A DNA stretch of 64,000 nt from Gigantopelta aegis (Eukaryota > Mollusca > Gastropoda > Neomphalida > Peltospiridae), in the NCBI RefSeq assembly GCF_016097555.1, contig NC_054701.1, forward strand, positions 1,712,091 through 1,776,090. The letters are read 5' to 3'. The notes beneath the pieces were generated by a model. It was not told the origin of the DNA. It was given only the letters and a program-made list of their open reading frames with translations, and did not search any database. Below are positions 1 through 64,000 of this stretch, piece by piece; position 1 is the first letter of the stretch; each line of letters begins with the position of its first letter. The translations under genes and the position numbers were made by a program.

Positions 1-153
1 GAAGCCGAGTGTGGTAAATCTGTTGACAAACTGCATGTGTGTGTTTTGTTTTCTCAGATTGCCATCAAGAACTGCATGTGTGTGTTTTGTGTTCTCAGAG
101 CCGAGTCTGGTAATTCTGTTAACAAACTGCATGTGTGTGTTTTGTTTTCTCAG
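1..153 (+). repeat. Tandem duplication of an intron 3' end including the splice acceptor
   Basis: The stretch holds three related copies of an intron end ending in TTTTCTCAG or GTTCTCAG (AG near 57, 98 and 153). The first copy is followed by the same first codons as the real exon (ATTGCCATCAAGAAC at 58), so part of the AP-beta exon start was duplicated with the acceptor. The last acceptor, at 151-153, opens the long exon frame. Confidence 0.75.
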
Positions 154-3100
154 ATTGCCATCAAGAACAACATCAGCGTGTTCTACTTCAGCGTGACGAT
201 TCCGATGCACGTGCTGTTTGTCGAGGATGGCGAGATGGACAAGAAAGAGTTCCTGGCCACGTGGAAGGAAATCCCGTCCACCAACGAAGTCCAGTACACC
301 ATCAACAACGTTCAGCACAATGCAGGTAGGACTCACTCCAGGTTATATACTCGAATGCCAAGCATTCCTGTGTTGTGATAAAATCAGTCAAATACAAGTA
401 TAAATGCCAGTGGTGCATCTACATCGTATGAAACTGGTCATATGCATGCATACTTGTGGAATAGTGTTCCATACCCAGGGAAATATCTCGCAGTCATCTT
501 GCCTCATACGGTCTGGAGATTGTGCGACCATGGCAACACATGCACTTAGTTCTAGTTCAGTGTTGTGCTAGCAGTCATAAGGTCTGGACATCATGCTGGT
601 CATGGCAACACATGCACTTAGTTCTAGTTCAGTGTTGTGCTAGCAGTCACAAGGTCTGGACATCGTGCTGGCCATGGCAACACATGCACTTAGTTTTAGT
701 TCAGTGTTGTGCTAGTAGTCACAAGGTCTGGACATCGTGCTGGTCATGGCAACACATGCACTTTGTTCTAGTTCAGTGTTGTGCTAGCGGTCATAAGGTC
801 TGGACATCGTGCTGGCCATGGCAACACATGCACTTAGTTCTAGTTCAGTGTTGTGCTAGTAGTCACAAGGTCTGGACATCGTGCTGGTCATGGCAACACA
901 TGCACTTTGTTCTAGTTCAGTGTTGTGCTAGCGGTCATAAGGTCTGGACATCGTGCTGGTCATGGCAACACATGCACTTTGTTCTAGTTCAGTGTTGTGC
1001 TAGCAGTCATAAGGTCAGGAGATCGTGCTGGCCATGGCAACACATGCACTTAGTTCTAGTTCAGTGTTGTGCTAGCAGTCATAAGGGATAATATGGTAAT
1101 GCAGTCGAAAAGAAAATGTGTTTTTGACAATGATGTGATTGGCTATATAACAAAAACTAAACACAAATTTGCCACCAAAATGTGTTGATTTACAGATGGC
1201 TGAATTCTAAATTTGGTGAATGTCTTCTTAAACCTGAATGTTGCATGCAAGCCACCATCAAACCACATGGTTGCATTCTGTTCATGTTACTTATGAATCA
1301 GTTTGAAACTATTTGTCAAGTAAATAAAATTTTCTTTGAAAACGTTGATGTCACAGGAACTTTTGGTGTCGAGTATAATTTCTGCATCTTGTAAATATAT
1401 TCCATCAATGTCATTTTGTCAGCTTTTCATCTCATTTAAGCTTTTTTTTTCATTTTTTTTTTTTTTTTCTTTTTGCATAAAATAATGTTGTCAAAGTAGA
1501 CTTTGTGTAATTATAACGTATTGTTTTCAGTGGGTTTTTTTAAAGATAATTTCAGATCAGTTAAGTCAGTACCATATCCCCGATTTATTTAAAATGAATA
1601 TTTCCATCTTCTAAGGGGGTGGGATGTCGCCCGCTGATAAAACGCTTGCTTGATGCATGGTTGGGCTATTTCTCGTTCCAACCAGTGCACCACGACTAGT
1701 ATATCAAAGGCTGTGGTATGTACTATCCTGTCTGGGATAGTGCATATAAAAGATCCCTTGCTAATGGAAAAATGTAGAGGGTTTCTTCTCTAAGACTGTA
1801 TGTCAGAATTACGAAATGTTTGACATCCAATAGCCGATGATTAATACATCAATGTGCTCTAGTGGTGTCGTTCAACAAAACTAACTTCTTTTTTTCATCT
1901 TCTAAGATACTACATTTTGTAATCACTATATAAGTGCCAGAGATTTCAAAGATCTAGGTATATATTGTAACTTTGTATTCACTATATAAGTGCCAGAGAT
2001 TTCAAAGATCTAGGTATATATTGTAACTTTGTAATCACTATATAAGTGCCAGAGATTTCTAAGATCTAGGTATATATTGTAACTTTGTAATCACTATATA
2101 AGTGCCAGAGATTTCTAAGATCTCTGTATATATTGTAACTTTGTAATCACTATATAAGTGCCAGAGATTTCTAAGATCTCTGTATATATTGTAACTTTGT
2201 AATCACTATATAAGTGCCAGAGATTTCTAAGATCTAGGATATATTGTAACTTTGTAATCACTATATAAGTGCCAGAGATTTCTAAGATCTAGGATATATT
2301 GTAACTTTGTAATCACTATATAAGTGCCAGAGATTTCTAAGATCTAGGTATATATTGTAACTTTGTAATCACTATATAAGTGCCAGAGATTTCTAAGATC
2401 TCTGTATATATTGTAACTTTGTAATCACTATATAAGTGCCAGAGATTTCTAAGATCTCTGTATATATTGTAACTTTGTAATCACTATATAAGTGCCAGAG
2501 ATTTCTAAGATCTAGGATATATTGTAACTTTGTAATCACTATATAAGTGCCAGAGATTTCTAAGATCTAGGATATATTGTAACTTTGTAATCACTATATA
2601 AGTGCCAGAGATTTCTAAGATCTAGGATATATTGTAACTTTGTAATCACTATATAAGTGCCAGAGATTTCTAAGATCTCTGTATATATATTGTAACCACA
2701 GTTTATAAACACAGTGCTTGTCAAGAAGCTTTACACTTTTTGTTACTGAATAATTTATATTTTCTTCATTTCATTTTCAGATACAGTTTCACAGAAACTA
2801 AAGAACAGCAATATTTTCACAATTGCCAAGCGTAATGTGGAGGGCCAGGACATGCTGTACCAGTCTCTCAAACTGTCCAATGGTATCAAGGTTCTGGCAG
2901 AACTCAAGATACAGCCAGGAAACCCAAGCTTCACGGTCAGTGGCTCTTTAATGTGGACACTTTTAATATAGTAGTAATCAGTTTTTCACTTGATGCTATA
3001 GGGGCGAGACGTAGCTCGATGCGCGGTCGGTCTGGGATCGATCCCTGTCGGTGGACCCATTAGTCTATTTCTCGTTCCAGCCAGTGCACCACGACTGGTA

Positions 3101-3732
3101 TATCTAATGCTGTGGTATGTACTACATTGTCTGTGGGATGGTAAATATAAAAGATCCCTTGCTGTTAAGCGAAAAGAGTAGCCTATGAAGTGGCAACAGC
3201 GGGTTTCCTCTCAATATCTGTGTGGTCCTTAACCATATGTCTGACGCCATATAACCGTAAATAAAATGTGTTGAGTGCGTCGTTAAATAAAACATTTCCT
3301 TCCTTCGTTTGATGCTATAATTAATACTTCTGTTTTGCATATACATTAGTTTTCACCCAAATCCAGACATTCTAAAGCTATAGTTTTACATCTGTTTATT
3401 AATTGAAAAACATAATATTGCGTTGAGTTAAGGCTTGAACATATATGAAAGGGGATATATTTTCTTCTTTCATTGGATGTAATTTTGTTATTGTAGAATG
3501 AATACGGTCTCTCTTCTTTTCTTTTTTTACAAACTTATTGAAATTTCAGTATTTTGTGCCTATATTATCAGTTAAAGCAAACATCAAAATGCCATTGTTT
3601 TGTAGTTCAATTACATAATTTGAAATAATTCTTATGTATTTGTATTTTCTATTACAGTTATCATTGAAGTGTAGAGCTTTAGATGTATACAGTGGTGTTC
3701 AACAAGCCTATGAAGTTATTCTCCACAACTAG
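154..3732 (+). CDS. AP1B1/AP2B1: AP-1/AP-2 complex subunit beta, C-terminal exons (5' partial)
   Basis: Large beta subunit of the clathrin adaptors AP-1/AP-2; this part is the C-terminal ear (appendage), which recruits clathrin and accessory proteins at the trans-Golgi or plasma membrane. Three exons, 154-325, 2781-2935 and 3658-3732, join in phase to give 133 residues ending in a TAG at 3730; earlier exons lie left of the window. Motifs seen are KNNISVFYFS, VLFVEDGEMD, FLATWKE, AKRNVEGQDMLYQSLKLSNG, LAELKIQPGNP and LSLKCRA. In human AP2B1 numbering (counted from memory) the platform binding residues Trp841, Glu849, Tyr888 and Glu902 are kept, while a Trp ten residues after Tyr888 is Lys here. 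Invertebrates usually have one gene serving both complexes, so it cannot be called AP1B1 or AP2B1. Splice sites are all GT-AG. The intron at 326-2780 is filled by two tandem arrays and a SINE, and the intron at 2936-3657 by another SINE. Confidence 0.95.
529..1086 (+). repeat. 72-bp minisatellite, about 7.8 copies, in an AP-beta intron
   Basis: Units start with CATGGCAACACATGCACTT at 529, 601, 673 and every 72 bp to 1033. As 72 is a multiple of three, the array stays open as a 24-residue repeat in one frame, but it lies inside an intron and has no coding signature. Confidence 0.92.
1616..1895 (+). mobile_element. tRNA-derived SINE with CATCTTCTAAG target duplication
   Basis: A tRNA-like head is followed by the central domain shared by the SINEs of this window (CCAGTGCACCACGACTAG, then CATATAAAAGATCCCTTGCT) and the tail containing TGACATCCAATAGCCGATG and GTGCTCTAGTGGTGTCGTT. 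The 11-bp direct repeat CATCTTCTAAG flanks it at 1605-1615 and 1896-1906, so both ends are defined. The copy looks full length with light divergence. Confidence 0.88.
1914..2688 (+). repeat. 55/56-bp minisatellite, about 14 copies
   Basis: The unit contains AATCACTATATAAGTGCCAG, then AGATTTCTAAGATCT and TATATTGTAACTTTGT. Two variants alternate (GATCTAGGTATATA and GATCTCTGTATATA), giving blocks that recur, which suggests expansion by multi-unit duplication. It ends about 90 bp before the next AP-beta exon. Confidence 0.92.
3001..3308 (+). mobile_element. tRNA-derived SINE with CATTTCC(TTCC) tail and target duplication
   Basis: The head starts GGGGCGAGACGTAGCTC with a B-box-like GGTCTGGGATCGATCCC, followed by the shared central domain and a second type of tail (GACGCCATATAACCGTAAAT, then GTTGAGTGCGTCGTTAAAT). 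The direct repeat TTGATGCTATA flanks it at 2990-3000 and 3309-3319. It sits in the last AP-beta intron. Confidence 0.9.
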
Positions 3733-3911
3733 TCTTAGATGAGATACCAAATGGTTAACTTTGGTCAGAGAAATACTACTAGTAAACTGAAGGAAAAGAC
3801 TGCTATTAAACAGATTGAACAGTGCATGATAGTGATAAAATAGGTGTTGAGAAAATAAAACTAAAGACTGCTTTGTCAAGTTTGGCAAGATCATCTACCT
3901 GAGAGGAAGAA

Positions 3912-4292
3912 TCAACACATACACCTTATAATACAGTGTAACAAGACTCGACACGTACACCTAAGTGTACAGTGTAGACACGTATACCGTATAATACAGT
4001 GTAACGAGACTCGACACGTACACCTTATAATACAGTGTAACGAGACTCGACACGTACACCTTATAATACAGTGTAACGACACTCGACACATACACCTTAT
4101 AATACAGTGTAACAAGACTCGACACATACACCTTATAATACAGTGTAACAAGACTAGACACATATACCTTATAATACAGTGTAACGAGACTCAACACATA
4201 CACCTTATAATACAGTGTAACAAGACTCCACACACACACCTTATAATACAGTGTAATGAGACTAGACACATACACCATATAATACAGTGTAA
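3912..4292 (+). repeat. 38-bp minisatellite, about 10 copies, in the AP-beta 3' UTR
   Basis: The unit is built on ACACCTTATAATACAGTGTA plus ACGAGACTCGACACGTAC. It begins 180 bp after the AP-beta stop and so probably lies in the transcribed 3' UTR. Long open frames on the minus strand here follow only from the repetition. Confidence 0.88.
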
Positions 4293-5437
4293 CACTTAGT
4301 ACAGCAATGTAGGCATCACGTTGTGCTCGGTTTTGTGTTGGTGTTGTTTCAATATCAGACATTTTAGAAAAGTCACATAATCAGTTTGAGTGAATCCATC
4401 TTGAAAAGTTTCCCTTAATTGAGGTTTCAGTTAATTCCAGGCTGTATTCAGTGACTGCCGCACATTAAATTATTTGAGATTAACTACACAAGGCACTAAT
4501 TTATTGCTGTCTAACATTAGTTTTCCTGTCCGGACTGATATTGTGAATAACTTTAGAATTGGTTGTAATTACATTTTAAATATCTTATTGGAATCACATT
4601 CCATCACATCACTATCATTGTTCTTTTTTAAAGTAAATTTTGTGTGATCAGTATTGCAAAAACTTATTTTGTTTTCAGTGAAATAGAGCAAATCTCATGA
4701 AATTTATATGTAAGCTATCCAAACAAACTTACTTTCCTAGCCCACAATCTTTTTTCTTTCTTTTATGCAAACTTTCATACTTAAAAGTTGTATTAAACAT
4801 TACATTCCAGTAAAATACTTGTTCAAGTAGTTCAGATATTTGTTGCACTTACTCGTTAGAGCCAAGCAGAATAATGTAGGGTATATGGCGTTAGATTTGA
4901 TTGGTCAGATTATATGTGCAACTAGCTGCTGATAGGTCAGAGATTTAACATGGTTCAATGTTTTTATCTAATGTAGACTTGTGTCCTCGTAATAAGCCTT
5001 GAAAACATACAAATTTAAGTATACAGATATTTCTTTTTTTATTTCCATTATTTTGTTGTGGGTTTTGTGAAAAATACTGTTGATGCTTTGTTTTTGTATA
5101 TTTTATGTATGTGTATGTCTAATAAACATTTACATAAACATGTTAAAAGGTTTTCTGTTTTAATTCTACTGTAGTAACAGGTGACCCGTCAAACTTGTGA
5201 CATGTTGAAGACAAAATAAACTCAAAAACTAAACACAGTACTTGGAGCAACTAGTAGATATTTTGCCATTACCCAAAATGCATGCCTGGACCCAATGACA
5301 GAAAAATTATTTGTTGCTGCCGTTTGTTTTGGTAAAACTTTTTTTATACAGTGATATAATTTTTTTTTATAATGTACACAAAGAACCCTTCCCCCCCCCC
5401 ATTTTGATTTTTTATACCATGATTGTGTAACAAAATA
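4293..5437. other. AT-rich presumed AP-beta 3' UTR and flank, no recognisable feature inside
   Basis: No open frame with coding character and no repeat stands out. The stretch probably includes the end of the AP-beta transcript. Confidence 0.4.
5121..5126 (+). promoter_or_regulatory. Candidate poly(A) signal AATAAA of the AP-beta gene
   Basis: AATAAA lies 1.39 kb after the AP-beta stop, followed by the T-rich GGTTTTCTGTTTT about 25 bp on. The choice among several AATAAA-like sites is inference. Confidence 0.35.
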
Positions 5438-5454
5438 TTCTTACTTGCATAAAA

Positions 5455-5745
5455 GGGGCGGGATGTAGCCCAGTGGTAAAGTGCTCGCTTGATGCGTGGT
5501 TGGTCTAGGATCAATCCCCTTTGGTGGGTCCATTGGGCGATCACTCATTCCAGGCAGTGCACCACAAGTGGTATATCAAAGGCCATGGTATGTGCTATCC
5601 TGTGTGGGATGGTGCATATAAAAAATCCCTTGTTACTAATGAAAAAATGTAGCGGGTTTCCTCTAAGACTACCAAATGTTTGACATACAATAGCCGATGA
5701 TTAATAAATCAATGTGCTCTAGTGGTGTTGTTAAACAAAACAAAC
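5455..5745 (+). mobile_element. tRNA-derived SINE with TTCTTACTTGCATA target duplication
   Basis: Starts GGGGCGGGATGTAGCCCAG, with a B-box-like GGTCTAGGATCAATCCCC, the shared central domain and the GACATACAATAGCCGATG tail. The 14-bp repeat TTCTTACTTGCATA flanks it at 5438-5451 and 5746-5759, one of the clearest insertions in the window. Confidence 0.92.
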
Positions 5746-5975
5746 TTCTTACTTGCATACAGTCTGAATTATGATGGTAAATTTATTGTTAACAACTAGT
5801 ATTGGCTAACAAAAACACAAATAATGAGTGTTCAATATTTTAATTGCAGTAATAACACTGTTTTGACTTCGGTAATCCACAATAATTAATAATCTGTAAA
5901 GTTCTAGGATCAGGTATTAAAATCAACCATTTCCCTTGTAATCTCATGAAGACAAGATGTCCATAAAGTCAGTAG

Positions 5976-6764
5976 CAATGTGCATGGATGTCGGCCTCTA
6001 ACCTCTTCATTTGCCCAGTGAGTTCGATACGATATAGGTACATTGTAACTGCTGCCACTTCTGATGCGATGTCGGCCTCTAACCTCTTCATTTGCCCAGT
6101 GAGTTTGATACGATATAGGTACATTGTAACTGCTGCCACTTCTGATGCGATGTGCATGGATGTCGGCCTCTAACCTCTTCATTTGCCCAGTGAGTTCGAT
6201 ACGATATAGGTACATTGTAACTGCTGCCACTTCTGATGCGATGTGCATGGATGTCGGCCTCTAACCTCTTCATTTGCCCAGTGAGTTCGATACGATATAG
6301 GTACATTGTAACTGCTGCCACTTCTGATGCGATGTGCATGGATGTCGGCCTCTAACCTCTTCATTTGCCCAGTGAGTTCGATACGATATAGGTACATTGT
6401 AACTGCTGCCACTTCTGATGCGATGTGCATGGATGTCGGCCTCTAACCTCTTCATTTGCCCAGTGAGTTCGATACGATATAGGTACATTGTAACTGCTGC
6501 CACTTCTGATGCGATGTGCATGGATGTCGGCCTCTAACCTCTTCATTTGCCCAGTGAGTTCGATACGATATAGGTACATTGTAACTGCTGCCACTTCTGA
6601 TGCGATGTGCATGGATGTCGGCCTCTAACCTCTTCATTTGCCCAGTGAGTTCGATACGATATAGGTACATTGTAACTGCTGCCACTTCTGATGCGATGTG
6701 CATGGATGTCGGCCTCTAACCTCTTCATTTGCCCAGTGAGTTTGATACGATATAGGTACATTGC
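5976..6764 (+). repeat. 91-bp minisatellite, nine units, nearly identical
   Basis: GATGTCGGCCTCTAACC recurs at 5988, 6068, 6159, 6250, 6341, 6432, 6523, 6614 and 6705; the first interval is 80 bp and the rest 91 bp. Units are almost free of differences, so the expansion is recent or homogenised. It lies between the convergent AP-beta and NDH-2 genes. Right after it, 6762-6795 repeats part of the unit in inverted orientation. Confidence 0.95.
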
Positions 6765-7434
6765 ATCAGAAGTGGCAGCAGATGCAATGTAACCTCAGAG
6801 CTAAACACCACCCCTTTTTTACCAGTCATGTTAAATTTAGTACAGGTACAACAAACAAATCAAACAGCTGGGGGAGGGAGAGGTGGAGATGAAAAGAGAA
6901 GAAACCAGAAGAAAGAAAACTAGTTTGACAGACATTTTATTCAATAAATAATCTACTACAGACAGACAACCATGATATGTAATTCACATTCATATTTACA
7001 AAAAAAATACATAGAATTCTGTTGGAATAAACAACAGCTTTACAAATATTTTATGAGAAAATACAGCAATACAAATAAATTCATTGTTGGTAATATAAAT
7101 AATACACAGGTAAATGACAATCATCAGAGGTAGTTGTGTATCAATAACAGTGAAAAGACATTTTATATATTTAAAAAAAAAAAAAAAAGTGAGACAAATG
7201 TTTACTAATTATCTTCAAGACTTGCTCCTAGGTAACTACTGGCACCGTACAACTTGGTACAAGATATCAGACTGTCAAATGATATGTGAATCGATGCAGA
7301 GGATAGATTTATATCAATATATACATTTCTATTTCATTTAATATGCAATTACATTTAAACCAATCTAAACTGATCCAGCCATCTGCAAAGTCTGGCAATA
7401 TCTGTAAAACTATAACCAACTGCACGGTCTGTGA

Positions 7435-7565
7435 AATCGGTAACTACTGAACTACAGGCAGTTCATTCAAATCTGTCAAATTGGTAACTACTGAACTACA
7501 GGCAGTTCATTCAAATCTGTCAAATCGGTAACTACTGAACTACAGGCAGTTCATTCAAATCTGGA
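7435..7565 (+). repeat. 44-bp tandem repeat overlapping the NDH-2 stop codon
   Basis: The motif CAGTTCATTCAAATCTG recurs at about 44-bp spacing (TCATTC at 7463, 7507 and 7551). The copy at 7551 contains the real NDH-2 stop and last codons; the others lie in the 3' UTR. Confidence 0.85.
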
Positions 7566-9855
7566 AATGTCACGTCCGAAGACGAGAGTTTTCATCCAGT
7601 CCATTGGAACTTGCATTCGTAACCGCCAACTGCCAAGACGGGTGAGGTAAGCCGATCGCCACAACACCCAGGAAGGAAAACCTAAACAAACAGAATAAAA
7701 TGTCAAAACAAATTTCTCCTTGACACACTTGATAATCCCCTTTATTTCATTTTGGTTTGGGTTTTTATGACCCTGTATTAAACAGATAAAAGAAAAAGAG
7801 GAAATTAGGCAAACATAATGTACTAGCAACATCCATCTATGAACTGTTTGTAGTGGTTTATTTCAGACAGGCTAATACATTTCTAGCCCCAGCAATTATA
7901 ATCACGTAACTTAATGAGATTTATAGTGTATGTAGTAAACTGATTTTAACTGACAAATCCAGTTGGTTTTTAAAGCAAATAATGGGACATAAAGCACTTG
8001 TACAATGTCTCTCCATACTGGCAGATTAAGTCCGGTAACTAAAGACATTATGATTAAGTGTTTCTAGAACTCTACATATTATATTTATAACTGGTATATT
8101 TACAAATCAGTACTTACTGCATGGGAAATTAGGACCACTATTCAAAACACACAACTTGTTATTATAACCATACATTTTCTTTTTTTAATATCAATTTTTA
8201 ATAAAACTTGCCACACAAAATGCTCACCTTGTAGTTTAATCTCTGGAGTGTCTGCCAGCGCCTGGTATCCCCCGATGTACGTCATCATTCCAGAGCTAAC
8301 AAACTTGAAGGGTTTTGTGTCGGAGGAACAGTTACTGTTCAGAAATTTGGCAACGTACCGGCCTTCCCGCTCCGCAACCTCAACGAAAAAAATAAAACAT
8401 TATACATACAGATATAAAACATGCATACAGGAGAAAAATAACTGCTTTACCAATGTTCAATTTAAACAAAAACTTTATACACTGAGGAAAGTTTAGATGT
8501 GCCAGTGCTGGGCACTTTCTACCAATATAGGCTTTTTGGCTTGGTACATGTACTAATAATTTGCTAGCAATAAATTAACTTTTTAATTCATGGGGGGAGC
8601 TGCCCCCAGACCTCCCTAGAAATTTGAACGACTTCGGCAGAGTATTTAAATAAATAAGTTAAACACAGAAATAACATTGGTCTAGATTGCAAGATTGTAG
8701 GATCAATACCTCTCAGTGAACTACCCTGTTAGAATGCTGACTTGAAGCATCATGGGTCATGGGTTCAAACCATCTCACTGTACCAGGGGTGGGGAAAAGC
8801 CCTTTTTTCTCGATCTCTGAGACAGAAATTATTTTTTAAAAACGCGCGTTTGCCGGTCCCACTTTTGTCATTCTTGTCGGTCCGAAGCACCTGTCCATTT
8901 CTATTACTGGAACAAATTTCTATCGGTCAAGCGGACCGGCCAGCCCAGACATCGGTATCTCATGCATGATTTAAAATAATAAATAAATAGTGGTCAATAG
9001 TGGTCTGGTGTTTCAGACGTTTGTGATTTTAAAGTCTGCCTAAGTATATCGCCAGTCACTGAAGTCGGACCTACAGTAGTGTCAATCGACTGCCACTAGG
9101 CTAGACATTTGTCAAAGTGGCTGAGTCGGTCAAGAGATTACACAGACATTAACGATAGCACCATTCTTGGTTTAGAGAGCCATCAATGTATTACACTCCA
9201 ATTAAAACAAAGGACCCAGAATTTGCAACTGGTTACAATCAACATCTGTCAACACCTGTGTACGGAGCTCTGTCAGGTCGAGTGTCCTAGTCCGAAGCAA
9301 GAGGCTTTTGTGCAATACAAACTGCTTAAAATAGCATAAAATAAAATGAAATAATCTATAAATGTATTTATTGTTGACTGTTCAATGTAGTGTATCCAAT
9401 AATTATAAAGGATTTTAAAATTAACAAAAGGTTTCCACCTTTTATTTAACAAGTGGGAGTAAGCAGAACAGCTACATGTACTGTTATCTCAAGAGCCAGT
9501 AGAGGTCAAATTTCATCCAATCAGTGATGACCTTATTACTCTCTTTGTCTAAACATGTGCTAGCTCAGGCTGTCAAACGCTTCAACGGTGCCATCTTTTA
9601 TTAATTTTCAAGATACAGTACTGAATACTCGTACTTTTTATACATATATGGGAATTAAAATTCATAACTTTTATTCCTTTTTTATATTATTTATTCTATT
9701 ATGTAAAATATATACAATTTGTGGGGTTTTTCACTGATCATATGTGATTAAAAAAAAATAAAAAAAATTGTAAATTGTTTTGCGTTCATGATTCAAGATA
9801 AAACTATACAAATATCACTATGATTTTTAAAAAAAACTATTTGGCAAATATGGGC

Positions 9856-9886
<31 letters not shown>

Positions 9887-12800
9887 CCTCCCATTAGCCA
9901 CCCACCCCCCGGTTGTGACGACATCAAGTGGGACCGATTGACAATTTTATTTTTCCCCACCCCTGCACTGTACCCTTTGAATGTTTTCCAATCCCAACGC
10001 ACAATTGGGATATATTTGTCTCTTTACCTGTGCAGTGGTAGGCAGTGGTTGATTCTCTATGTCTGCGCAGTCACCGATAGCAAACACATCAGGAATGACA
10101 TCTGTCGTGTCTCCTGATGTCTTCACTCGGAGATAGCTGTCCGTTTCTATCTGGTGTTAGAACAAAGAAGAAGAAATATTGCTAATGAGCTGCTGAATCA
10201 AATGTGTGATATGTACGATTCATATCAAGTTTATTTTATTAGATATTTGAGGTGTGTTCTGACACAAAATAGTAATATTTTAATCATACTGATAGACCAT
10301 CACTCTAAACAAGCAATAACTGTCAAAATGGATGGAGAAACATCAAAATAATATCATACTTACTTATCCAACAAACAGTGACAGTAGTTGATATCCATAC
10401 ATGTTCCTAAGGGTAGTGAGATAACCATAAAATTAATGGTCGTAAAATCGGGGGAAATAAAAGTATTATTCTCAATTTCAGCAATTATTGAAATACCATG
10501 CACAATTCATTTCAAATAAATAATCCATACAAAACAACTTCAAACATGGTACAATAAAAAAAAATTAATAAAAAAAAAAATTAAAGAAAGTGTTAATACC
10601 TGTTGTACAAGTTCATTAAATGAAGTAGAAGTGGGTTTTTTAAATGACAATACTTTTTTTGTCAAAATGATAACTTCATTGATCTATATATGTTAAATGT
10701 CATTATCTCAATCTATATAATGTGTGTCCAGATAACTTGAGGTAGAAAAACTGGGCCTGTATTTATAAAACATTTGAGTCTTGACTCAATTTTCTAACAG
10801 CATCACATACAAACAATTTGTGCTAAGTCTAGACTCAAAATGTTTTGTAAACATGGGGCTTGTTCTAACGTCTAGGGCATAATTTCCACCACCAGCAATT
10901 AGATCTATCTTCAGCTTATTGGTTTGGTTCATTCAACATGGAGATAATGACACTATATAAAACCTGAGTGGCGACTGATAGAGACCATGTGACTATAAAA
11001 CTAGAGTACCTGGCCTCGGTTATTTGTGGCGACGTGTAGCGACCGTGTGAAATCTCTTGGCTGCAGACCGGTGCTCCATACTACAAGGCCGCATGGCAGA
11101 ACTTTTCCATCTTTCAGCTTCACAGACATTTCAGTCACTTCTGAAGAAATACAAAGCCACAAACCAGTTGCAGAACATTTTGGAAAGAACATTAGCTCTG
11201 TTACACTATGCTGAGTTTTCAGGTGACTAAAATAGAGAATGGACACACTTCTAAAATACAAAGTATTGCCTGGTAATACACTTCCAGCTACTAGGCTGCC
11301 ACACTGTCACAGAAAAGATTAGTTTTATGTATTTTATGATGTTAGAGGGGGTTTATATAATAAATGCCCAATATTTTGTCATATCTGGTAGAGCATGTGC
11401 ATACTGGGTAAATTGTGAAAACGTTGTGTTATGACTTTTTATGAGCAGTATATTGAGTTTCTTCAGTGGGAAAGTAAGCTGAAGGTAAAAAGCATGCAGG
11501 CTGTGGGAAAGGTAAACGTCACCTGTCTGTTCATCAGTGCATTTGCCAAGGTTTCCAGCAGGCAAGTTGACTGGGAAACTGGGCAATTTAGTTAATTGTA
11601 ATTTGTTTGTGGTGATTATTAATAGGGTTGTTTATTTGTTTGTATTTAGATATACATGTAAGTGGTGTTGTATATCAGTGCATAATATCAGGTGCTATAA
11701 CTTAGGTAGTTTTACTTTGTTATAGGATAATTGGGTGTGTGTATAGTGTATCTTTTCGGTAGTGTAACTGACCGTATTAGAGGGTTAAGCGTAATTTGTG
11801 GTGTTGTGTGCGCCAGGAGTAAATATGGTACAACACAAGGGGTTAAGGTTAATTTGTTTTATTGTATTACAATAGTTTTATAAGTGTCAGGCGGGCCTGA
11901 TAATGAGGTGGTAGTTTATTGCCATAATTATATTAAGTGAGCCTATTTGTAGACATTTTTGTTTCAGCCTTTGGGTTTGAGCGTGAGCCAGAACCATAAG
12001 AAGTATGTGAGCTATGTGAGCTATAACTGGGTGTGAGTGATGACACAGATGTAACCAGCGGAACTGTAGGAGAGCCATCTGCAAGAGATGTCTACAGACT
12101 AGCGTGGTGGCGGACTGTTGTTAAGATGTCTGCAAGAGATGTCAACAGCCAACCATCCAAAATGTGCTAGTGTCTGGTCGTCATCAAGATATTGATAGTA
12201 TTCGCAATGACAGTGAATTTCAGATGACTTTATACTGATACAAATTGAAGTGGTTTAAAATGATTATTTTACTAAGGCTCGAACATTGACTAGAAGCTAG
12301 TTGGCTCAAACTGGCTTACCATGGACACCTGAATAGTTTTTTGGGGGTTTAATTTAAGGTTGGGGTAGTGTTGTGTTTGGAGTGATATCGTCATTTTGTA
12401 TATTCATATTTTGTATATAAATTTGTTAAAATGTTTTGTTGTTTGACTTGTTTCTTGGACAATATGTCTTACTAATAGTCAATCTCTCATCCATCTGTGA
12501 CACACACCAAATAAAAAAAACAATAACTGGTGTAATGCATTTAAAGTGCTGTTCCAGATGTATGATGTATTGAGCTATATCAATCAAGATATTAGTTAAT
12601 ATGATTAGAAAATTAACAAAAAAAAATGTAAAAAAATTATATAACGGTATATTTTCCATTTAAAAATATTCCCCTGAAAAACAGAACCAGCTGAATTCGT
12701 TTCGGGAATTTCCGTAAGATTTGATCCGTGACGTCACGAAGGGAACGCCTTTCGATAGTCAGCGCCATTATTCATTGCTTCTTTTGTGTTTATTATGGTT

Positions 12801-15800
12801 AAACGGCGTGTTGTTGGCGGCTGTAGCAATACAAAAGCCGATAGATTTAGTCTTCACGCATTTCCTAGTAATGTTGCTGTGAATAATCTGTGTGTAAATT
12901 TGATTAAAACAACGTGAAAATACTGGACAGGAAGAAAATGCCGGAGACCGTTGACTGCAGGCACTTTAGTTTCGATTCGTCCGAAATGGCTTGTCGGCTT
13001 AAGCGAGATATGGGAATACCATGTGTTATGGCTTTTAAAAAAATATGCCGTACCAACAATTTTTCTGCGACACAAAACAAATGACAACAGCCGATGCCAT
13101 CCACACCGAAACGACTTTGGGGTGCATATCGTCAATGTCCCAAATTGCGTTATGCTTTCAACTCCAGTCAGTTTGTTTTTTCATGCACGGTTCGTGCAAT
13201 CATCGAGATCCGATTTGTTGTCGTTTGCATCTCGTTCATTTGTGAGATTTTTCTTTACAGTTCGAGAACATTAAAATAATAAAGTACAAACAAGTAAGTA
13301 TCTATAGCCTAGTCCGTCCCATCCTACAAAAATGTAGGGTTTTTTTGTAAAAAAAAGAAGAAAAAAAAGAGCTAATTTTGTATGCATCTTAGAAAACAAT
13401 CGGCTCAGAAATAAATGACTTGTAAATTCCATAGTATGAAAAAAGGCGTTCCCTGTAAAACAGACTATAAATACATTAAATTAATTTTACTATACCTTCC
13501 CACAAAGAAAACCTTTTTTCATACTATGGAATGTGCTATAAGTTATTTATTTCTGAGCAGACTGTTTTCACAACTGCACACAAAAAAATAGTATTGTTTT
13601 GTTATTTCCAAAACACTTTTACTTTTTTTTTTACGTCAAACTAAACTGAAATTATTCGCACAAAAATATCTTCATGGATGGGACGGACTAAAAGTCGTTT
13701 TTGTTTATTTCTTAAAATTAAAATAAGTTATTTATTTCTGAGCAGACTGTTTTCACAACTACACACAAAAAATAGTATTGTTTTGTTATTTCCAAAACAC
13801 TTACTTTTTTTTTTTACGTCAAACTAAACTGAAATTGTTCATAAAAACCCCTATCTTCATAGAGGGATGGGGACGGACTAAAAGTCGTTTTTGTTTATTT
13901 CTTAAAATTACCGATATCGGGTCCACTCGACTCGTAGAATTCAAGAGTTATTTATCATCTTCTCTACTACATCACAAGTATTAGAACATACAGTGTAGCA
14001 AAATAATTCGCACCAAAAGCTAAAGAACAAAACAAGAATAAAAGTTGTAAATTAGTGGTAAGCGGTCTCCACGACCATTTTCATCGTCATCTGTCAGGCC
14101 GGTGGTTCATCGGAAGATGTTCCAGGTTCAAACTGATAAGGCATTATTTTTTTTGTGTTGCACAAATATTAGTCCAGTCGTCATTACTACACTATTCATC
14201 ATCGAAAGAAGAATCGCATGATCAATGAGCTTGGCAGTCGCTGTCGGTCCCACTTTCGCTTGCGCTGAAAGTCGTCTCGTGGTAGGTTTCTGTGAAGCGC
14301 GTTCCCTTCATGACGTCATGGCTATTTACAGGCAAATGTTTTTACCGAGAATTTTACTCGGTCGTTTCCGGCAGTGTTCTACGGGAGTGATGTTTTAATA
14401 CTTTTATGGGGCATTTTCGTAATTATTGATTTACATATCGGTGTAAAATATTATTGCAATGAATTAAGAAAGCATTTAATTGTTGAATTTGAAATTTTAG
14501 TGTATGGTCTGGCACAGCACTTTAAAAGTTACAGATTTAGTTGCTTGTGTTTTGTTAATTCAACAACACAATCAAAGAGACTGACAAGCCTACTGACACT
14601 TTCGAGTTGTGATAGAATTTTAAAAGACACGTAAACAGTGTTTTCAAAATGTATCCAGTTGCCATTATGGAGTCCTTATACACATTAGTAATTACTACTT
14701 AATGCGGTTAAATACAAAGTAAATATTATTTTTAAGAATCAGTGATCATCAGTCATCTCAAAAACTTTAAACAAAACATTTACCGACAACAGAGGACTGT
14801 ACGAGATCGAACCGAGCTCTCTCCTTGATTTTCTTGGTGGCAAAGCTGCGGAGTCGATCATCAAACGATGACAAAATCTGGTTCGACTCGATCAGCGTCA
14901 CAAAAACTTTATGTTTCTGTTGCTTGTACAGTCGGGCCACATCCTGCAAAATTTACATTTCACACATCTATATTCAAAATATGCCTTTATATAATAATAA
15001 AAAATGATAATTATTTACATTGATTGCGTATGTTTTATTTCAAAAGTGGGAATAAAAAAGACAGCTTTTAAGGAATGGTGGGGAATGGTGTCGATTATCG
15101 GAGTGTAGAAACTTAGTTAATAAAACCTTCAATAAAAACAATTCTAGGAATTAAATATGTTTTTTAAATGGGCCATTCCATGGTTTTTAAGTTTTTATTG
15201 TAACTTAAAGTTAACATGCTTAAGCATATAAAAATATATATTTATTGCCAATTTACTTATGTTTAATGTATTTTAATGACAGTTTTATTTGAAAAATGAA
15301 TTTTTGTAAACCAGGACATGGCATTTGTTTTTTAGTAGTATTTCATTAGTTATGCCAAATTTAAATTTAGTTATCAGGACAAAATATCTATAATATACTG
15401 CATATGAAAATACTACTTTGCCTTTTTTCATATCATAATTAGTATATAGAGGTTATTACCAGAGTGTTTTACATATCATAATTCGTATATAGAGGTTATT
15501 ACCAGAGTGTTTTACATATCATAATTCGTATATAGAGGTTATTACCAGAGTGTTTTACATATCATAATTAGTATATAGAGGTTATTACCAGAGTGTTTTA
15601 CATATCATAATTAGTATATAGAGGTTATTACCAGAGTGTTTTACATATCATAATTAGTATATAGAGGTTATTACCAGTGTTTCACGGTATCGTCAATATC
15701 ATATATTAGGAATAAAAATTGTATCTGGCGAGCATAATACATTATTTTTATTCCTAATATATATTGACGATACCGAAATACACGAGGGTAATAATCTCTT

Positions 15801-18745
15801 TATCATAAAGGCTCAAGCTTAATACAACGTGTTTTTGTAAACTGTACACGCAATTTTAATTCCAGTCTGCCATTACTAGATATTCAAATGACGTAAGAAT
15901 ATGTGGCGCGGTGTATTTTTGAATGGAAATGACATCAAACTCGAATGTCGTAATTTTTGATGTCCTTACATCAAAATAAAGTTATGCCTAACGTTTTTTG
16001 TTTTCTGAATGCTGGACAGCTTTCAGTGTCAAATTGCCATTGAAATTTTTTTATTTGATGACTATGAATGCATACGTCAATCATGGAGTGTCACCCAAGT
16101 ACGTTTGCTTAAATGTCAATAAACCTAGTGCCAAGACCTCGACTAATTTACATCTAATTTGCAAAGTTATCAAATTCTTAAAGTATGTGATCTGAAAAAT
16201 ATCACATACTTTGATTGCACTGAAAATGTAAGATATTACATGATAAATTTAATTATTTTTCAAAATATATGTCACGTCCTGGTTGATTTGACATATAAAA
16301 GTTAATTTTATTTAAAAACCATTTATCAGAAATAATAATCCTTTTTAATTCTCCTTCTTCTCAATGTTCCAGGTATAAATAAAAGGTATAATGATGACTG
16401 GTTGTATTAAATGATTAAAATAACCACCTCAAACTTTGAGCCAGGACGTGACATTCAAGATGGCATGTTAAATTGAGTAAAGATTAAAAATGTATTAAAT
16501 CTCTCTATATAGAGAAATTGGCAAAACTGACTAGATAATGCACCATCAAGAATCGGAAACAGAGAAACTTGACGTTCAGGGGAGCATGTTCAAATATTTA
16601 ACATGAATTTATCTACTAATGTATTTAATATCCACATCATAAATAACCCTGGTATATATCAAAGCATGCATTACATGTGTAAAAATGCACAGAGAGAGGA
16701 AATAAATTATCTCCCTTGTTTTTATAAATATTTAACCTGACCTCTTACTATAGTGCATTTCTCTCCACAAATATGGTGGTGGTGGTGAGTTTCTCCTCTA
16801 ACACTCTGGACTATGTGTCACAATTACTACAGCATGATACCTAGCAGGACAGGTAAGAGTGGGTGGATATTGCCCTCCAAAAATGCTCTTTTTTCTGTAA
16901 TGTCACAATAAATAGTACATTCTTATAAAGTATAAAGAAATGTTTTATTTAACGACGCACTCAACACATTTTATTTACGGTTATATGGCGTCAGACATAT
17001 AGTTGAGGACCACACAGAGTTTGAGAGGAAACCCACTGTCGCCACTACATGGGCTACTCTTTCCAATTAGCAGCAAGGGATCTTTTATTTGCGCTTCCAA
17101 CAGGCAGGATAGCACAAACCATGGCCTTTGTTGAACCAGTTATGGATCACTGGTCGGTGCAAGTGGTTTACACCTACCCATTGAGCCTTGCAGAACACTC
17201 ACTCAGGGTTTGGAGTCGGTATCCGGATTAAAAATCCCATGCCTCGACTGGGATCCAAACCCAGTACCTACCAGCCTGTAGACCGATGGCCTAACCACAA
17301 CACCACCGAGGCCGGTATATAAAGTATAAAGTTATGTTGTTACAGCAGCAAATAAATGACATTAAAAATCACCACCTGTTCCACAAAATCGTACACTTCA
17401 GCTCCAAATTCTATACCAGTCGGACCCCCACCAACAATAACAATATGTAAGAGCCGATTTGCCTCCGATTCTTCAATTCGAGGCTGAACAGCCAATTCAA
17501 TATTGTGTAGAAGACGATTCCGAATTCTTCTGGCATCAGCCACTTCCTGTAAAATAAACAAAAAATCTTTCTTAATATACAAAGTATTTACTGAAATAAT
17601 TAATTTTGAAATATGTTATTTTCTCTAAAACATATGATATTATATTAATAAGCTAGCAGTTTTTTACATTCAGCCCACTTGTGCCGTGGTGCCAGACAAA
17701 CATACATGTATATTCTTTCTTCTGGAATGTGTCTTACAATTCTATACTTTTAAGACAAAATATGGAAGCTTGAAGTCTATGTGTAATACCTTCAAAAAGA
17801 AAGCATGTTCCGAGACTCCAGGAACCCCGAATGTATTGCTGAGAGAACCGACTCCGATCACCAGCTTGTCGTAGCTCAGTGTGTACCGCAGACTTTGTTT
17901 GAGAACGCTCTCACACACCAACGTCTTCTCTTCCGTGTCCAGGCCAACAGCTCGAGACAGATGAAAGTGGGCAGACTGCCGGAACCCAGAGTTTCTCACT
18001 GGCTCGATGATAGATCTACAAAAAAAGAATTTAAAAATACAAATCAAACCTACATGTAGTTCAATGAGAGAGAATTTGGACTATGTTTGTCGAAACTATC
18101 ATAGATCTATAAAGACTATAAAGTGGAATTTGAAAATACAAATCAAAGCTATGTCTGTGAAAGAATTTGGACTGTGCAAGTCCAAACTATGATAGAGGAA
18201 TTTGAAAATAAAACTCAAGTCTATGTTAATGATAAAGAATTTGGACTGTTAATATGATGTTGATTCTGGTGTTATTACTTGTACCTTGACTTTGTAAAAA
18301 TATCCAGCGCACAAACAAATGGAATAAAAGCTTCTGCTAAAGAAAACAAAACCCCAAAATCCACAACTAGACGGCCAGTCTTCAGGTTATAATAATATAA
18401 TAAACAAAACTCGAGTACAAATTCAATAAATTAAACACTTGGTCATCAATGATATATGAGTACTAATTACCTGAATTCAAGAGTTCCGACTGTGGTACTG
18501 CAGAGTAACGGTGTGAACAGGAAGTGGTTTCGAGGACTCACAACGATGACATCATAGATAGTTTTGTCAATCGTTTTCAACACGCTGTAACTACTCCAGC
18601 CAGTTCCGAGAATAATCAGCTGTTTACGGCCACTTTTAACACTGCTGTGTTGAGCTCTTGAATGACCACAGCACTGTATGAAATAGGAAAACAAATTCCT
18701 TTTCACACACTTCAGCATATTGCTAGTACAAGCATTTGATGCCAT
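7551..18745 (-). CDS. ndh2: Type II NADH:ubiquinone oxidoreductase (NDH-2), mitochondrial
   Basis: Single-polypeptide flavoenzyme that passes electrons from NADH to quinone at the inner mitochondrial membrane without pumping protons, bypassing complex I. Eight exons: 18745-18471, 18015-17790, 17546-17376, 14943-14784, 11140-11010, 10150-10028, 8378-8228 and 7681-7551. All have GT-AG sites, phases agree, and the product is 455 residues. The N-terminus is basic and targeting-like. Motifs are GTGWSS (about 47-52, FAD-binding Rossmann fold), NHFLFTPLL (74-82), [13 protein letters not shown] (205-217, NAD-binding Rossmann), FAIGDCAD (344-351) and a C-terminal amphipathic segment ending FGRDISRFE (membrane anchor in this family). 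AIFM-type proteins also have two Rossmann folds, but the C-terminal [15 protein letters not shown] is NDH-2-like. No EF-hand is present. It lies downstream of ADAT2 on the same strand, 307 bp away. Confidence 0.93.
8784..9965. mobile_element. Non-autonomous hAT element, 1.18 kb, in an NDH-2 intron
   Basis: The ends CAGGGGTGGGGAAAA (left) and TTTTCCCCACCCCTG (right) are exact inverted repeats. The 8-bp direct repeat CACTGTAC flanks it at 8776-8783 and 9966-9973, and both features are typical of hAT. Subterminal GGTCCCACTT and AAGTGGGACC are also inverted. I see no transposase inside. It lies between NDH-2 exons 6 and 7. Confidence 0.9.
10753..10860. mobile_element. Short foldback MITE-like element
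   Basis: Left arm GGGCCTGTATTTATAAAACA and AGTCTTGACTCA pair with right-arm AGTCTAGACTCAAAATGTTT and a GGGGC end. The whole is about 108 bp. The family is not identified. Confidence 0.55.
11141..12650. other. NDH-2 intron 4 (part), no recognisable feature
   Basis: AT-rich, with a repeated CTGCAAGAGATGTC near 12080-12140 and no open frame that looks coding. I cannot name any element here. Confidence 0.4.
12795..13290 (+). pseudogene. Broken THAP-domain coding segment
   Basis: The frame from ATG at 12795 reads [12 protein letters not shown], then FSLHAFPSN, the start of a THAP zinc-binding DNA-binding domain, though the first Cys of the C2CH set is Arg here. It stops at TGA 12916 after about 40 codons. 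Further THAP-like pieces follow in shifted frames ([20 protein letters not shown] near 12957; [17 protein letters not shown] near 13106). So there are at least one stop and two frameshifts. Confidence 0.6.
13538..13910 (+). repeat. 186-bp tandem duplication
   Basis: ATAAGTTATTTATTTCTGAG recurs at 13538 and 13724, and both copies run to CTTAAAATTA with few differences. TAGTCCGTCCCATCC near 13310 is inverted relative to GGATGGGACGGACTA in the copies, so the region is also partly palindromic. Confidence 0.8.
15425..15680 (+). repeat. 43-bp tandem repeat, about 6 copies
   Basis: The unit is CATATCATAATTAGTATATA, then GAGGTTATTACCAGAGTGTTTTA. The last copy runs straight into the foldback element that follows, so the unit contains that element's outer end. 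Confidence 0.88.
15640..15805. mobile_element. Foldback element with about 33-bp arms
   Basis: Left arm 15685-15719 (CGGTATCGTCAATATC, then TAGGAATAAAAAT) pairs with right arm 15744-15775 (ATTTTTATTCCTAATATA, then GACGATACCG). Outer TTATTACC and GGTAATAA also pair. It is probably a MITE. Confidence 0.65.
16938..17317 (-). mobile_element. Full-length SINE, minus orientation, with 14-bp target duplication
   Basis: Read on the minus strand it starts with a tRNA-like head (GGCCTCGGTGGTGTTGTGG, B-box-like GGGTTTGGATCCCAGTC), then a central part and the GTCGTTAAATAAAACATTT tail. The 14-bp repeat TATAAAGTATAAAG flanks it at 16924-16937 and 17318-17331. The head differs from that of the plus-strand SINEs, so this is a second subfamily with the same tail. 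Confidence 0.9.
18000..18250 (+). repeat. Diverged tandem triplication at the NDH-2 exon 2 acceptor
   Basis: Segments around ATGATAGATCTACA, GAATTTAAAAATACAAATCA and GAATTTGGACTA recur three times, at about 18007, 18097 and 18188. The first copy contains the NDH-2 exon 2 acceptor and its first coding bases (18015). Copies have drifted, so this is older than the other arrays. Confidence 0.6.
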
Positions 18746-19031
18746 TTAGTTGGTTTTGGATGACCATGGTTTTCAAGGTCATGTTATCATGATGTCATGT
18801 TTACAAGTTAATTGAGTTCAGAAAACTACTTTGATTGATCTCATTTGACACCCATGTCAATAAACAGGATCACATGTGTACAGCAGCCAGGAACTGAAGA
18901 GAAATTGAAAACACATTATCAACTATTTTTAAAGTTTAAAAAATATTTTTTGTTTATCCAAATGCAGTCATGTAAATCTGAATGCATGGTAAAACATTAC
19001 TTTATAAACATGTCAAGGCTTCAGACTAATC

Positions 19032-19586
<555 letters not shown>

Positions 19587-19691
19587 CTATAAGTCACTGA
19601 AATAATATTGGCTGTTTAGTCAGATTAAACCACAAAGCCACTCAACTATCAGTGTTCAACCTACATACTTAACCGAACATTATTAAAAGAG

Positions 19692-19880
19692 GGTGCTGTC
19701 AGGTTTCTTCCTGTAGTGTTTATTAGTGATTAATGTGTCAAATATTTGTTTTCAGCGAACTCAAAAATTATCGATGTAAAGGAATTTTATGTCAAACACA
19801 GGATTGTTGTATTAGAGCTGGAATCTTTGACTACCGTTTGGTAGACACAGATTGTGCAGTTTTGGTGTTCAGTTTGCTCT
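19692..19880 (+). repeat. Dispersed repeat upstream of ADAT2, related to copies near 54 kb
   Basis: GGTGCTGTCAGGTTT, then TATTAGTGATTAAT, AACTCAAAAATTATCGATG and CAGGATTGTTGT also occur inverted at 53828-53975, and the second half again in direct orientation at 54047-54180. The element type is not identified. Confidence 0.6.
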
Positions 19881-19889
19881 GGCCGTAAT

Positions 19890-20034
19890 GTGGAAGGATG
19901 GAAGGAAATGTTTTATTTAACAACGCACTCAACACATTTTATTTACGGTTATATGGTGTCAGACACATAGTTAAGGACCACACAAATATTGAAGGAGGAA
20001 ACCTGCTGTCACCACTTCATGGGCTACTCTTTGC
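19890..20034 (-). mobile_element. 5'-truncated SINE, minus orientation
   Basis: Contains the AAATGTTTTATTTAACAACG tail complement, GTTATATGGTGTCAGACACA and ATGGGCTACTCTTT, then breaks off in the central domain. Near-identical CTGGCCGTAAT (left) and CTGGCCATAAT (right) look like its target duplication. It has landed in the repeat at 19692-19880. Confidence 0.8.
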
Positions 20035-21490
20035 TGGCCATAATAAGAGCATCATAATTGAGTACTCGGGCAACTTCTACATGTGACATCACAGCGTTTC
20101 TTTGATGCCGCACAATTATTATTTAAAGATAGCACTTCAGAACCAATACCAAGGAGCTACCTTTTGATCAACTATGTCAAATCAACCAAATAGCTAAATT
20201 TTGATGAACCATTCTAAATTATGCATCCAAATTACCTTCAAGAAATTACGCAACATTTTCTATTTTACTTAAATCCTATGGAACTTTTGCAAATTCCATA
20301 GCACTGAAACCAACACTCGACCCCTACTAACCCTGCAAATACATGCGCGGAAGACCCCCTCCTCCACCCCACCCCTCAAACGTTTTCTTGTCCTGGACCT
20401 AGGGGCCAGTGAAAGTCGACATTTGCGTCGAGGACAGACGTGTGCTACAACAGTTTGTTCTGAATGTGCACGTTAAAACCTATGACCTGACCTGATACCG
20501 CACCATAATACATACCCAGACGATAAGGTAGGACTTTCCTTTGGCACTGTCACGTAGCGTAGGTAGTTCATCAAGATAAACGTCTCCGGCACGATATTTA
20601 TTATTGTGATGTTTATTGCTGATCGGGTCCAATAAATGTCAAAATGTTAAAAAACGGACCGTAGATGTTTACCTTGGTGAACTAGTAGCGTAGGCTATAA
20701 TAAAGAACATTATAAATACTTATCATAGAGTTAGGGTTAAGGTTAAGGTTAGTGACAGTGACGATAATAATAAATAATGTTAATTTAAAAATTATTAACG
20801 AGTACTTTTGTTAAAAATAACAGTAAAATAGGAAAGATGCCATGTCCCTTATTTTGTAAGCAGAGGTACTGAGAGTATATTCTGCGCTTACTAATAATAT
20901 TATGATTCAGTGATCCCAAATATATTCTACAGTCACCATCCCATAAAACAACCAGTTAAACAAACCCAAAATTTCAATTTAATTTAATTTACAACTATTA
21001 TGGGAATAATTAATTTAACTGTTAAATAATCAAGCACCTGTAATAAACTTGGTTAATGTTCGGAACTCCTCATCGTCCGAATTTGGCGGAAAGGTGCGAA
21101 GATTTGTGAACCACGTTACTTAATGAGTAGAGCTTCTAATAGGTAAAGCTATTGACATCGAAGCGTTGTTTTATTTTTGTACTACGGTAAATAATATATT
21201 TTTTTAATTCTACAGACTACTCAATTAGCACTGAGCTCGTGAAATGCAGTCTGGTTTGTACTCGGTATTTTCCGCTGGTTTAAAAACTTGACAGTGCTGA
21301 CACCTATCCAGAAAAATAAAATAAGAAAAAAAGAAAGAACGAGAGACGACGTGACGTCATCAAAATCGCCATCATTGGTTTCCCAATTTTCATGACGTTT
21401 ACACATGTTTATAGTAGTAGTGGGCTATACTTCCTCAACTTTTGATGTTTACTTGTATTTTTATTACATATCAGTGCATCGGTAACAGGC
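20035..21490. other. Intergenic, no recognisable feature
   Basis: Spacer between divergent ADAT2 (minus) and the zinc-finger gene (plus). No coding frame, repeat array or known element is visible. Confidence 0.4.
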
Positions 21491-21491
21491 G

Positions 21492-21512
21492 ATGAATCCA
21501 CTGGCATTTATG
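21492..21512 (+). CDS. Tentative first coding exon of the zinc-finger gene (MNPLAFM)
   Basis: ATG followed by six codons and then a GTAGGA donor at 21513. Its end phase (0) fits the acceptor at 25166, giving MNPLAFM joined to THPSIRI. A seven-codon exon can fit by chance, so this is only a proposal. Confidence 0.3.
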
Positions 21513-21802
21513 GTAGGAAAACTCATTGTAAAAATATCCCATTGTCAGGAAGCGCCATTTTGTTTTGTTGTGCTATTTATCTTTGCGATTTGGTGAAAAT
21601 TGTTGCATTTAGCAGACGCTTTTTTCGTGTTATTTATTTATATATGTTTTCGTCACACATAGTTCACACTAACTGTTCCATCAGTTAAACGAGATAAATT
21701 TTCACAAGAAAAAAGTTTTTCTGGTGAACTACTTTTTTGTAGCACTTTGGGCACCGACACTGATCATGGGTGATATTCGTAGTTTGTGCCTTTGGAAGAA
21801 GA

Positions 21803-21826
21803 GGGGGGGGGGGGGGGGGGGGGGGG
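21803..21826 (+). repeat. 24-bp poly(G) tract
   Basis: An uninterrupted run of 24 G. It can form a G-quadruplex and its exact length may be uncertain in the assembly. Confidence 0.95.
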
Positions 21827-22675
21827 TATCGAAAGTGTTTGGGTTCCTTCTTCTTTTTAATATTAATGACATGTGCAATCCGTTGTGTCAAACTTGCATT
21901 TCCCACAAGGTTTAGTGATAATATGTACACAGTGTTGAATGAAATGTATTTTGAAGAATCATCTGCTTTGGAATTCAATAAAATGCATGATTATTAATGT
22001 CACCAACAGTTGACAATTTTTTTTTATTATTATTATTATTTTTATTTTTAATTTTTTTTGGGTTATGGGTACTTTGGTTACAGTTGTATTTTATAGTGTT
22101 AAACAAATAAACATGATAGGTAGCCCAAGTGTCCTCATTTGGTATACTGGGGTACCACGATATCGCGATACTTAGCTATTTGGAAGAAATAAAGAAATGC
22201 ACTAACATATATGAAGGTAAATGTACTTGGATTGCAATTTTTGCTATATCTGCATCATGCCCATGCCATTGTGTTGACAAATAAATGCAGTTCTAACATT
22301 AAAATAGATGATGGAAGTACACCATAGCACTGGCTTCCGTTCAAGGGAGGTTACCACGATATCGTGGTAAATCGCAAACGTTACAATATGGTGGACCGCA
22401 CGGGTCAAAAATTGCTCTTTTTGTAAACACATTTGTAGTAATGTCTAGTAAACAAACTTCAACACAAGGACGAACAAAAGTTAACGTCAAACGTTTCGTT
22501 TTTCAATTGTAGTAACATATTTACATTTTCCAATGGAAAAGTTGGTGATAATAATTATTCTTCTTCTGCAAGACCGTGTCCACAGGCATTTTTTAAAATT
22601 GTTCATTGTATTAGTGAGATTCAACAGTTATATAATCAATATTTATCGAATGAAACCAAGAATAGAACATATTAA

Positions 22676-23496
22676 AGGGACACACCCTAGTTACGGCTAG
22701 TTGTTAACCATTACGGCGTTGTTTTTCGCTATTAAACCCATTTTTTCACAAATAAAATTGCACTTTACTTACCGTTTATTATTTAGAATATACATTTCCA
22801 TTCACCTGAAGTGTTTTTTGGTAATCCTGATAATCCTGGTGTTTGTAATACCACAAAATGCATTTTTCGTATTTCTGAAAAACTGACGCACGTTTGAGAA
22901 AAAAACGTTGAGCAGACAAGGTCTAATCTATTTTTAGACGGGATATTTCCATTTTAATGTCACAGACGTTGGTATACCACGTGACCGTTATCATTTTGGT
23001 TCGGTTTGTTTTCTCGTGCACGGTTCGCGCAATCAACATCCGATTTGTTGTTGTTCATTTGTGAGATTTTTCTTCACAGTTAGTGAAAATTTTCAGTAAC
23101 AATAAAGTTCAGACAAGTAAGTATCTCAATACAAAACGTTACAAACCCTTAAAACCAATAATTTTGCTAAGTACTACGATATCTGGAGAGGGGATACAAC
23201 CAGGACAGAACAGTTGGAACATGTCCAGGAGAGGTGAAAAGAATGTACCCCAAGTCTGTGAAATTTGTCGTGACGTAGGCATTGTTGTGCTTCGAGCGAC
23301 ATCTACCGGTGACATCAGAATACAAACTTTCAAAATTATTTCAAGCAATTGGGACATGGGGATTCCCATGGTATTTATCGATATAAAACCTTCTTTTTCA
23401 CTCCATTTGATAAAAACGTGATCTAAGTGTGTTACAGGTTTGTAGATTAACCAAATTATAATTTATTTTCGCTGGATGGAACTAGGGTGTGCAGCT
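22676..23496. mobile_element. TTAA-flanked MITE-like element, 821 bp
   Basis: TTAA flanks both ends (22672-22675 and 23497-23500). The inner ends are AGGGACACACCCTAGTT (left) and, inverted, AGCTGCACACCCTAGTT (right). An internal segment at about 22998-23120 (TGCACGGTTCGCGCAATC and CATTTGTGAGATTTTTCTT) is shared with the THAP relic near 13180-13300. TTAA targets point to a piggyBac-like group, but no transposase is seen. Confidence 0.6.
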
Positions 23497-24157
23497 TTAA
23501 AAGTTATGTGTTTTGTTTAAATTGCCAATAAATATAGGCATGGCCCTTAAATGTTTCCATACTTTTCTAGAGGTCGCATGTTCTAAATATAGTAACACTG
23601 TGACCGTGTATAGCATCGTTTTGATTGTCAACAACCAGACGATAGTTTGATAGCTGTCAGAGCAGAACTGTATGTGTGTATGTTAGGTACTGGGGCTATT
23701 TATAAGCATGTGGGTGTCAGTAAAATCACTCTGTTATTTTATGACCAAACAGTAAAACTATGAATACTTACCAAAAATTTTGAAATTTTTTCAAATTGGT
23801 AAACGGGCAAAACAATGTGTTGTCTGTCATCACATTTCTAATAATAAACGTGCCACCAGGGGGCTTTGCGCGTGCTAAATTGCAAAAATGTAAATTCTGC
23901 GATATCGTGTGCAAGGAGTATATACGGTCGAAATGGTCCTGAACATGCAAGTCAAAACGGCCAAAGGAAATAGTTATTGTACCATAACACTAAATTAATT
24001 CTCATTACTAATGATGTTAACCGATATAAGCAATATATATCACAGGCAGTCCAAAAATATATGTATAAAAATAATGGTATCACTGGTTAACACTTTATTA
24101 CATGTTTTTAACAGAAAATGTATCACAATAACATTTTATTACACTAATTTACCACAT

Positions 24158-24187
24158 AAATAATAATAATAATAATAATAATAATAA
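24158..24187 (+). repeat. (AAT)n microsatellite
   Basis: About ten AAT repeats; otherwise unremarkable. Confidence 0.9.
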
Positions 24188-24325
24188 CGTACACACACAA
24201 TGGCTCATTATAAAGACATTTTGCCTATAACGGCAAACAACTTAAAATTAAACCCCCCCCTCCCATTTGAAATAAATACTAGTAATCCAAATTTACCCGA
24301 TAACAACATTAACTCTACCCTGGGT

Positions 24326-24560
24326 GTTCACTCGATGCACGGTCAGTGTGGGATCGATCCCCGTCGGTGGGCCAATTGGGCTATTTCTCGTTCCATGTAC
24401 ACAACCCGGTCTGTGAGATGGTGCATATAAAAGATCCCTTGCTGCTAATCGGAAAGAGTAGCCCATAGTGGTGACAGTGGGTTTCGTCTCTTAGTATCTG
24501 TGTGGTCCATAACCATATGTCTGACGCCATATAACTGTAAATAAAATATGTTGAGTGCAG
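24326..24560 (+). mobile_element. SINE with an internal deletion
   Basis: The head contains GTGTGGGATCGATCCCCGTC and GGGCTATTTCTCGTTCC. The stretch normally holding CCAGTGCACC...TATGTGC is missing, and the sequence resumes at CATATAAAAGATCCCTTGCT and runs to the GTTGAGTGC tail. Confidence 0.85.
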
Positions 24561-25165
24561 CCATTTAGTTACACAAAATTGACATACTAGTAGAGTGCTA
24601 TAGAGTCCTGCTCTCACATATAAATAGACTAGGGCCAGAGGACACTTGAGCAAATGATGAGGAGCCTGCCACAAATCAACATTTTTGTGAAAGCAGTTGT
24701 TGTCACTGACAAGTTGTCATTGATTTCTTTGAACTATAAAATCAGATGCTGGTTGACAATTTAAATGAGCAAACAAATTTCAAATCTAAATATTTTTATT
24801 TTTATTGTATTAATCTAAATTTTAAACCCGTTCAGGCTTTCTGCCAAAAAATAATAATAACACAACAGATGAGTGCCCAATTCTAGGTGGTTACAGGCTT
24901 GAAATAGCTTGAAATCAGATATTGCAGTTCATTTACTGGTATTCAAAACATTTATACAGTGCTCACTTCTCTAACTATAATAATTTTTGTAAAAATTATC
25001 GAAATTTATCCATTCATTTTTATGACTTTACCCTTCATATCATCTGGCAGAAACAGTGCCTTTTGAGATTGACCCATGATTTAATAAATTATTAATAAAT
25101 TAGATGATACAAACTAATAACTGCACACAAAACATTCAGTTCCCATCATTACAATTGTTTTTCAG

Positions 25166-28100
25166 ACTCATCCCAGTATTCGAATCAAAGGTGCCGAGAA
25201 CAACTACACGCCAACTATTTGTTCCGATCCAGAATGCTCAACAAAGATACCACATATGCACTGCCCCTTTTGTGTGAAAACCGATTTCTACCAGGACCCT
25301 GTTATCTTGAAAGCCCACTATAGGGTGAAACATGTTGATAAGGGAATTGAGTTTGCAGGTAAGACATTATTGATTCACCTTCTGAATGCATTTGAGTCAG
25401 TTAATCTGTGGAAAAGCTACAATTTTCAGTTCCATTAAGTAGAACGTACTTGCTTGTACTATATAGAGGCTATTTCATGGGGTTTTTCGAATACGATTTT
25501 TATGTCAACGGATGGTGTGTGAAAACCATATTTTCACGAATTGCGAAGCAATGAGTGAAAATATGGTTTTCACACACCACTCATTGACATAAAAATCGTA
25601 TTCGGAAAAACACCATGAAATGGTCTATTTATTATATACATATTTCCTAATTTTTTACAATATCTTTCGCTTTTTGGTATTATCTTTCGCTTATCCTATC
25701 GAAAACACATAACGTCATGATATATTTCTTCCTATGGAACTTTGCCAGAAAATTTACTTTACCATAGACTTTTAAAAGAAATTTGATTAAAATTTATCTT
25801 TATTAACATTTATTTAACAATACTGCAGTGCAAACATACTTGACAAAGCGATCCTCTAAAAACTCCCACAAAAACAAAACGAGTCGAATGCCGTTAAATT
25901 CTTACACTTACACTTGATGACACTGCATTGTGTCATCATTATTTAGCTTCGTATTCAATTCGTTTCTGATATTTTATCATTATTGCACTTCGTGTCCCTT
26001 TTTTATAGGTACAGTTGTTTAAATTACATTTTTTATTTTTCAAATACGATCAGATGCATTGGTAATCATAAAATTTAAATACGAAGAACCGAGACAAAGG
26101 GAGATAACTTAATCATGCACTTTTACAAAAAAGTAAATACGACTTCTATATTTTCACTGTAGCTAAAATACTTTTCACCGGATGTGACTTTTATGGTTTC
26201 CGTAGATCTATATATTTCATTGCTATGTATGTAATAAATGTAAATATTGTGTTAACTTGGCTACTGTATTTATAATGTGTTTTTTGTGTGCAGCTCTAAA
26301 AATTCTGCGCTGTTGTGACCACTGCGACATTGTTGGAATTATCAAAGGGGAGAAGAAGTTCAAGGGAGCTCACTGGCACTGCTACAAGTGTCGGAATGGC
26401 TTTAACCGACGCGATGAGGCTTTAAAACACTACAGAACGCATTTCAGAAATCCTCAAACAACGTTTCAGATACAGATTGCTCAGGTAAATGCTTTTAATA
26501 TAGGAAACACAATGTACATCCTAAGAAACGGTTCTAAATAAATTTTAGATCTCGTCTTGAGGAAAGATCGAGGGGACTAATTAATTGTAAATCTCCTTTC
26601 CTTGAACTAATCTCAGGGAGTGATGGGGAGCGGAAGTGATATCTCACCTTAAACAGCGAGGTTTGATTTTAACCAGTGGTAGTTAACTGGTATATCAAAG
26701 AATATGGTATGTGCTTACTTGTCTTTGGGAAAATGCATATAACAGATATTTTTTGCCAAGAGGTAGAAGTAGCCTTCATAGTAAAAACTGTTTTCCTCAT
26801 CAGCAATTGTTACAACATGTTACTGGTAGCCTTAGTTTAAAACATGGTCAGGTGTCATTACAAATATCCTTTGTGTATGAAGTGTGAGGATGCATTAATA
26901 AATAAAGCTGTTGAATGAGAGAGCAGCAAGTGTAATCCATACTAATATTATATAGCATGATATAAATTGTTTAACTGGTGAGCACTTAACAGTACTTCAA
27001 GTCTTTATTGTAGCTGTATCTAACCATAGATGCAACATAAAATAAAAGGTTGATAATGAAGCAGTTGGTTATAGCTTTAAGTGTCATCTTTTCATCATTT
27101 TCCATGATAAGAATTTGTGATTTGGTTTCAGGATGTGACTCAGTCTGTTACGGATGATGTGGAGAACCATGACGCCACGACAAACATTCAGGATGAGGGG
27201 GTCATACACCCGGTACTCACCGAGGCTGCTTGCCTGGCGTCCCCAGATCAAGGTCAGTGTAAAGCAAATTCTGTAGTGACTTAGTTTCCACCGCTACCAT
27301 TAAAATAGTATATCATTGTTCTGTTGCATTCCCAGAGCTCACTCTGCCCATTGCTAAATTAGCTAATTGCCAGTTTTTATACAAAGTGGCTGAATTTTCA
27401 AACAAACATCTCACATATCTGAAAACTTGTTTCTGAAAACTTGCTCAAACAAATTTCTTTCCAGTGTGACCCCAGTAATTAAAATGTCCATGGCAAAAAA
27501 CATGTCATTGAAAAGAACCCTGAATATAGTCCATTGCCAAAAAGTGCTGTGGAAAATTACAAACTCCATGGTATTACCAGTTGCCGTGGACAATTGCAGG
27601 GATTGTTTCCTACAGGTCTGTTATCCTATAATACAAACTAAATGATAGATGACCAAGTGTGATTTGACTGGTTGTTGTTGTTGCAGTGTGTGGGGAGGAG
27701 TCCGAGTACAGTGACAAGGTGATGTCTGATGGGGGTTTCCAAGTGTCGATCGCGGCCAACGAGACGATCAACACGGCCGACGGCCAGACAATCATGATCA
27801 TCTCGGAGGAGCACCTGGAGACTGCGCGGCTCGACAGTCCACTGGATGTGCACATCGTCACGCAGAGCAAACACAGCAGCGGTGAGGAGGTGGGTAGTTT
27901 GAACACAGCGGCAGTGGGGAGGTGGGTAGTTCAAACACAGCGGCAGTGAGGAGGTGGTTAGTTCAAACACGGAAGGTGGGTATTAAACATGGCGGAGGTG
28001 GGTAGTTCAAGCACAGTGGAGGTGGGTAGTTCAAACAGCGGTGGTGGGTAGTCCAAACACAGCGGCAGTGGGGAGGTGGGTAGTCCAAACAGCGGTGGTG

Positions 28101-31100
28101 GGGAGGTGGGTAGTCCAAACACAGGGGAGGTGGGTAGTCCAAACACAGTGGCGGTGGGGATGTGGGCAGATAAATGTTGAAACACTGAGATGGGTTACAA
28201 CTTGACCAGCTGCAATACAGAGAGCTGCACTCATTGAGGCTCCACAGAATCGGTTTCTTCTGGCCATTTATACAGTAATACAACCAAAAAACTAAAATAT
28301 TGCCTAAAATGCTGGCTCAGGTTATATTGGACCTATTTAATTTTAAGGATAGCCTTGAAGTATTAACAAATTCCACAGAATTAAAGGTCTAGCCAACAAT
28401 ACATTTTTTTTTTTTAATTCAAGGTGTAAAATTTATGATAGTTTTAAATATTTAATAAATAAAAAAAGAAAACATGATTTTTTAAAATCTGCTATAAAAC
28501 TTAGATGAACAGTTGGTACACATTTTGATACAACTAATGAAAAGAATTCAATGTAGACCTAAATTAAAAAATTTGACCATCACCATTGGAATAGTAACAC
28601 CTATTTATCACCTTTGATTTTGTTGAATCCAGACAGAAATCATCCTGTATTATATCATATACAATTGTCACCAAATTGACGTCAGTCAGTATGTATTACT
28701 ACTCAGTACAGTTGTCTTTATCATAATGTGTGGACCATCTCTTCGTAACGTTAATTTGTGGTTACTTGGTGTGTTCCTGTTTTCAGGAGAAAGATGACAA
28801 GATCTGTGGTAAGAAGTATGAAGTGCTTGAAGATCATTGCAGTAAACTGGAAAAGGACAATGCTGCTTTACTGGCAGAAGTTGAGAGGCTCAAACTTCAG
28901 GTACGGAATTGTGTGTGGTTGGTAGTGGGGCTAAGGAATTGTGTGGGGTTGGTAGTGGGGATAAGGAATTGTGGGGTTGGTAGTGGGGATAAGGAATTGT
29001 GTGGGGTTGGTAGTGGGGGTAAGGAATTGTGGGGTTGGTAGTGGGGCTAAGGAATTGTGTGGAGTTGGTAGTGGGGATAAGGAATTGTGGGGTTGGTAGT
29101 GGGGCTAAGGAATTGTGTGGGGTTGGTAGTGGGGATAAGGAATTGTGGGTTGGTAGTGGGGATAAGGAATTGTGGGGTTGGTAGTGGGGATAAGGAATTG
29201 TGGGGTTGGTAGTGGGGATAAGGAATTGTGTGGGGTTGGTAGTGGGGATAAGGAATTGTGTGGGGTGGGGCTAAGGAATTGTGTGTGGTTGGTAGTGGGG
29301 CTAAGGAATTGTGTGGGGTTGGTAGTGGGGATAAGGAATTGTGGGGTTGGTAGTGGGGATAAGGAATTGTGGGGTTGGTAGTGGGGATAAGGAATTGTGT
29401 GGGGTTGGTAGTGGGGGTAAGGAATTGTGGGGTTGGTAGTGGGGATAAGGAATTGTGTGGGGTTGGTAGTGGGGGTAAGGAATTGTGTGGGGTTGGTAGT
29501 GGGGGTAAGGAATTGTGTGTGGTTGGTAGTGGGGGTAAGGAATTGTGTGTGGTTGGTAGTGGGGTAAGGAATTGTGGGGATAAGGAATTGTGTGGGGTTG
29601 GTAGTGGGGTTAAGGAATTGTGTGTGGTTGGTAGTGGGGCTAAGGAATTGTGTGGGGTTGGTAGTGGGGATAAGGAATTGTGTGGGGTTGGTAGTGGGGA
29701 TAAGGAATTGTGTGGTTGGTAGTGGGGATAAGGAATTGTGTGGGGTTGGTAGTGGGGATAAGGAATTGTGTGGGGTTGGTAGTGGGGGTAAGGAATTGTG
29801 TGGGGTTGGTAGTGGGGATAAGGAATTGTGTGGGGTTGGTAGTGGGGATAAGGAATTGTGTGGGGTTGGTAGTGGGGATAAGGAATTGTGTGTGGCTAAG
29901 GAATTGTGTGTGGCTAAGGAATTGTGTGGGGTTGGTAGTGGGGCTAAGGAATTGTGTGTGGTTGGTAGTGGGGATAAGGAATTGTGTGTGGTTGGTAGTG
30001 GGGCTAAGGAATTGTGTGGGGTTGGTAGTGGGGGTAAGGAATTGTGTGTGGTTGGTAGTGGGGATAAGGAATTGTGTGGGGTTGGTAGTGGGGATAAGGA
30101 ATTGTGTGGGGTGGGGCTAAGGAATTGTGTGTGGTTGGTAGTGGGGATAAGGAATTGTGTGTGGTTGGTAGTGGTAGTGTGGGGTTGGTAGTGGGGATAA
30201 GGAATTGTGTGGGGTTGGTAGTGGGGCTAAGGAATTGTGTGGGGTTGGTAGTGGGGCTAAGGAATTGTGTGGGGTTGGTAGTGGGGATAAGGAATTGTGT
30301 GGGGTTGGTAGTGGGGGTAAGGAATTGTGTGGGGTTGGTAGTGGGGCTAAGGAATTGTGGGGTTGGTAGTGGGGGTAAGGAATTGTGTGGGGTTGGTAGT
30401 GGGGCTAAGGAATTGTGTGGTAGTGAGGGTAAGGAATTGGTAGTGGGGGTAAGGAATTGTGTGGGGTTGGTAGTGGGGGTAAGGAATTGTGTGGGGTTGG
30501 TAGTGGGGGTAAGGAATTGTGTGGGGTTGGTAGTGGGGGTAAGGAATTGTGTGGGGCTAAGGAATTGTGTGTGGTTGGTAGTGGGGCTAAGGAATTGTGG
30601 GGGTTTGGTAGTGGGGGTAAGGAATTGTGTGGGGTTGGTAGTGGGGCTAAGGAATTGTGGGGTTGGTTGCGGGGGTAAGGAATTTGTGGGGTTGGTAGTG
30701 AGGGTAAGGAATTGTGGGGTTGGTAGTGGGGGTAAGGAATTGTGTGGGGTTGGTAGTGGGGGTAAGGAATTGTGTGGGGTTGGTAGTGGGGGTACGGAAT
30801 TGTGGGGTTGGTAGTGGGGGTACGGAATTGTGTGGGGTTGGTAGTGGGGGTAAGGAATTGTGTGGGGTTGGTAGTGGGGGTACGGAATTGTGTGGGGTTG
30901 ATAACGGAGGGGTGTTGGGGTATGGGATTTTAGATTAATAAAAATCAAAACCTAAACTTCACATAAAAAAATCTCTTGGAATTGCATTAAAATTAGAATT
31001 AGCAATTTATAACTATAATTATATTTTACAGCTGGCATTATTTTTATATTAATAGATAATATTTACCATAAACATATCAACTTTTTATCTATTTGTTTTT

Positions 31101-31812
31101 GTTTACACATTGATCATCAGCTATTGGATGCCAATTATTTGATAATTAGAAACAAATATACAATTTCTGGAATTGTTTTTCTTTCTTGCCCCAACAGTCC
31201 CAGATCCTGTGTGCTGAGATCAACAGTTACAAGAAGCGCGAGTCCGAGCTACTGCAGCAGCTGAGCGCCAACTCGTCAGTGAACCTGCAGAGTCTGATCA
31301 GCGAACTGGAAACACAGCACCGCGAGTTGATCCAGGCACAGCTCGGTCAGCTGAGAACTGCGTACATTACGCAGCTCGCACACGGCGGACCACAGTCCAC
31401 TAAAGTTCTTCAAGTTGGCTTCTCAGCAAACACAGAAATACAGCCCGAACAAGGGGTGACCATTCTGAAAGAGGAAGACCTGACACACAACGAGGTGGAG
31501 AGTGCGGGTGAAAGGAATGTGGTGGATAACGGTAATGCCGGTAACTACAGTGGGAGCGGGATTACAGAGGAGGAAATGGTCGTGTCAACGTCGTCGCAGG
31601 ACGACCAGATAAATGTTTCCATGGTGATGGCATCTCCACTGGTGATGTGCGTGGAGGAGGGAAGTAACTGTTCCCCGTCTATCAAGCATGAACAGGTTGA
31701 TCTGGACCAAGACTCTGATTTAAACAGATCCGGGGTGGGGACCAGTGGGCAGCTCAGTGAAAACAACCCCCTGTCATCGGAACCAAAGGCGAAAAGAAAA
31801 TGTAAAAGATAG
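25166..31812 (+). CDS. C2H2 zinc-finger and coiled-coil protein, family not named
   Basis: Exons 25166-25358, 26294-26484, 27132-27252, 27687-27889, 28787-28900 and 31198-31812 join in phase, ending in TAG at 31810 (about 479 residues, or 486 with the tentative first exon). Order of parts: a zinc finger CPFC...HYRVKH (C-x2-C-x14-H-x4-H); a Cys/His-rich CCDHC segment; a canonical finger CYKC...HYRTH (C-x2-C-x12-H-x3-H); an acidic, Ser/Thr-rich stretch including ADGQTIMIISEEH; a leucine-rich coiled coil over exon 5 and the start of exon 6 (LEKDNAALLAEVERLKLQ); an acidic tail; and a basic end KAKRKCKR that could be a nuclear signal. A nuclear DNA-binding factor that dimerises is likely by inference. 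I do not recognise a named orthologue. The exon 4 donor could also be nine bases upstream, in frame. Arrays start at the exon 4 and exon 5 donors. Confidence 0.85.
25469..25626. mobile_element. Foldback element with about 65-bp arms
   Basis: Left arm GGCTATTTCATGGGGTTTTT, then CGAATACGATTTTTATGTCA and GTGTGTGAAAACCATATTTT, is inverted at 25556-25626 after a short loop. The outer TATATAGAGGCTATT resembles the TATATAGAGGTTATT end of the foldback near 15.6 kb, so they may be one family. Confidence 0.8.
26660..26900 (+). mobile_element. Old, degraded SINE copy
   Basis: ACTGGTATATCAAAGAATAT, GGTATGTGCTTACTTGTC and GCATATAACAGAT follow the order of the SINE central domain but are strongly diverged, and the ends are unclear. 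Confidence 0.5.
27881..28165 (+). repeat. Minisatellite grown from the zinc-finger exon 4 donor
   Basis: The exon end CAAACACAGCAGCGGTGAG|GAG then GTGGGTAGTT is repeated about nine times in variants such as CACAGCGGCAGTGGGGAGGT and GGGTAGTTCAAACA, at about 24-37-bp spacing. The first unit overlaps the last coding bases and the real donor at 27890. Confidence 0.85.
28901..30935 (+). repeat. 30-bp G-rich minisatellite starting at the exon 5 donor, about 67 copies
   Basis: The array begins exactly at the donor GTACGG of exon 5. The unit is GGTAAGGAATTGTGTGGGGT plus TGGTAGTGGG, with 28-bp and other variants. Nearly every unit holds a donor-like GTAAGG and runs of four G. It fills about 90 percent of the intron up to the AT-rich end before exon 6. 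Confidence 0.95.
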
Positions 31813-32094
31813 CATTGGTGTTATGGCAAATCTAGCTCTGCCAAATTCATCAAATCCGAATTTTAAAAACAATGGCGAATTTCGTTTTAGCAAACAGATT
31901 TCATGTAATAACTGGAGTTTTTTAAGTTTAATAGATAATTTGTTTCAATTTTCTGCTCATTCAGTTAGCCGTATATTTTAATTATAATTGAGAATTTTAC
32001 AAATGAGTAATTGTATCTGAAACAAAAGGACTGGAAACTGAATGGTAGATGAAGACAAACATTAGACTGCAGTTATTATTTATATAGTTGAACA

Positions 32095-34000
32095 AAATGC
32101 ACAGATGCACAGCCACAGTAGTACCAGTGTGTCACTGTGACAACATCTGTTGGTCAGATGCACAGCCACGGTAGTACCAGTGTGTCGCTGTGACAACATC
32201 TGTTGGTCAGATGCACAGCCACGGTAGTACCAGTGTGTCGCTGTGACAACACCTGTTGGTCACATGCACAGCCGCGGTAGTACCAGTGTGTCGCTGTGAC
32301 AACACCTATTGGTCAGATGCACAGCCACGGTAGTACAAATGTCTTACTGTAACAACACCTGTTGGTCAGATTTACAGCCACGGTTGTAACAGTGTGTCGC
32401 TGTGACCTGTTGGTCAGATGCACAACCACGGTAGTACCAGTGTGTCGCTGTAACAACACCTGTTGGTCAGATTCACAGCCACGGTTGTACCAGTGTGTCA
32501 CTGAACTCTTGGTCAGATGCACAACCACGGTACTACCAGTGTGTCGCTGTGACCTGTTGGTCAGATGCACAACTACGGTAGTACCAGTGTGTCGCTGTAA
32601 CAACACCTGTTGGTCAGATGCACAGCCACGGTAGTACCAGTGTGTCACTGTGACCTGTTGGTCAGATGCACAACCACGGTAGTACCAGTGTGTCGCTGTG
32701 ACAACACCTGTTGGTCACATGCACAGCCACGGTAGTACCAGTGTGTTGCTGTGACAACACCTATTGGTCAGATGCACAGCCACGGTAGTACAAATGTCTT
32801 ACTGTAACAAGACCTGTTGGTCAGATTTACAGCCACGGTTGTACCAGTGTGTTGCTGTGACCTGTTGGTCAGATGCACAACCACGGTAGTACCAGTGTGT
32901 CGCTGTAACAACACCTGTTGGTCAGATTCACAGCCACGGTAGTACCAGTGTGTCACTGAACTCTTGGTCAGATGCACAGCCACGGTACTACCAGTGTGTC
33001 GCTGTGACCTGTTGGTCAGATGCACAACTACGGTAGTACCAGTGTGTTGCTGTAACAACACCTGTTGGTCAGATGCACAGCCACGGTAGTACCAGTGTGT
33101 CGATGTAACAACACCTGTTGGTCAGATGCACAGCCACGGTAGTACCAGTGTGTCGCTGTGACCTGTTGGTCAGATGCACAGCCACGGTAGTACCAGTGTG
33201 TCGCTGTGACCTGTTGGTCAGATGCACAGCCACGGTAGTACCAGTGTGTCGATGTAACAACACCTGTTGTTCAGATGCACAGCCACAGTAGTACCAGTGT
33301 GTTGCTGTGACCTGTTGGTCAGATGCACAGCCATGGTAGTACCAGTGTGTCGCTGTGACCTGTTGGTCAGATGCACAGCCACGGTAGTACCAGTGTGTCG
33401 ATGTAACAACACCTGTTGGTCAGATTCACAGCCACGGTAGTACCAGTGTGTCGCTGTAACAACACCTGTTGGTCAGATTCACAGCCACGGTAGTACCAGT
33501 GTGTCACTGAACTCTTGGTCAGATGCACAGCCACGGTACTACCAGTGTGTCGCTGTGACCTGTTGGTCAGATGCACAACTACGGTAGTACCAGTGTGTTG
33601 CTGTAACAACACCTGTTGGTCAGATGCACAGCCACGGTAGTACCAGTGTGTCGATGTAACAACACCTGTTGGTCAGATGCACAGCCACGGTAGTACCAGT
33701 GTGTCGCTGTGACCTGTTGGTCAGATTCACAGCCACGGTAGTACCAGTGTGTCGATGTAACAACACCTGTTGTTCAGATGCACAGCCACAGTAGTACCAG
33801 TGTGTCGCTGTGACCTGTTGGTCAGATGCACAGCCACGGTAGTACCAGTGTGTCGCTGTGACCTGTTGGTCAGATGCACAGCCATGGTAGTACCAGTGTG
33901 TCGCTGTGACCTGTTGGTCAGATGCACAGCCACGGTAGTACCAGTGTGTCGCTGTGACCTGTTGGTCAGATTCACAGCCACAGTAGTACCAGTGTAGTAC
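32095..34000 (+). repeat. Composite 48/57-bp minisatellite downstream of the zinc-finger gene
   Basis: CAGCCACGGTAGTACCAGTG, then TGTCGCTGT, is followed either by GACCTGTTGGTCAGATGCA or by AACAACACCTGTTGGTCAG, so long and short units mix. About 35 copies; blocks near 32.4-32.7 and 32.85-33.1 kb recur as larger units. Confidence 0.93.
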
Positions 34001-34332
34001 CAGAATATTTTGTCAACATGATGATACATCTTATATTTTATTGTTTTTCTTGTCTACATAGTTCACTTCTCTAGTTCGTTAGTTCCTAATGCAGTTTGAT
34101 GCTTTGATTGTCCTCACTGCATTCCTGGTTAATGCTGAAACCTCTCAACTGATGCCTGTCCATGTGAGAGCACAAGCACTGTGCTGGTGAGGAACATAGT
34201 GGAAGGTGTCCACTGTCATGCTGTATGGAGTGAAAGATGAAAATAGGAACTTGTTTGCTTTCATAATTTCATCGAGTGCTGCGCAAAGAGGTTCAGTATT
34301 TCGTCTCCATCCGATTCCTTGGCTTTTCCACT

Positions 34333-34629
34333 TTACACAAGTAACCAGTACATACTCCTGAAATGGGATTTAGCACCACTTGGGATTTTTGCCATTTTCC
34401 CGGGGTCACGGCAATCGGTATTTCTAACCATGGAGTACTGGAGAGGGCTTATGTTCTGCAGCTTCTCCACTATTTTAATCAGCATTTCTTTGCACTCCAT
34501 GCTAAACTCCATGGCTTGTTTCTCTAAGCTTTTCTTCTTGTTGGAGAGTTCCTTGAGTATTCTCTCTGCAAAGAATCCAGTGTCAATTTTCCAATTTACA
34601 CTTGGTTGATCCATCGATATTTGAAGCAT
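34333..34629 (-). pseudogene. Possible hAT-like transposase fragment
   Basis: A 98-residue frame contains LQNISPLQYSMVRNTDC and RDPGKMA, resembling a conserved stretch of SCAND3/ZNF862-like hAT-derived proteins (C/SPLxYxxVRxxxCxDP). It begins near 34629 and has no neighbouring exon or intact domain. The comparison is from memory. Confidence 0.4.
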
Positions 34630-35602
34630 ATCTCTAATTGTTATACCTTTTTATGCATCCCATGATGCTCTCCATCATCTGTGGCCTTAGCATGACCAAG
34701 AAGGTCACTAGTGTAGTATCGTGAAATGATCATCTCCTTGTCATCCCAGAACGAATCAACTTATCCACCTGCTTTAACTGTGTGCTTGTTGAGGCTTTCG
34801 CCAAATAGATAATAGATAATGGTTCCTTTAACTTAAATATAATTTAACACTACAAATTAACAACATAGCTTTTATAATGAAGGTTTTCATGACAACCTCC
34901 CATCGCCTCTTCTCATATAGGTCTAAATTATTAATATTTCATCACTTATTTTCATGTTTTCAGTACATTTTTAAATATCTAGTAGGTAGGGCCTGTTGAC
35001 CTTGCTATGCTTGTTGCCTGTTGTTAGCAATCTTGCTTGGACAGAAATAATTGTCTTAATATTTCATGGAGAAAATGTGTTATGGTAGAATGCATTGAAT
35101 TTTTTTTTTTCCACCTTAAATGTTCTAGTCACTAAACTATGTTTTATTACAAATACATGTGCGTGGATACAGGGATCAGCCTGTATGATTATGAGTGATG
35201 TGAACAACATGCCGAGGTGTGAAATTATACGACTGGTTGTTCAACGGCAGCAGAATAGGCTTGGCTTGTTATGTAGCTGGGTTGTTTTTGTGCAGAACAG
35301 TCGGTGACAGTGTATTTATTGTGTGTAACACAAGAACTGTCACATCATTGTACTCGAAGCATGTTCAAGTAATGTTCGAGTATTTCACGTAACAGAGAAT
35401 TATGGTTTATTGAGCGTAGTAAATTTAACATTCCAGGTATTGGCTTCATTACTGATCAGGGCATTACACAAATTACATTCAAACTGAATTAAAAATTGTA
35501 AGACTTGCCAACCCGAGAAGTAATTGATAATTTGTCAAGAATGTGTTGTATTGAAATAATGACTGCAGATACAGTGTATTTATCTAACTGACGTCTACTA
35601 AG
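34630..35602. other. Intergenic, no clear feature
   Basis: AT-rich; may include more of the transposase relic to about 34800. No coding frame or array is visible. Confidence 0.35.
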
Positions 35603-35926
35603 CAGTGTTCGAGATTAACAGTATCCCAAATATCACGGGGATACCAGAATTTATTTCTGGATACCAGACTTCAAGAACCCAGTATCCCACCGGGATACCA
35701 TATAATGTAGTTTTTTGGGTTTTTTTTTAATCCTGCGTTTTTATTTTTCGCTGAAATAATGAAAGTCGTTATTTACTGGTGAAGTTAAATAACAGTGTCG
35801 TCCAAGTTTGTTACGATGTTTATGAATTTCATTTAAGTGGGATACTAAATTCTCAGGTGGGATATCAGAGTTTGAAATGTTAGTATCCAACTGGGATACT
35901 GCCCAAAATGTTAATCTCGAACACTG
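35603..35926. mobile_element. Non-autonomous hAT MITE, 324 bp
   Basis: Ends CAGTGTTCGAGATTAACA (left) and TGTTAATCTCGAACACTG (right) are inverted repeats. Flanks CTACTAAG (left) and TTACTAAG (right, one base further out) look like a slightly drifted 8-bp target duplication. Inside are GTATCCCACCGGGATACC and other GGGATAC palindromes. Confidence 0.8.
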
Positions 35927-36699
35927 GTTACTAAGACTATATATAGTACACAGCTGTGTGATTTAACACCTTTTGAAATCATATTTTGCTGGAGTGTTAC
36001 TGACTTTATACTGGTCAGTCAAAATTCACTTTGCTTCTTGTAAAAATTAAATGAAATGAAACTGTTTTTTGGTGTATTTAATGACATTAAAGATGTACAG
36101 ATGAGTGAGCTGAACCCGTGAATCATGGTTTACAAACATAACTCCAGCAACATTCTTGTTAGTGTTTATAAATCAATGTGGTGATAATAAAATTATTTAT
36201 AAACTGCTTGATGGTTTTTTTGTTAACGTAAAATGTACAATACGGATTATATTTAATTAATTTTGAAACAAAATATACTGTTGATTAATGTGCAAGGAAC
36301 ATTTTGTTTTTAAAATCTTGATTAGCGATACTTCTAGTCAATTGAAAATTGATTAGCAACTACTGTTTAATGTTTTTAAATTGTGTAGGATATCTGAAAC
36401 ATGCATAGTGATTCGCGACATGATACTGAACAAATTGTTTCTTGTTATGTAGTTGATTGACCCCATACTTTGCTGTGGTTGATATTTTGCTGTAGTTAAT
36501 TCCCTTTTATATCCTGCTCTCAGTTCAGTTTGTGCTTCCATTAAGTTAAAGATTCAGTCATGTTCTTATAATACCAGTCTTCACCATGAGAAGGATCAAG
36601 GCAAGTTGAAAATGGTGCTAGGCGAGAAATCGTATGATGTTTCAAATGAAATGTATCATTTTACATCAAGGCAGTCGATTTCCTGCTCACGTGAAACCA
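35927..36699. other. Intergenic, no clear feature
   Basis: AT-rich spacer to the left of the large satellite. Nothing recognisable. Confidence 0.4.
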
Positions 36700-39600
36700 T
36701 CGAGTTGAGTGGAGGGAGAACGAGTGATCTCCGACACTTAGCTGTCTGGCTTGTCGTCCCAACCAGTGCCCCACAACTGGTTATCAAGGACAGTTATGTG
36801 CTGTATGTGGGATGGTGATCTCCCACACGTAGCTGTCTGGCTTGTCGTCCCAACCAGTGCCCCACAACTGGTATATCAAGGACTGTTATGTGGGATGGTG
36901 ATCTCCCACACTTGCCTGTCTGGCGTGTCGTCCCAACCAGTGCCCCACAACTGGTATATCAAGGACTGTTATGTGCTGTATGTGGGATGGTGATCTCCCA
37001 CACTTAGCTGTCTGGCTTGTCGTCCCAACCAGTGCCCCACAACTGGTATATCAAGGACTGTTATGTGGGATGGTGATCTCCGACACGTAGCTGTCTGGCG
37101 TGTCGTCCCAACCAGTGCCCCACAACTGGTATATCAAGGACTGTTATGTGCTGTATGTGGGATGGTGATCTCCCACACGTAGCTGTCTGGCTTGTCGTCC
37201 CAACCAGTGCCCCACAACTGGTATATCAAGGACTGTTATGTGCTGTATGTGGGATGGTGATCCCCGACACGTAGCTGTCTGGCTTGTCGTCCCAACCAGT
37301 GCCCCACAACTGGTATATCAAGGACTGTTATGTGCTGTATGTGGGATGGTAATCTCCCACACGTAGCTGTCTGGCTTGTCGTCCCAACCAGTGCCCCACA
37401 ACTGGTATATCAAGGACTGTTATGTGGGATGGTGATCTCCGACACTTAGCTGTTTGGCTTGTCGTCCCAACCAGTGCCCCACAACTGGTATATCAAGGAC
37501 TGTTATTTGTCTGGCTTGTCGTCCCAACCAGTGCCCCACAACTGGTATATCAAGGACTGTTATGTGGGATGGTGATCTCCCACACTTAGCTGTCTGGCTT
37601 GTCGTCCCAACCAGTGCCCCACAACTGGTATATCAAGGACTGTTATGTGGGATGGTGATCTCCGACACGTAGCTGTCTGGCGTGTCGTCCCAACCAGTGC
37701 CCCACAACTGGTATATCAAGGACTGTTATGTGGGATGGTGATCTCCGACACGTAGCTGTCTGGCTTGTCGTCCCAACCAGTGCCCCACAACTGGTATATC
37801 AAGGACTGTTATGTGGGATGGTGATCTCCCACACTTAGCTGTCTGGCTTGTCGTCCCAACCAGTGCCCCACAACTGGTATATCAAGGACTGTTATGTGGG
37901 ATGGTGATCTCCGACACTTAGCTGTCTGGCTTGTCGTCCCAACCAGTGCCCCACAACTGGTATATCAAGGACTGTTATGTGGGATGGTGATCTCCGACAC
38001 GTAGCTGTCTGGCGTGTCGTCCCAACCAGTGCCCCACAACTGGTATATCAAGGACTGTTATGTGGGATGGTGATCTCCGACACGTAGCTGTCTGGCGTGT
38101 CGTCCCAACCAGTGCCCCACAACTGGTATATCAAGGACTGTTATGTGCTGTATGTGGGATGGTGATCTCCCACACGTAGCTGTCTGGCTTGTCGTCCCAA
38201 CCAGTGCCCCACAACTGGTATATCAAGGACTGTTATGTGCTGTATGTGGGATGGTGATCTCCGACACGTAGCTGTCTGGCTTGTCGTCCCAACCAGTGCC
38301 CCACAACTGGTATATCAAGGACTGTTATGTGGGATGGTGATCTCCGACACATAGCTGTCTGGCTTGTCGTCCCAACCAGTGCCCCACAACTGGTATATCA
38401 AGGACTGTTATGTGGGATGGTGATCTCCGACACGTAGCTGTCTGGCGTGTCGTCCCAACCAGTGCCCCACAACTGGTATATCAAGGACTGTTATGTGCTG
38501 TATGTGGGATGGTGATCTCCGACACGTAGCTGTCTGGCTTGTCGTCCCAACCAGTGCCCCACAACTGGTATATCAAGGACTGTTATGTGCTGTATGTGGG
38601 ATGGTGATCTCCAACACGTAGCTGTCTGGCGTGTCGTCCCAACCAGTGCCCCACAACTGGTATATCAAGGACTGTTATGTGCTGTATGTGGGATGGTGAT
38701 CTCCGACACGTAGCTGTCTGGCTTGTCGTCCCAACCAGTGCCCCACAACTGGTATATCAAGGACTGTTATGTGCTGTATGTGGGATGGTGATCTCCGACA
38801 CGTAGCTGTCTGGCTTGTCGTCCCAACCAGTGCCCCACAACTGGTATATCAAGGACTGTTATGTGCTGTATGTGGGATGGTGATCTCCGACACGTAGCTG
38901 TCTGGCTTGTCGTCCCAACCAGTGCCCCACAACTGGTATATCAAGGACTGTTATGTGGGATGGTGATCTCCGACACTTAGCTGTTTGGCTTGTCGTCCCA
39001 ACCAGTGCCCCACAACTGGTATATCAAGGACTGTTATGTGGGATGGTGATCTCCGACACTTAGCTGTCTGGCTTGTCGTCCCAACCAGTGCCCCACAACT
39101 GGTATATCAAGGACTGTTATGTGGGATGGTGATCTCCGACACGTAGCTGTCTGGCTTGTCGTCCCAACCAGTGCCCCACAACTGGTATATCAAGGACTGT
39201 TATGTGCTGTATGTGGGATGGTGATCTCCGACACGTAGCTGTCTGGCTTGTCGTCCCAACCAGTGCCCCACAACTGGTATATCAAGGACTGTTATGTGGG
39301 ATGGTGATCTCCGACACGTAGCTGTCTGGCTTGTCGTCCCAACCAGTGCCCCACAACTGGTATATCAAGGACTGTTATGTGGGATGGTGATCTCCGACAC
39401 GTAGCTGTCTGGCTTGTCGTCCCAACCAGTGCCCCACAACTGGTATATCAAGGACTGTTATGTGGGATGGTGATCTCCGACACGTAGCTGTCTGGCTTGT
39501 CGTCCCAACCAGTGCCCCACAACTGGTATATCAAGGACTGTTATGTGGGATGGTGATCTCCGACACGTAGCTGTCTGGCTTGTCGTCCCAACCAGTGCCC

Positions 39601-42600
39601 CACAACTGGTATATCAAGGACTGTTATGTGGGATGGTGATCTCCGACACGTAGCTGTCTGGCTTGTCGTCCCAACCAGTGCCCCACAACTGGTATATCAA
39701 GGACTGTTATGTGGGATGGTGATCTCCGACACGTAGCTGTCTGGCTTGTCGTCCCAACCAGTGCCCCACAACTGGTATATCAAGGACTGTTATGTGGGAT
39801 GGTGATCTCCGACACGTAGCTGTCTGGCTTGTCGTCCCAACCAGTGCCCCACAACTGGTATATCAAGGACTGTTATGTGGGATGGTGATCTCCGACACTT
39901 AGCTGTCTGGCTTGTCGTCCCAACCAGTGCCCCACAACTGGTATATCAAGGACTGTTATGTGGGATGGTGATCTCCGACACGTAGCTGTCTGGCTTGTCG
40001 TCCCAACCAGTGCCCCACAACTGGTATATCAAGGACTGTTATGTGGGATGGTGATCTCCGACACGTAGCTGTCTGGCTTGTCGTCCCAACCAGTGCCCCA
40101 CAACTGGTATATCAAGGACTGTTATGTGGGATGGTGATCTCCGACACGTAGCTGTCTGGCTTGTCGTCCCAACCAGTGCCCCACAACTGGTATATCAAGG
40201 ACTGTTATGTGCTGTATGTGGGATGGTGATCTCCGACACGTAGCTGTCTGGCTTGTCGTCCCAACCAGTGCCCCACAACTGGTATATCAAGGACTGTTAT
40301 GTGGGATGGTGATCTCCGACACGTAGCTGTCTGGCGTGTCGTCCCAACCAGTGCCCCACAACTGGTATATCAAGGACTGTTATGTGCTGTATGTGGGATG
40401 GTGATCTCCGACACGTAGCTGTCTGGCTTGTCGTCCCAACCAGTGCCCCACAACTGGTATATCAAGGACTGTTATGTGGGATGGTGATCTCCGACACGTA
40501 GCTGTCTGGCTTGTCGTCCCAACCAGTGCCCCACAACTGGTATATCAAGGACTGTTATGTGGGATGGTGATCTCCGACACGTAGCTGTCTGGCTTGTCGT
40601 CCCAACCAGTGCCCCACAACTGGTATATCAAGGACTGTTATGTGGGATGGTGATCTCCGACACGTAGCTGTCTGGCGTGTCGTCCCAACCAGTGCCCCAC
40701 AACTGGTATATCAAGGACTGTTATGTGGGATGGTGATCTCCGACACGTAGCTGTCTGGCTTGTCGTCCCAACCAGTGCCCCACAACTGGTATATCAAGGA
40801 CTGTTATGTGCTGTATGTGGGATGGTGATCTCCCACACGTAGCTGTCTGGCTTGTCGTCCCAACCAGTGCCCCACAACTGGTATATCAAGGACTGTTATG
40901 TGGGATGGTGATCTCCGACACGTAGCTGTCTGGCGTGTCGTCCCAACCAGTGCCCCACAACTGGTATATCAAGGACTGTTATGTGGGATGGTGATCTCCG
41001 ACACGTAGCTGTCTGGCGTGTCGTCCCAACCAGTGCCCCACAACTGGTATATCAAGGACTGTTATGTGCTGTATGTGGGATGGTGATCTCCGACACGTAG
41101 CTGTCTGGCGTGTCGTCCCAACCAGTGCCCCACAACTGGTATATCAAGGACTGTTATGTGGGATGGTGATCTCCGACACGTAGCTGTCTGGCGTGTCGTC
41201 CCAACCAGTGCCCCACAACTGGTATATCAAGGACTGTTATGTGGGATGGTGATCTCCGACACGTAGCTGTCTGGCGTGTCGACCCAACCAGTGCCCCACA
41301 ACTGGTATATCAAGGACTGTTATGTGGGATGGTGATCTCCGACACGTAGCTGTCTGGCGTGTCGTCCCAACCAGTGCCCCACAACTGGTATATCAAGGAC
41401 TGTTATGTGGGATGGTGATCTCCGACACGTAGCTGTCTGGCGTGTCGTCCCAACCAGTGCCCCACAACTGGTATATCAAGGACTGTTATGTGGGATGGTG
41501 ATCTCCGACACGTAGCTGTTTGGCTTGTCGTCCCAACCAGTGCCCCACAACTGGTATATCAAGGACTGTTATGTGCTGTATGTGGGATGGTGATCTCCGA
41601 CACGTAGCTGTCTGGCTTGTCGTCCCAACCAGTGCCCCACAACTGGTATATCAAGGACTGTTATGTGCTGTATGTGGGATGGTGATCTCCAACACGTAGC
41701 TGTCTGGCGTGTCGTCCCAACCAGTGCCCCACAACTGGTATATCAAGGACTGTTATGTGCTGTATGTGGGATGGTGATCTCCGACACGTAGCTGTCTGGC
41801 TTGTCGTCCCAACCAGTGCCCCACAACTGGTATATCAAGGACTGTTATGTGCTGTATGTGGGATGGTGATCTCCGACACGTAGCTGTCTGGCTTGTCGTC
41901 CCAACCAGTGCCCCACAACTGGTATATCAAGGACTGTTATGTGCTGTATGTGGGATGGTGATCTCCGACACGTAGCTGTCTGGCTTGTCGTCCCAACCAG
42001 TGCCCCACAACTGGTATATCAAGGACTGTTATGTGGGATGGTGATCTCCGACACTTAGCTGTTTGGCTTGTCGTCCCAACCAGTGCCCCACAACTGGTAT
42101 ATCAAGGACTGTTATGTGGGATGGTGATCTCCGACACTTAGCTGTCTGGCTTGTCGTCCCAACCAGTGCCCCACAACTGGTATATCAAGGACTGTTATGT
42201 GGGATGGTGATCTCCGACACGTAGCTGTCTGGCTTGTCGTCCCAACCAGTGCCCCACAACTGGTATATCAAGGACTGTTATGTGCTGTATGTGGGATGGT
42301 GATCTCCGACACGTAGCTGTCTGGCTTGTCGTCCCAACCAGTGCCCCACAACTGGTATATCAAGGACTGTTATGTGGGATGGTGATCTCCGACACGTAGC
42401 TGTCTGGCTTGTCGTCCCAACCAGTGCCCCACAACTGGTATATCAAGGACTGTTATGTGGGATGGTGATCTCCGACACGTAGCTGTCTGGCTTGTCGTCC
42501 CAACCAGTGCCCCACAACTGGTATATCAAGGACTGTTATGTGGGATGGTGATCTCCGACACGTAGCTGTCTGGCTTGTCGTCCCAACCAGTGCCCCACAA

Positions 42601-45420
42601 CTGGTATATCAAGGACTGTTATGTGGGATGGTGATCTCCGACACGTAGCTGTCTGGCTTGTCGTCCCAACCAGTGCCCCACAACTGGTATATCAAGGACT
42701 GTTATGTGGGATGGTGATCTCCGACACGTAGCTGTCTGGCTTGTCGTCCCAACCAGTGCCCCACAACTGGTATATCAAGGACTGTTATGTGGGATGGTGA
42801 TCTCCGACACGTAGCTGTCTGGCTTGTCGTCCCAACCAGTGCCCCACAACTGGTATATCAAGGACTGTTATGTGGGATGGTGATCTCCGACACGTAGCTG
42901 TCTGGCTTGTCGTCCCAACCAGTGCCCCACAACTGGTATATCAAGGACTGTTATGTGGGATGGTGATCTCCGACACTTAGCTGTCTGGCTTGTCGTCCCA
43001 ACCAGTGCCCCACAACTGGTATATCAAGGACTGTTATGTGGGATGGTGATCTCCGACACGTAGCTGTCTGGCTTGTCGTCCCAACCAGTGCCCCACAACT
43101 GGTATATCAAGGACTGTTATGTGGGATGGTGATCTCCGACACGTAGCTGTCTGGCTTGTCGTCCCAACCAGTGCCCCACAACTGGTATATCAAGGACTGT
43201 TATGTGGGATGGTGATCTCCGACACGTAGCTGTCTGGCTTGTCGTCCCAACCAGTGCCCCACAACTGGTATATCAAGGACTGTTATGTGCTGTATGTGGG
43301 ATGGTGATCTCCGACACGTAGCTGTCTGGCTTGTCGTCCCAACCAGTGCCCCACAACTGGTATATCAAGGACTGTTATGTGGGATGGTGATCTCCGACAC
43401 GTAGCTGTCTGGCGTGTCGTCCCAACCAGTGCCCCACAACTGGTATATCAAGGACTGTTATGTGCTGTATGTGGGATGGTGATCTCCGACACGTAGCTGT
43501 CTGGCTTGTCGTCCCAACCAGTGCCCCACAACTGGTATATCAAGGACTGTTATGTGGGATGGTGATCTCCGACACGTAGCTGTCTGGCTTGTCGTCCCAA
43601 CCAGTGCCCCACAACTGGTATATCAAGGACTGTTATGTGGGATGGTGATCTCCGACACGTAGCTGTCTGGCTTGTCGTCCCAACCAGTGCCCCACAACTG
43701 GTATATCAAGGACTGTTATGTGGGATGGTGATCTCCGACACGTAGCTGTCTGGCGTGTCGTCCCAACCAGTGCCCCACAACTGGTATATCAAGGACTGTT
43801 ATGTGGGATGGTGATCTCCGACACGTAGCTGTCTGGCTTGTCGTCCCAACCAGTGCCCCACAACTGGTATATCAAGGACTGTTATGTGCTGTATGTGGGA
43901 TGGTGATCTCCCACACGTAGCTGTCTGGCTTGTCGTCCCAACCAGTGCCCCACAACTGGTATATCAAGGACTGTTATGTGGGATGGTGATCTCCGACACG
44001 TAGCTGTCTGGCGTGTCGTCCCAACCAGTGCCCCACAACTGGTATATCAAGGACTGTTATGTGGGATGGTGATCTCCGACACGTAGCTGTCTGGCGTGTC
44101 GTCCCAACCAGTGCCCCACAACTGGTATATCAAGGACTGTTATGTGCTGTATGTGGGATGGTGATCTCCGACACGTAGCTGTCTGGCGTGTCGTCCCAAC
44201 CAGTGCCCCACAACTGGTATATCAAGGACTGTTATGTGGGATGGTGATCTCCGACACGTAGCTGTCTGGCGTGTCGTCCCAACCAGTGCCCCACAACTGG
44301 TATATCAAGGACTGTTATGTGGGATGGTGATCTCCGACACGTAGCTGTCTGGCGTGTCGTCCCAACCAGTGCCCCACAACTGGTATATCAAGGACTGTTA
44401 TGTGGGATGGTGATCTCCGACACGTAGCTGTCTGGCGTGTCGTCCCAACCAGTGCCCCACAACTGGTATATCAAGGACTGTTATGTGGGATGGTGATCTC
44501 CGACACGTAGCTGTCTGGCGTGTCGTCCCAACCAGTGCCCCACAACTGGTATATCAAGGACTGTTATGTGGGATGGTGATCTCCGACACGTAGCTGTTTG
44601 GCTTGTCGTCCCAACCAGTGCCCCACAACTGGTATATCAAGGACTGTTATGTGCTGTATGTGGGATGGTGATCTCCGACACGTAGCTGTCTGGCTTGTCG
44701 TCCCAACCAGTGCCCCACAACTGGTATATCAAGGACTGTTATGTGGGATGGTGATCTCCGACACGTAGCTGTCTGGCGTGTCGTCCCAACCAGTGCCCCA
44801 CAACTGGTATATCAAGGACTGTTATGTGGGATGGTGATCTCCGACACGTAGCTGTCTGGCGTGTCGTCCCAACCAGTGCCCCACAACTGGTATATCAAGG
44901 ACTGTTATGTGGGATGGTGATCTCCGACACGTAGCTGTTTGGCTTGTCGTCCCAACCAGTGCCCCACAACTGGTATATCAAGGACTGTTATGTGCTGTAT
45001 GTGGGATGGTGATCTCCGACACGTAGCTGTCTGGCTTGTCGTCCCAACCAGTGCCCCACAACTGGTATATCAAGGACTGTTATGTGGGATGGTGATCTCC
45101 GACACGTAGCTGTCTGGCTTGTCGTCCCAACCAGTGCCCCACAACTGGTATATCAAGGACTGTTATGTGGGATGGTGATCTCCGACACGTAGCTGTCTGG
45201 CTTGTCGTCCCAACCAGTGCCCCACAACTGGTATATCAAGGACTGTTATGTGGGATGGTGATCTCCGACACGTAGCTGTCTGGCTTGTCGTCCCAACCAG
45301 TGCCCCACAACTGGTATATCAAGGACTGTTATGTGGGATGGTGATCTCCGACACGTAGCTGTCTGGCGTGTCGTCCCAACCAGTGCCCCACAACTGGTAT
45401 ATCAAGGACTGTTATGTGCT
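36700..45420 (+). repeat. 8.7-kb satellite made of an amplified SINE central domain, about 100 units
   Basis: Units of 83 and 92 bp differ by the 9-bp insertion GCTGTATGT. The unit core CCAGTGCCCCACAACTGG, then TATATCAAGGACTGTTATGT and GTGGGATGGTG, matches the SINE central domain CCAGTGCACCACGACTGG, TATATCAAAGGCCGTGGTAT, GTGGGATGGTG in the same order. The remaining part GACACGTAGCTGTCTGG resembles the SINE head GAGACGTAGCTCAGTGG. Units differ only by scattered changes (GCGTG/GCTTG, CCGACAC/CCCACAC). Confidence 0.95.
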
Positions 45421-45595
45421 GTCCTGTATGTGGGAAAGTGTGTATAAAAGATCCCTTGCTGCTAATGGAAAAAGGTAGCGGGTTTCCTCTCTAAGACTAC
45501 ATACCACAATTACAAAATGTTTTGACATCCAAGAGCCAGTGATTATTAAATCGATGTGCTCTAGTGGTGTCATTAAACAAAATAAACTTAAAACA
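45416..45595 (+). mobile_element. 3' part of the SINE that seeded the satellite
   Basis: The last unit passes directly into GTATAAAAGATCCCTTGCTG, GGGTTTCCTCTCTAAGACTA and the GACATCCAAGAGCCAGTGAT tail ending near TCATTAAACAAAATAAACTT. This is the normal continuation of the SINE. Confidence 0.88.
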
Positions 45596-45781
45596 GGTTG
45601 ATGACATAAGTTGGGGTGGAGGTCTTGCATTTTTCACAAACCCTAATTCTGTAAAAAAAACCACTAAGTTTGTGATTTCAGAATGCAAATCAAAGTATTG
45701 GACTGTGTAGTTGAAAACCACCAGTTTAATACAATCTCAAGCGATTCTAAGTACAAGACTAAACTAGTTGCAAATATGTTG

Positions 45782-46055
45782 AGGCGAGACGTAGCTCAGT
45801 GATGTGCAGTTTGTCTGGGATCTGTCCCCATTGGAGGGCCCAATGGATTATTTCTCATTCCAGCCAGTGCACCATGACTGGTATATCAAAAGCCGTGGTA
45901 TATGCTATCCTGTCTGTGGAATGATGCATGTGAAAGATCCCTTTTAGAGAGTTTTCACTTTGATTTTATGTCAAAGTTAAAAAATGTTTGACATCCAATA
46001 ACCGATGATTAATAAATTAATGTGCTCTAGTGGTGTTGTAAAAGAAAACAAACTA
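45782..46055 (+). mobile_element. SINE, nearly full length
   Basis: Head GAGGCGAGACGTAGCTCAG, B-box-like GTCTGGGATCTGTCCC, central CCAGTGCACCATGACTGG, and tail GACATCCAATAACCGATG. Flanks AAATATGTT and AAATGTGTT may be its target duplication. Confidence 0.85.
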
Positions 46056-47035
46056 ACTTTTTTGTAAATGTGTTAAGAGTACAAGTTTGGAACAGCTAAA
46101 AGTACAAAGAACTATACAGAGCTGACCACACAATTGTTTTCAAACTGGTAGCTCTGTTTTGCTGCTGTCTAAACAAAGATCAGTGTATATGGTGTTGAAC
46201 AGGATTATTTTGACAATTTAGGCAGCAAGAGTAAACTAACCACTGTCATATAGGCTACTATTACCAAAACACAAAAAATACTTTATACTTTTCTAGACGG
46301 GCCAACATGTAGCATGAAATTCGATGTAGCACTTGTTGAGCACCAATTTGGACGGTGGTCGGAGTGTTACGACACCAATTAGCTCACTGCTATATCCCGT
46401 CTCTCGTTAACAGTACAAACATGCCACTATACATTCAAATGAGATGTGCTTTTATTTTGCAGTAGATCAGTACAGGTAATGTTTTACATCATTAGAAATG
46501 TACAAAATAACATGCAGTAGATCAGTACAGGTAATGTTTTACATCATTAGAAATGTACAAAATAACATGCAGTAGAAAAGAATACATTTTAATGAAACAT
46601 ACACATATCGTAGCAGCATGAAAAAAAGAAATCTTGGCGACAGATGATCGTAACATGAAAATATGATGTGGCAAGTTTTATACGTTAAATGTTCGCCTGT
46701 CCGACACATGACATGTAAAAAAAACATCCCAGTGTCAGATCTACCCTAAAATGAAGGGATGAGCAGTTAAAAAACAATAATACCAGCTTTTCTCCAGATG
46801 TGTTCGATGCTGTTGGAAACAGAGTAAATTCACACACCTTAAGATGCTATGTGAGTCCATGTCAGATGGAACAAAAACAGATTTATTCAATGTCTTTACA
46901 TCGAACCACGGTTGATGAATGCTGGCCTAGCTACAAGCTATCTTGGTTGACTGTCCAGTACAGGATGGAACACTAGTAGTGGAAGAGAGATTACCTAGTG
47001 GTCGTTCATGTCCCCAGAGAGCTGTTAAAACTCAC
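46056..47035. other. Presumed INO80E 3' UTR and flank; little recognisable
   Basis: Apart from the 55-bp duplication at 46460 nothing stands out. Minus-strand AATAAA sites (plus-strand TTTATT at 46451 and 46882) are possible INO80E poly(A) signals. Confidence 0.35.
46460..46569 (+). repeat. 55-bp tandem duplication
   Basis: CAGTAGATCAGTACAGGTAA, then TGTTTTACATCATTAGAAAT and GTACAAAATAACATG, occurs twice in a row with no visible difference. Confidence 0.95.
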
Positions 47036-47118
47036 TTTATGTCCGAGCCCGTGCTGGGACATGAACCTAACACCTACCAGTGTTACGGTGGACCACTAAA
47101 TCACCGAGGCTAGTGAAA
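47036..47118 (-). mobile_element. SINE head fragment, minus orientation
   Basis: On the minus strand it reads GCCTCGGTGATTTAGTGG, then CACTGGTAGGTGTTAGGTTC and ATGTCCCAGC, like the tRNA-derived head of the SINE at 16938-17317. Confidence 0.65.
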
Positions 47119-47281
47119 TAAGACAAATTGGATCGGACTAATCTGCACAATATAAAACAATCAAAGTAGAAGTCTAAGTGAGTTTAGGAAGATGGTCGGC
47201 CAGTTCGACAAACACTGTTTTATGGAGTATTATAGTGCTCTCTATTCTGTTTCCATAGCAACGTGGAATGACCTTCACATA

Positions 47282-50200
47282 TCAGTGTGGTACGTCAATA
47301 ATAAGATCAGTGTCCTCTTCCTCAGCACCTATAATGTCGCTCATACTGAAACAAAACAATTTTAGACATTAACATACTAAGTATTTTTAACTCTGTCACG
47401 TATAACTATTTAATTTTTAGTGTGTACTTGTTAATAACTCCTTTGAATGTAAATTGTGTTATTGCCAATTCATGTATTAAAATAAAAGTATGTTACATGT
47501 TAAGAAATCCAATAATTTGTAGATACATTATGAGCGAAACTTAAATGTATTTCTTAAGAAAAGTTAGTTTTTTCACTTTATATTTAATTTATTTTGTTTA
47601 CACCACTTAGAACATACTGTTGCCATCCTCAAATCAAATGAATGAATGAATGTTTAACGACATCCCAGCATGAAAAATACATCGGCTAATCAAAACCCAA
47701 AATGGAAACCCAAGAAGCAAAAACATACGGGTAATAATTTGGACTGGACTGAGAATGCTTTCATGCAATTTCTACTTTCATGTTTTATTTTCTTCTTTAA
47801 AGATATACTTGGGCTAAAATCTGTTTAAAAAAAAAAAAAAATAGGTGAGAAATTGACATTAAATTTTCAATTATTTTGTCTTGATATTGCGGTGTCATCC
47901 AACATTCAGTTGTAAATCAAATTAATTCACCTGTCTGGGTTAGAGTTGTCGTTGCTGAAGATTTCCATCGGTAGAAGTGTTGGAGTTTTCTCAATTCCAA
48001 AAGAATGTTGTCGTGACTCTAGGTGTCGCTCCAGCTCCTCCCTTGTCATCTGCCCTCCAGGGTTCCCACTGTCACCCCCCGACTTGTGACCTGTAACAAC
48101 AATCAAGTTATTTATCTGACCAGTTGTTTATCTGTCCCCCGGGGTTACCACTGTCAGCACCCCCCACCCCCAACGTGTGACCTGTAACAACAATAAAGTT
48201 ATTTATCTGTCACCACCCCCACCCCCTGATTTGTATCTTGTAACAACAATCAAGTTATTTATCTGTCCCCAGGGGTTACCACTGTCACCACCCCCACCCT
48301 CGACTTGTGACCTGTAACAAAAATCAAGTTATTTATCTGTCCCCAGGGGTTACCACTGTCACCACCACCCACCCCCGACTTGTGACCTGTAACAACAATC
48401 AAGTTATTTATCTGTCCCCAGGGGTTACCACTGTCACCACCCCCACCCTCGACTTGTGACCTGTAACAACAATCAAGTTATTTATCTGTCACCACCCCCA
48501 CCCCACCCCGACTTGTGACCTGTAACAACAATCAAGTTATTTATCTGTCACCACCCCTCCGACTTGTGACCTGTAACAACAATCAAGTTATTTATCTGTC
48601 ACCACCCCCACCCCACCCCGACTTGTGACCTGTAACAACAATCAAGTTATTTATCTGTCACCACCCCCACCCCACCCCGACTTGTGACTTGTAACAACAA
48701 TCAAGTTATTTATCTGTCACCACCCCCACCCCACCCCGACTTGTGACCTGTAACAACAATCAAGCTATTTATCTGCCCCCATGGTTACCACTGTCACCAC
48801 CCCCACCCCTGATTTGTGACCTGTAACAACAATCAAGTTATTTATCTGTCACCACCACCCCCCCCCACCCCCTGACTTGTGACTTGTAACAACAATCAAG
48901 TTATTTATCTGTCACCACCCCTCCTACTTGTGACCTGTAACAACAATCAAGTTATTTATCTGTCACCACCCCTCCTACTTGTGACCTGTAACAACAATCA
49001 AGTTATTTATCTGTCACCCCCCCCACCCCCCACCCCAACTTGTGACTTGTAACAACAATCAAGTTATTTATCTGTCACCACCCCTCCGACTTTTGACTTG
49101 CAACAACAATCAAGTTATTTATCTGCCCCCATGGTTACCACTGTCACCACCACCCACCCCCGACTTGTGACCTGTAACAACAATCAAGTTATTTATCTGT
49201 CACCACCCCCATCCCACCCCGACATGTGACTTGTAACAACAATCAAGTTATTTATCTGCCCCCAGGGTTACCACTGTCACCACCACCCACCCCCGACTTG
49301 TGACCTGTAACAACAATCAAGTTATTTATCTGTCACCACCCCCACCCCACCCTGACTTGTGACTTGTAACAACAATCAAGTTATTTATCTGTCACCACCC
49401 CTCCGACTTGTGACAACAATCAAGTTATTTATCTGTCACCACCCCCACCCCGACTTGTGACTTGTAACAACAATCAAGTTATTTATCTGTCACCACCCCC
49501 ACCCCACCCCGACATGTGACTTGTAACAACAATCAAGTTATTTATTTGTCACCACACCCACCCCACCCCGACATGTGACTTGTAACAACAATCAAGTTAT
49601 TTATCTGCCCCCAGGGTTACCACTGTCACCACCCCCACCTCCGACTTGTGACCTGTAACAACAATCAAGTTATTTATTTGTCACCACCCCCACCCCACCC
49701 CGACTTGTGACAACAATCAAGTTATTTATCTGTCACCACCCCCACCCCACCCCGACTTGTGACCTGTAACAACAATCAAGTTATTTATCTGTCACCACCC
49801 CTCCGACTTGTGACCTGTAACAACAATCAAGTTATTTATCTGCCCCCAGGGTTACCATTGTCACCACCCCCACCCCTGACTTGTCACCTGTAACAACAAT
49901 CAAGTTATTTATCTGTCACCACCCCCACCCCACCCCGACTTGTGACTTGTGACAACAATCAAGTTATTTATCTGTCACCACCCCCACCCCACCCTGACTT
50001 GTGACTTGTAATAACAATCAAGTTACTTATCTGCCCCCAGGGTTACCACTGTCACCACACCACCCGACTTGTGACCTGTAACAACAATCAAGTTGTTTAT
50101 CGGACCCCAGGGAAAGAATGTCACACCAAGAAGGTACTGACCAACTTTTATTTGTTACTCAAATTTTATTAAACAGGTCTGCAAGTGTGTGCGTGTGTGT

Positions 50201-53200
50201 GTGTATGCGCATGTGTGCGTGTGCATGTGTGTGTGTAAGTAGTATCACCCACTGCCGGGTCATCGACAATCATTTCACATCAAAAGCTAAGTACACAATT
50301 TCTTTTTTAAACAGTTGGCAACATCAGGATACTTAGCCCACCCCATGAAGCAGAAAACAATTAATGCTCGATAGTTTTCTCTAGAGGTAAGACAAATGTG
50401 AGTTTTAATAAACACTTAATGCTCCATAGTTTTCTCTAGAGGTAAGACAAATGTGAGTTTTAATAAATTCAAAGTTTTAGACATATTCTTTACAATTTAC
50501 CATATCTAATGTTTAGTACAGACATGCTTCAGTTCCTAATTTAAGTAGCACTCACCTTTGGACTTCTTAAGTGAAGATTTCTTCTTTTTCACACCATCTG
50601 AGGACTAAACAGATCTAAACATTAGACAAATTCAGCCATTTTTACTTCAGTACATCTAAGAAGAGAATGATAGTTAGTTGGAAGGTAACATTATTCATTA
50701 AAAGTTAGATCACTTTGTGATTTTAATAAGTATTGAACGTTGTTGGCCATGAAAACAAAATAGACGAGAACTGTAAATTAAGGAAATGTGGAAGAAGAAT
50801 TACTGAAACATAGTTGGCCGCATTTACAAAGCCTATTTTAGACTTACATGTGTGTCACTACATCCATGTTTCAATCTTAAACACCTACGTTTAAGAAAAA
50901 CAGGCTTCGTAAATTCGGCCCGGTATGTCTGCTAAAGAAACAGTAAAAGGAATACAAAAAGAAGATCAGAGAACAAAGAGTAAAACATTGTAATTGATAA
51001 AATGTTTCTCAAACATAACTGATGGTCAAAATGTGACAATAAATGTGCGACTCCCAGGACAAATGTACAGATGAGCACTGAAATCTTTATTTCTACTGTC
51101 CTGTAACCAATCTGCTAGTACTCTAAGATTTCTTGGCAATTAAAATACAATTAAAGTTAAAGTATCTAACAAACACATCATTACAATTCATGTAAGAACT
51201 CACCATTCGACCTACTCCTGAAATCATATGTCCTAAATCTCCTGAACTGCCAGCCTTTCTTCTACAATAAAAATACATTATCTGAGAATTACAGAAATGT
51301 TGTGAATGTTTCAGTATATATACAGTATACTTTCAGATTTTTCAGTATATATACGGTATACTTTCAGATTTTTCAGTATATATACGGTATACTTTCAGAT
51401 TTTTCAGTATATATACGGTATACTTTCAGATTTTTCAGTATATATACGGTATACTTTCAGATTTTTCATTATATATACGGTATACTTTCAGATTATACAG
51501 TATACTTTCAGATTTTTCAGTATATATACAGTATACTTTCAGATTTTTCAGTATATATACAGTATACTTTCAGATTTTTCAGTATATATACAGTATACTT
51601 TCAGATTTTTCAGTATATATACAGTATACTTTCAGATTTTTCAGTATATATACGGTATACTTTCAGATTTTTCAGTATATATACGGTATACTTTCAGATT
51701 TTTCATTATATATACAGTATACTTTCAGATTTTTCAGTATATATACAGTATACTTTCAGATTTTTCAGTATATATACAGTATACTTTCAGATTTTTCATT
51801 ATATATACAGTATACTTTCAGATTTTTCATTATATATACAGTATACTTTCAGATTTTTCAGTATATATACAGTATACTTTCAGATTTTTCAGTATATATA
51901 CAGTATACTTTCAGATTTTTCAGTATATATACAGTATACTTTCAGATTTTTCAGTATATATACAGTATACTTTCAGATTTTTCAGTATATATACAGTATA
52001 CTTTCAGATTTTTCAGTATATATACAGTATACTTTCAGATTTTTCAGTATATATACAGTATACTTTCAGATTTTTCAGTCGTATAACTTTTTTACTGCTT
52101 TAAACAAAGTGTGTTTCATTAGAGTAAATATTTTTAAACTATCACTCACTCTGAAATTGGACTTTAAATATTAGAAAAATTCAATGTTGGTGTTGACAGA
52201 GTATTATTTATTTATTATCTGAGAAATAATGCCTATGACCTCTCAGACCTAACAAATTCCAGGCCCATCTATGACAGGTGAGCAGCGACTCATCCCGTTC
52301 TCACTCAAAGATCGAAAGTGGTCAGTGTTTTTGCACTTGCCTTTTTATCATTTGTTTCATTATTACATTTTATAGTGCCTATTTTTAGATGAGTGGAAAT
52401 ATCCTCATTCAAACTTTCTCACCTGGAATTACTATCTGGAGAGAAATGGATTGTCCTCATGCTATTTCTAAATGGATTGTCCTCATGCTATTTCTAAATG
52501 GATTGTCCTCATGCTATTTCTAAATGGATTGTCCTCATGCTATTTCTAAATGGAAAGGTCTGTGTGAACAGTGTATTGTTATCATGTAAATCAATCTCCA
52601 AGTTTTCAAACACAATTATGTTACTTTTTACTGGAAACTCCATCTTTGTGGCCGTCTGCATCGCTGTCACTGGACGCCGTCGCGTCGCTGTCCCCCGATG
52701 AATCCGTCACCTTCTCATACTGTAAGAGTCGGTCTAACAAAAAACTGAAGAAAAAAAAACAAACAAAACGTACAATTTCAGACTCATCATATAAGCGTGT
52801 TAAACAGTTGCTCATTTTGTTACAGATTGGTTATTATAATTTGCACCATTACTGAATTTTTTATCATTTTTTATTTCATTTGTTTTTCTTTACTTGGCTA
52901 AAAGAAATTAATTTCCAGTGTTGGTTCTCTTATATATTATTTATCAAATATTATTTATCTTCTACCTTTCCACAAAACATATTTGCATATAGGATAAAAC
53001 CATGCATGACATATGCTGACTGTGTTACTTCTCAGGATTTGCATGATGATCTATGTGAACCTTGAATTAACAAGCCATGCATGTTACCTTCTGTCTCTAG
53101 TCACTTTTAGAAGTTTCCTTTGAGCCTTTCGGAGTTCTTCTAGAAAACATTCCTGTTCCTGGAAGTAGCAAAATGACAACAGTAAGACAAATGTTATAAA

Positions 53201-54964
53201 TACACTTTACATAACAATGTTGTCACAATTTTTTTTTAACTATATGCATGCAGGGTTTAAGCTCGAAAAACAATATTTTAAAATCTTAGATGACAGGAAA
53301 TTGTTCATACTAGTACTTCAATTATAAGAATTATATTGTGTAACCTGATCTTACCTAAACCTTGCATTGAACTTACATTTTAATAACTGTATTTCTCGCT
53401 AATACATTTCTTGTTCCAGCCAGTGCACCATGACTGGTACATCAACGGTCGTGGTATGTGCTATCCTGTCTATGGGATGGTGCATATAAAAGATCCCTTG
53501 CTGCTAATCGAAAAGAGTAGCCCATGAAGTGGCGACAGCGGGTCTTCTCCCTCAATATCTGTGTGGGCCTTAACCATGTCCGGCGCCATATAACCATAAA
53601 TAAAGTTTCTTCCCACTGATATTTTAGGTTTAAGCAAAATAAAATATAACAAAAATATTTTAAATGTTAAAGTTTTTTTTATGTTTAACAATACCACTGG
53701 AGAACATTCATTTATTAATCATCAGCTATTGGATGTCAAATATTTGGTAATTCTCACTTATAGTCTTAGAAGGAACCTGCAGCAGTTTTCCATTGACAGC
53801 AAGCACAGGACTGCACATACCTTAGATATACTTAGATTTCCACTCTAATACCACAACAATCCTATGTTTGATGTCAAATACATTTTCATCGATAATTTTT
53901 GAGTTCCTTGATTTTTAAAAAATCCAGATATTAATCACTAATACACACACTACAGAAACAAACCTGACAGCACCTACATTCAGTTAAGCTTCTGCAAACT
54001 CCGGACAGCAGAATTCTAAGTTCGCCAACCTATATCGCGGCGTAGCGAAAATTATCAATGTAAATGTATTTGACGTCAAACATAGGATTGTTGTGGGAAA
54101 TCTTTGACTACTTTTTGGTGGGCACCTATTGAAAGAAAATTATATAGCTTGGTCTCTGACTGTAATAAGAGCGAATAACAACACATAATTATAACTGTCC
54201 AAATGTCCGTCTACCGCGTACCGGTAGCTCTCTTACAGTCAGAGTAATCCGGCTACCAACTTCCCTGCTTCTCACTCCTATGATAACATATGCATCAAAC
54301 AACTTACATAAACAAGCAATCTAAGTTTCTTCTTCAAAGTTTTGTACTTCTGTTTGTAGTCTATTTGATGCTCTTGAAAACCCTCTGAAAACAAAAATAA
54401 TAAATTAAAACATCATTCATTGGTAATGGTTACAGAAGCAATACAAACAAAAGTATTAATTTTAATACTAATTCTATATTTACCAGCAACTGGCATCATC
54501 ATGTGATACAAATGCTGTTTTTAAAATTAGAAAAATTAATGTTTTAACAACAAATAACAATGCTAATAATGCTCGCGATATATTTAGATATCGGTTATCT
54601 TCCCTTTGGTGTGCTGCTCGTCACTTCCTTTTCCTTTTAGAACAGAGTGACCGAAGTATGTTATATACATGGGTTGATCTAAATCGGGAATTATCTTGCA
54701 ATAGCAAAGACATCTTTCTATATTATTTAAAATAATAAACTGATAAATAATTAAATATTGTTTTTCTAAATGATTAAAAGTCGGTTATTTTCAGATGTAA
54801 TACATTTTCACTATTATAAAATACTATTCCATCTTTTGCATGCATTGGTGACGATATTTGTGAAAACCAATAAAGAAAGTACAATATATCCTTACTTTAA
54901 AAATGCTTAAACATAAAACAACTATAGTGATATAATTTTTAGTACCTGCAGTTAGTGATGGCAT
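47282..54964 (-). CDS. INO80E: INO80 complex subunit E
   Basis: Accessory subunit of the INO80 ATP-dependent chromatin remodeller in the nucleus. Nine exons: 54964-54946, 54384-54308, 53158-53088, 52744-52632, 52435-52423, 51261-51204, 50604-50556, 48090-47931 and 47345-47282. All have GT-AG sites with matching phases and give 207 residues. The N-terminal coiled coil (about 13-70; YKQKYKTLKKKLRLLVY, ECFLEELRKAQRKLLKV, SFLLDRLLQYE) is the family hallmark. The acidic-serine DSDATASSDSDA follows, then a basic linker (RRKAGSS, VKKKKSSLKKSK), TREELERHLESRQHSFGIE, and the acidic-hydrophobic end DTDLIIDVPH, matching human DDLVIDIPE. The human protein is 244 residues, so the middle is shorter. Exon 5 is only 13 nt. 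The start follows from the ATG in exon 1 and a phase that fits exon 2. It is divergent to RPL6, 1,015 bp apart. Confidence 0.92.
47636..47710 (-). mobile_element. SINE tail-like fragment, minus orientation
   Basis: ATGAATGAATGTTTAACGAC, then ATACATCGGCTAAT, parallels the complement of the tail GTTTAACGACACC...ATCGGCTATTGG. Short; lies in the last INO80E intron. Confidence 0.5.
48070..50110 (-). repeat. Minisatellite grown from the INO80E exon 8 acceptor, about 38 copies
   Basis: In gene sense the unit is AACTTGATTGTTGTTACAG followed by GTCACAAGTCGGGG and a C/G-rich GTGGGGGTGGTGACAGATAA. The real exon 8 begins at 48090 with the same TTGTTACAG|GTCACAAGTCGGGG, and its next bases GGTGACAGTGG appear in many units. 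Units run from about 45 to 85 bp. Confidence 0.93.
50180..50235 (+). repeat. Imperfect (GT)n microsatellite
   Basis: A GT/GC alternating tract (GTGTGTGCGTGTGTGTGTGT and so on) of about 55 bp, possibly Z-DNA forming; INO80E intron 7. Confidence 0.9.
50361..50468 (+). repeat. 55-bp tandem duplication
   Basis: TTAATGCTCGATAGTTTTCT, then CTAGAGGTAAGACAAATGTG and AGTTTTAATAAA, recurs at 50416 with one obvious base change. Confidence 0.93.
50816..50920. mobile_element. Short foldback MITE-like element
   Basis: GGCCGCATTTACAAAGCCTA (left) pairs with the inverted CAGGCTTCGTAAATTCGGCC (right). About 105 bp, in INO80E intron 6. Confidence 0.7.
51311..52078 (+). repeat. 31-bp AT-rich minisatellite, about 25 copies
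   Basis: The unit is TCAGTATATATACAGTATAC plus TTTCAGATTTT, with C/G variation at TACRGTATAC. As 31 is not a multiple of three, all three forward frames can read through, producing spurious 260-290-residue frames. It lies in the INO80E intron after the microexon, ending some 50 bp before exon 6. Confidence 0.96.
52446..52553 (+). repeat. 26-bp tandem repeat, four copies, next to the INO80E microexon
   Basis: ATGGATTGTCCTCATGCTAT plus TTCTAA repeats four times. In gene sense it ends about 10 nt before the acceptor of the 13-nt microexon, so it occupies the branch-point and pyrimidine-tract region. Confidence 0.95.
53400..53612 (+). mobile_element. 5'-truncated SINE
   Basis: Begins in the central domain (TTGTTCCAGCCAGTGCACC), then CATATAAAAGATCCCTTGCT, ATGAAGTGGCGACAGCGGG and a shortened CATATAACCATAAATAAAG tail. 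INO80E intron 2. Confidence 0.85.
53705..53825 (-). mobile_element. SINE 3' fragment, minus orientation
   Basis: The complement of the GACATCCAATAGCTGATG tail is present (CATCAGCTATTGGATGTC), followed by a degraded central part. Confidence 0.6.
53828..54180. repeat. Inverted pair of a dispersed repeat, INO80E intron 2
   Basis: 53828-53975 is an inverted copy of the repeat upstream of ADAT2 (19692), and 54047-54180 is a direct copy of its second half. The shared GACGTCAAACATAGGATTGT and its complement form a potential hairpin. Confidence 0.6.
54624..54655 (+). promoter_or_regulatory. Speculative RPL6 5' UTR exon with a TOP-like pyrimidine tract
   Basis: RPL6 needs an upstream noncoding exon because its ATG follows an acceptor directly. 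CTTCCTTTTCCTTTTAG here resembles the terminal oligopyrimidine start of ribosomal protein mRNAs, and a GTATGT donor follows at 54656. If right, RPL6 starts inside INO80E intron 1. Confidence 0.25.
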
Positions 54965-55624
54965 AATCGGGCTATTTCAGTTAGGCTTATATTCTCAATC
55001 CAAAGTGGTGAGAATGTTTTTCAAGTTTTGGTGTGGGTTGTGTGTGTGCTGCAAAATAGGTTTTGTCACAGAGACAACACACCGTTAAAGCCTAATACAC
55101 TGGAGGGAAAGACTGTTCCAGCGTTCATGCTAATAGTATCACTGACCTTAACCCTAAGCCTGAATGCTGGAACGTTCGGAAGTCTTGCCCTAGTGTACTG
55201 AAAAATAAAGATTTTAGCCAATTGAGGTAAATGCTGTTGCATTTGAGTACCAGAAATTAGTTTTGTTTTTTAGATACATAAAATATCCACAGGATAAAAA
55301 AATATATATATTAGCAGGTTTTCTGCAGTGTGTGCAATTGCAAAACCATGCAATTTATATCTTTTGATGCTGTACTTGAACGTATGGTGAGGATCACATA
55401 GTGGGTTCGTCTCCACAATCTGTCACTGGGATGCATCTTGGTTACTGTGTATTGATTTCTATACAAAGTTTTAAAATATACTTAACCTTGATATTTGTAT
55501 TGTATTTATACTTTTCCCAACAGCTCTTTACACTGGTTTTACATAATTGTGTAAATAATATTTTCATAAACTTGCCTTTTTTGACGCCCAATAGCCAATG
55601 TGTATTTTTGTGCAGGGATGTCAT
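54965..55624. other. INO80E-RPL6 divergent intergenic region
   Basis: Includes the INO80E 5' UTR/promoter. An imperfect inverted repeat at about 55093-55199 (AATACACTGG...CCAGCGTTCATGC against GCCTGAATGCTGG...CTAGTGTACTG) is the only structure seen. Confidence 0.4.
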
Positions 55625-55862
55625 TAAACATTCATTCTGTCCATTTTGTTCCAGCCAGTATACCACAACTGTTTCAATATCAAAGGTCTAAGTATGTGTT
55701 ATCCTGATGGTGCATATCTTAGATCCCTTGCTACTAATGGTAAAATAGAGTGGGTTGCCTCTCTAAGACTATGTAAAAATTACCAAATGTTTGACATCCA
55801 ATAGCTGATGATTAATAAATCGTTCTGCTCTAGTGGTCTCATTAAACAAAACAAACTTTAAC
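55625..55862 (+). mobile_element. 5'-truncated, diverged SINE
   Basis: TTGTTCCAGCCAGTATACC, then TATCAAAGGTCTAAGTATGT, GATCCCTTGCTACTAATGG and the GACATCCAATAGCTGATG tail. It ends about 115 bp before the RPL6 coding start. Confidence 0.8.
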
Positions 55863-55979
55863 TTCTTGTCCAGAATCTTCAAAACCTTTCATTCTGTTAC
55901 CTGTCATTTTTATCTTTACTTGATTATTAGTTTGATTTGTATATAATTTGCGTTTAGTAAAGATAATTATTTTGTTCAG

Positions 55980-58900
55980 ATGGGTGCCAAAGTGAACCCA
56001 AAGCCGAAGCGGAAGAAGGTGAGGAAGCCGCAGGTGGCGGCGAAGAAGACGACTCCCAAACTGATGATGGAGAAAGAGATCGGCGGAGATAAGAACGGAG
56101 GCAAACGATTAGTCCGCATCAAACGGCTGGTAAACTTTGAAACTTGTACTCTTGTCTTGTAGGTCACCTGGCGTGTGACCGGCCTTTAAAAGCTCTAACA
56201 GAATTTGATTTTGATCAGCTGAATTAATGGATAACCTTTTTTTAAAATCTAATTGAATGTTTTACTGAACCTTATTTTAGAATTTATTTTTTGTTATATT
56301 TAAAGAAAAATTACATAGTATCCAGGGCTTTAGATCTCACTAAGTTGGACACGACAGGAAGTTGTCTTTTTTGAGCGCAGGAAGGTCGTTTTAGCTCAGT
56401 AGTCATTAACAGCTGATGGAGAGTTGTCAGCATTCAAAATTGCATTTAAAGTTATTTTAATGTAATTAAACGTAACATTTCAGTGGTTTTGAGGTGAATA
56501 TTTTGATGTAATTAAACGAAACATTTCAGTGGTTTTGAGGTGAATATTTTGATGTAATTAAACGAAACATTTCAGTGGTTTTGAGGTGAATATTTTGATG
56601 TAATTAAACGTAACATTTCAGTGGGCTTGAGGTGAATATTTTAATGTAATTAAACGAAACATTTCAGTGGGCTTGAGGTGAATATTTTAATGTAATTAAA
56701 CGAAACATTTCAGTGGGTTTGAGGTGAATATTTTGATGTAATTAAACGAAACATTTCAGTGGTTTTGAGGTGAATATTTTGATGTAATTAAACGTAACAT
56801 TTCAGTGGTTTTGAGGTGAATATTTTGATGTTTGTACTAAATTTGGGCGTGATTATTTTGGGCACAACGTTTATCAACTTGACTTTGTAATTTTAATAGG
56901 TCATTGTATTTTTATTTTAAATTTTCATATTGTTGATAGTATTGTTCTTGTGTTAATTGTTGTATTTTTGTCTATTTCAGCCCAGGTTTTACCCGACAGA
57001 AGACAAACCCCGTAAACTGAAGTCCCGCAAGAAGCCGTTCAGCAAACATCATCACAAACTGCGATCATCCATAACTCCCGGAACCATCGTCATCATCGTG
57101 GCAGGCAGACACAAGGGGAAGGTGGGTATCGCTCGTTCTGTAGCGCTGTCATTATTAGTTTCCTACCGGTCCAGGCAGACACGAGGGGAAGGTGGGTGTC
57201 GCTCGTTCTGTGGCGCTGTCATTATTAGTTCACTACTGGTCCAGGCAGACACAAGGGGAAGGTGGGTGTCGCTCGTTCTGTCATTATTAGTCCCGTACTG
57301 GTTCAGGCAGACACACGGGGAAGGTGGGTGTCGCTTGTTCTGTGGTGCTGTCATATTAGTCCCCTACTGGTTCAGGCAGACACAAGGGGAAGGTGGGTGT
57401 CGCTCGTTCTGTGGTGCTGTCATATTAGTCCCCTACCGGTTCAGGCAGACACAAGGGGAAGGTGGGTGTCGCTCGTTCTGTGGTGCTGTCATTATTAGTC
57501 CTTACTGGTTCAGGCAGACACAAGGGGAAGGTGGGTGTCGCTCGTTCTGTGGTGCTGTCATTAGTTCCCTACCGGTCCAGGCAGACACAAGGGGAAGGTG
57601 GGTGTCGCTCGTTCTGTGGTGCTGTCATTAGTTCCCTACCAGTTCAGGCAGACACAAGGGGAAGGTGGGTGTCGCTCGTTCTGTGGTGCTGTCATTAGTT
57701 CCCTACCAGTTCAGGCAGACACAAGGGGAAGGTGGGTGTCGCTCGTTCTGTGGTGCTGTCATTATTAGTTCCCTACCGGTTCAGGCAGACACAAGGGGAA
57801 GGTGGGTGTTGCTCATTCTGTGGTGCTGTCATTATTAGTCCCCTACCGGTTCAGGCAGACACTAGGGGAAGGTGGGTATTGCTCGTTCTGTGGTGCTGTC
57901 ATTATTAGTTCACTACCGGTCAAGGCAGACACAAGGGGAAGGTGGGTGTCGCTCGTTCTGTGGTGCTGTCATATTAGTCCCCTACCGGTTCAGGCAGACA
58001 CTAGGGGAAGGTGGGTATCGCTCGTTCTGTGGTGCTGTCATTATTAGTTCACTACCGGTCCAGGCAGACACTAGGGGAAAGTGGGTATCGCTCGTTCTGT
58101 GGTGCTGTCATTATTAGTTCACTACCGGTTCAGGCAGACACAAGGGGAAGGTGGGTGTCGCTCGTTCTGTGGTGCTGTCATTATTAGTTAACTACCGGTT
58201 CAGGCAGACACAAGGGGAAGGTGGGTGTCGCTCATTCTGTGGTGCTGTCATTATTAGTTAACTACCGGTCCAGGCAGACACAAGGGGAAGGTGGGTGTCG
58301 CTCGTTCTGTGGTGCTGTTATATTAGTCCCCTACCGGTTCAAGCAGACACTAGGGGAAGGTGGGTATCGCTCGTTCTGTGGTGCTGTCATTATTAGTCCA
58401 TTACCGGTCCCAGGCTGACACAAAGGGAAGGTGGGTGTCGCTCGTTCTGTGGTGCTGTCATTATTAGTCCATTACCGGTCCCAGGCTGACACAAGGGGAA
58501 GGTGGATGTCGCTCGTTCTGTGGTGCTGTCATTATTAGTTCCCTACCGGTTCAGGCAGACACAAGGGGAAGGTGGGTGTCGCTCATTCTGTGGTGCTGTC
58601 ATTATTAGTCCCCTACCGGTTCAGGCAGACACTAGGGGAAGGTGGGTATCGCTCGTTCTGTGGTGCTGTCATTATTAGTTCACTACCGGTCAAGGCAGAC
58701 ACAAGGGGAAGGTGGGTGTCGCTCGTTCTGTGGTGCTGTCATATTAGTCCCCTACCGGTTCAGGCAGACACTAGGGGAAGGTAGGTATCGCTCGTTCTGT
58801 GGTGCTGTCATTATTAGTTCACTACCGGTCCAGGCAGACACTAGGGGAAAGTGGGTATCGCTCGTTCTGTGGTGCTGTCATTATTAGTTCACTACCGGTT

Positions 58901-61900
58901 CAGGCAGACACAAGGGGAAGGTGGGTGTCGCTCGTTCTGTGGTGCTGTCATTATTAGTTAACTACCGGTTCAGGCAGACACAAGGGGAAGGTGGGTGTCG
59001 CTCATTCTGTGGTGCTGTCATTATTAGTTAACTACCGGTCCAGGCAGACACAAGGGGAAGGTGGGTGTCGCTCGTTCTGTGGTGCTGTTATATTAGTCCC
59101 CTACCGGTTCAAGCAGACACTAGGGGAAGGTGGGTATCGCTCGTTCTGTGGTGCTGTCATTATTAGTCCATTACCGGTCCCAGGCTGACACAAAGGGAAG
59201 GTGGGTGTCGCTCGTTCTGTGGTGCTGTCATTATTAGTCCATTACCGGTCCCAGGCTGACACAAGGGGAAGGTGGGTGTCGCTCGTTCTGTGGTGCTGTC
59301 ATTATTAGTTCACTACCGGTCAAGGCAGACACAAGGGGAAGGTGGGTGTCGCTCGTTCTGTGGTGCTGTTATATTAGTCCCCTACCGGTTCAAGCAGACA
59401 CTAGGGGAAGGTGGGTATCGCTCGTTCTGTGGTGCTGTCATTATTAGTCCATTACCGGTCCCAGGCTGACACAAAGGGAAGGTGGGTGTCGCTCGTTCTG
59501 TGGTGCTGTCATTATTAGTCCATTACCGGTCCCAGGCTGACACAAGGGGAAGGTGGGTGTCGCTCGTTCTGTGGTGCTGTCATATTAGTCCCCTACCGGT
59601 TCAGGCAGACACTAGGGGAAGGTGGGTATCGCTCGTTCTGTGGTGCTGTCATTATTAGTTCACTACCGGTCAAGGCAGACACAAGGGGAAGGTGGGTGTC
59701 GCTCGTTCTGTGGTGCTGTCATTATTAGTTCACTACCGGTCAAGGCAGACACTAGGGGAAGGTGGGTATCGCTCGTTCTGTGGTGCTGTCATTATTAGTC
59801 CATTACCGGTCCCAGGCTGACACAAGGGGAAGGTGGGTGTCGCTCGTTCTGTGGTGCTGTCATTATTAGTTCACTACCGGTCAAGGCTGACACAAGGGGA
59901 AGGTGGGTGTCGCTCGTTCTGTGGTGCTGTCATTATTAGTTCACTACCGGTCAAGGCTGACACAAGGGGAAGGTGGGTGTCGCTCGTTCTGTGGTGCTGT
60001 CATTATTAGTCCATTACCGGTCCCAGGCTGACACAAGGAGAAGGTGGGTGTCGCTCGTTCTGTTATGCTGTCATTATTAGTCCATTACCGGTCCCAGGCT
60101 GACACAAGGCAGAGTATGACAAATATTTTGAAAAGTCACTAGCCACAGGGCTAGTGGGTTTGTGAAAACCACTAGCCCACCAAGATAAAGCACTAGCCCA
60201 AATTCCTGATCAATTATAACTGGATTTTTATATAATTTTTGTAACATTACATATTTACGAGTATAACAGTAAAATAAAACAAACACTTAAATCATGTTGT
60301 AACTTTCAGTTTTTTGTCGTGTCGTACGTTTTGTCTTTTGTCAAGTGTGATCCATCGTCATTGTCCCGTTTTTGTTTTTGCTCCCCCCCGGGAAAATTAA
60401 TTGAGCAAACTCTTGGTTGGTATCTAAAAACACTATCAAAATAATTAAATTTAAATGAGGGTACGACAGTGTCGCCAGGAACGGTGATGCCAAATACAGG
60501 GCATTATCCCGTGTCAGACCGATATGAAAAGAATATAACGGCGACATCTAATCCGTTTAGGTATTATCTTGTATTGGCAGCTGTGACGTTTTATCCAAAC
60601 CGCTACACGTAATAGGCCAAGCCGAGTCATTGCATATGCGGTTACCATTAAAGTAAATTGTTTTCCTGATTGCCGATAACCACATGTTAGCGAAGTGTTA
60701 AATTAAAAAAACAATAGGTAAATAAAACAAACACTGAAATTCAAAGCATGGCTGGGGTTTACTTGATTGAGATTAACATGTCGTCGCGATTGATGATTTC
60801 CAAGTTCTTAGCCTAAAACATGTGCGCGATTAACGACCACGTGACGTGTCTAACCAATCAAAACACGCATGTCATTAGACTTTATTTCCTGTGCCAGAAA
60901 CTTGAAAGGGAAAGGTAAACAATGCATGCTGTAACTGTGACGATGTAGAGATAGCATGTTACTGCAGTTTGCAGACCTAGCTCAAGTGGATTATTATTAT
61001 ATACTCATTGCGTTGTTGATATTATTCGATGACAAACGTCACAATCAAATTTATTAAACGAAATTTCAGCCGAGAGAAAAAGAATGAAAGAAAACAAAAA
61101 ACCCACGATCGAGCGATGACGAGGGGGGAAACCACTAGCCCGCAGGGGCTAGTGGTTTTGCGTTTCTCACTAGCCCGAACTTAAAAACCACTAGCCACGG
61201 GCGTCGGGCTAGCGGATTTGTCGAACTCTGACACAAGGGGAAGGTGGGTGTCGCTCGTTCTGTGGTGCTGTCATTATTAGTTCCCTACCGGTTCAGGCAG
61301 ACACAAGGGGAAGGTTAGTTCCCTACCGGTTCAGGCACTCTGACACAAGGGGAAGGTGGGTGTCGCTCGTTCTGTGGTGCTGTCATTATTAGTTCCCTAC
61401 CGGTCCAGGCAGACACTAGGGGAAGGTGGGTATCTCTCGTTCTGTGGTGCTGTCATTATTAGTTCCCTACTGGTCCAGGCAGACACTAGGGGAAGGTGGG
61501 TATCTCTCGTTCTGTGGTGCTGTCATTATTAGTTCCCTACCGGTTCAGGCAGACACAAGGGGAAGGTGGGTGTCGCTCATTCTGTGGTGCTGTCATTATT
61601 AGTTCACTACCGGTCCAGGCAGACACTAGGGGAATGTGGGTATCTCTCGTTCTGTGGTGCTGTCATTATTAGTTTACTACCGGTTCAGGCAGACACTAGG
61701 GGAAGGTGGGTATCGCTCGTTCTGTGGTGCTGTCATTATTAGTTCCCTACCGGTTCAGGCAGACACAAGGGGAAGGTGGGTGTCGCTCATTCTGTGGTGC
61801 TGTCATTATTAGTTCACTACCGGTCCAGGCAGACACTAGGGGAATGTGGGTATCTCTGGTTCTGTGGTGCTGTCATTATTAGTTTACTACCGGTCCAGGC

Positions 61901-63412
61901 AGACACTAGGGGAAGGTGGGTATCTCTCGTTCTGTGGTGCTGTCATTATTAGTTCCGTACCGGTCCAGGCAGACACTAGGGGAAGGTGGGTATCGCTCAT
62001 TCTGTGGTGCTGTCGTATTAGTTCCCTACCGGTCACAAGACACGAAGGGGGTATTCTTTTTATCATCCATTATCATTCTTTTCATTTGCGACAGTTGTAA
62101 ACAGTGTCAGTAATAACTCTGCATTTTACTGGCTGCTGACTTTTCAAAGTTGAAATATCACAAAACTTAGCTAAGAACAGAAGTGTTTTGTAATGTCATG
62201 AGTATTATTTTTAAAAGGTCAAGATGAAGATTTTTTTAAATTAGGCTTTATCACTACACTAGTTTCATAAACATCTTAAATTACACACCTATGCTAGAAT
62301 TACTAACAATTCAGCCACCCGGCTCGTGTTATTGAAATATTTAACAGGCTTTCTGCCAGTGTACGTAATAAAAACAGAAAACCTCGGTTCTTTACTCAAG
62401 TGGATTCATTGATTAGGTGCAAACATCATCTGCATCAACATACATTTGTAAAGTTCCGTTGTATTTTTAGTGGAATCATTTATAAACCAACCTGAAGCTG
62501 ACCTGATTTTACAACAGTTTTCAAATAAAACTTTGTGTAATACCTTTTTTCCTTTTTTTGCAGAGGGTTGTATTTCTGAAACAGTTGAAAACAGGACTTT
62601 TGCTTGTCACAGGTATATCAGTAAAATGGGAACATCTAAATTAAAACGCACCACTCACCCGTCAGAATGTACCAGTGTTGAACGTTTTTACCACTTTAGT
62701 TGATCTTATAGTGTATTTTGCACATAACCACTGAAACAATATAAAAAAATATAGAAAAACACTAAAAGATCATTTTAATCAACGTGTAATACTGTGACTT
62801 TTTAATGTTGAGTATAAGCATGCTACATGTTGGACTGGTCATTATGGTTGTTTTACGAGTCGTGGGATGGTGTTGACAATATAGATCTTAGGACAGTGTG
62901 CATCACTTTCAACATCCCATCATCCTCCGCTGGGTTTACATCTCCGTGGTTATTTTGTGACATCAACTAGGAATAAACATTTTAAGAGGTTGGATTTCCT
63001 TTGGGCTCTACTAAATGGATCACATGTCCAACTCTTTATCGCTTGCTTTTGTTCCAGAATACGAGTTTGGAACCTGTTATTAAATTGAAATATTTCCAGA
63101 GTCATTCTTTCTGTTTTGTATTTAAACAATAACCACCAAATTGTTTAAATATTAAGTCTTTTCTTTGACTTGATATATATTTAGAATAATTTTTCCAACT
63201 ATTTAATCTGAGTGTTTGTTCTTGCAGGACCATTCCACTTGAATGGCTGTCCTCTGCGGAGAATAAACCAGCGCTATGTGATAGCTACCCGCACTCGTCT
63301 CGACATCAAGGGCCTCAAACTGCCAGAGAGACTGAATGACGATTATTTCCGCAGAAAGAAGCTTCGCAGACCAAAACACACAGAAGGTGAAATCTTCGAT
63401 ACAAAGAAAGAG
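55980..63412 (+). CDS. RPL6: 60S ribosomal protein L6 (eL6), 3' partial
   Basis: Component of the large cytosolic ribosomal subunit. Coding exons 55980-56129, 56981-57121, 62564-62612 and 63228-63412 join in phase to give 175 residues; the last part (human KYEITEQRK... onward) lies beyond the window. After the basic N-terminus come [69 protein letters not shown] and [12 protein letters not shown], which follow human RPL6 closely. The ATG sits right after the acceptor at 55977-55979, so a separate 5' UTR exon must exist upstream. Intron 2 (57122-62563) is 5.4 kb and almost wholly tandem array, unusually long for a ribosomal protein gene, and carries a hAT element. Confidence 0.95.
56453..56830 (+). 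repeat. 46-bp minisatellite, about 8 copies, RPL6 intron 1
   Basis: TGTAATTAAACGAAACATTT plus CAGTGGTTTTGAGGTGAATA and TTTTGA recurs from 56461 every 46 bp. It ends about 150 bp before exon 2. Confidence 0.93.
57101..60101 (+). repeat. Minisatellite grown from the RPL6 exon 2 donor, about 43 copies (left block)
   Basis: The exon 2 end GGCAGACACAAGGGGAAG plus donor GTGGGTATCGCTCG is the first unit (57103). Later units repeat GGCAGACACAAGGGGAAGGT, GGGTGTCGCTCGTTCTGTGG, TGCTGTCATTATTAGTTC and CCTACCGGTTCA at about 68-70 bp. Thus 18 coding bases and the real donor are carried in every unit. A 770-bp block is duplicated (CTAGGGGAAAGTGGG at 58071 and 58841). Confidence 0.96.
60110..61230. mobile_element. 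Non-autonomous hAT element, 1.12 kb, inside the RPL6 array
   Basis: Ends CAGAGTATGACAAAT (left) and ATTTGTCGAACTCTG (right) are near-inverted. The 8-bp direct repeat ACACAAGG at 60102-60109 and 61231-61238 is part of an array unit, so the element landed in the array. Both subterminal regions hold several CTAGCCC/GGGCTAG sites in both orientations. No transposase is seen. Confidence 0.92.
61231..62035 (+). repeat. RPL6 donor-derived minisatellite, right block, about 11 copies
   Basis: Continues the array after the hAT insertion with the same unit; variants GGGTATCTCTCGTTCTGTGG and GGGGAATGTGGG recur here. It ends with a degraded GGTCACAAGACACGAAGGGG. Confidence 0.95.
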
Positions 63413-63599
63413 GTACGGCTTGTGTTTTCTTTTTTGTGGCCTAATATATTCATATTTATTTCAAAAACTGATTTATTCTATAGTTAGTATTTTATTTCAG
63501 GAACTGAATTTGTTTTGTAACTTTAAAAAAACAAAAATCTGCAGAATATTTGTTCTTTCAAGGGCATAATTATTAACATGCCCATCCCTCACCCGTCTT

Positions 63600-63790
63600 T
63601 GTATTTGTCTGAGAACCCCACCCCATGAGACCTGTAGCCCAAGGTGGATCATTTAGCCGTTTACCATTCATCGAGTCCTTTATGGAGTAGCAAAGCCTGT
63701 TGTACATGCTATGGAAAGTACATATAAAGTCCCAGTTTGCTTTTAGTAGTGGGGGTTACATTGCATCCCTCTGATTCAAGTTACGAGGAT
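63600..63790 (+). mobile_element. Possible very old SINE remnant
   Basis: GTTGTACATGCTATGGAAAG, then TACATATAAAGTCCCAG, vaguely follows the SINE central domain order. Strongly diverged; RPL6 intron 4. Confidence 0.25.
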
Positions 63791-64000
63791 GACAAATATT
63801 GAAGTGTGCAAACTGAGCAACGTCTATCACTATAGTCATTTAATTAACAGGAATGGTTCAGTGAACTGTACAGAAGGTCGTTTTATTTACTTGGTTAAAC
63901 AATATTCTGTATTTTACATGGCGGCTACAGGTGGGGATTGGTTTGACAGGCATAAACCTATATTAGGACCTTTAAACCTATATTAGGACCTTTATTAAAT

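Follow-up and report, generated by a model that had tools for sequence, protein, structure and literature searches.

Tandem arrays at exon–intron borders in a 64-kb window: probable mirage-type minisatellites

Looking across the window (the whole 64-kb stretch of DNA analysed here), we see a region that is very rich in tandem arrays, with units of 26–185 bp and a merged coverage of 36.8%. At several modelled splice junctions the repeat unit takes in the splice site itself together with some exon, the copies then extending into the intron. We think it likely that these junction arrays are minisatellites of the type known as ‘mirages’ in amphioxus; that is, duplications with random breakpoints that have been tolerated beside a working splice site.

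Arrays at splice junctions and at a stop codon

Arrays were called with Tandem Repeats Finder (TRF) and borders taken from in-frame GT-AG gene models, which comprise five genes and 45 junctions; all modelled joins are in frame, with GT-AG ends. Exons 1 and 2 of the AP-beta model align without gaps, across their join, to solved AP-2 beta chains in the PDB; the exon preceding the acceptor at 153/154 lies outside the window, and the PDB alignment begins at the first residue past that acceptor. Alignments to PDB entries are likewise unbroken over the exon 2/3 join of RPL6 and, against a solved NDH-2, over the exon 1/2 join of NDH-2. The INO80E-like gene has no Pfam match and a best PDB hit at chance level (E 8), and the zinc-finger gene a single, sub-threshold Pfam match; the borders of these two were set by frame and GT-AG ends only. 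The choice of one site among the copies is that made by the gene models, in which the coding frames are intact. The arrays and their adjoining exons are:

3..182, forward strand: AP-beta array, 96-bp unit, 1.9 copies, containing the acceptor at 153/154 (TRF, sequence)
154..325, forward strand: AP-beta exon adjoining the array (gene model, PDB alignment)
7428..7563, reverse strand: NDH-2 stop-codon array, 44-bp unit, 3.1 copies (TRF)
17790..18015, reverse strand: NDH-2 exon 2, acceptor at 18015 (gene model, PDB alignment)
18007..18247, reverse strand: NDH-2 exon 2 acceptor array, old and diverged, period about 91–99, partial copies
27687..27889, forward strand: zinc-finger modelled exon 4, donor GAG/GTGGGT (frame and GT-AG only)
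27868..28166, forward strand: zinc-finger exon 4 donor array, 32-bp unit across the donor at 27889 (TRF)
28787..28900, forward strand: zinc-finger modelled exon 5, donor CAG/GTACGG (frame and GT-AG only)
28900..30900, forward strand: zinc-finger exon 5 donor array, 30-bp unit, about 70 copies (TRF)
47931..48090, reverse strand: INO80E-like exon, third modelled, acceptor TTACAG/GTCACAAG (frame and GT-AG only)
48046..50105, reverse strand: INO80E array, unit length about 51, 59 or 74 bp (TRF)
56981..57121, forward strand: RPL6 exon 2, donor AAG/GTGGGT (PDB alignment continuous into exon 3)
57102..60109, forward strand: RPL6 exon 2 donor array, first part, 70-bp unit across the donor at 57121 (TRF)
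61225..62034, forward strand: RPL6 exon 2 donor array, second part, past about 1.1 kb of other sequence (TRF)

An earlier, sequence-only reading of this DNA had placed six junctions inside repeat units. This holds for five of them, with 9 to 43 exonic nt per unit: 15 in AP-beta (cross-border copy score 103), 9 in the NDH-2 acceptor array (cross-border alignment score 47; not detected by TRF), 22 in zinc-finger exon 4, 43 in INO80E, where the acceptor at 48090 falls within the unit, and 20 in RPL6. The sixth array, at zinc-finger exon 5, merely abuts its donor at 28900 and takes in 1 exonic nt only. The same reading had noted donors as well as acceptors, on both strands and in several genes, and we confirm three of each, in five genes and on both strands. 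It was also right to place the NDH-2 stop codon in an array: the codon (7551–7553) and the 10 coding nt preceding it lie inside the array of 44-bp units, with the copies downstream. The AP-beta array starts at the edge of the window, and may extend further outside.

Likeness to described systems

Whilst the sequence-only reading had named no described system of this kind, the anatomy is shared by the mirages of amphioxus, in which 5' and 3' boundaries of introns have been duplicated in tandem like minisatellites; they are presented (PMC3087553, PMC3902484) for Adh3, the globins BflGb6 and BflGb9, and PGBD5, with troponin C added by citation. The same accounts suggest regular splicing of globin and Adh3 despite the mirages. 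Just as in amphioxus, the unit spans the end of an intron and the adjoining exon (five of our six; the sixth abuts, as do two PGBD5 arrays at a 5' splice site), 5' and 3' boundaries are both duplicated, the authentic section is preserved next to the copies, and the clusters turn over in the manner of minisatellites, which we judge from variants common to copies. Unit lengths are also alike: 30 to about 99 bp here, against 10–72 bp in Adh3, 150–160 bp in the globins, and 60 and 108 bp in PGBD5. The differences are of number and of one position. Up to about 70 copies are present here versus 3 and 6 in the two haplotypes of BflGb6; within 64 kb, five genes are affected at six junctions; and two of our arrays vary most at the splice-site G, a feature that the consulted passages of the amphioxus accounts do not mention. 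Judged by this comparison, the arrays probably belong with the mirages already described.

Other known systems come close in one respect and depart in another. Human segmental duplications carry internal tandem repeats at exon–intron boundaries, with minisatellite units averaging 30 bp (PMC2812944), but these alter exons or yield novel introns, whereas the coding sequences modelled here are intact. Dual-specific splice sites of the UBC type resemble our arrays in that splice-site motifs are repeated in a tandem array, and an excess emerged there when introns were intersected with tandem repeats (PMC10809524); there, however, the intron lies inside the repeat and has a length that is a multiple of the unit, whereas the introns here reach past the arrays, that of RPL6 running from 57122 to 62563 with arrays only at 57102–60109 and 61225–62034. 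In the intron-gain model of Rogers, tandem duplication acts on AGGT-bearing segments (cited in PMC3087553), with potato RdRp reported as a case of gain by this route (PMC4974935). The duplicated segment includes splice-site sequence in our arrays too, but they sit in introns between modelled exons.

Origin of the arrays and the excess over chance

In the explanation that we prefer, duplications would arise with breakpoints placed roughly at random in a region already rich in tandem arrays. One that crossed an exon–intron border would not affect the protein, since splicing could still use the site attached to the body of the exon while the surplus copies ended up in the intron. Exon definition (the pairing of both sites bounding a short exon) would select the innermost site over dozens of decoys, and unequal exchange or slippage would next enlarge and homogenise the array. 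Variants common to several copies are seen within the arrays, as concerted turnover predicts, and the stop-codon array, which behaves alike at a border other than a splice site, also counts in favour. The suggestion, made in the sequence-only reading, that selection tolerates arrays while one intact site persists fits with this. The position of the authentic site at the outer edge, which that reading had treated as a separate clue, would by definition be expected in any working gene; use of any copy except the one attached to the body of the exon would change the mRNA, so the rest count as intronic.

A further suggestion, that duplication begins at the splice sites themselves, finds no support. 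Unit edges fall within the exon, at depths of 1 to 43 nt, and exonic fractions range from 0.03 to 0.69, a spread for which a uniform distribution is not rejected (KS p 0.27; with n = 6, a weak test of little power), the p value being unchanged whether INO80E and NDH-2 are entered as 47/74 and 10/91 or recounted with 43 and 9 nt. An origin in the spliceosome or in reverse splicing, in which duplications would start at splice sites for that reason, draws on the zinc-finger exon 5 array, which begins within 1 nt of its donor; given that the remaining units include 9 to 43 exonic nt, and that a uniform spread of exonic shares is not rejected, this already disfavoured origin strikes us as scarcely credible.

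Are there more arrays on junctions than random placement would give? Over the whole window, 1.30 of 19 arrays would be expected on a junction and five are observed (P 0.0072); within gene bodies the expectation is 1.46 of 13 for the same five (P 0.0094). Requiring at least 10 exonic nt leaves four arrays (P 0.020 for the window, 0.026 for gene bodies), whilst adding the old NDH-2 array gives six of 20 or of 14 (P 0.0017 and 0.0027). Counted from the side of the junctions, five of 45 have a nearby border-crossing copy versus 1.8 expected (P 0.035), under a null in which one unit per array is added back; a null without array positions overstates the contrast. The overlap exceeds random placement about three- to fourfold, as the sequence-only reading supposed; the excess is modest, and all of these statistics are post hoc, with hypothesis and test drawn from one window. 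Any unmodelled exons would raise the expectation.

Pure chance, acting through many arrays and many introns in a window noticed for that very reason, denies only the excess and is compatible with tolerance. It would by itself supply 1.1 to 1.6 junction arrays, and the strict counts reach just P 0.02–0.035 in the window that furnished the hypothesis; set against this are the five arrays seen (P 0.007–0.009) and the same pattern published for several amphioxus genes, and we regard chance as a possible but doubtful account. Conversely, random breakpoints alone leave the excess (P 0.007 to 0.035) unexplained, which counts against our preferred explanation; G-rich sense-strand sequence at borders may raise the birth rate of arrays, and could account for it. 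In its stronger form this becomes a mutational process aimed at splice borders, in which a G-rich sense strand, while being transcribed, would form R-loops or G-quadruplexes whose repair would leave tandem duplications. G skew on the sense strand is positive in all five junction arrays tested (0.16 to 0.96, versus −0.01 for the intron background) and higher than in eight intron-only arrays (Mann–Whitney p 0.023), as is their GC content (p 0.008), a contrast partly expected given that junction units include exon. The samples are small, though; six of the eight intron-only arrays are also positively skewed, one at 0.52, the skews of AP-beta and RPL6 are mild (0.16 and 0.20), and array expansion fixes the skew of the founding unit whatever its value. 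We consider such a process unlikely.

The idea that all arrays were born at junctions, since lost in some cases, was dropped: six of the eight intron-only units lack any relic splice motif at p < 0.05. The two others are the RPL6 intron 1 unit, with a donor-like site (p 0.013), and an NDH-2 unit at 13538, with an acceptor-like site that none of 400 random intron segments equalled.

Variable splice-site G among the decoys

Among the four multi-copy arrays, two have the otherwise invariant splice-site G as their most variable column. In the zinc-finger exon 5 array this is donor +1, the most variable of 30 columns, 43/69 copies having a base other than G (A, C or T); G is counted in 26/69 when aligned columns include the authentic site, and in 24/69 in an anchored list without it. 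In the INO80E array it is the acceptor G, the most variable among 55 core columns (columns filled in 60% or more of the copies), with A instead in 14 of the 32 copies aligned from 34 detected. The motif filter had left out a fragment at 48133 and a real copy at 48208 with its CAG intact; the pattern list that includes the latter gives 14/33 changed.

In the two other arrays GT is intact in every copy: 10/10 for zinc-finger exon 4 and, for RPL6, 43/43 of the copies with letters there in the first part and 12/12 in the second. Such intact donors might be read as extra sites retained for their usefulness, for example as U1-binding reservoirs or regulated alternative sites. The median column of these same two arrays is also 100% conserved, however, which leaves no special conservation at the splice site, and with the G most variable in the zinc-finger exon 5 and INO80E arrays we find retention for use very improbable.

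The variable G instead suggests that decoys carry a cost in some settings, and to this extent counts against tolerated random-breakpoint duplication, our best explanation. In this lineage splice borders could be true hot spots of array birth, through G-rich transcribed sequence, with selection then silencing decoys copy by copy; we hold this combined reading to be rather improbable. A gradient of silencing with distance was rejected, as the two arrays run in opposite ways: in zinc-finger exon 5 the half nearer the exon is the more silenced (27/34 versus 18/35; Fisher p 0.022), whereas intact copies predominate near the exon in INO80E (8 of the last 10). Our simulation of neutral growth is crude and hinges on the growth rule assumed.

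Were the pattern to recur genome-wide, it would supply a large set of independent loci at which one real splice site faces dozens of nearly identical competitors. Natural sequences could then serve to test the rules by which splice sites are chosen, as well as models in which introns are gained through tandem duplication; were hot spots and silencing the true reading, it would be a natural experiment on the number of competing splice sites that a gene can bear. Mirages would prove more widespread among animals if the host is something other than a lancelet. Annotators should also be warned that gene finders may set exon ends in the wrong copy. The window also contains an interspersed SINE-like element, of what we take to be mollusc-like appearance.

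Gene models and tandem repeats

Five multi-exon genes are modelled in the window (AP-beta, NDH-2, zinc-finger-like, INO80E-like and RPL6), with exons that join in frame, GT-AG ends at all 45 modelled junctions, and one closing stop in each of the four models reaching a 3' end; the RPL6 coding sequence extends past its last modelled exon, and the third exon of AP-beta starts at 3658, with ACAG as its acceptor. Alignments to solved structures back the RPL6, AP-beta and NDH-2 models. The names INO80E-like and zinc-finger-like are provisional and follow the sequence-only reading, the exon borders of these two genes being based on reading frame and splice consensus; the INO80E-like protein has no Pfam match and a single PDB match at chance level (E 8), the zinc-finger-like protein a single, sub-threshold Pfam match. 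The window may hold further exons or genes beyond those modelled. A single-exon deaminase, presumably ADAT2, completes the set:

19053-19586, NDH-2's strand, directly upstream of NDH-2: single-exon cytidine deaminase-domain gene (Pfam PF00383)

Tandem Repeats Finder (rows scoring at least 100 kept, overlapping rows merged) returns 20 intervals with periods of 26 to 185 bp, jointly 36.8% of the window; we count these as 19 independent arrays because the RPL6 unit is common to two of them.

Splice junctions within repeat units

Six exon-intron borders, and the NDH-2 stop codon, had been placed inside tandem arrays from the sequence alone, and this anatomy of the junction arrays (those with a unit spanning or abutting a modelled border) is genuine. 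On the donor side, exon 2 of RPL6 ends ...CACAAGGGGAAG|GTGGGT at 57121, with a 70-bp unit that begins 20 nt within the exon and runs for ~43 copies, then 10 to 12 more past intervening sequence; ~1.1 kb of other sequence (60110-61224) divides the array, the 70-bp unit being common to both parts. Exon 4 of the zinc-finger gene ends GAG|GTGGGT at 27889, its last 22 nt lying within a 32-bp unit. For exon 5 (CAG|GTACGG at 28900) the claim stands in part: the 30-bp array does begin at the border, but therefore holds just one exonic base. Elsewhere in RPL6, intron 1 carries an array of a 46-bp unit (56453-56831) in which some ten bases separate an acceptor-like CAG from a donor-like GAG|GTGAAT, resembling a repeated micro-exon.

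Of the acceptors, that of INO80E (TTACAG|GTCACAAG at 48090) and the next 43 exonic nt match the entire 74-bp unit apart from a single gap of 9 nt, copies extending upstream to ~50105. Within this array (48046-50105) full units are mixed with shorter ones that lack a segment flanked by ACAG/GCAG and seemingly deleted through short homology. The AP-beta acceptor (153/154) lies at the window start in two copies with 15 exonic nt. That of NDH-2 exon 2 (18015) sits in an older, diverged array of period ~91-99 bp, undetected by Tandem Repeats Finder. When every junction was searched for copies crossing the border, this array reached a score of 47; of 1500 positions drawn at random outside arrays, 1.3% reach at least 44. 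The NDH-2 stop codon, with the ten coding bases preceding it, is part of a 44-bp unit array. Between modelled exons 4 and 5 of the same gene lie two copies of a 185-bp unit (13538-13910); the one unit tested has a strong acceptor-like site on the NDH-2 strand, equalled by 0/400 random intron segments.

Variation at decoy splice sites

In the zinc-finger exon 5 array, where decoys (intronic splice-site copies) lie beside the authentic site, donor +1 is G in 26, A in 25, C in 17 and T in 1 of 69 copies; it is clearly the most variable of 30 columns, the next being 83% conserved and the rest at least 94%. Under simulated simple neutral array growth, a column with three alleles, none in fewer than 17 copies, arises at donor +1 in at most 1/1500 runs per setting, and at any position in 0.4% and 1.1% of runs under two settings bracketing the observed diversity (14 distinct variants), rising to 3.9% at the highest setting. 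Of 55 core columns in the INO80E array, that of the acceptor G likewise varies most (18 G and 14 A of 32; next column 78%), the change to A shifting the AG by one base without abolishing it; three of the most variable columns here are G with A, and a general G-to-A tendency may contribute. GT is intact in all copies of RPL6 (43/43, 12/12) and of zinc-finger exon 4 (10/10). By chance, one of the two invariant splice bases would be the column with most variation in two or more of these four arrays with probability 0.013 (0.005 for the three large arrays); the comparison is exploratory. The positions of changed copies along the exon 5 and INO80E arrays disagree. Exon definition, the pairing of the two sites bounding a short exon, would let splicing skip the decoys; among the matches listed, titles and abstract openings held no report of decoy splice-site silencing.

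Frequency and origin of junction arrays

Junction-spanning units were counted after collapsing each array to one unit and placing it at random, excluding placements wholly within an exon or across two junctions.

Junction arrays observed and expected under random placement
Set; expected, whole window; expected, gene bodies; observed; P (window / gene bodies)
All arrays; 1.30 of 19; 1.46 of 13; 5; 0.0072 / 0.0094
At least 10 exonic nt; 1.10; 1.23; 4; 0.020 / 0.026
Old NDH-2 array included; 1.40 of 20; 1.63 of 14; 6; 0.0017 / 0.0027

Counted by junction, a cross-border copy with at least 4 exonic nt occurs at 5/45 (1.8 expected, P 0.035). The argument that chance overlap is too low thus keeps its direction, but the excess is modest and comes from the same data that prompted the hypothesis.

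A process cutting at splice sites, akin to one of two options in the sequence-only reading, should give exonic shares near zero, unlike the spread across the six units (0.16, 0.69, 0.03, 0.58, 0.29 and 0.10), which is no different from uniform (KS p 0.27; a weak test at n=6). Random breakpoints would produce such uniform shares, and duplication favoured from splice sites finds no support in them. That the authentic site stays outermost is what a functional gene requires, and adds no independent evidence. With RPL6 entered once despite its two parts, the five junction arrays exceed the eight intron-only ones in GC (p 0.008) and in sense-strand G (p 0.023); part of the GC difference arises because the units contain exonic sequence, and the G richness could be linked to R-loops or G-quadruplexes.

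The junction arrays are a further instance of an already known phenomenon. Minisatellite-like tandem duplications of 5' and 3' intron boundaries in amphioxus are called mirages, a name said to come from Canestro et al. 2002. The view that no such system had been described is contradicted by the amphioxus globin, Adh3 and PGBD5 cases printed in PMC3087553 and PMC3902484. The former refers to previous examples in Adh3 and at other loci, suggests from Adh3 data and its own RT-PCR that regular splicing is undisturbed, and proposes intron gain from such duplications; the latter adds PGBD5, and troponin C by citation, with two arrays abutting a 5' splice site. Human cases include repeats at exon-intron boundaries (PMC2812944) and splice sites within tandem repeats (PMC10809524); for molluscs, no report of junction-spanning arrays was found in titles and abstract openings among the matches listed.

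At 36724-45418 an 83-bp unit is repeated over 8.7 kb. By eye, its sequence resembles the middle of a SINE-like interspersed element that occurs several times in the window, and a copy of this element may have founded the array.
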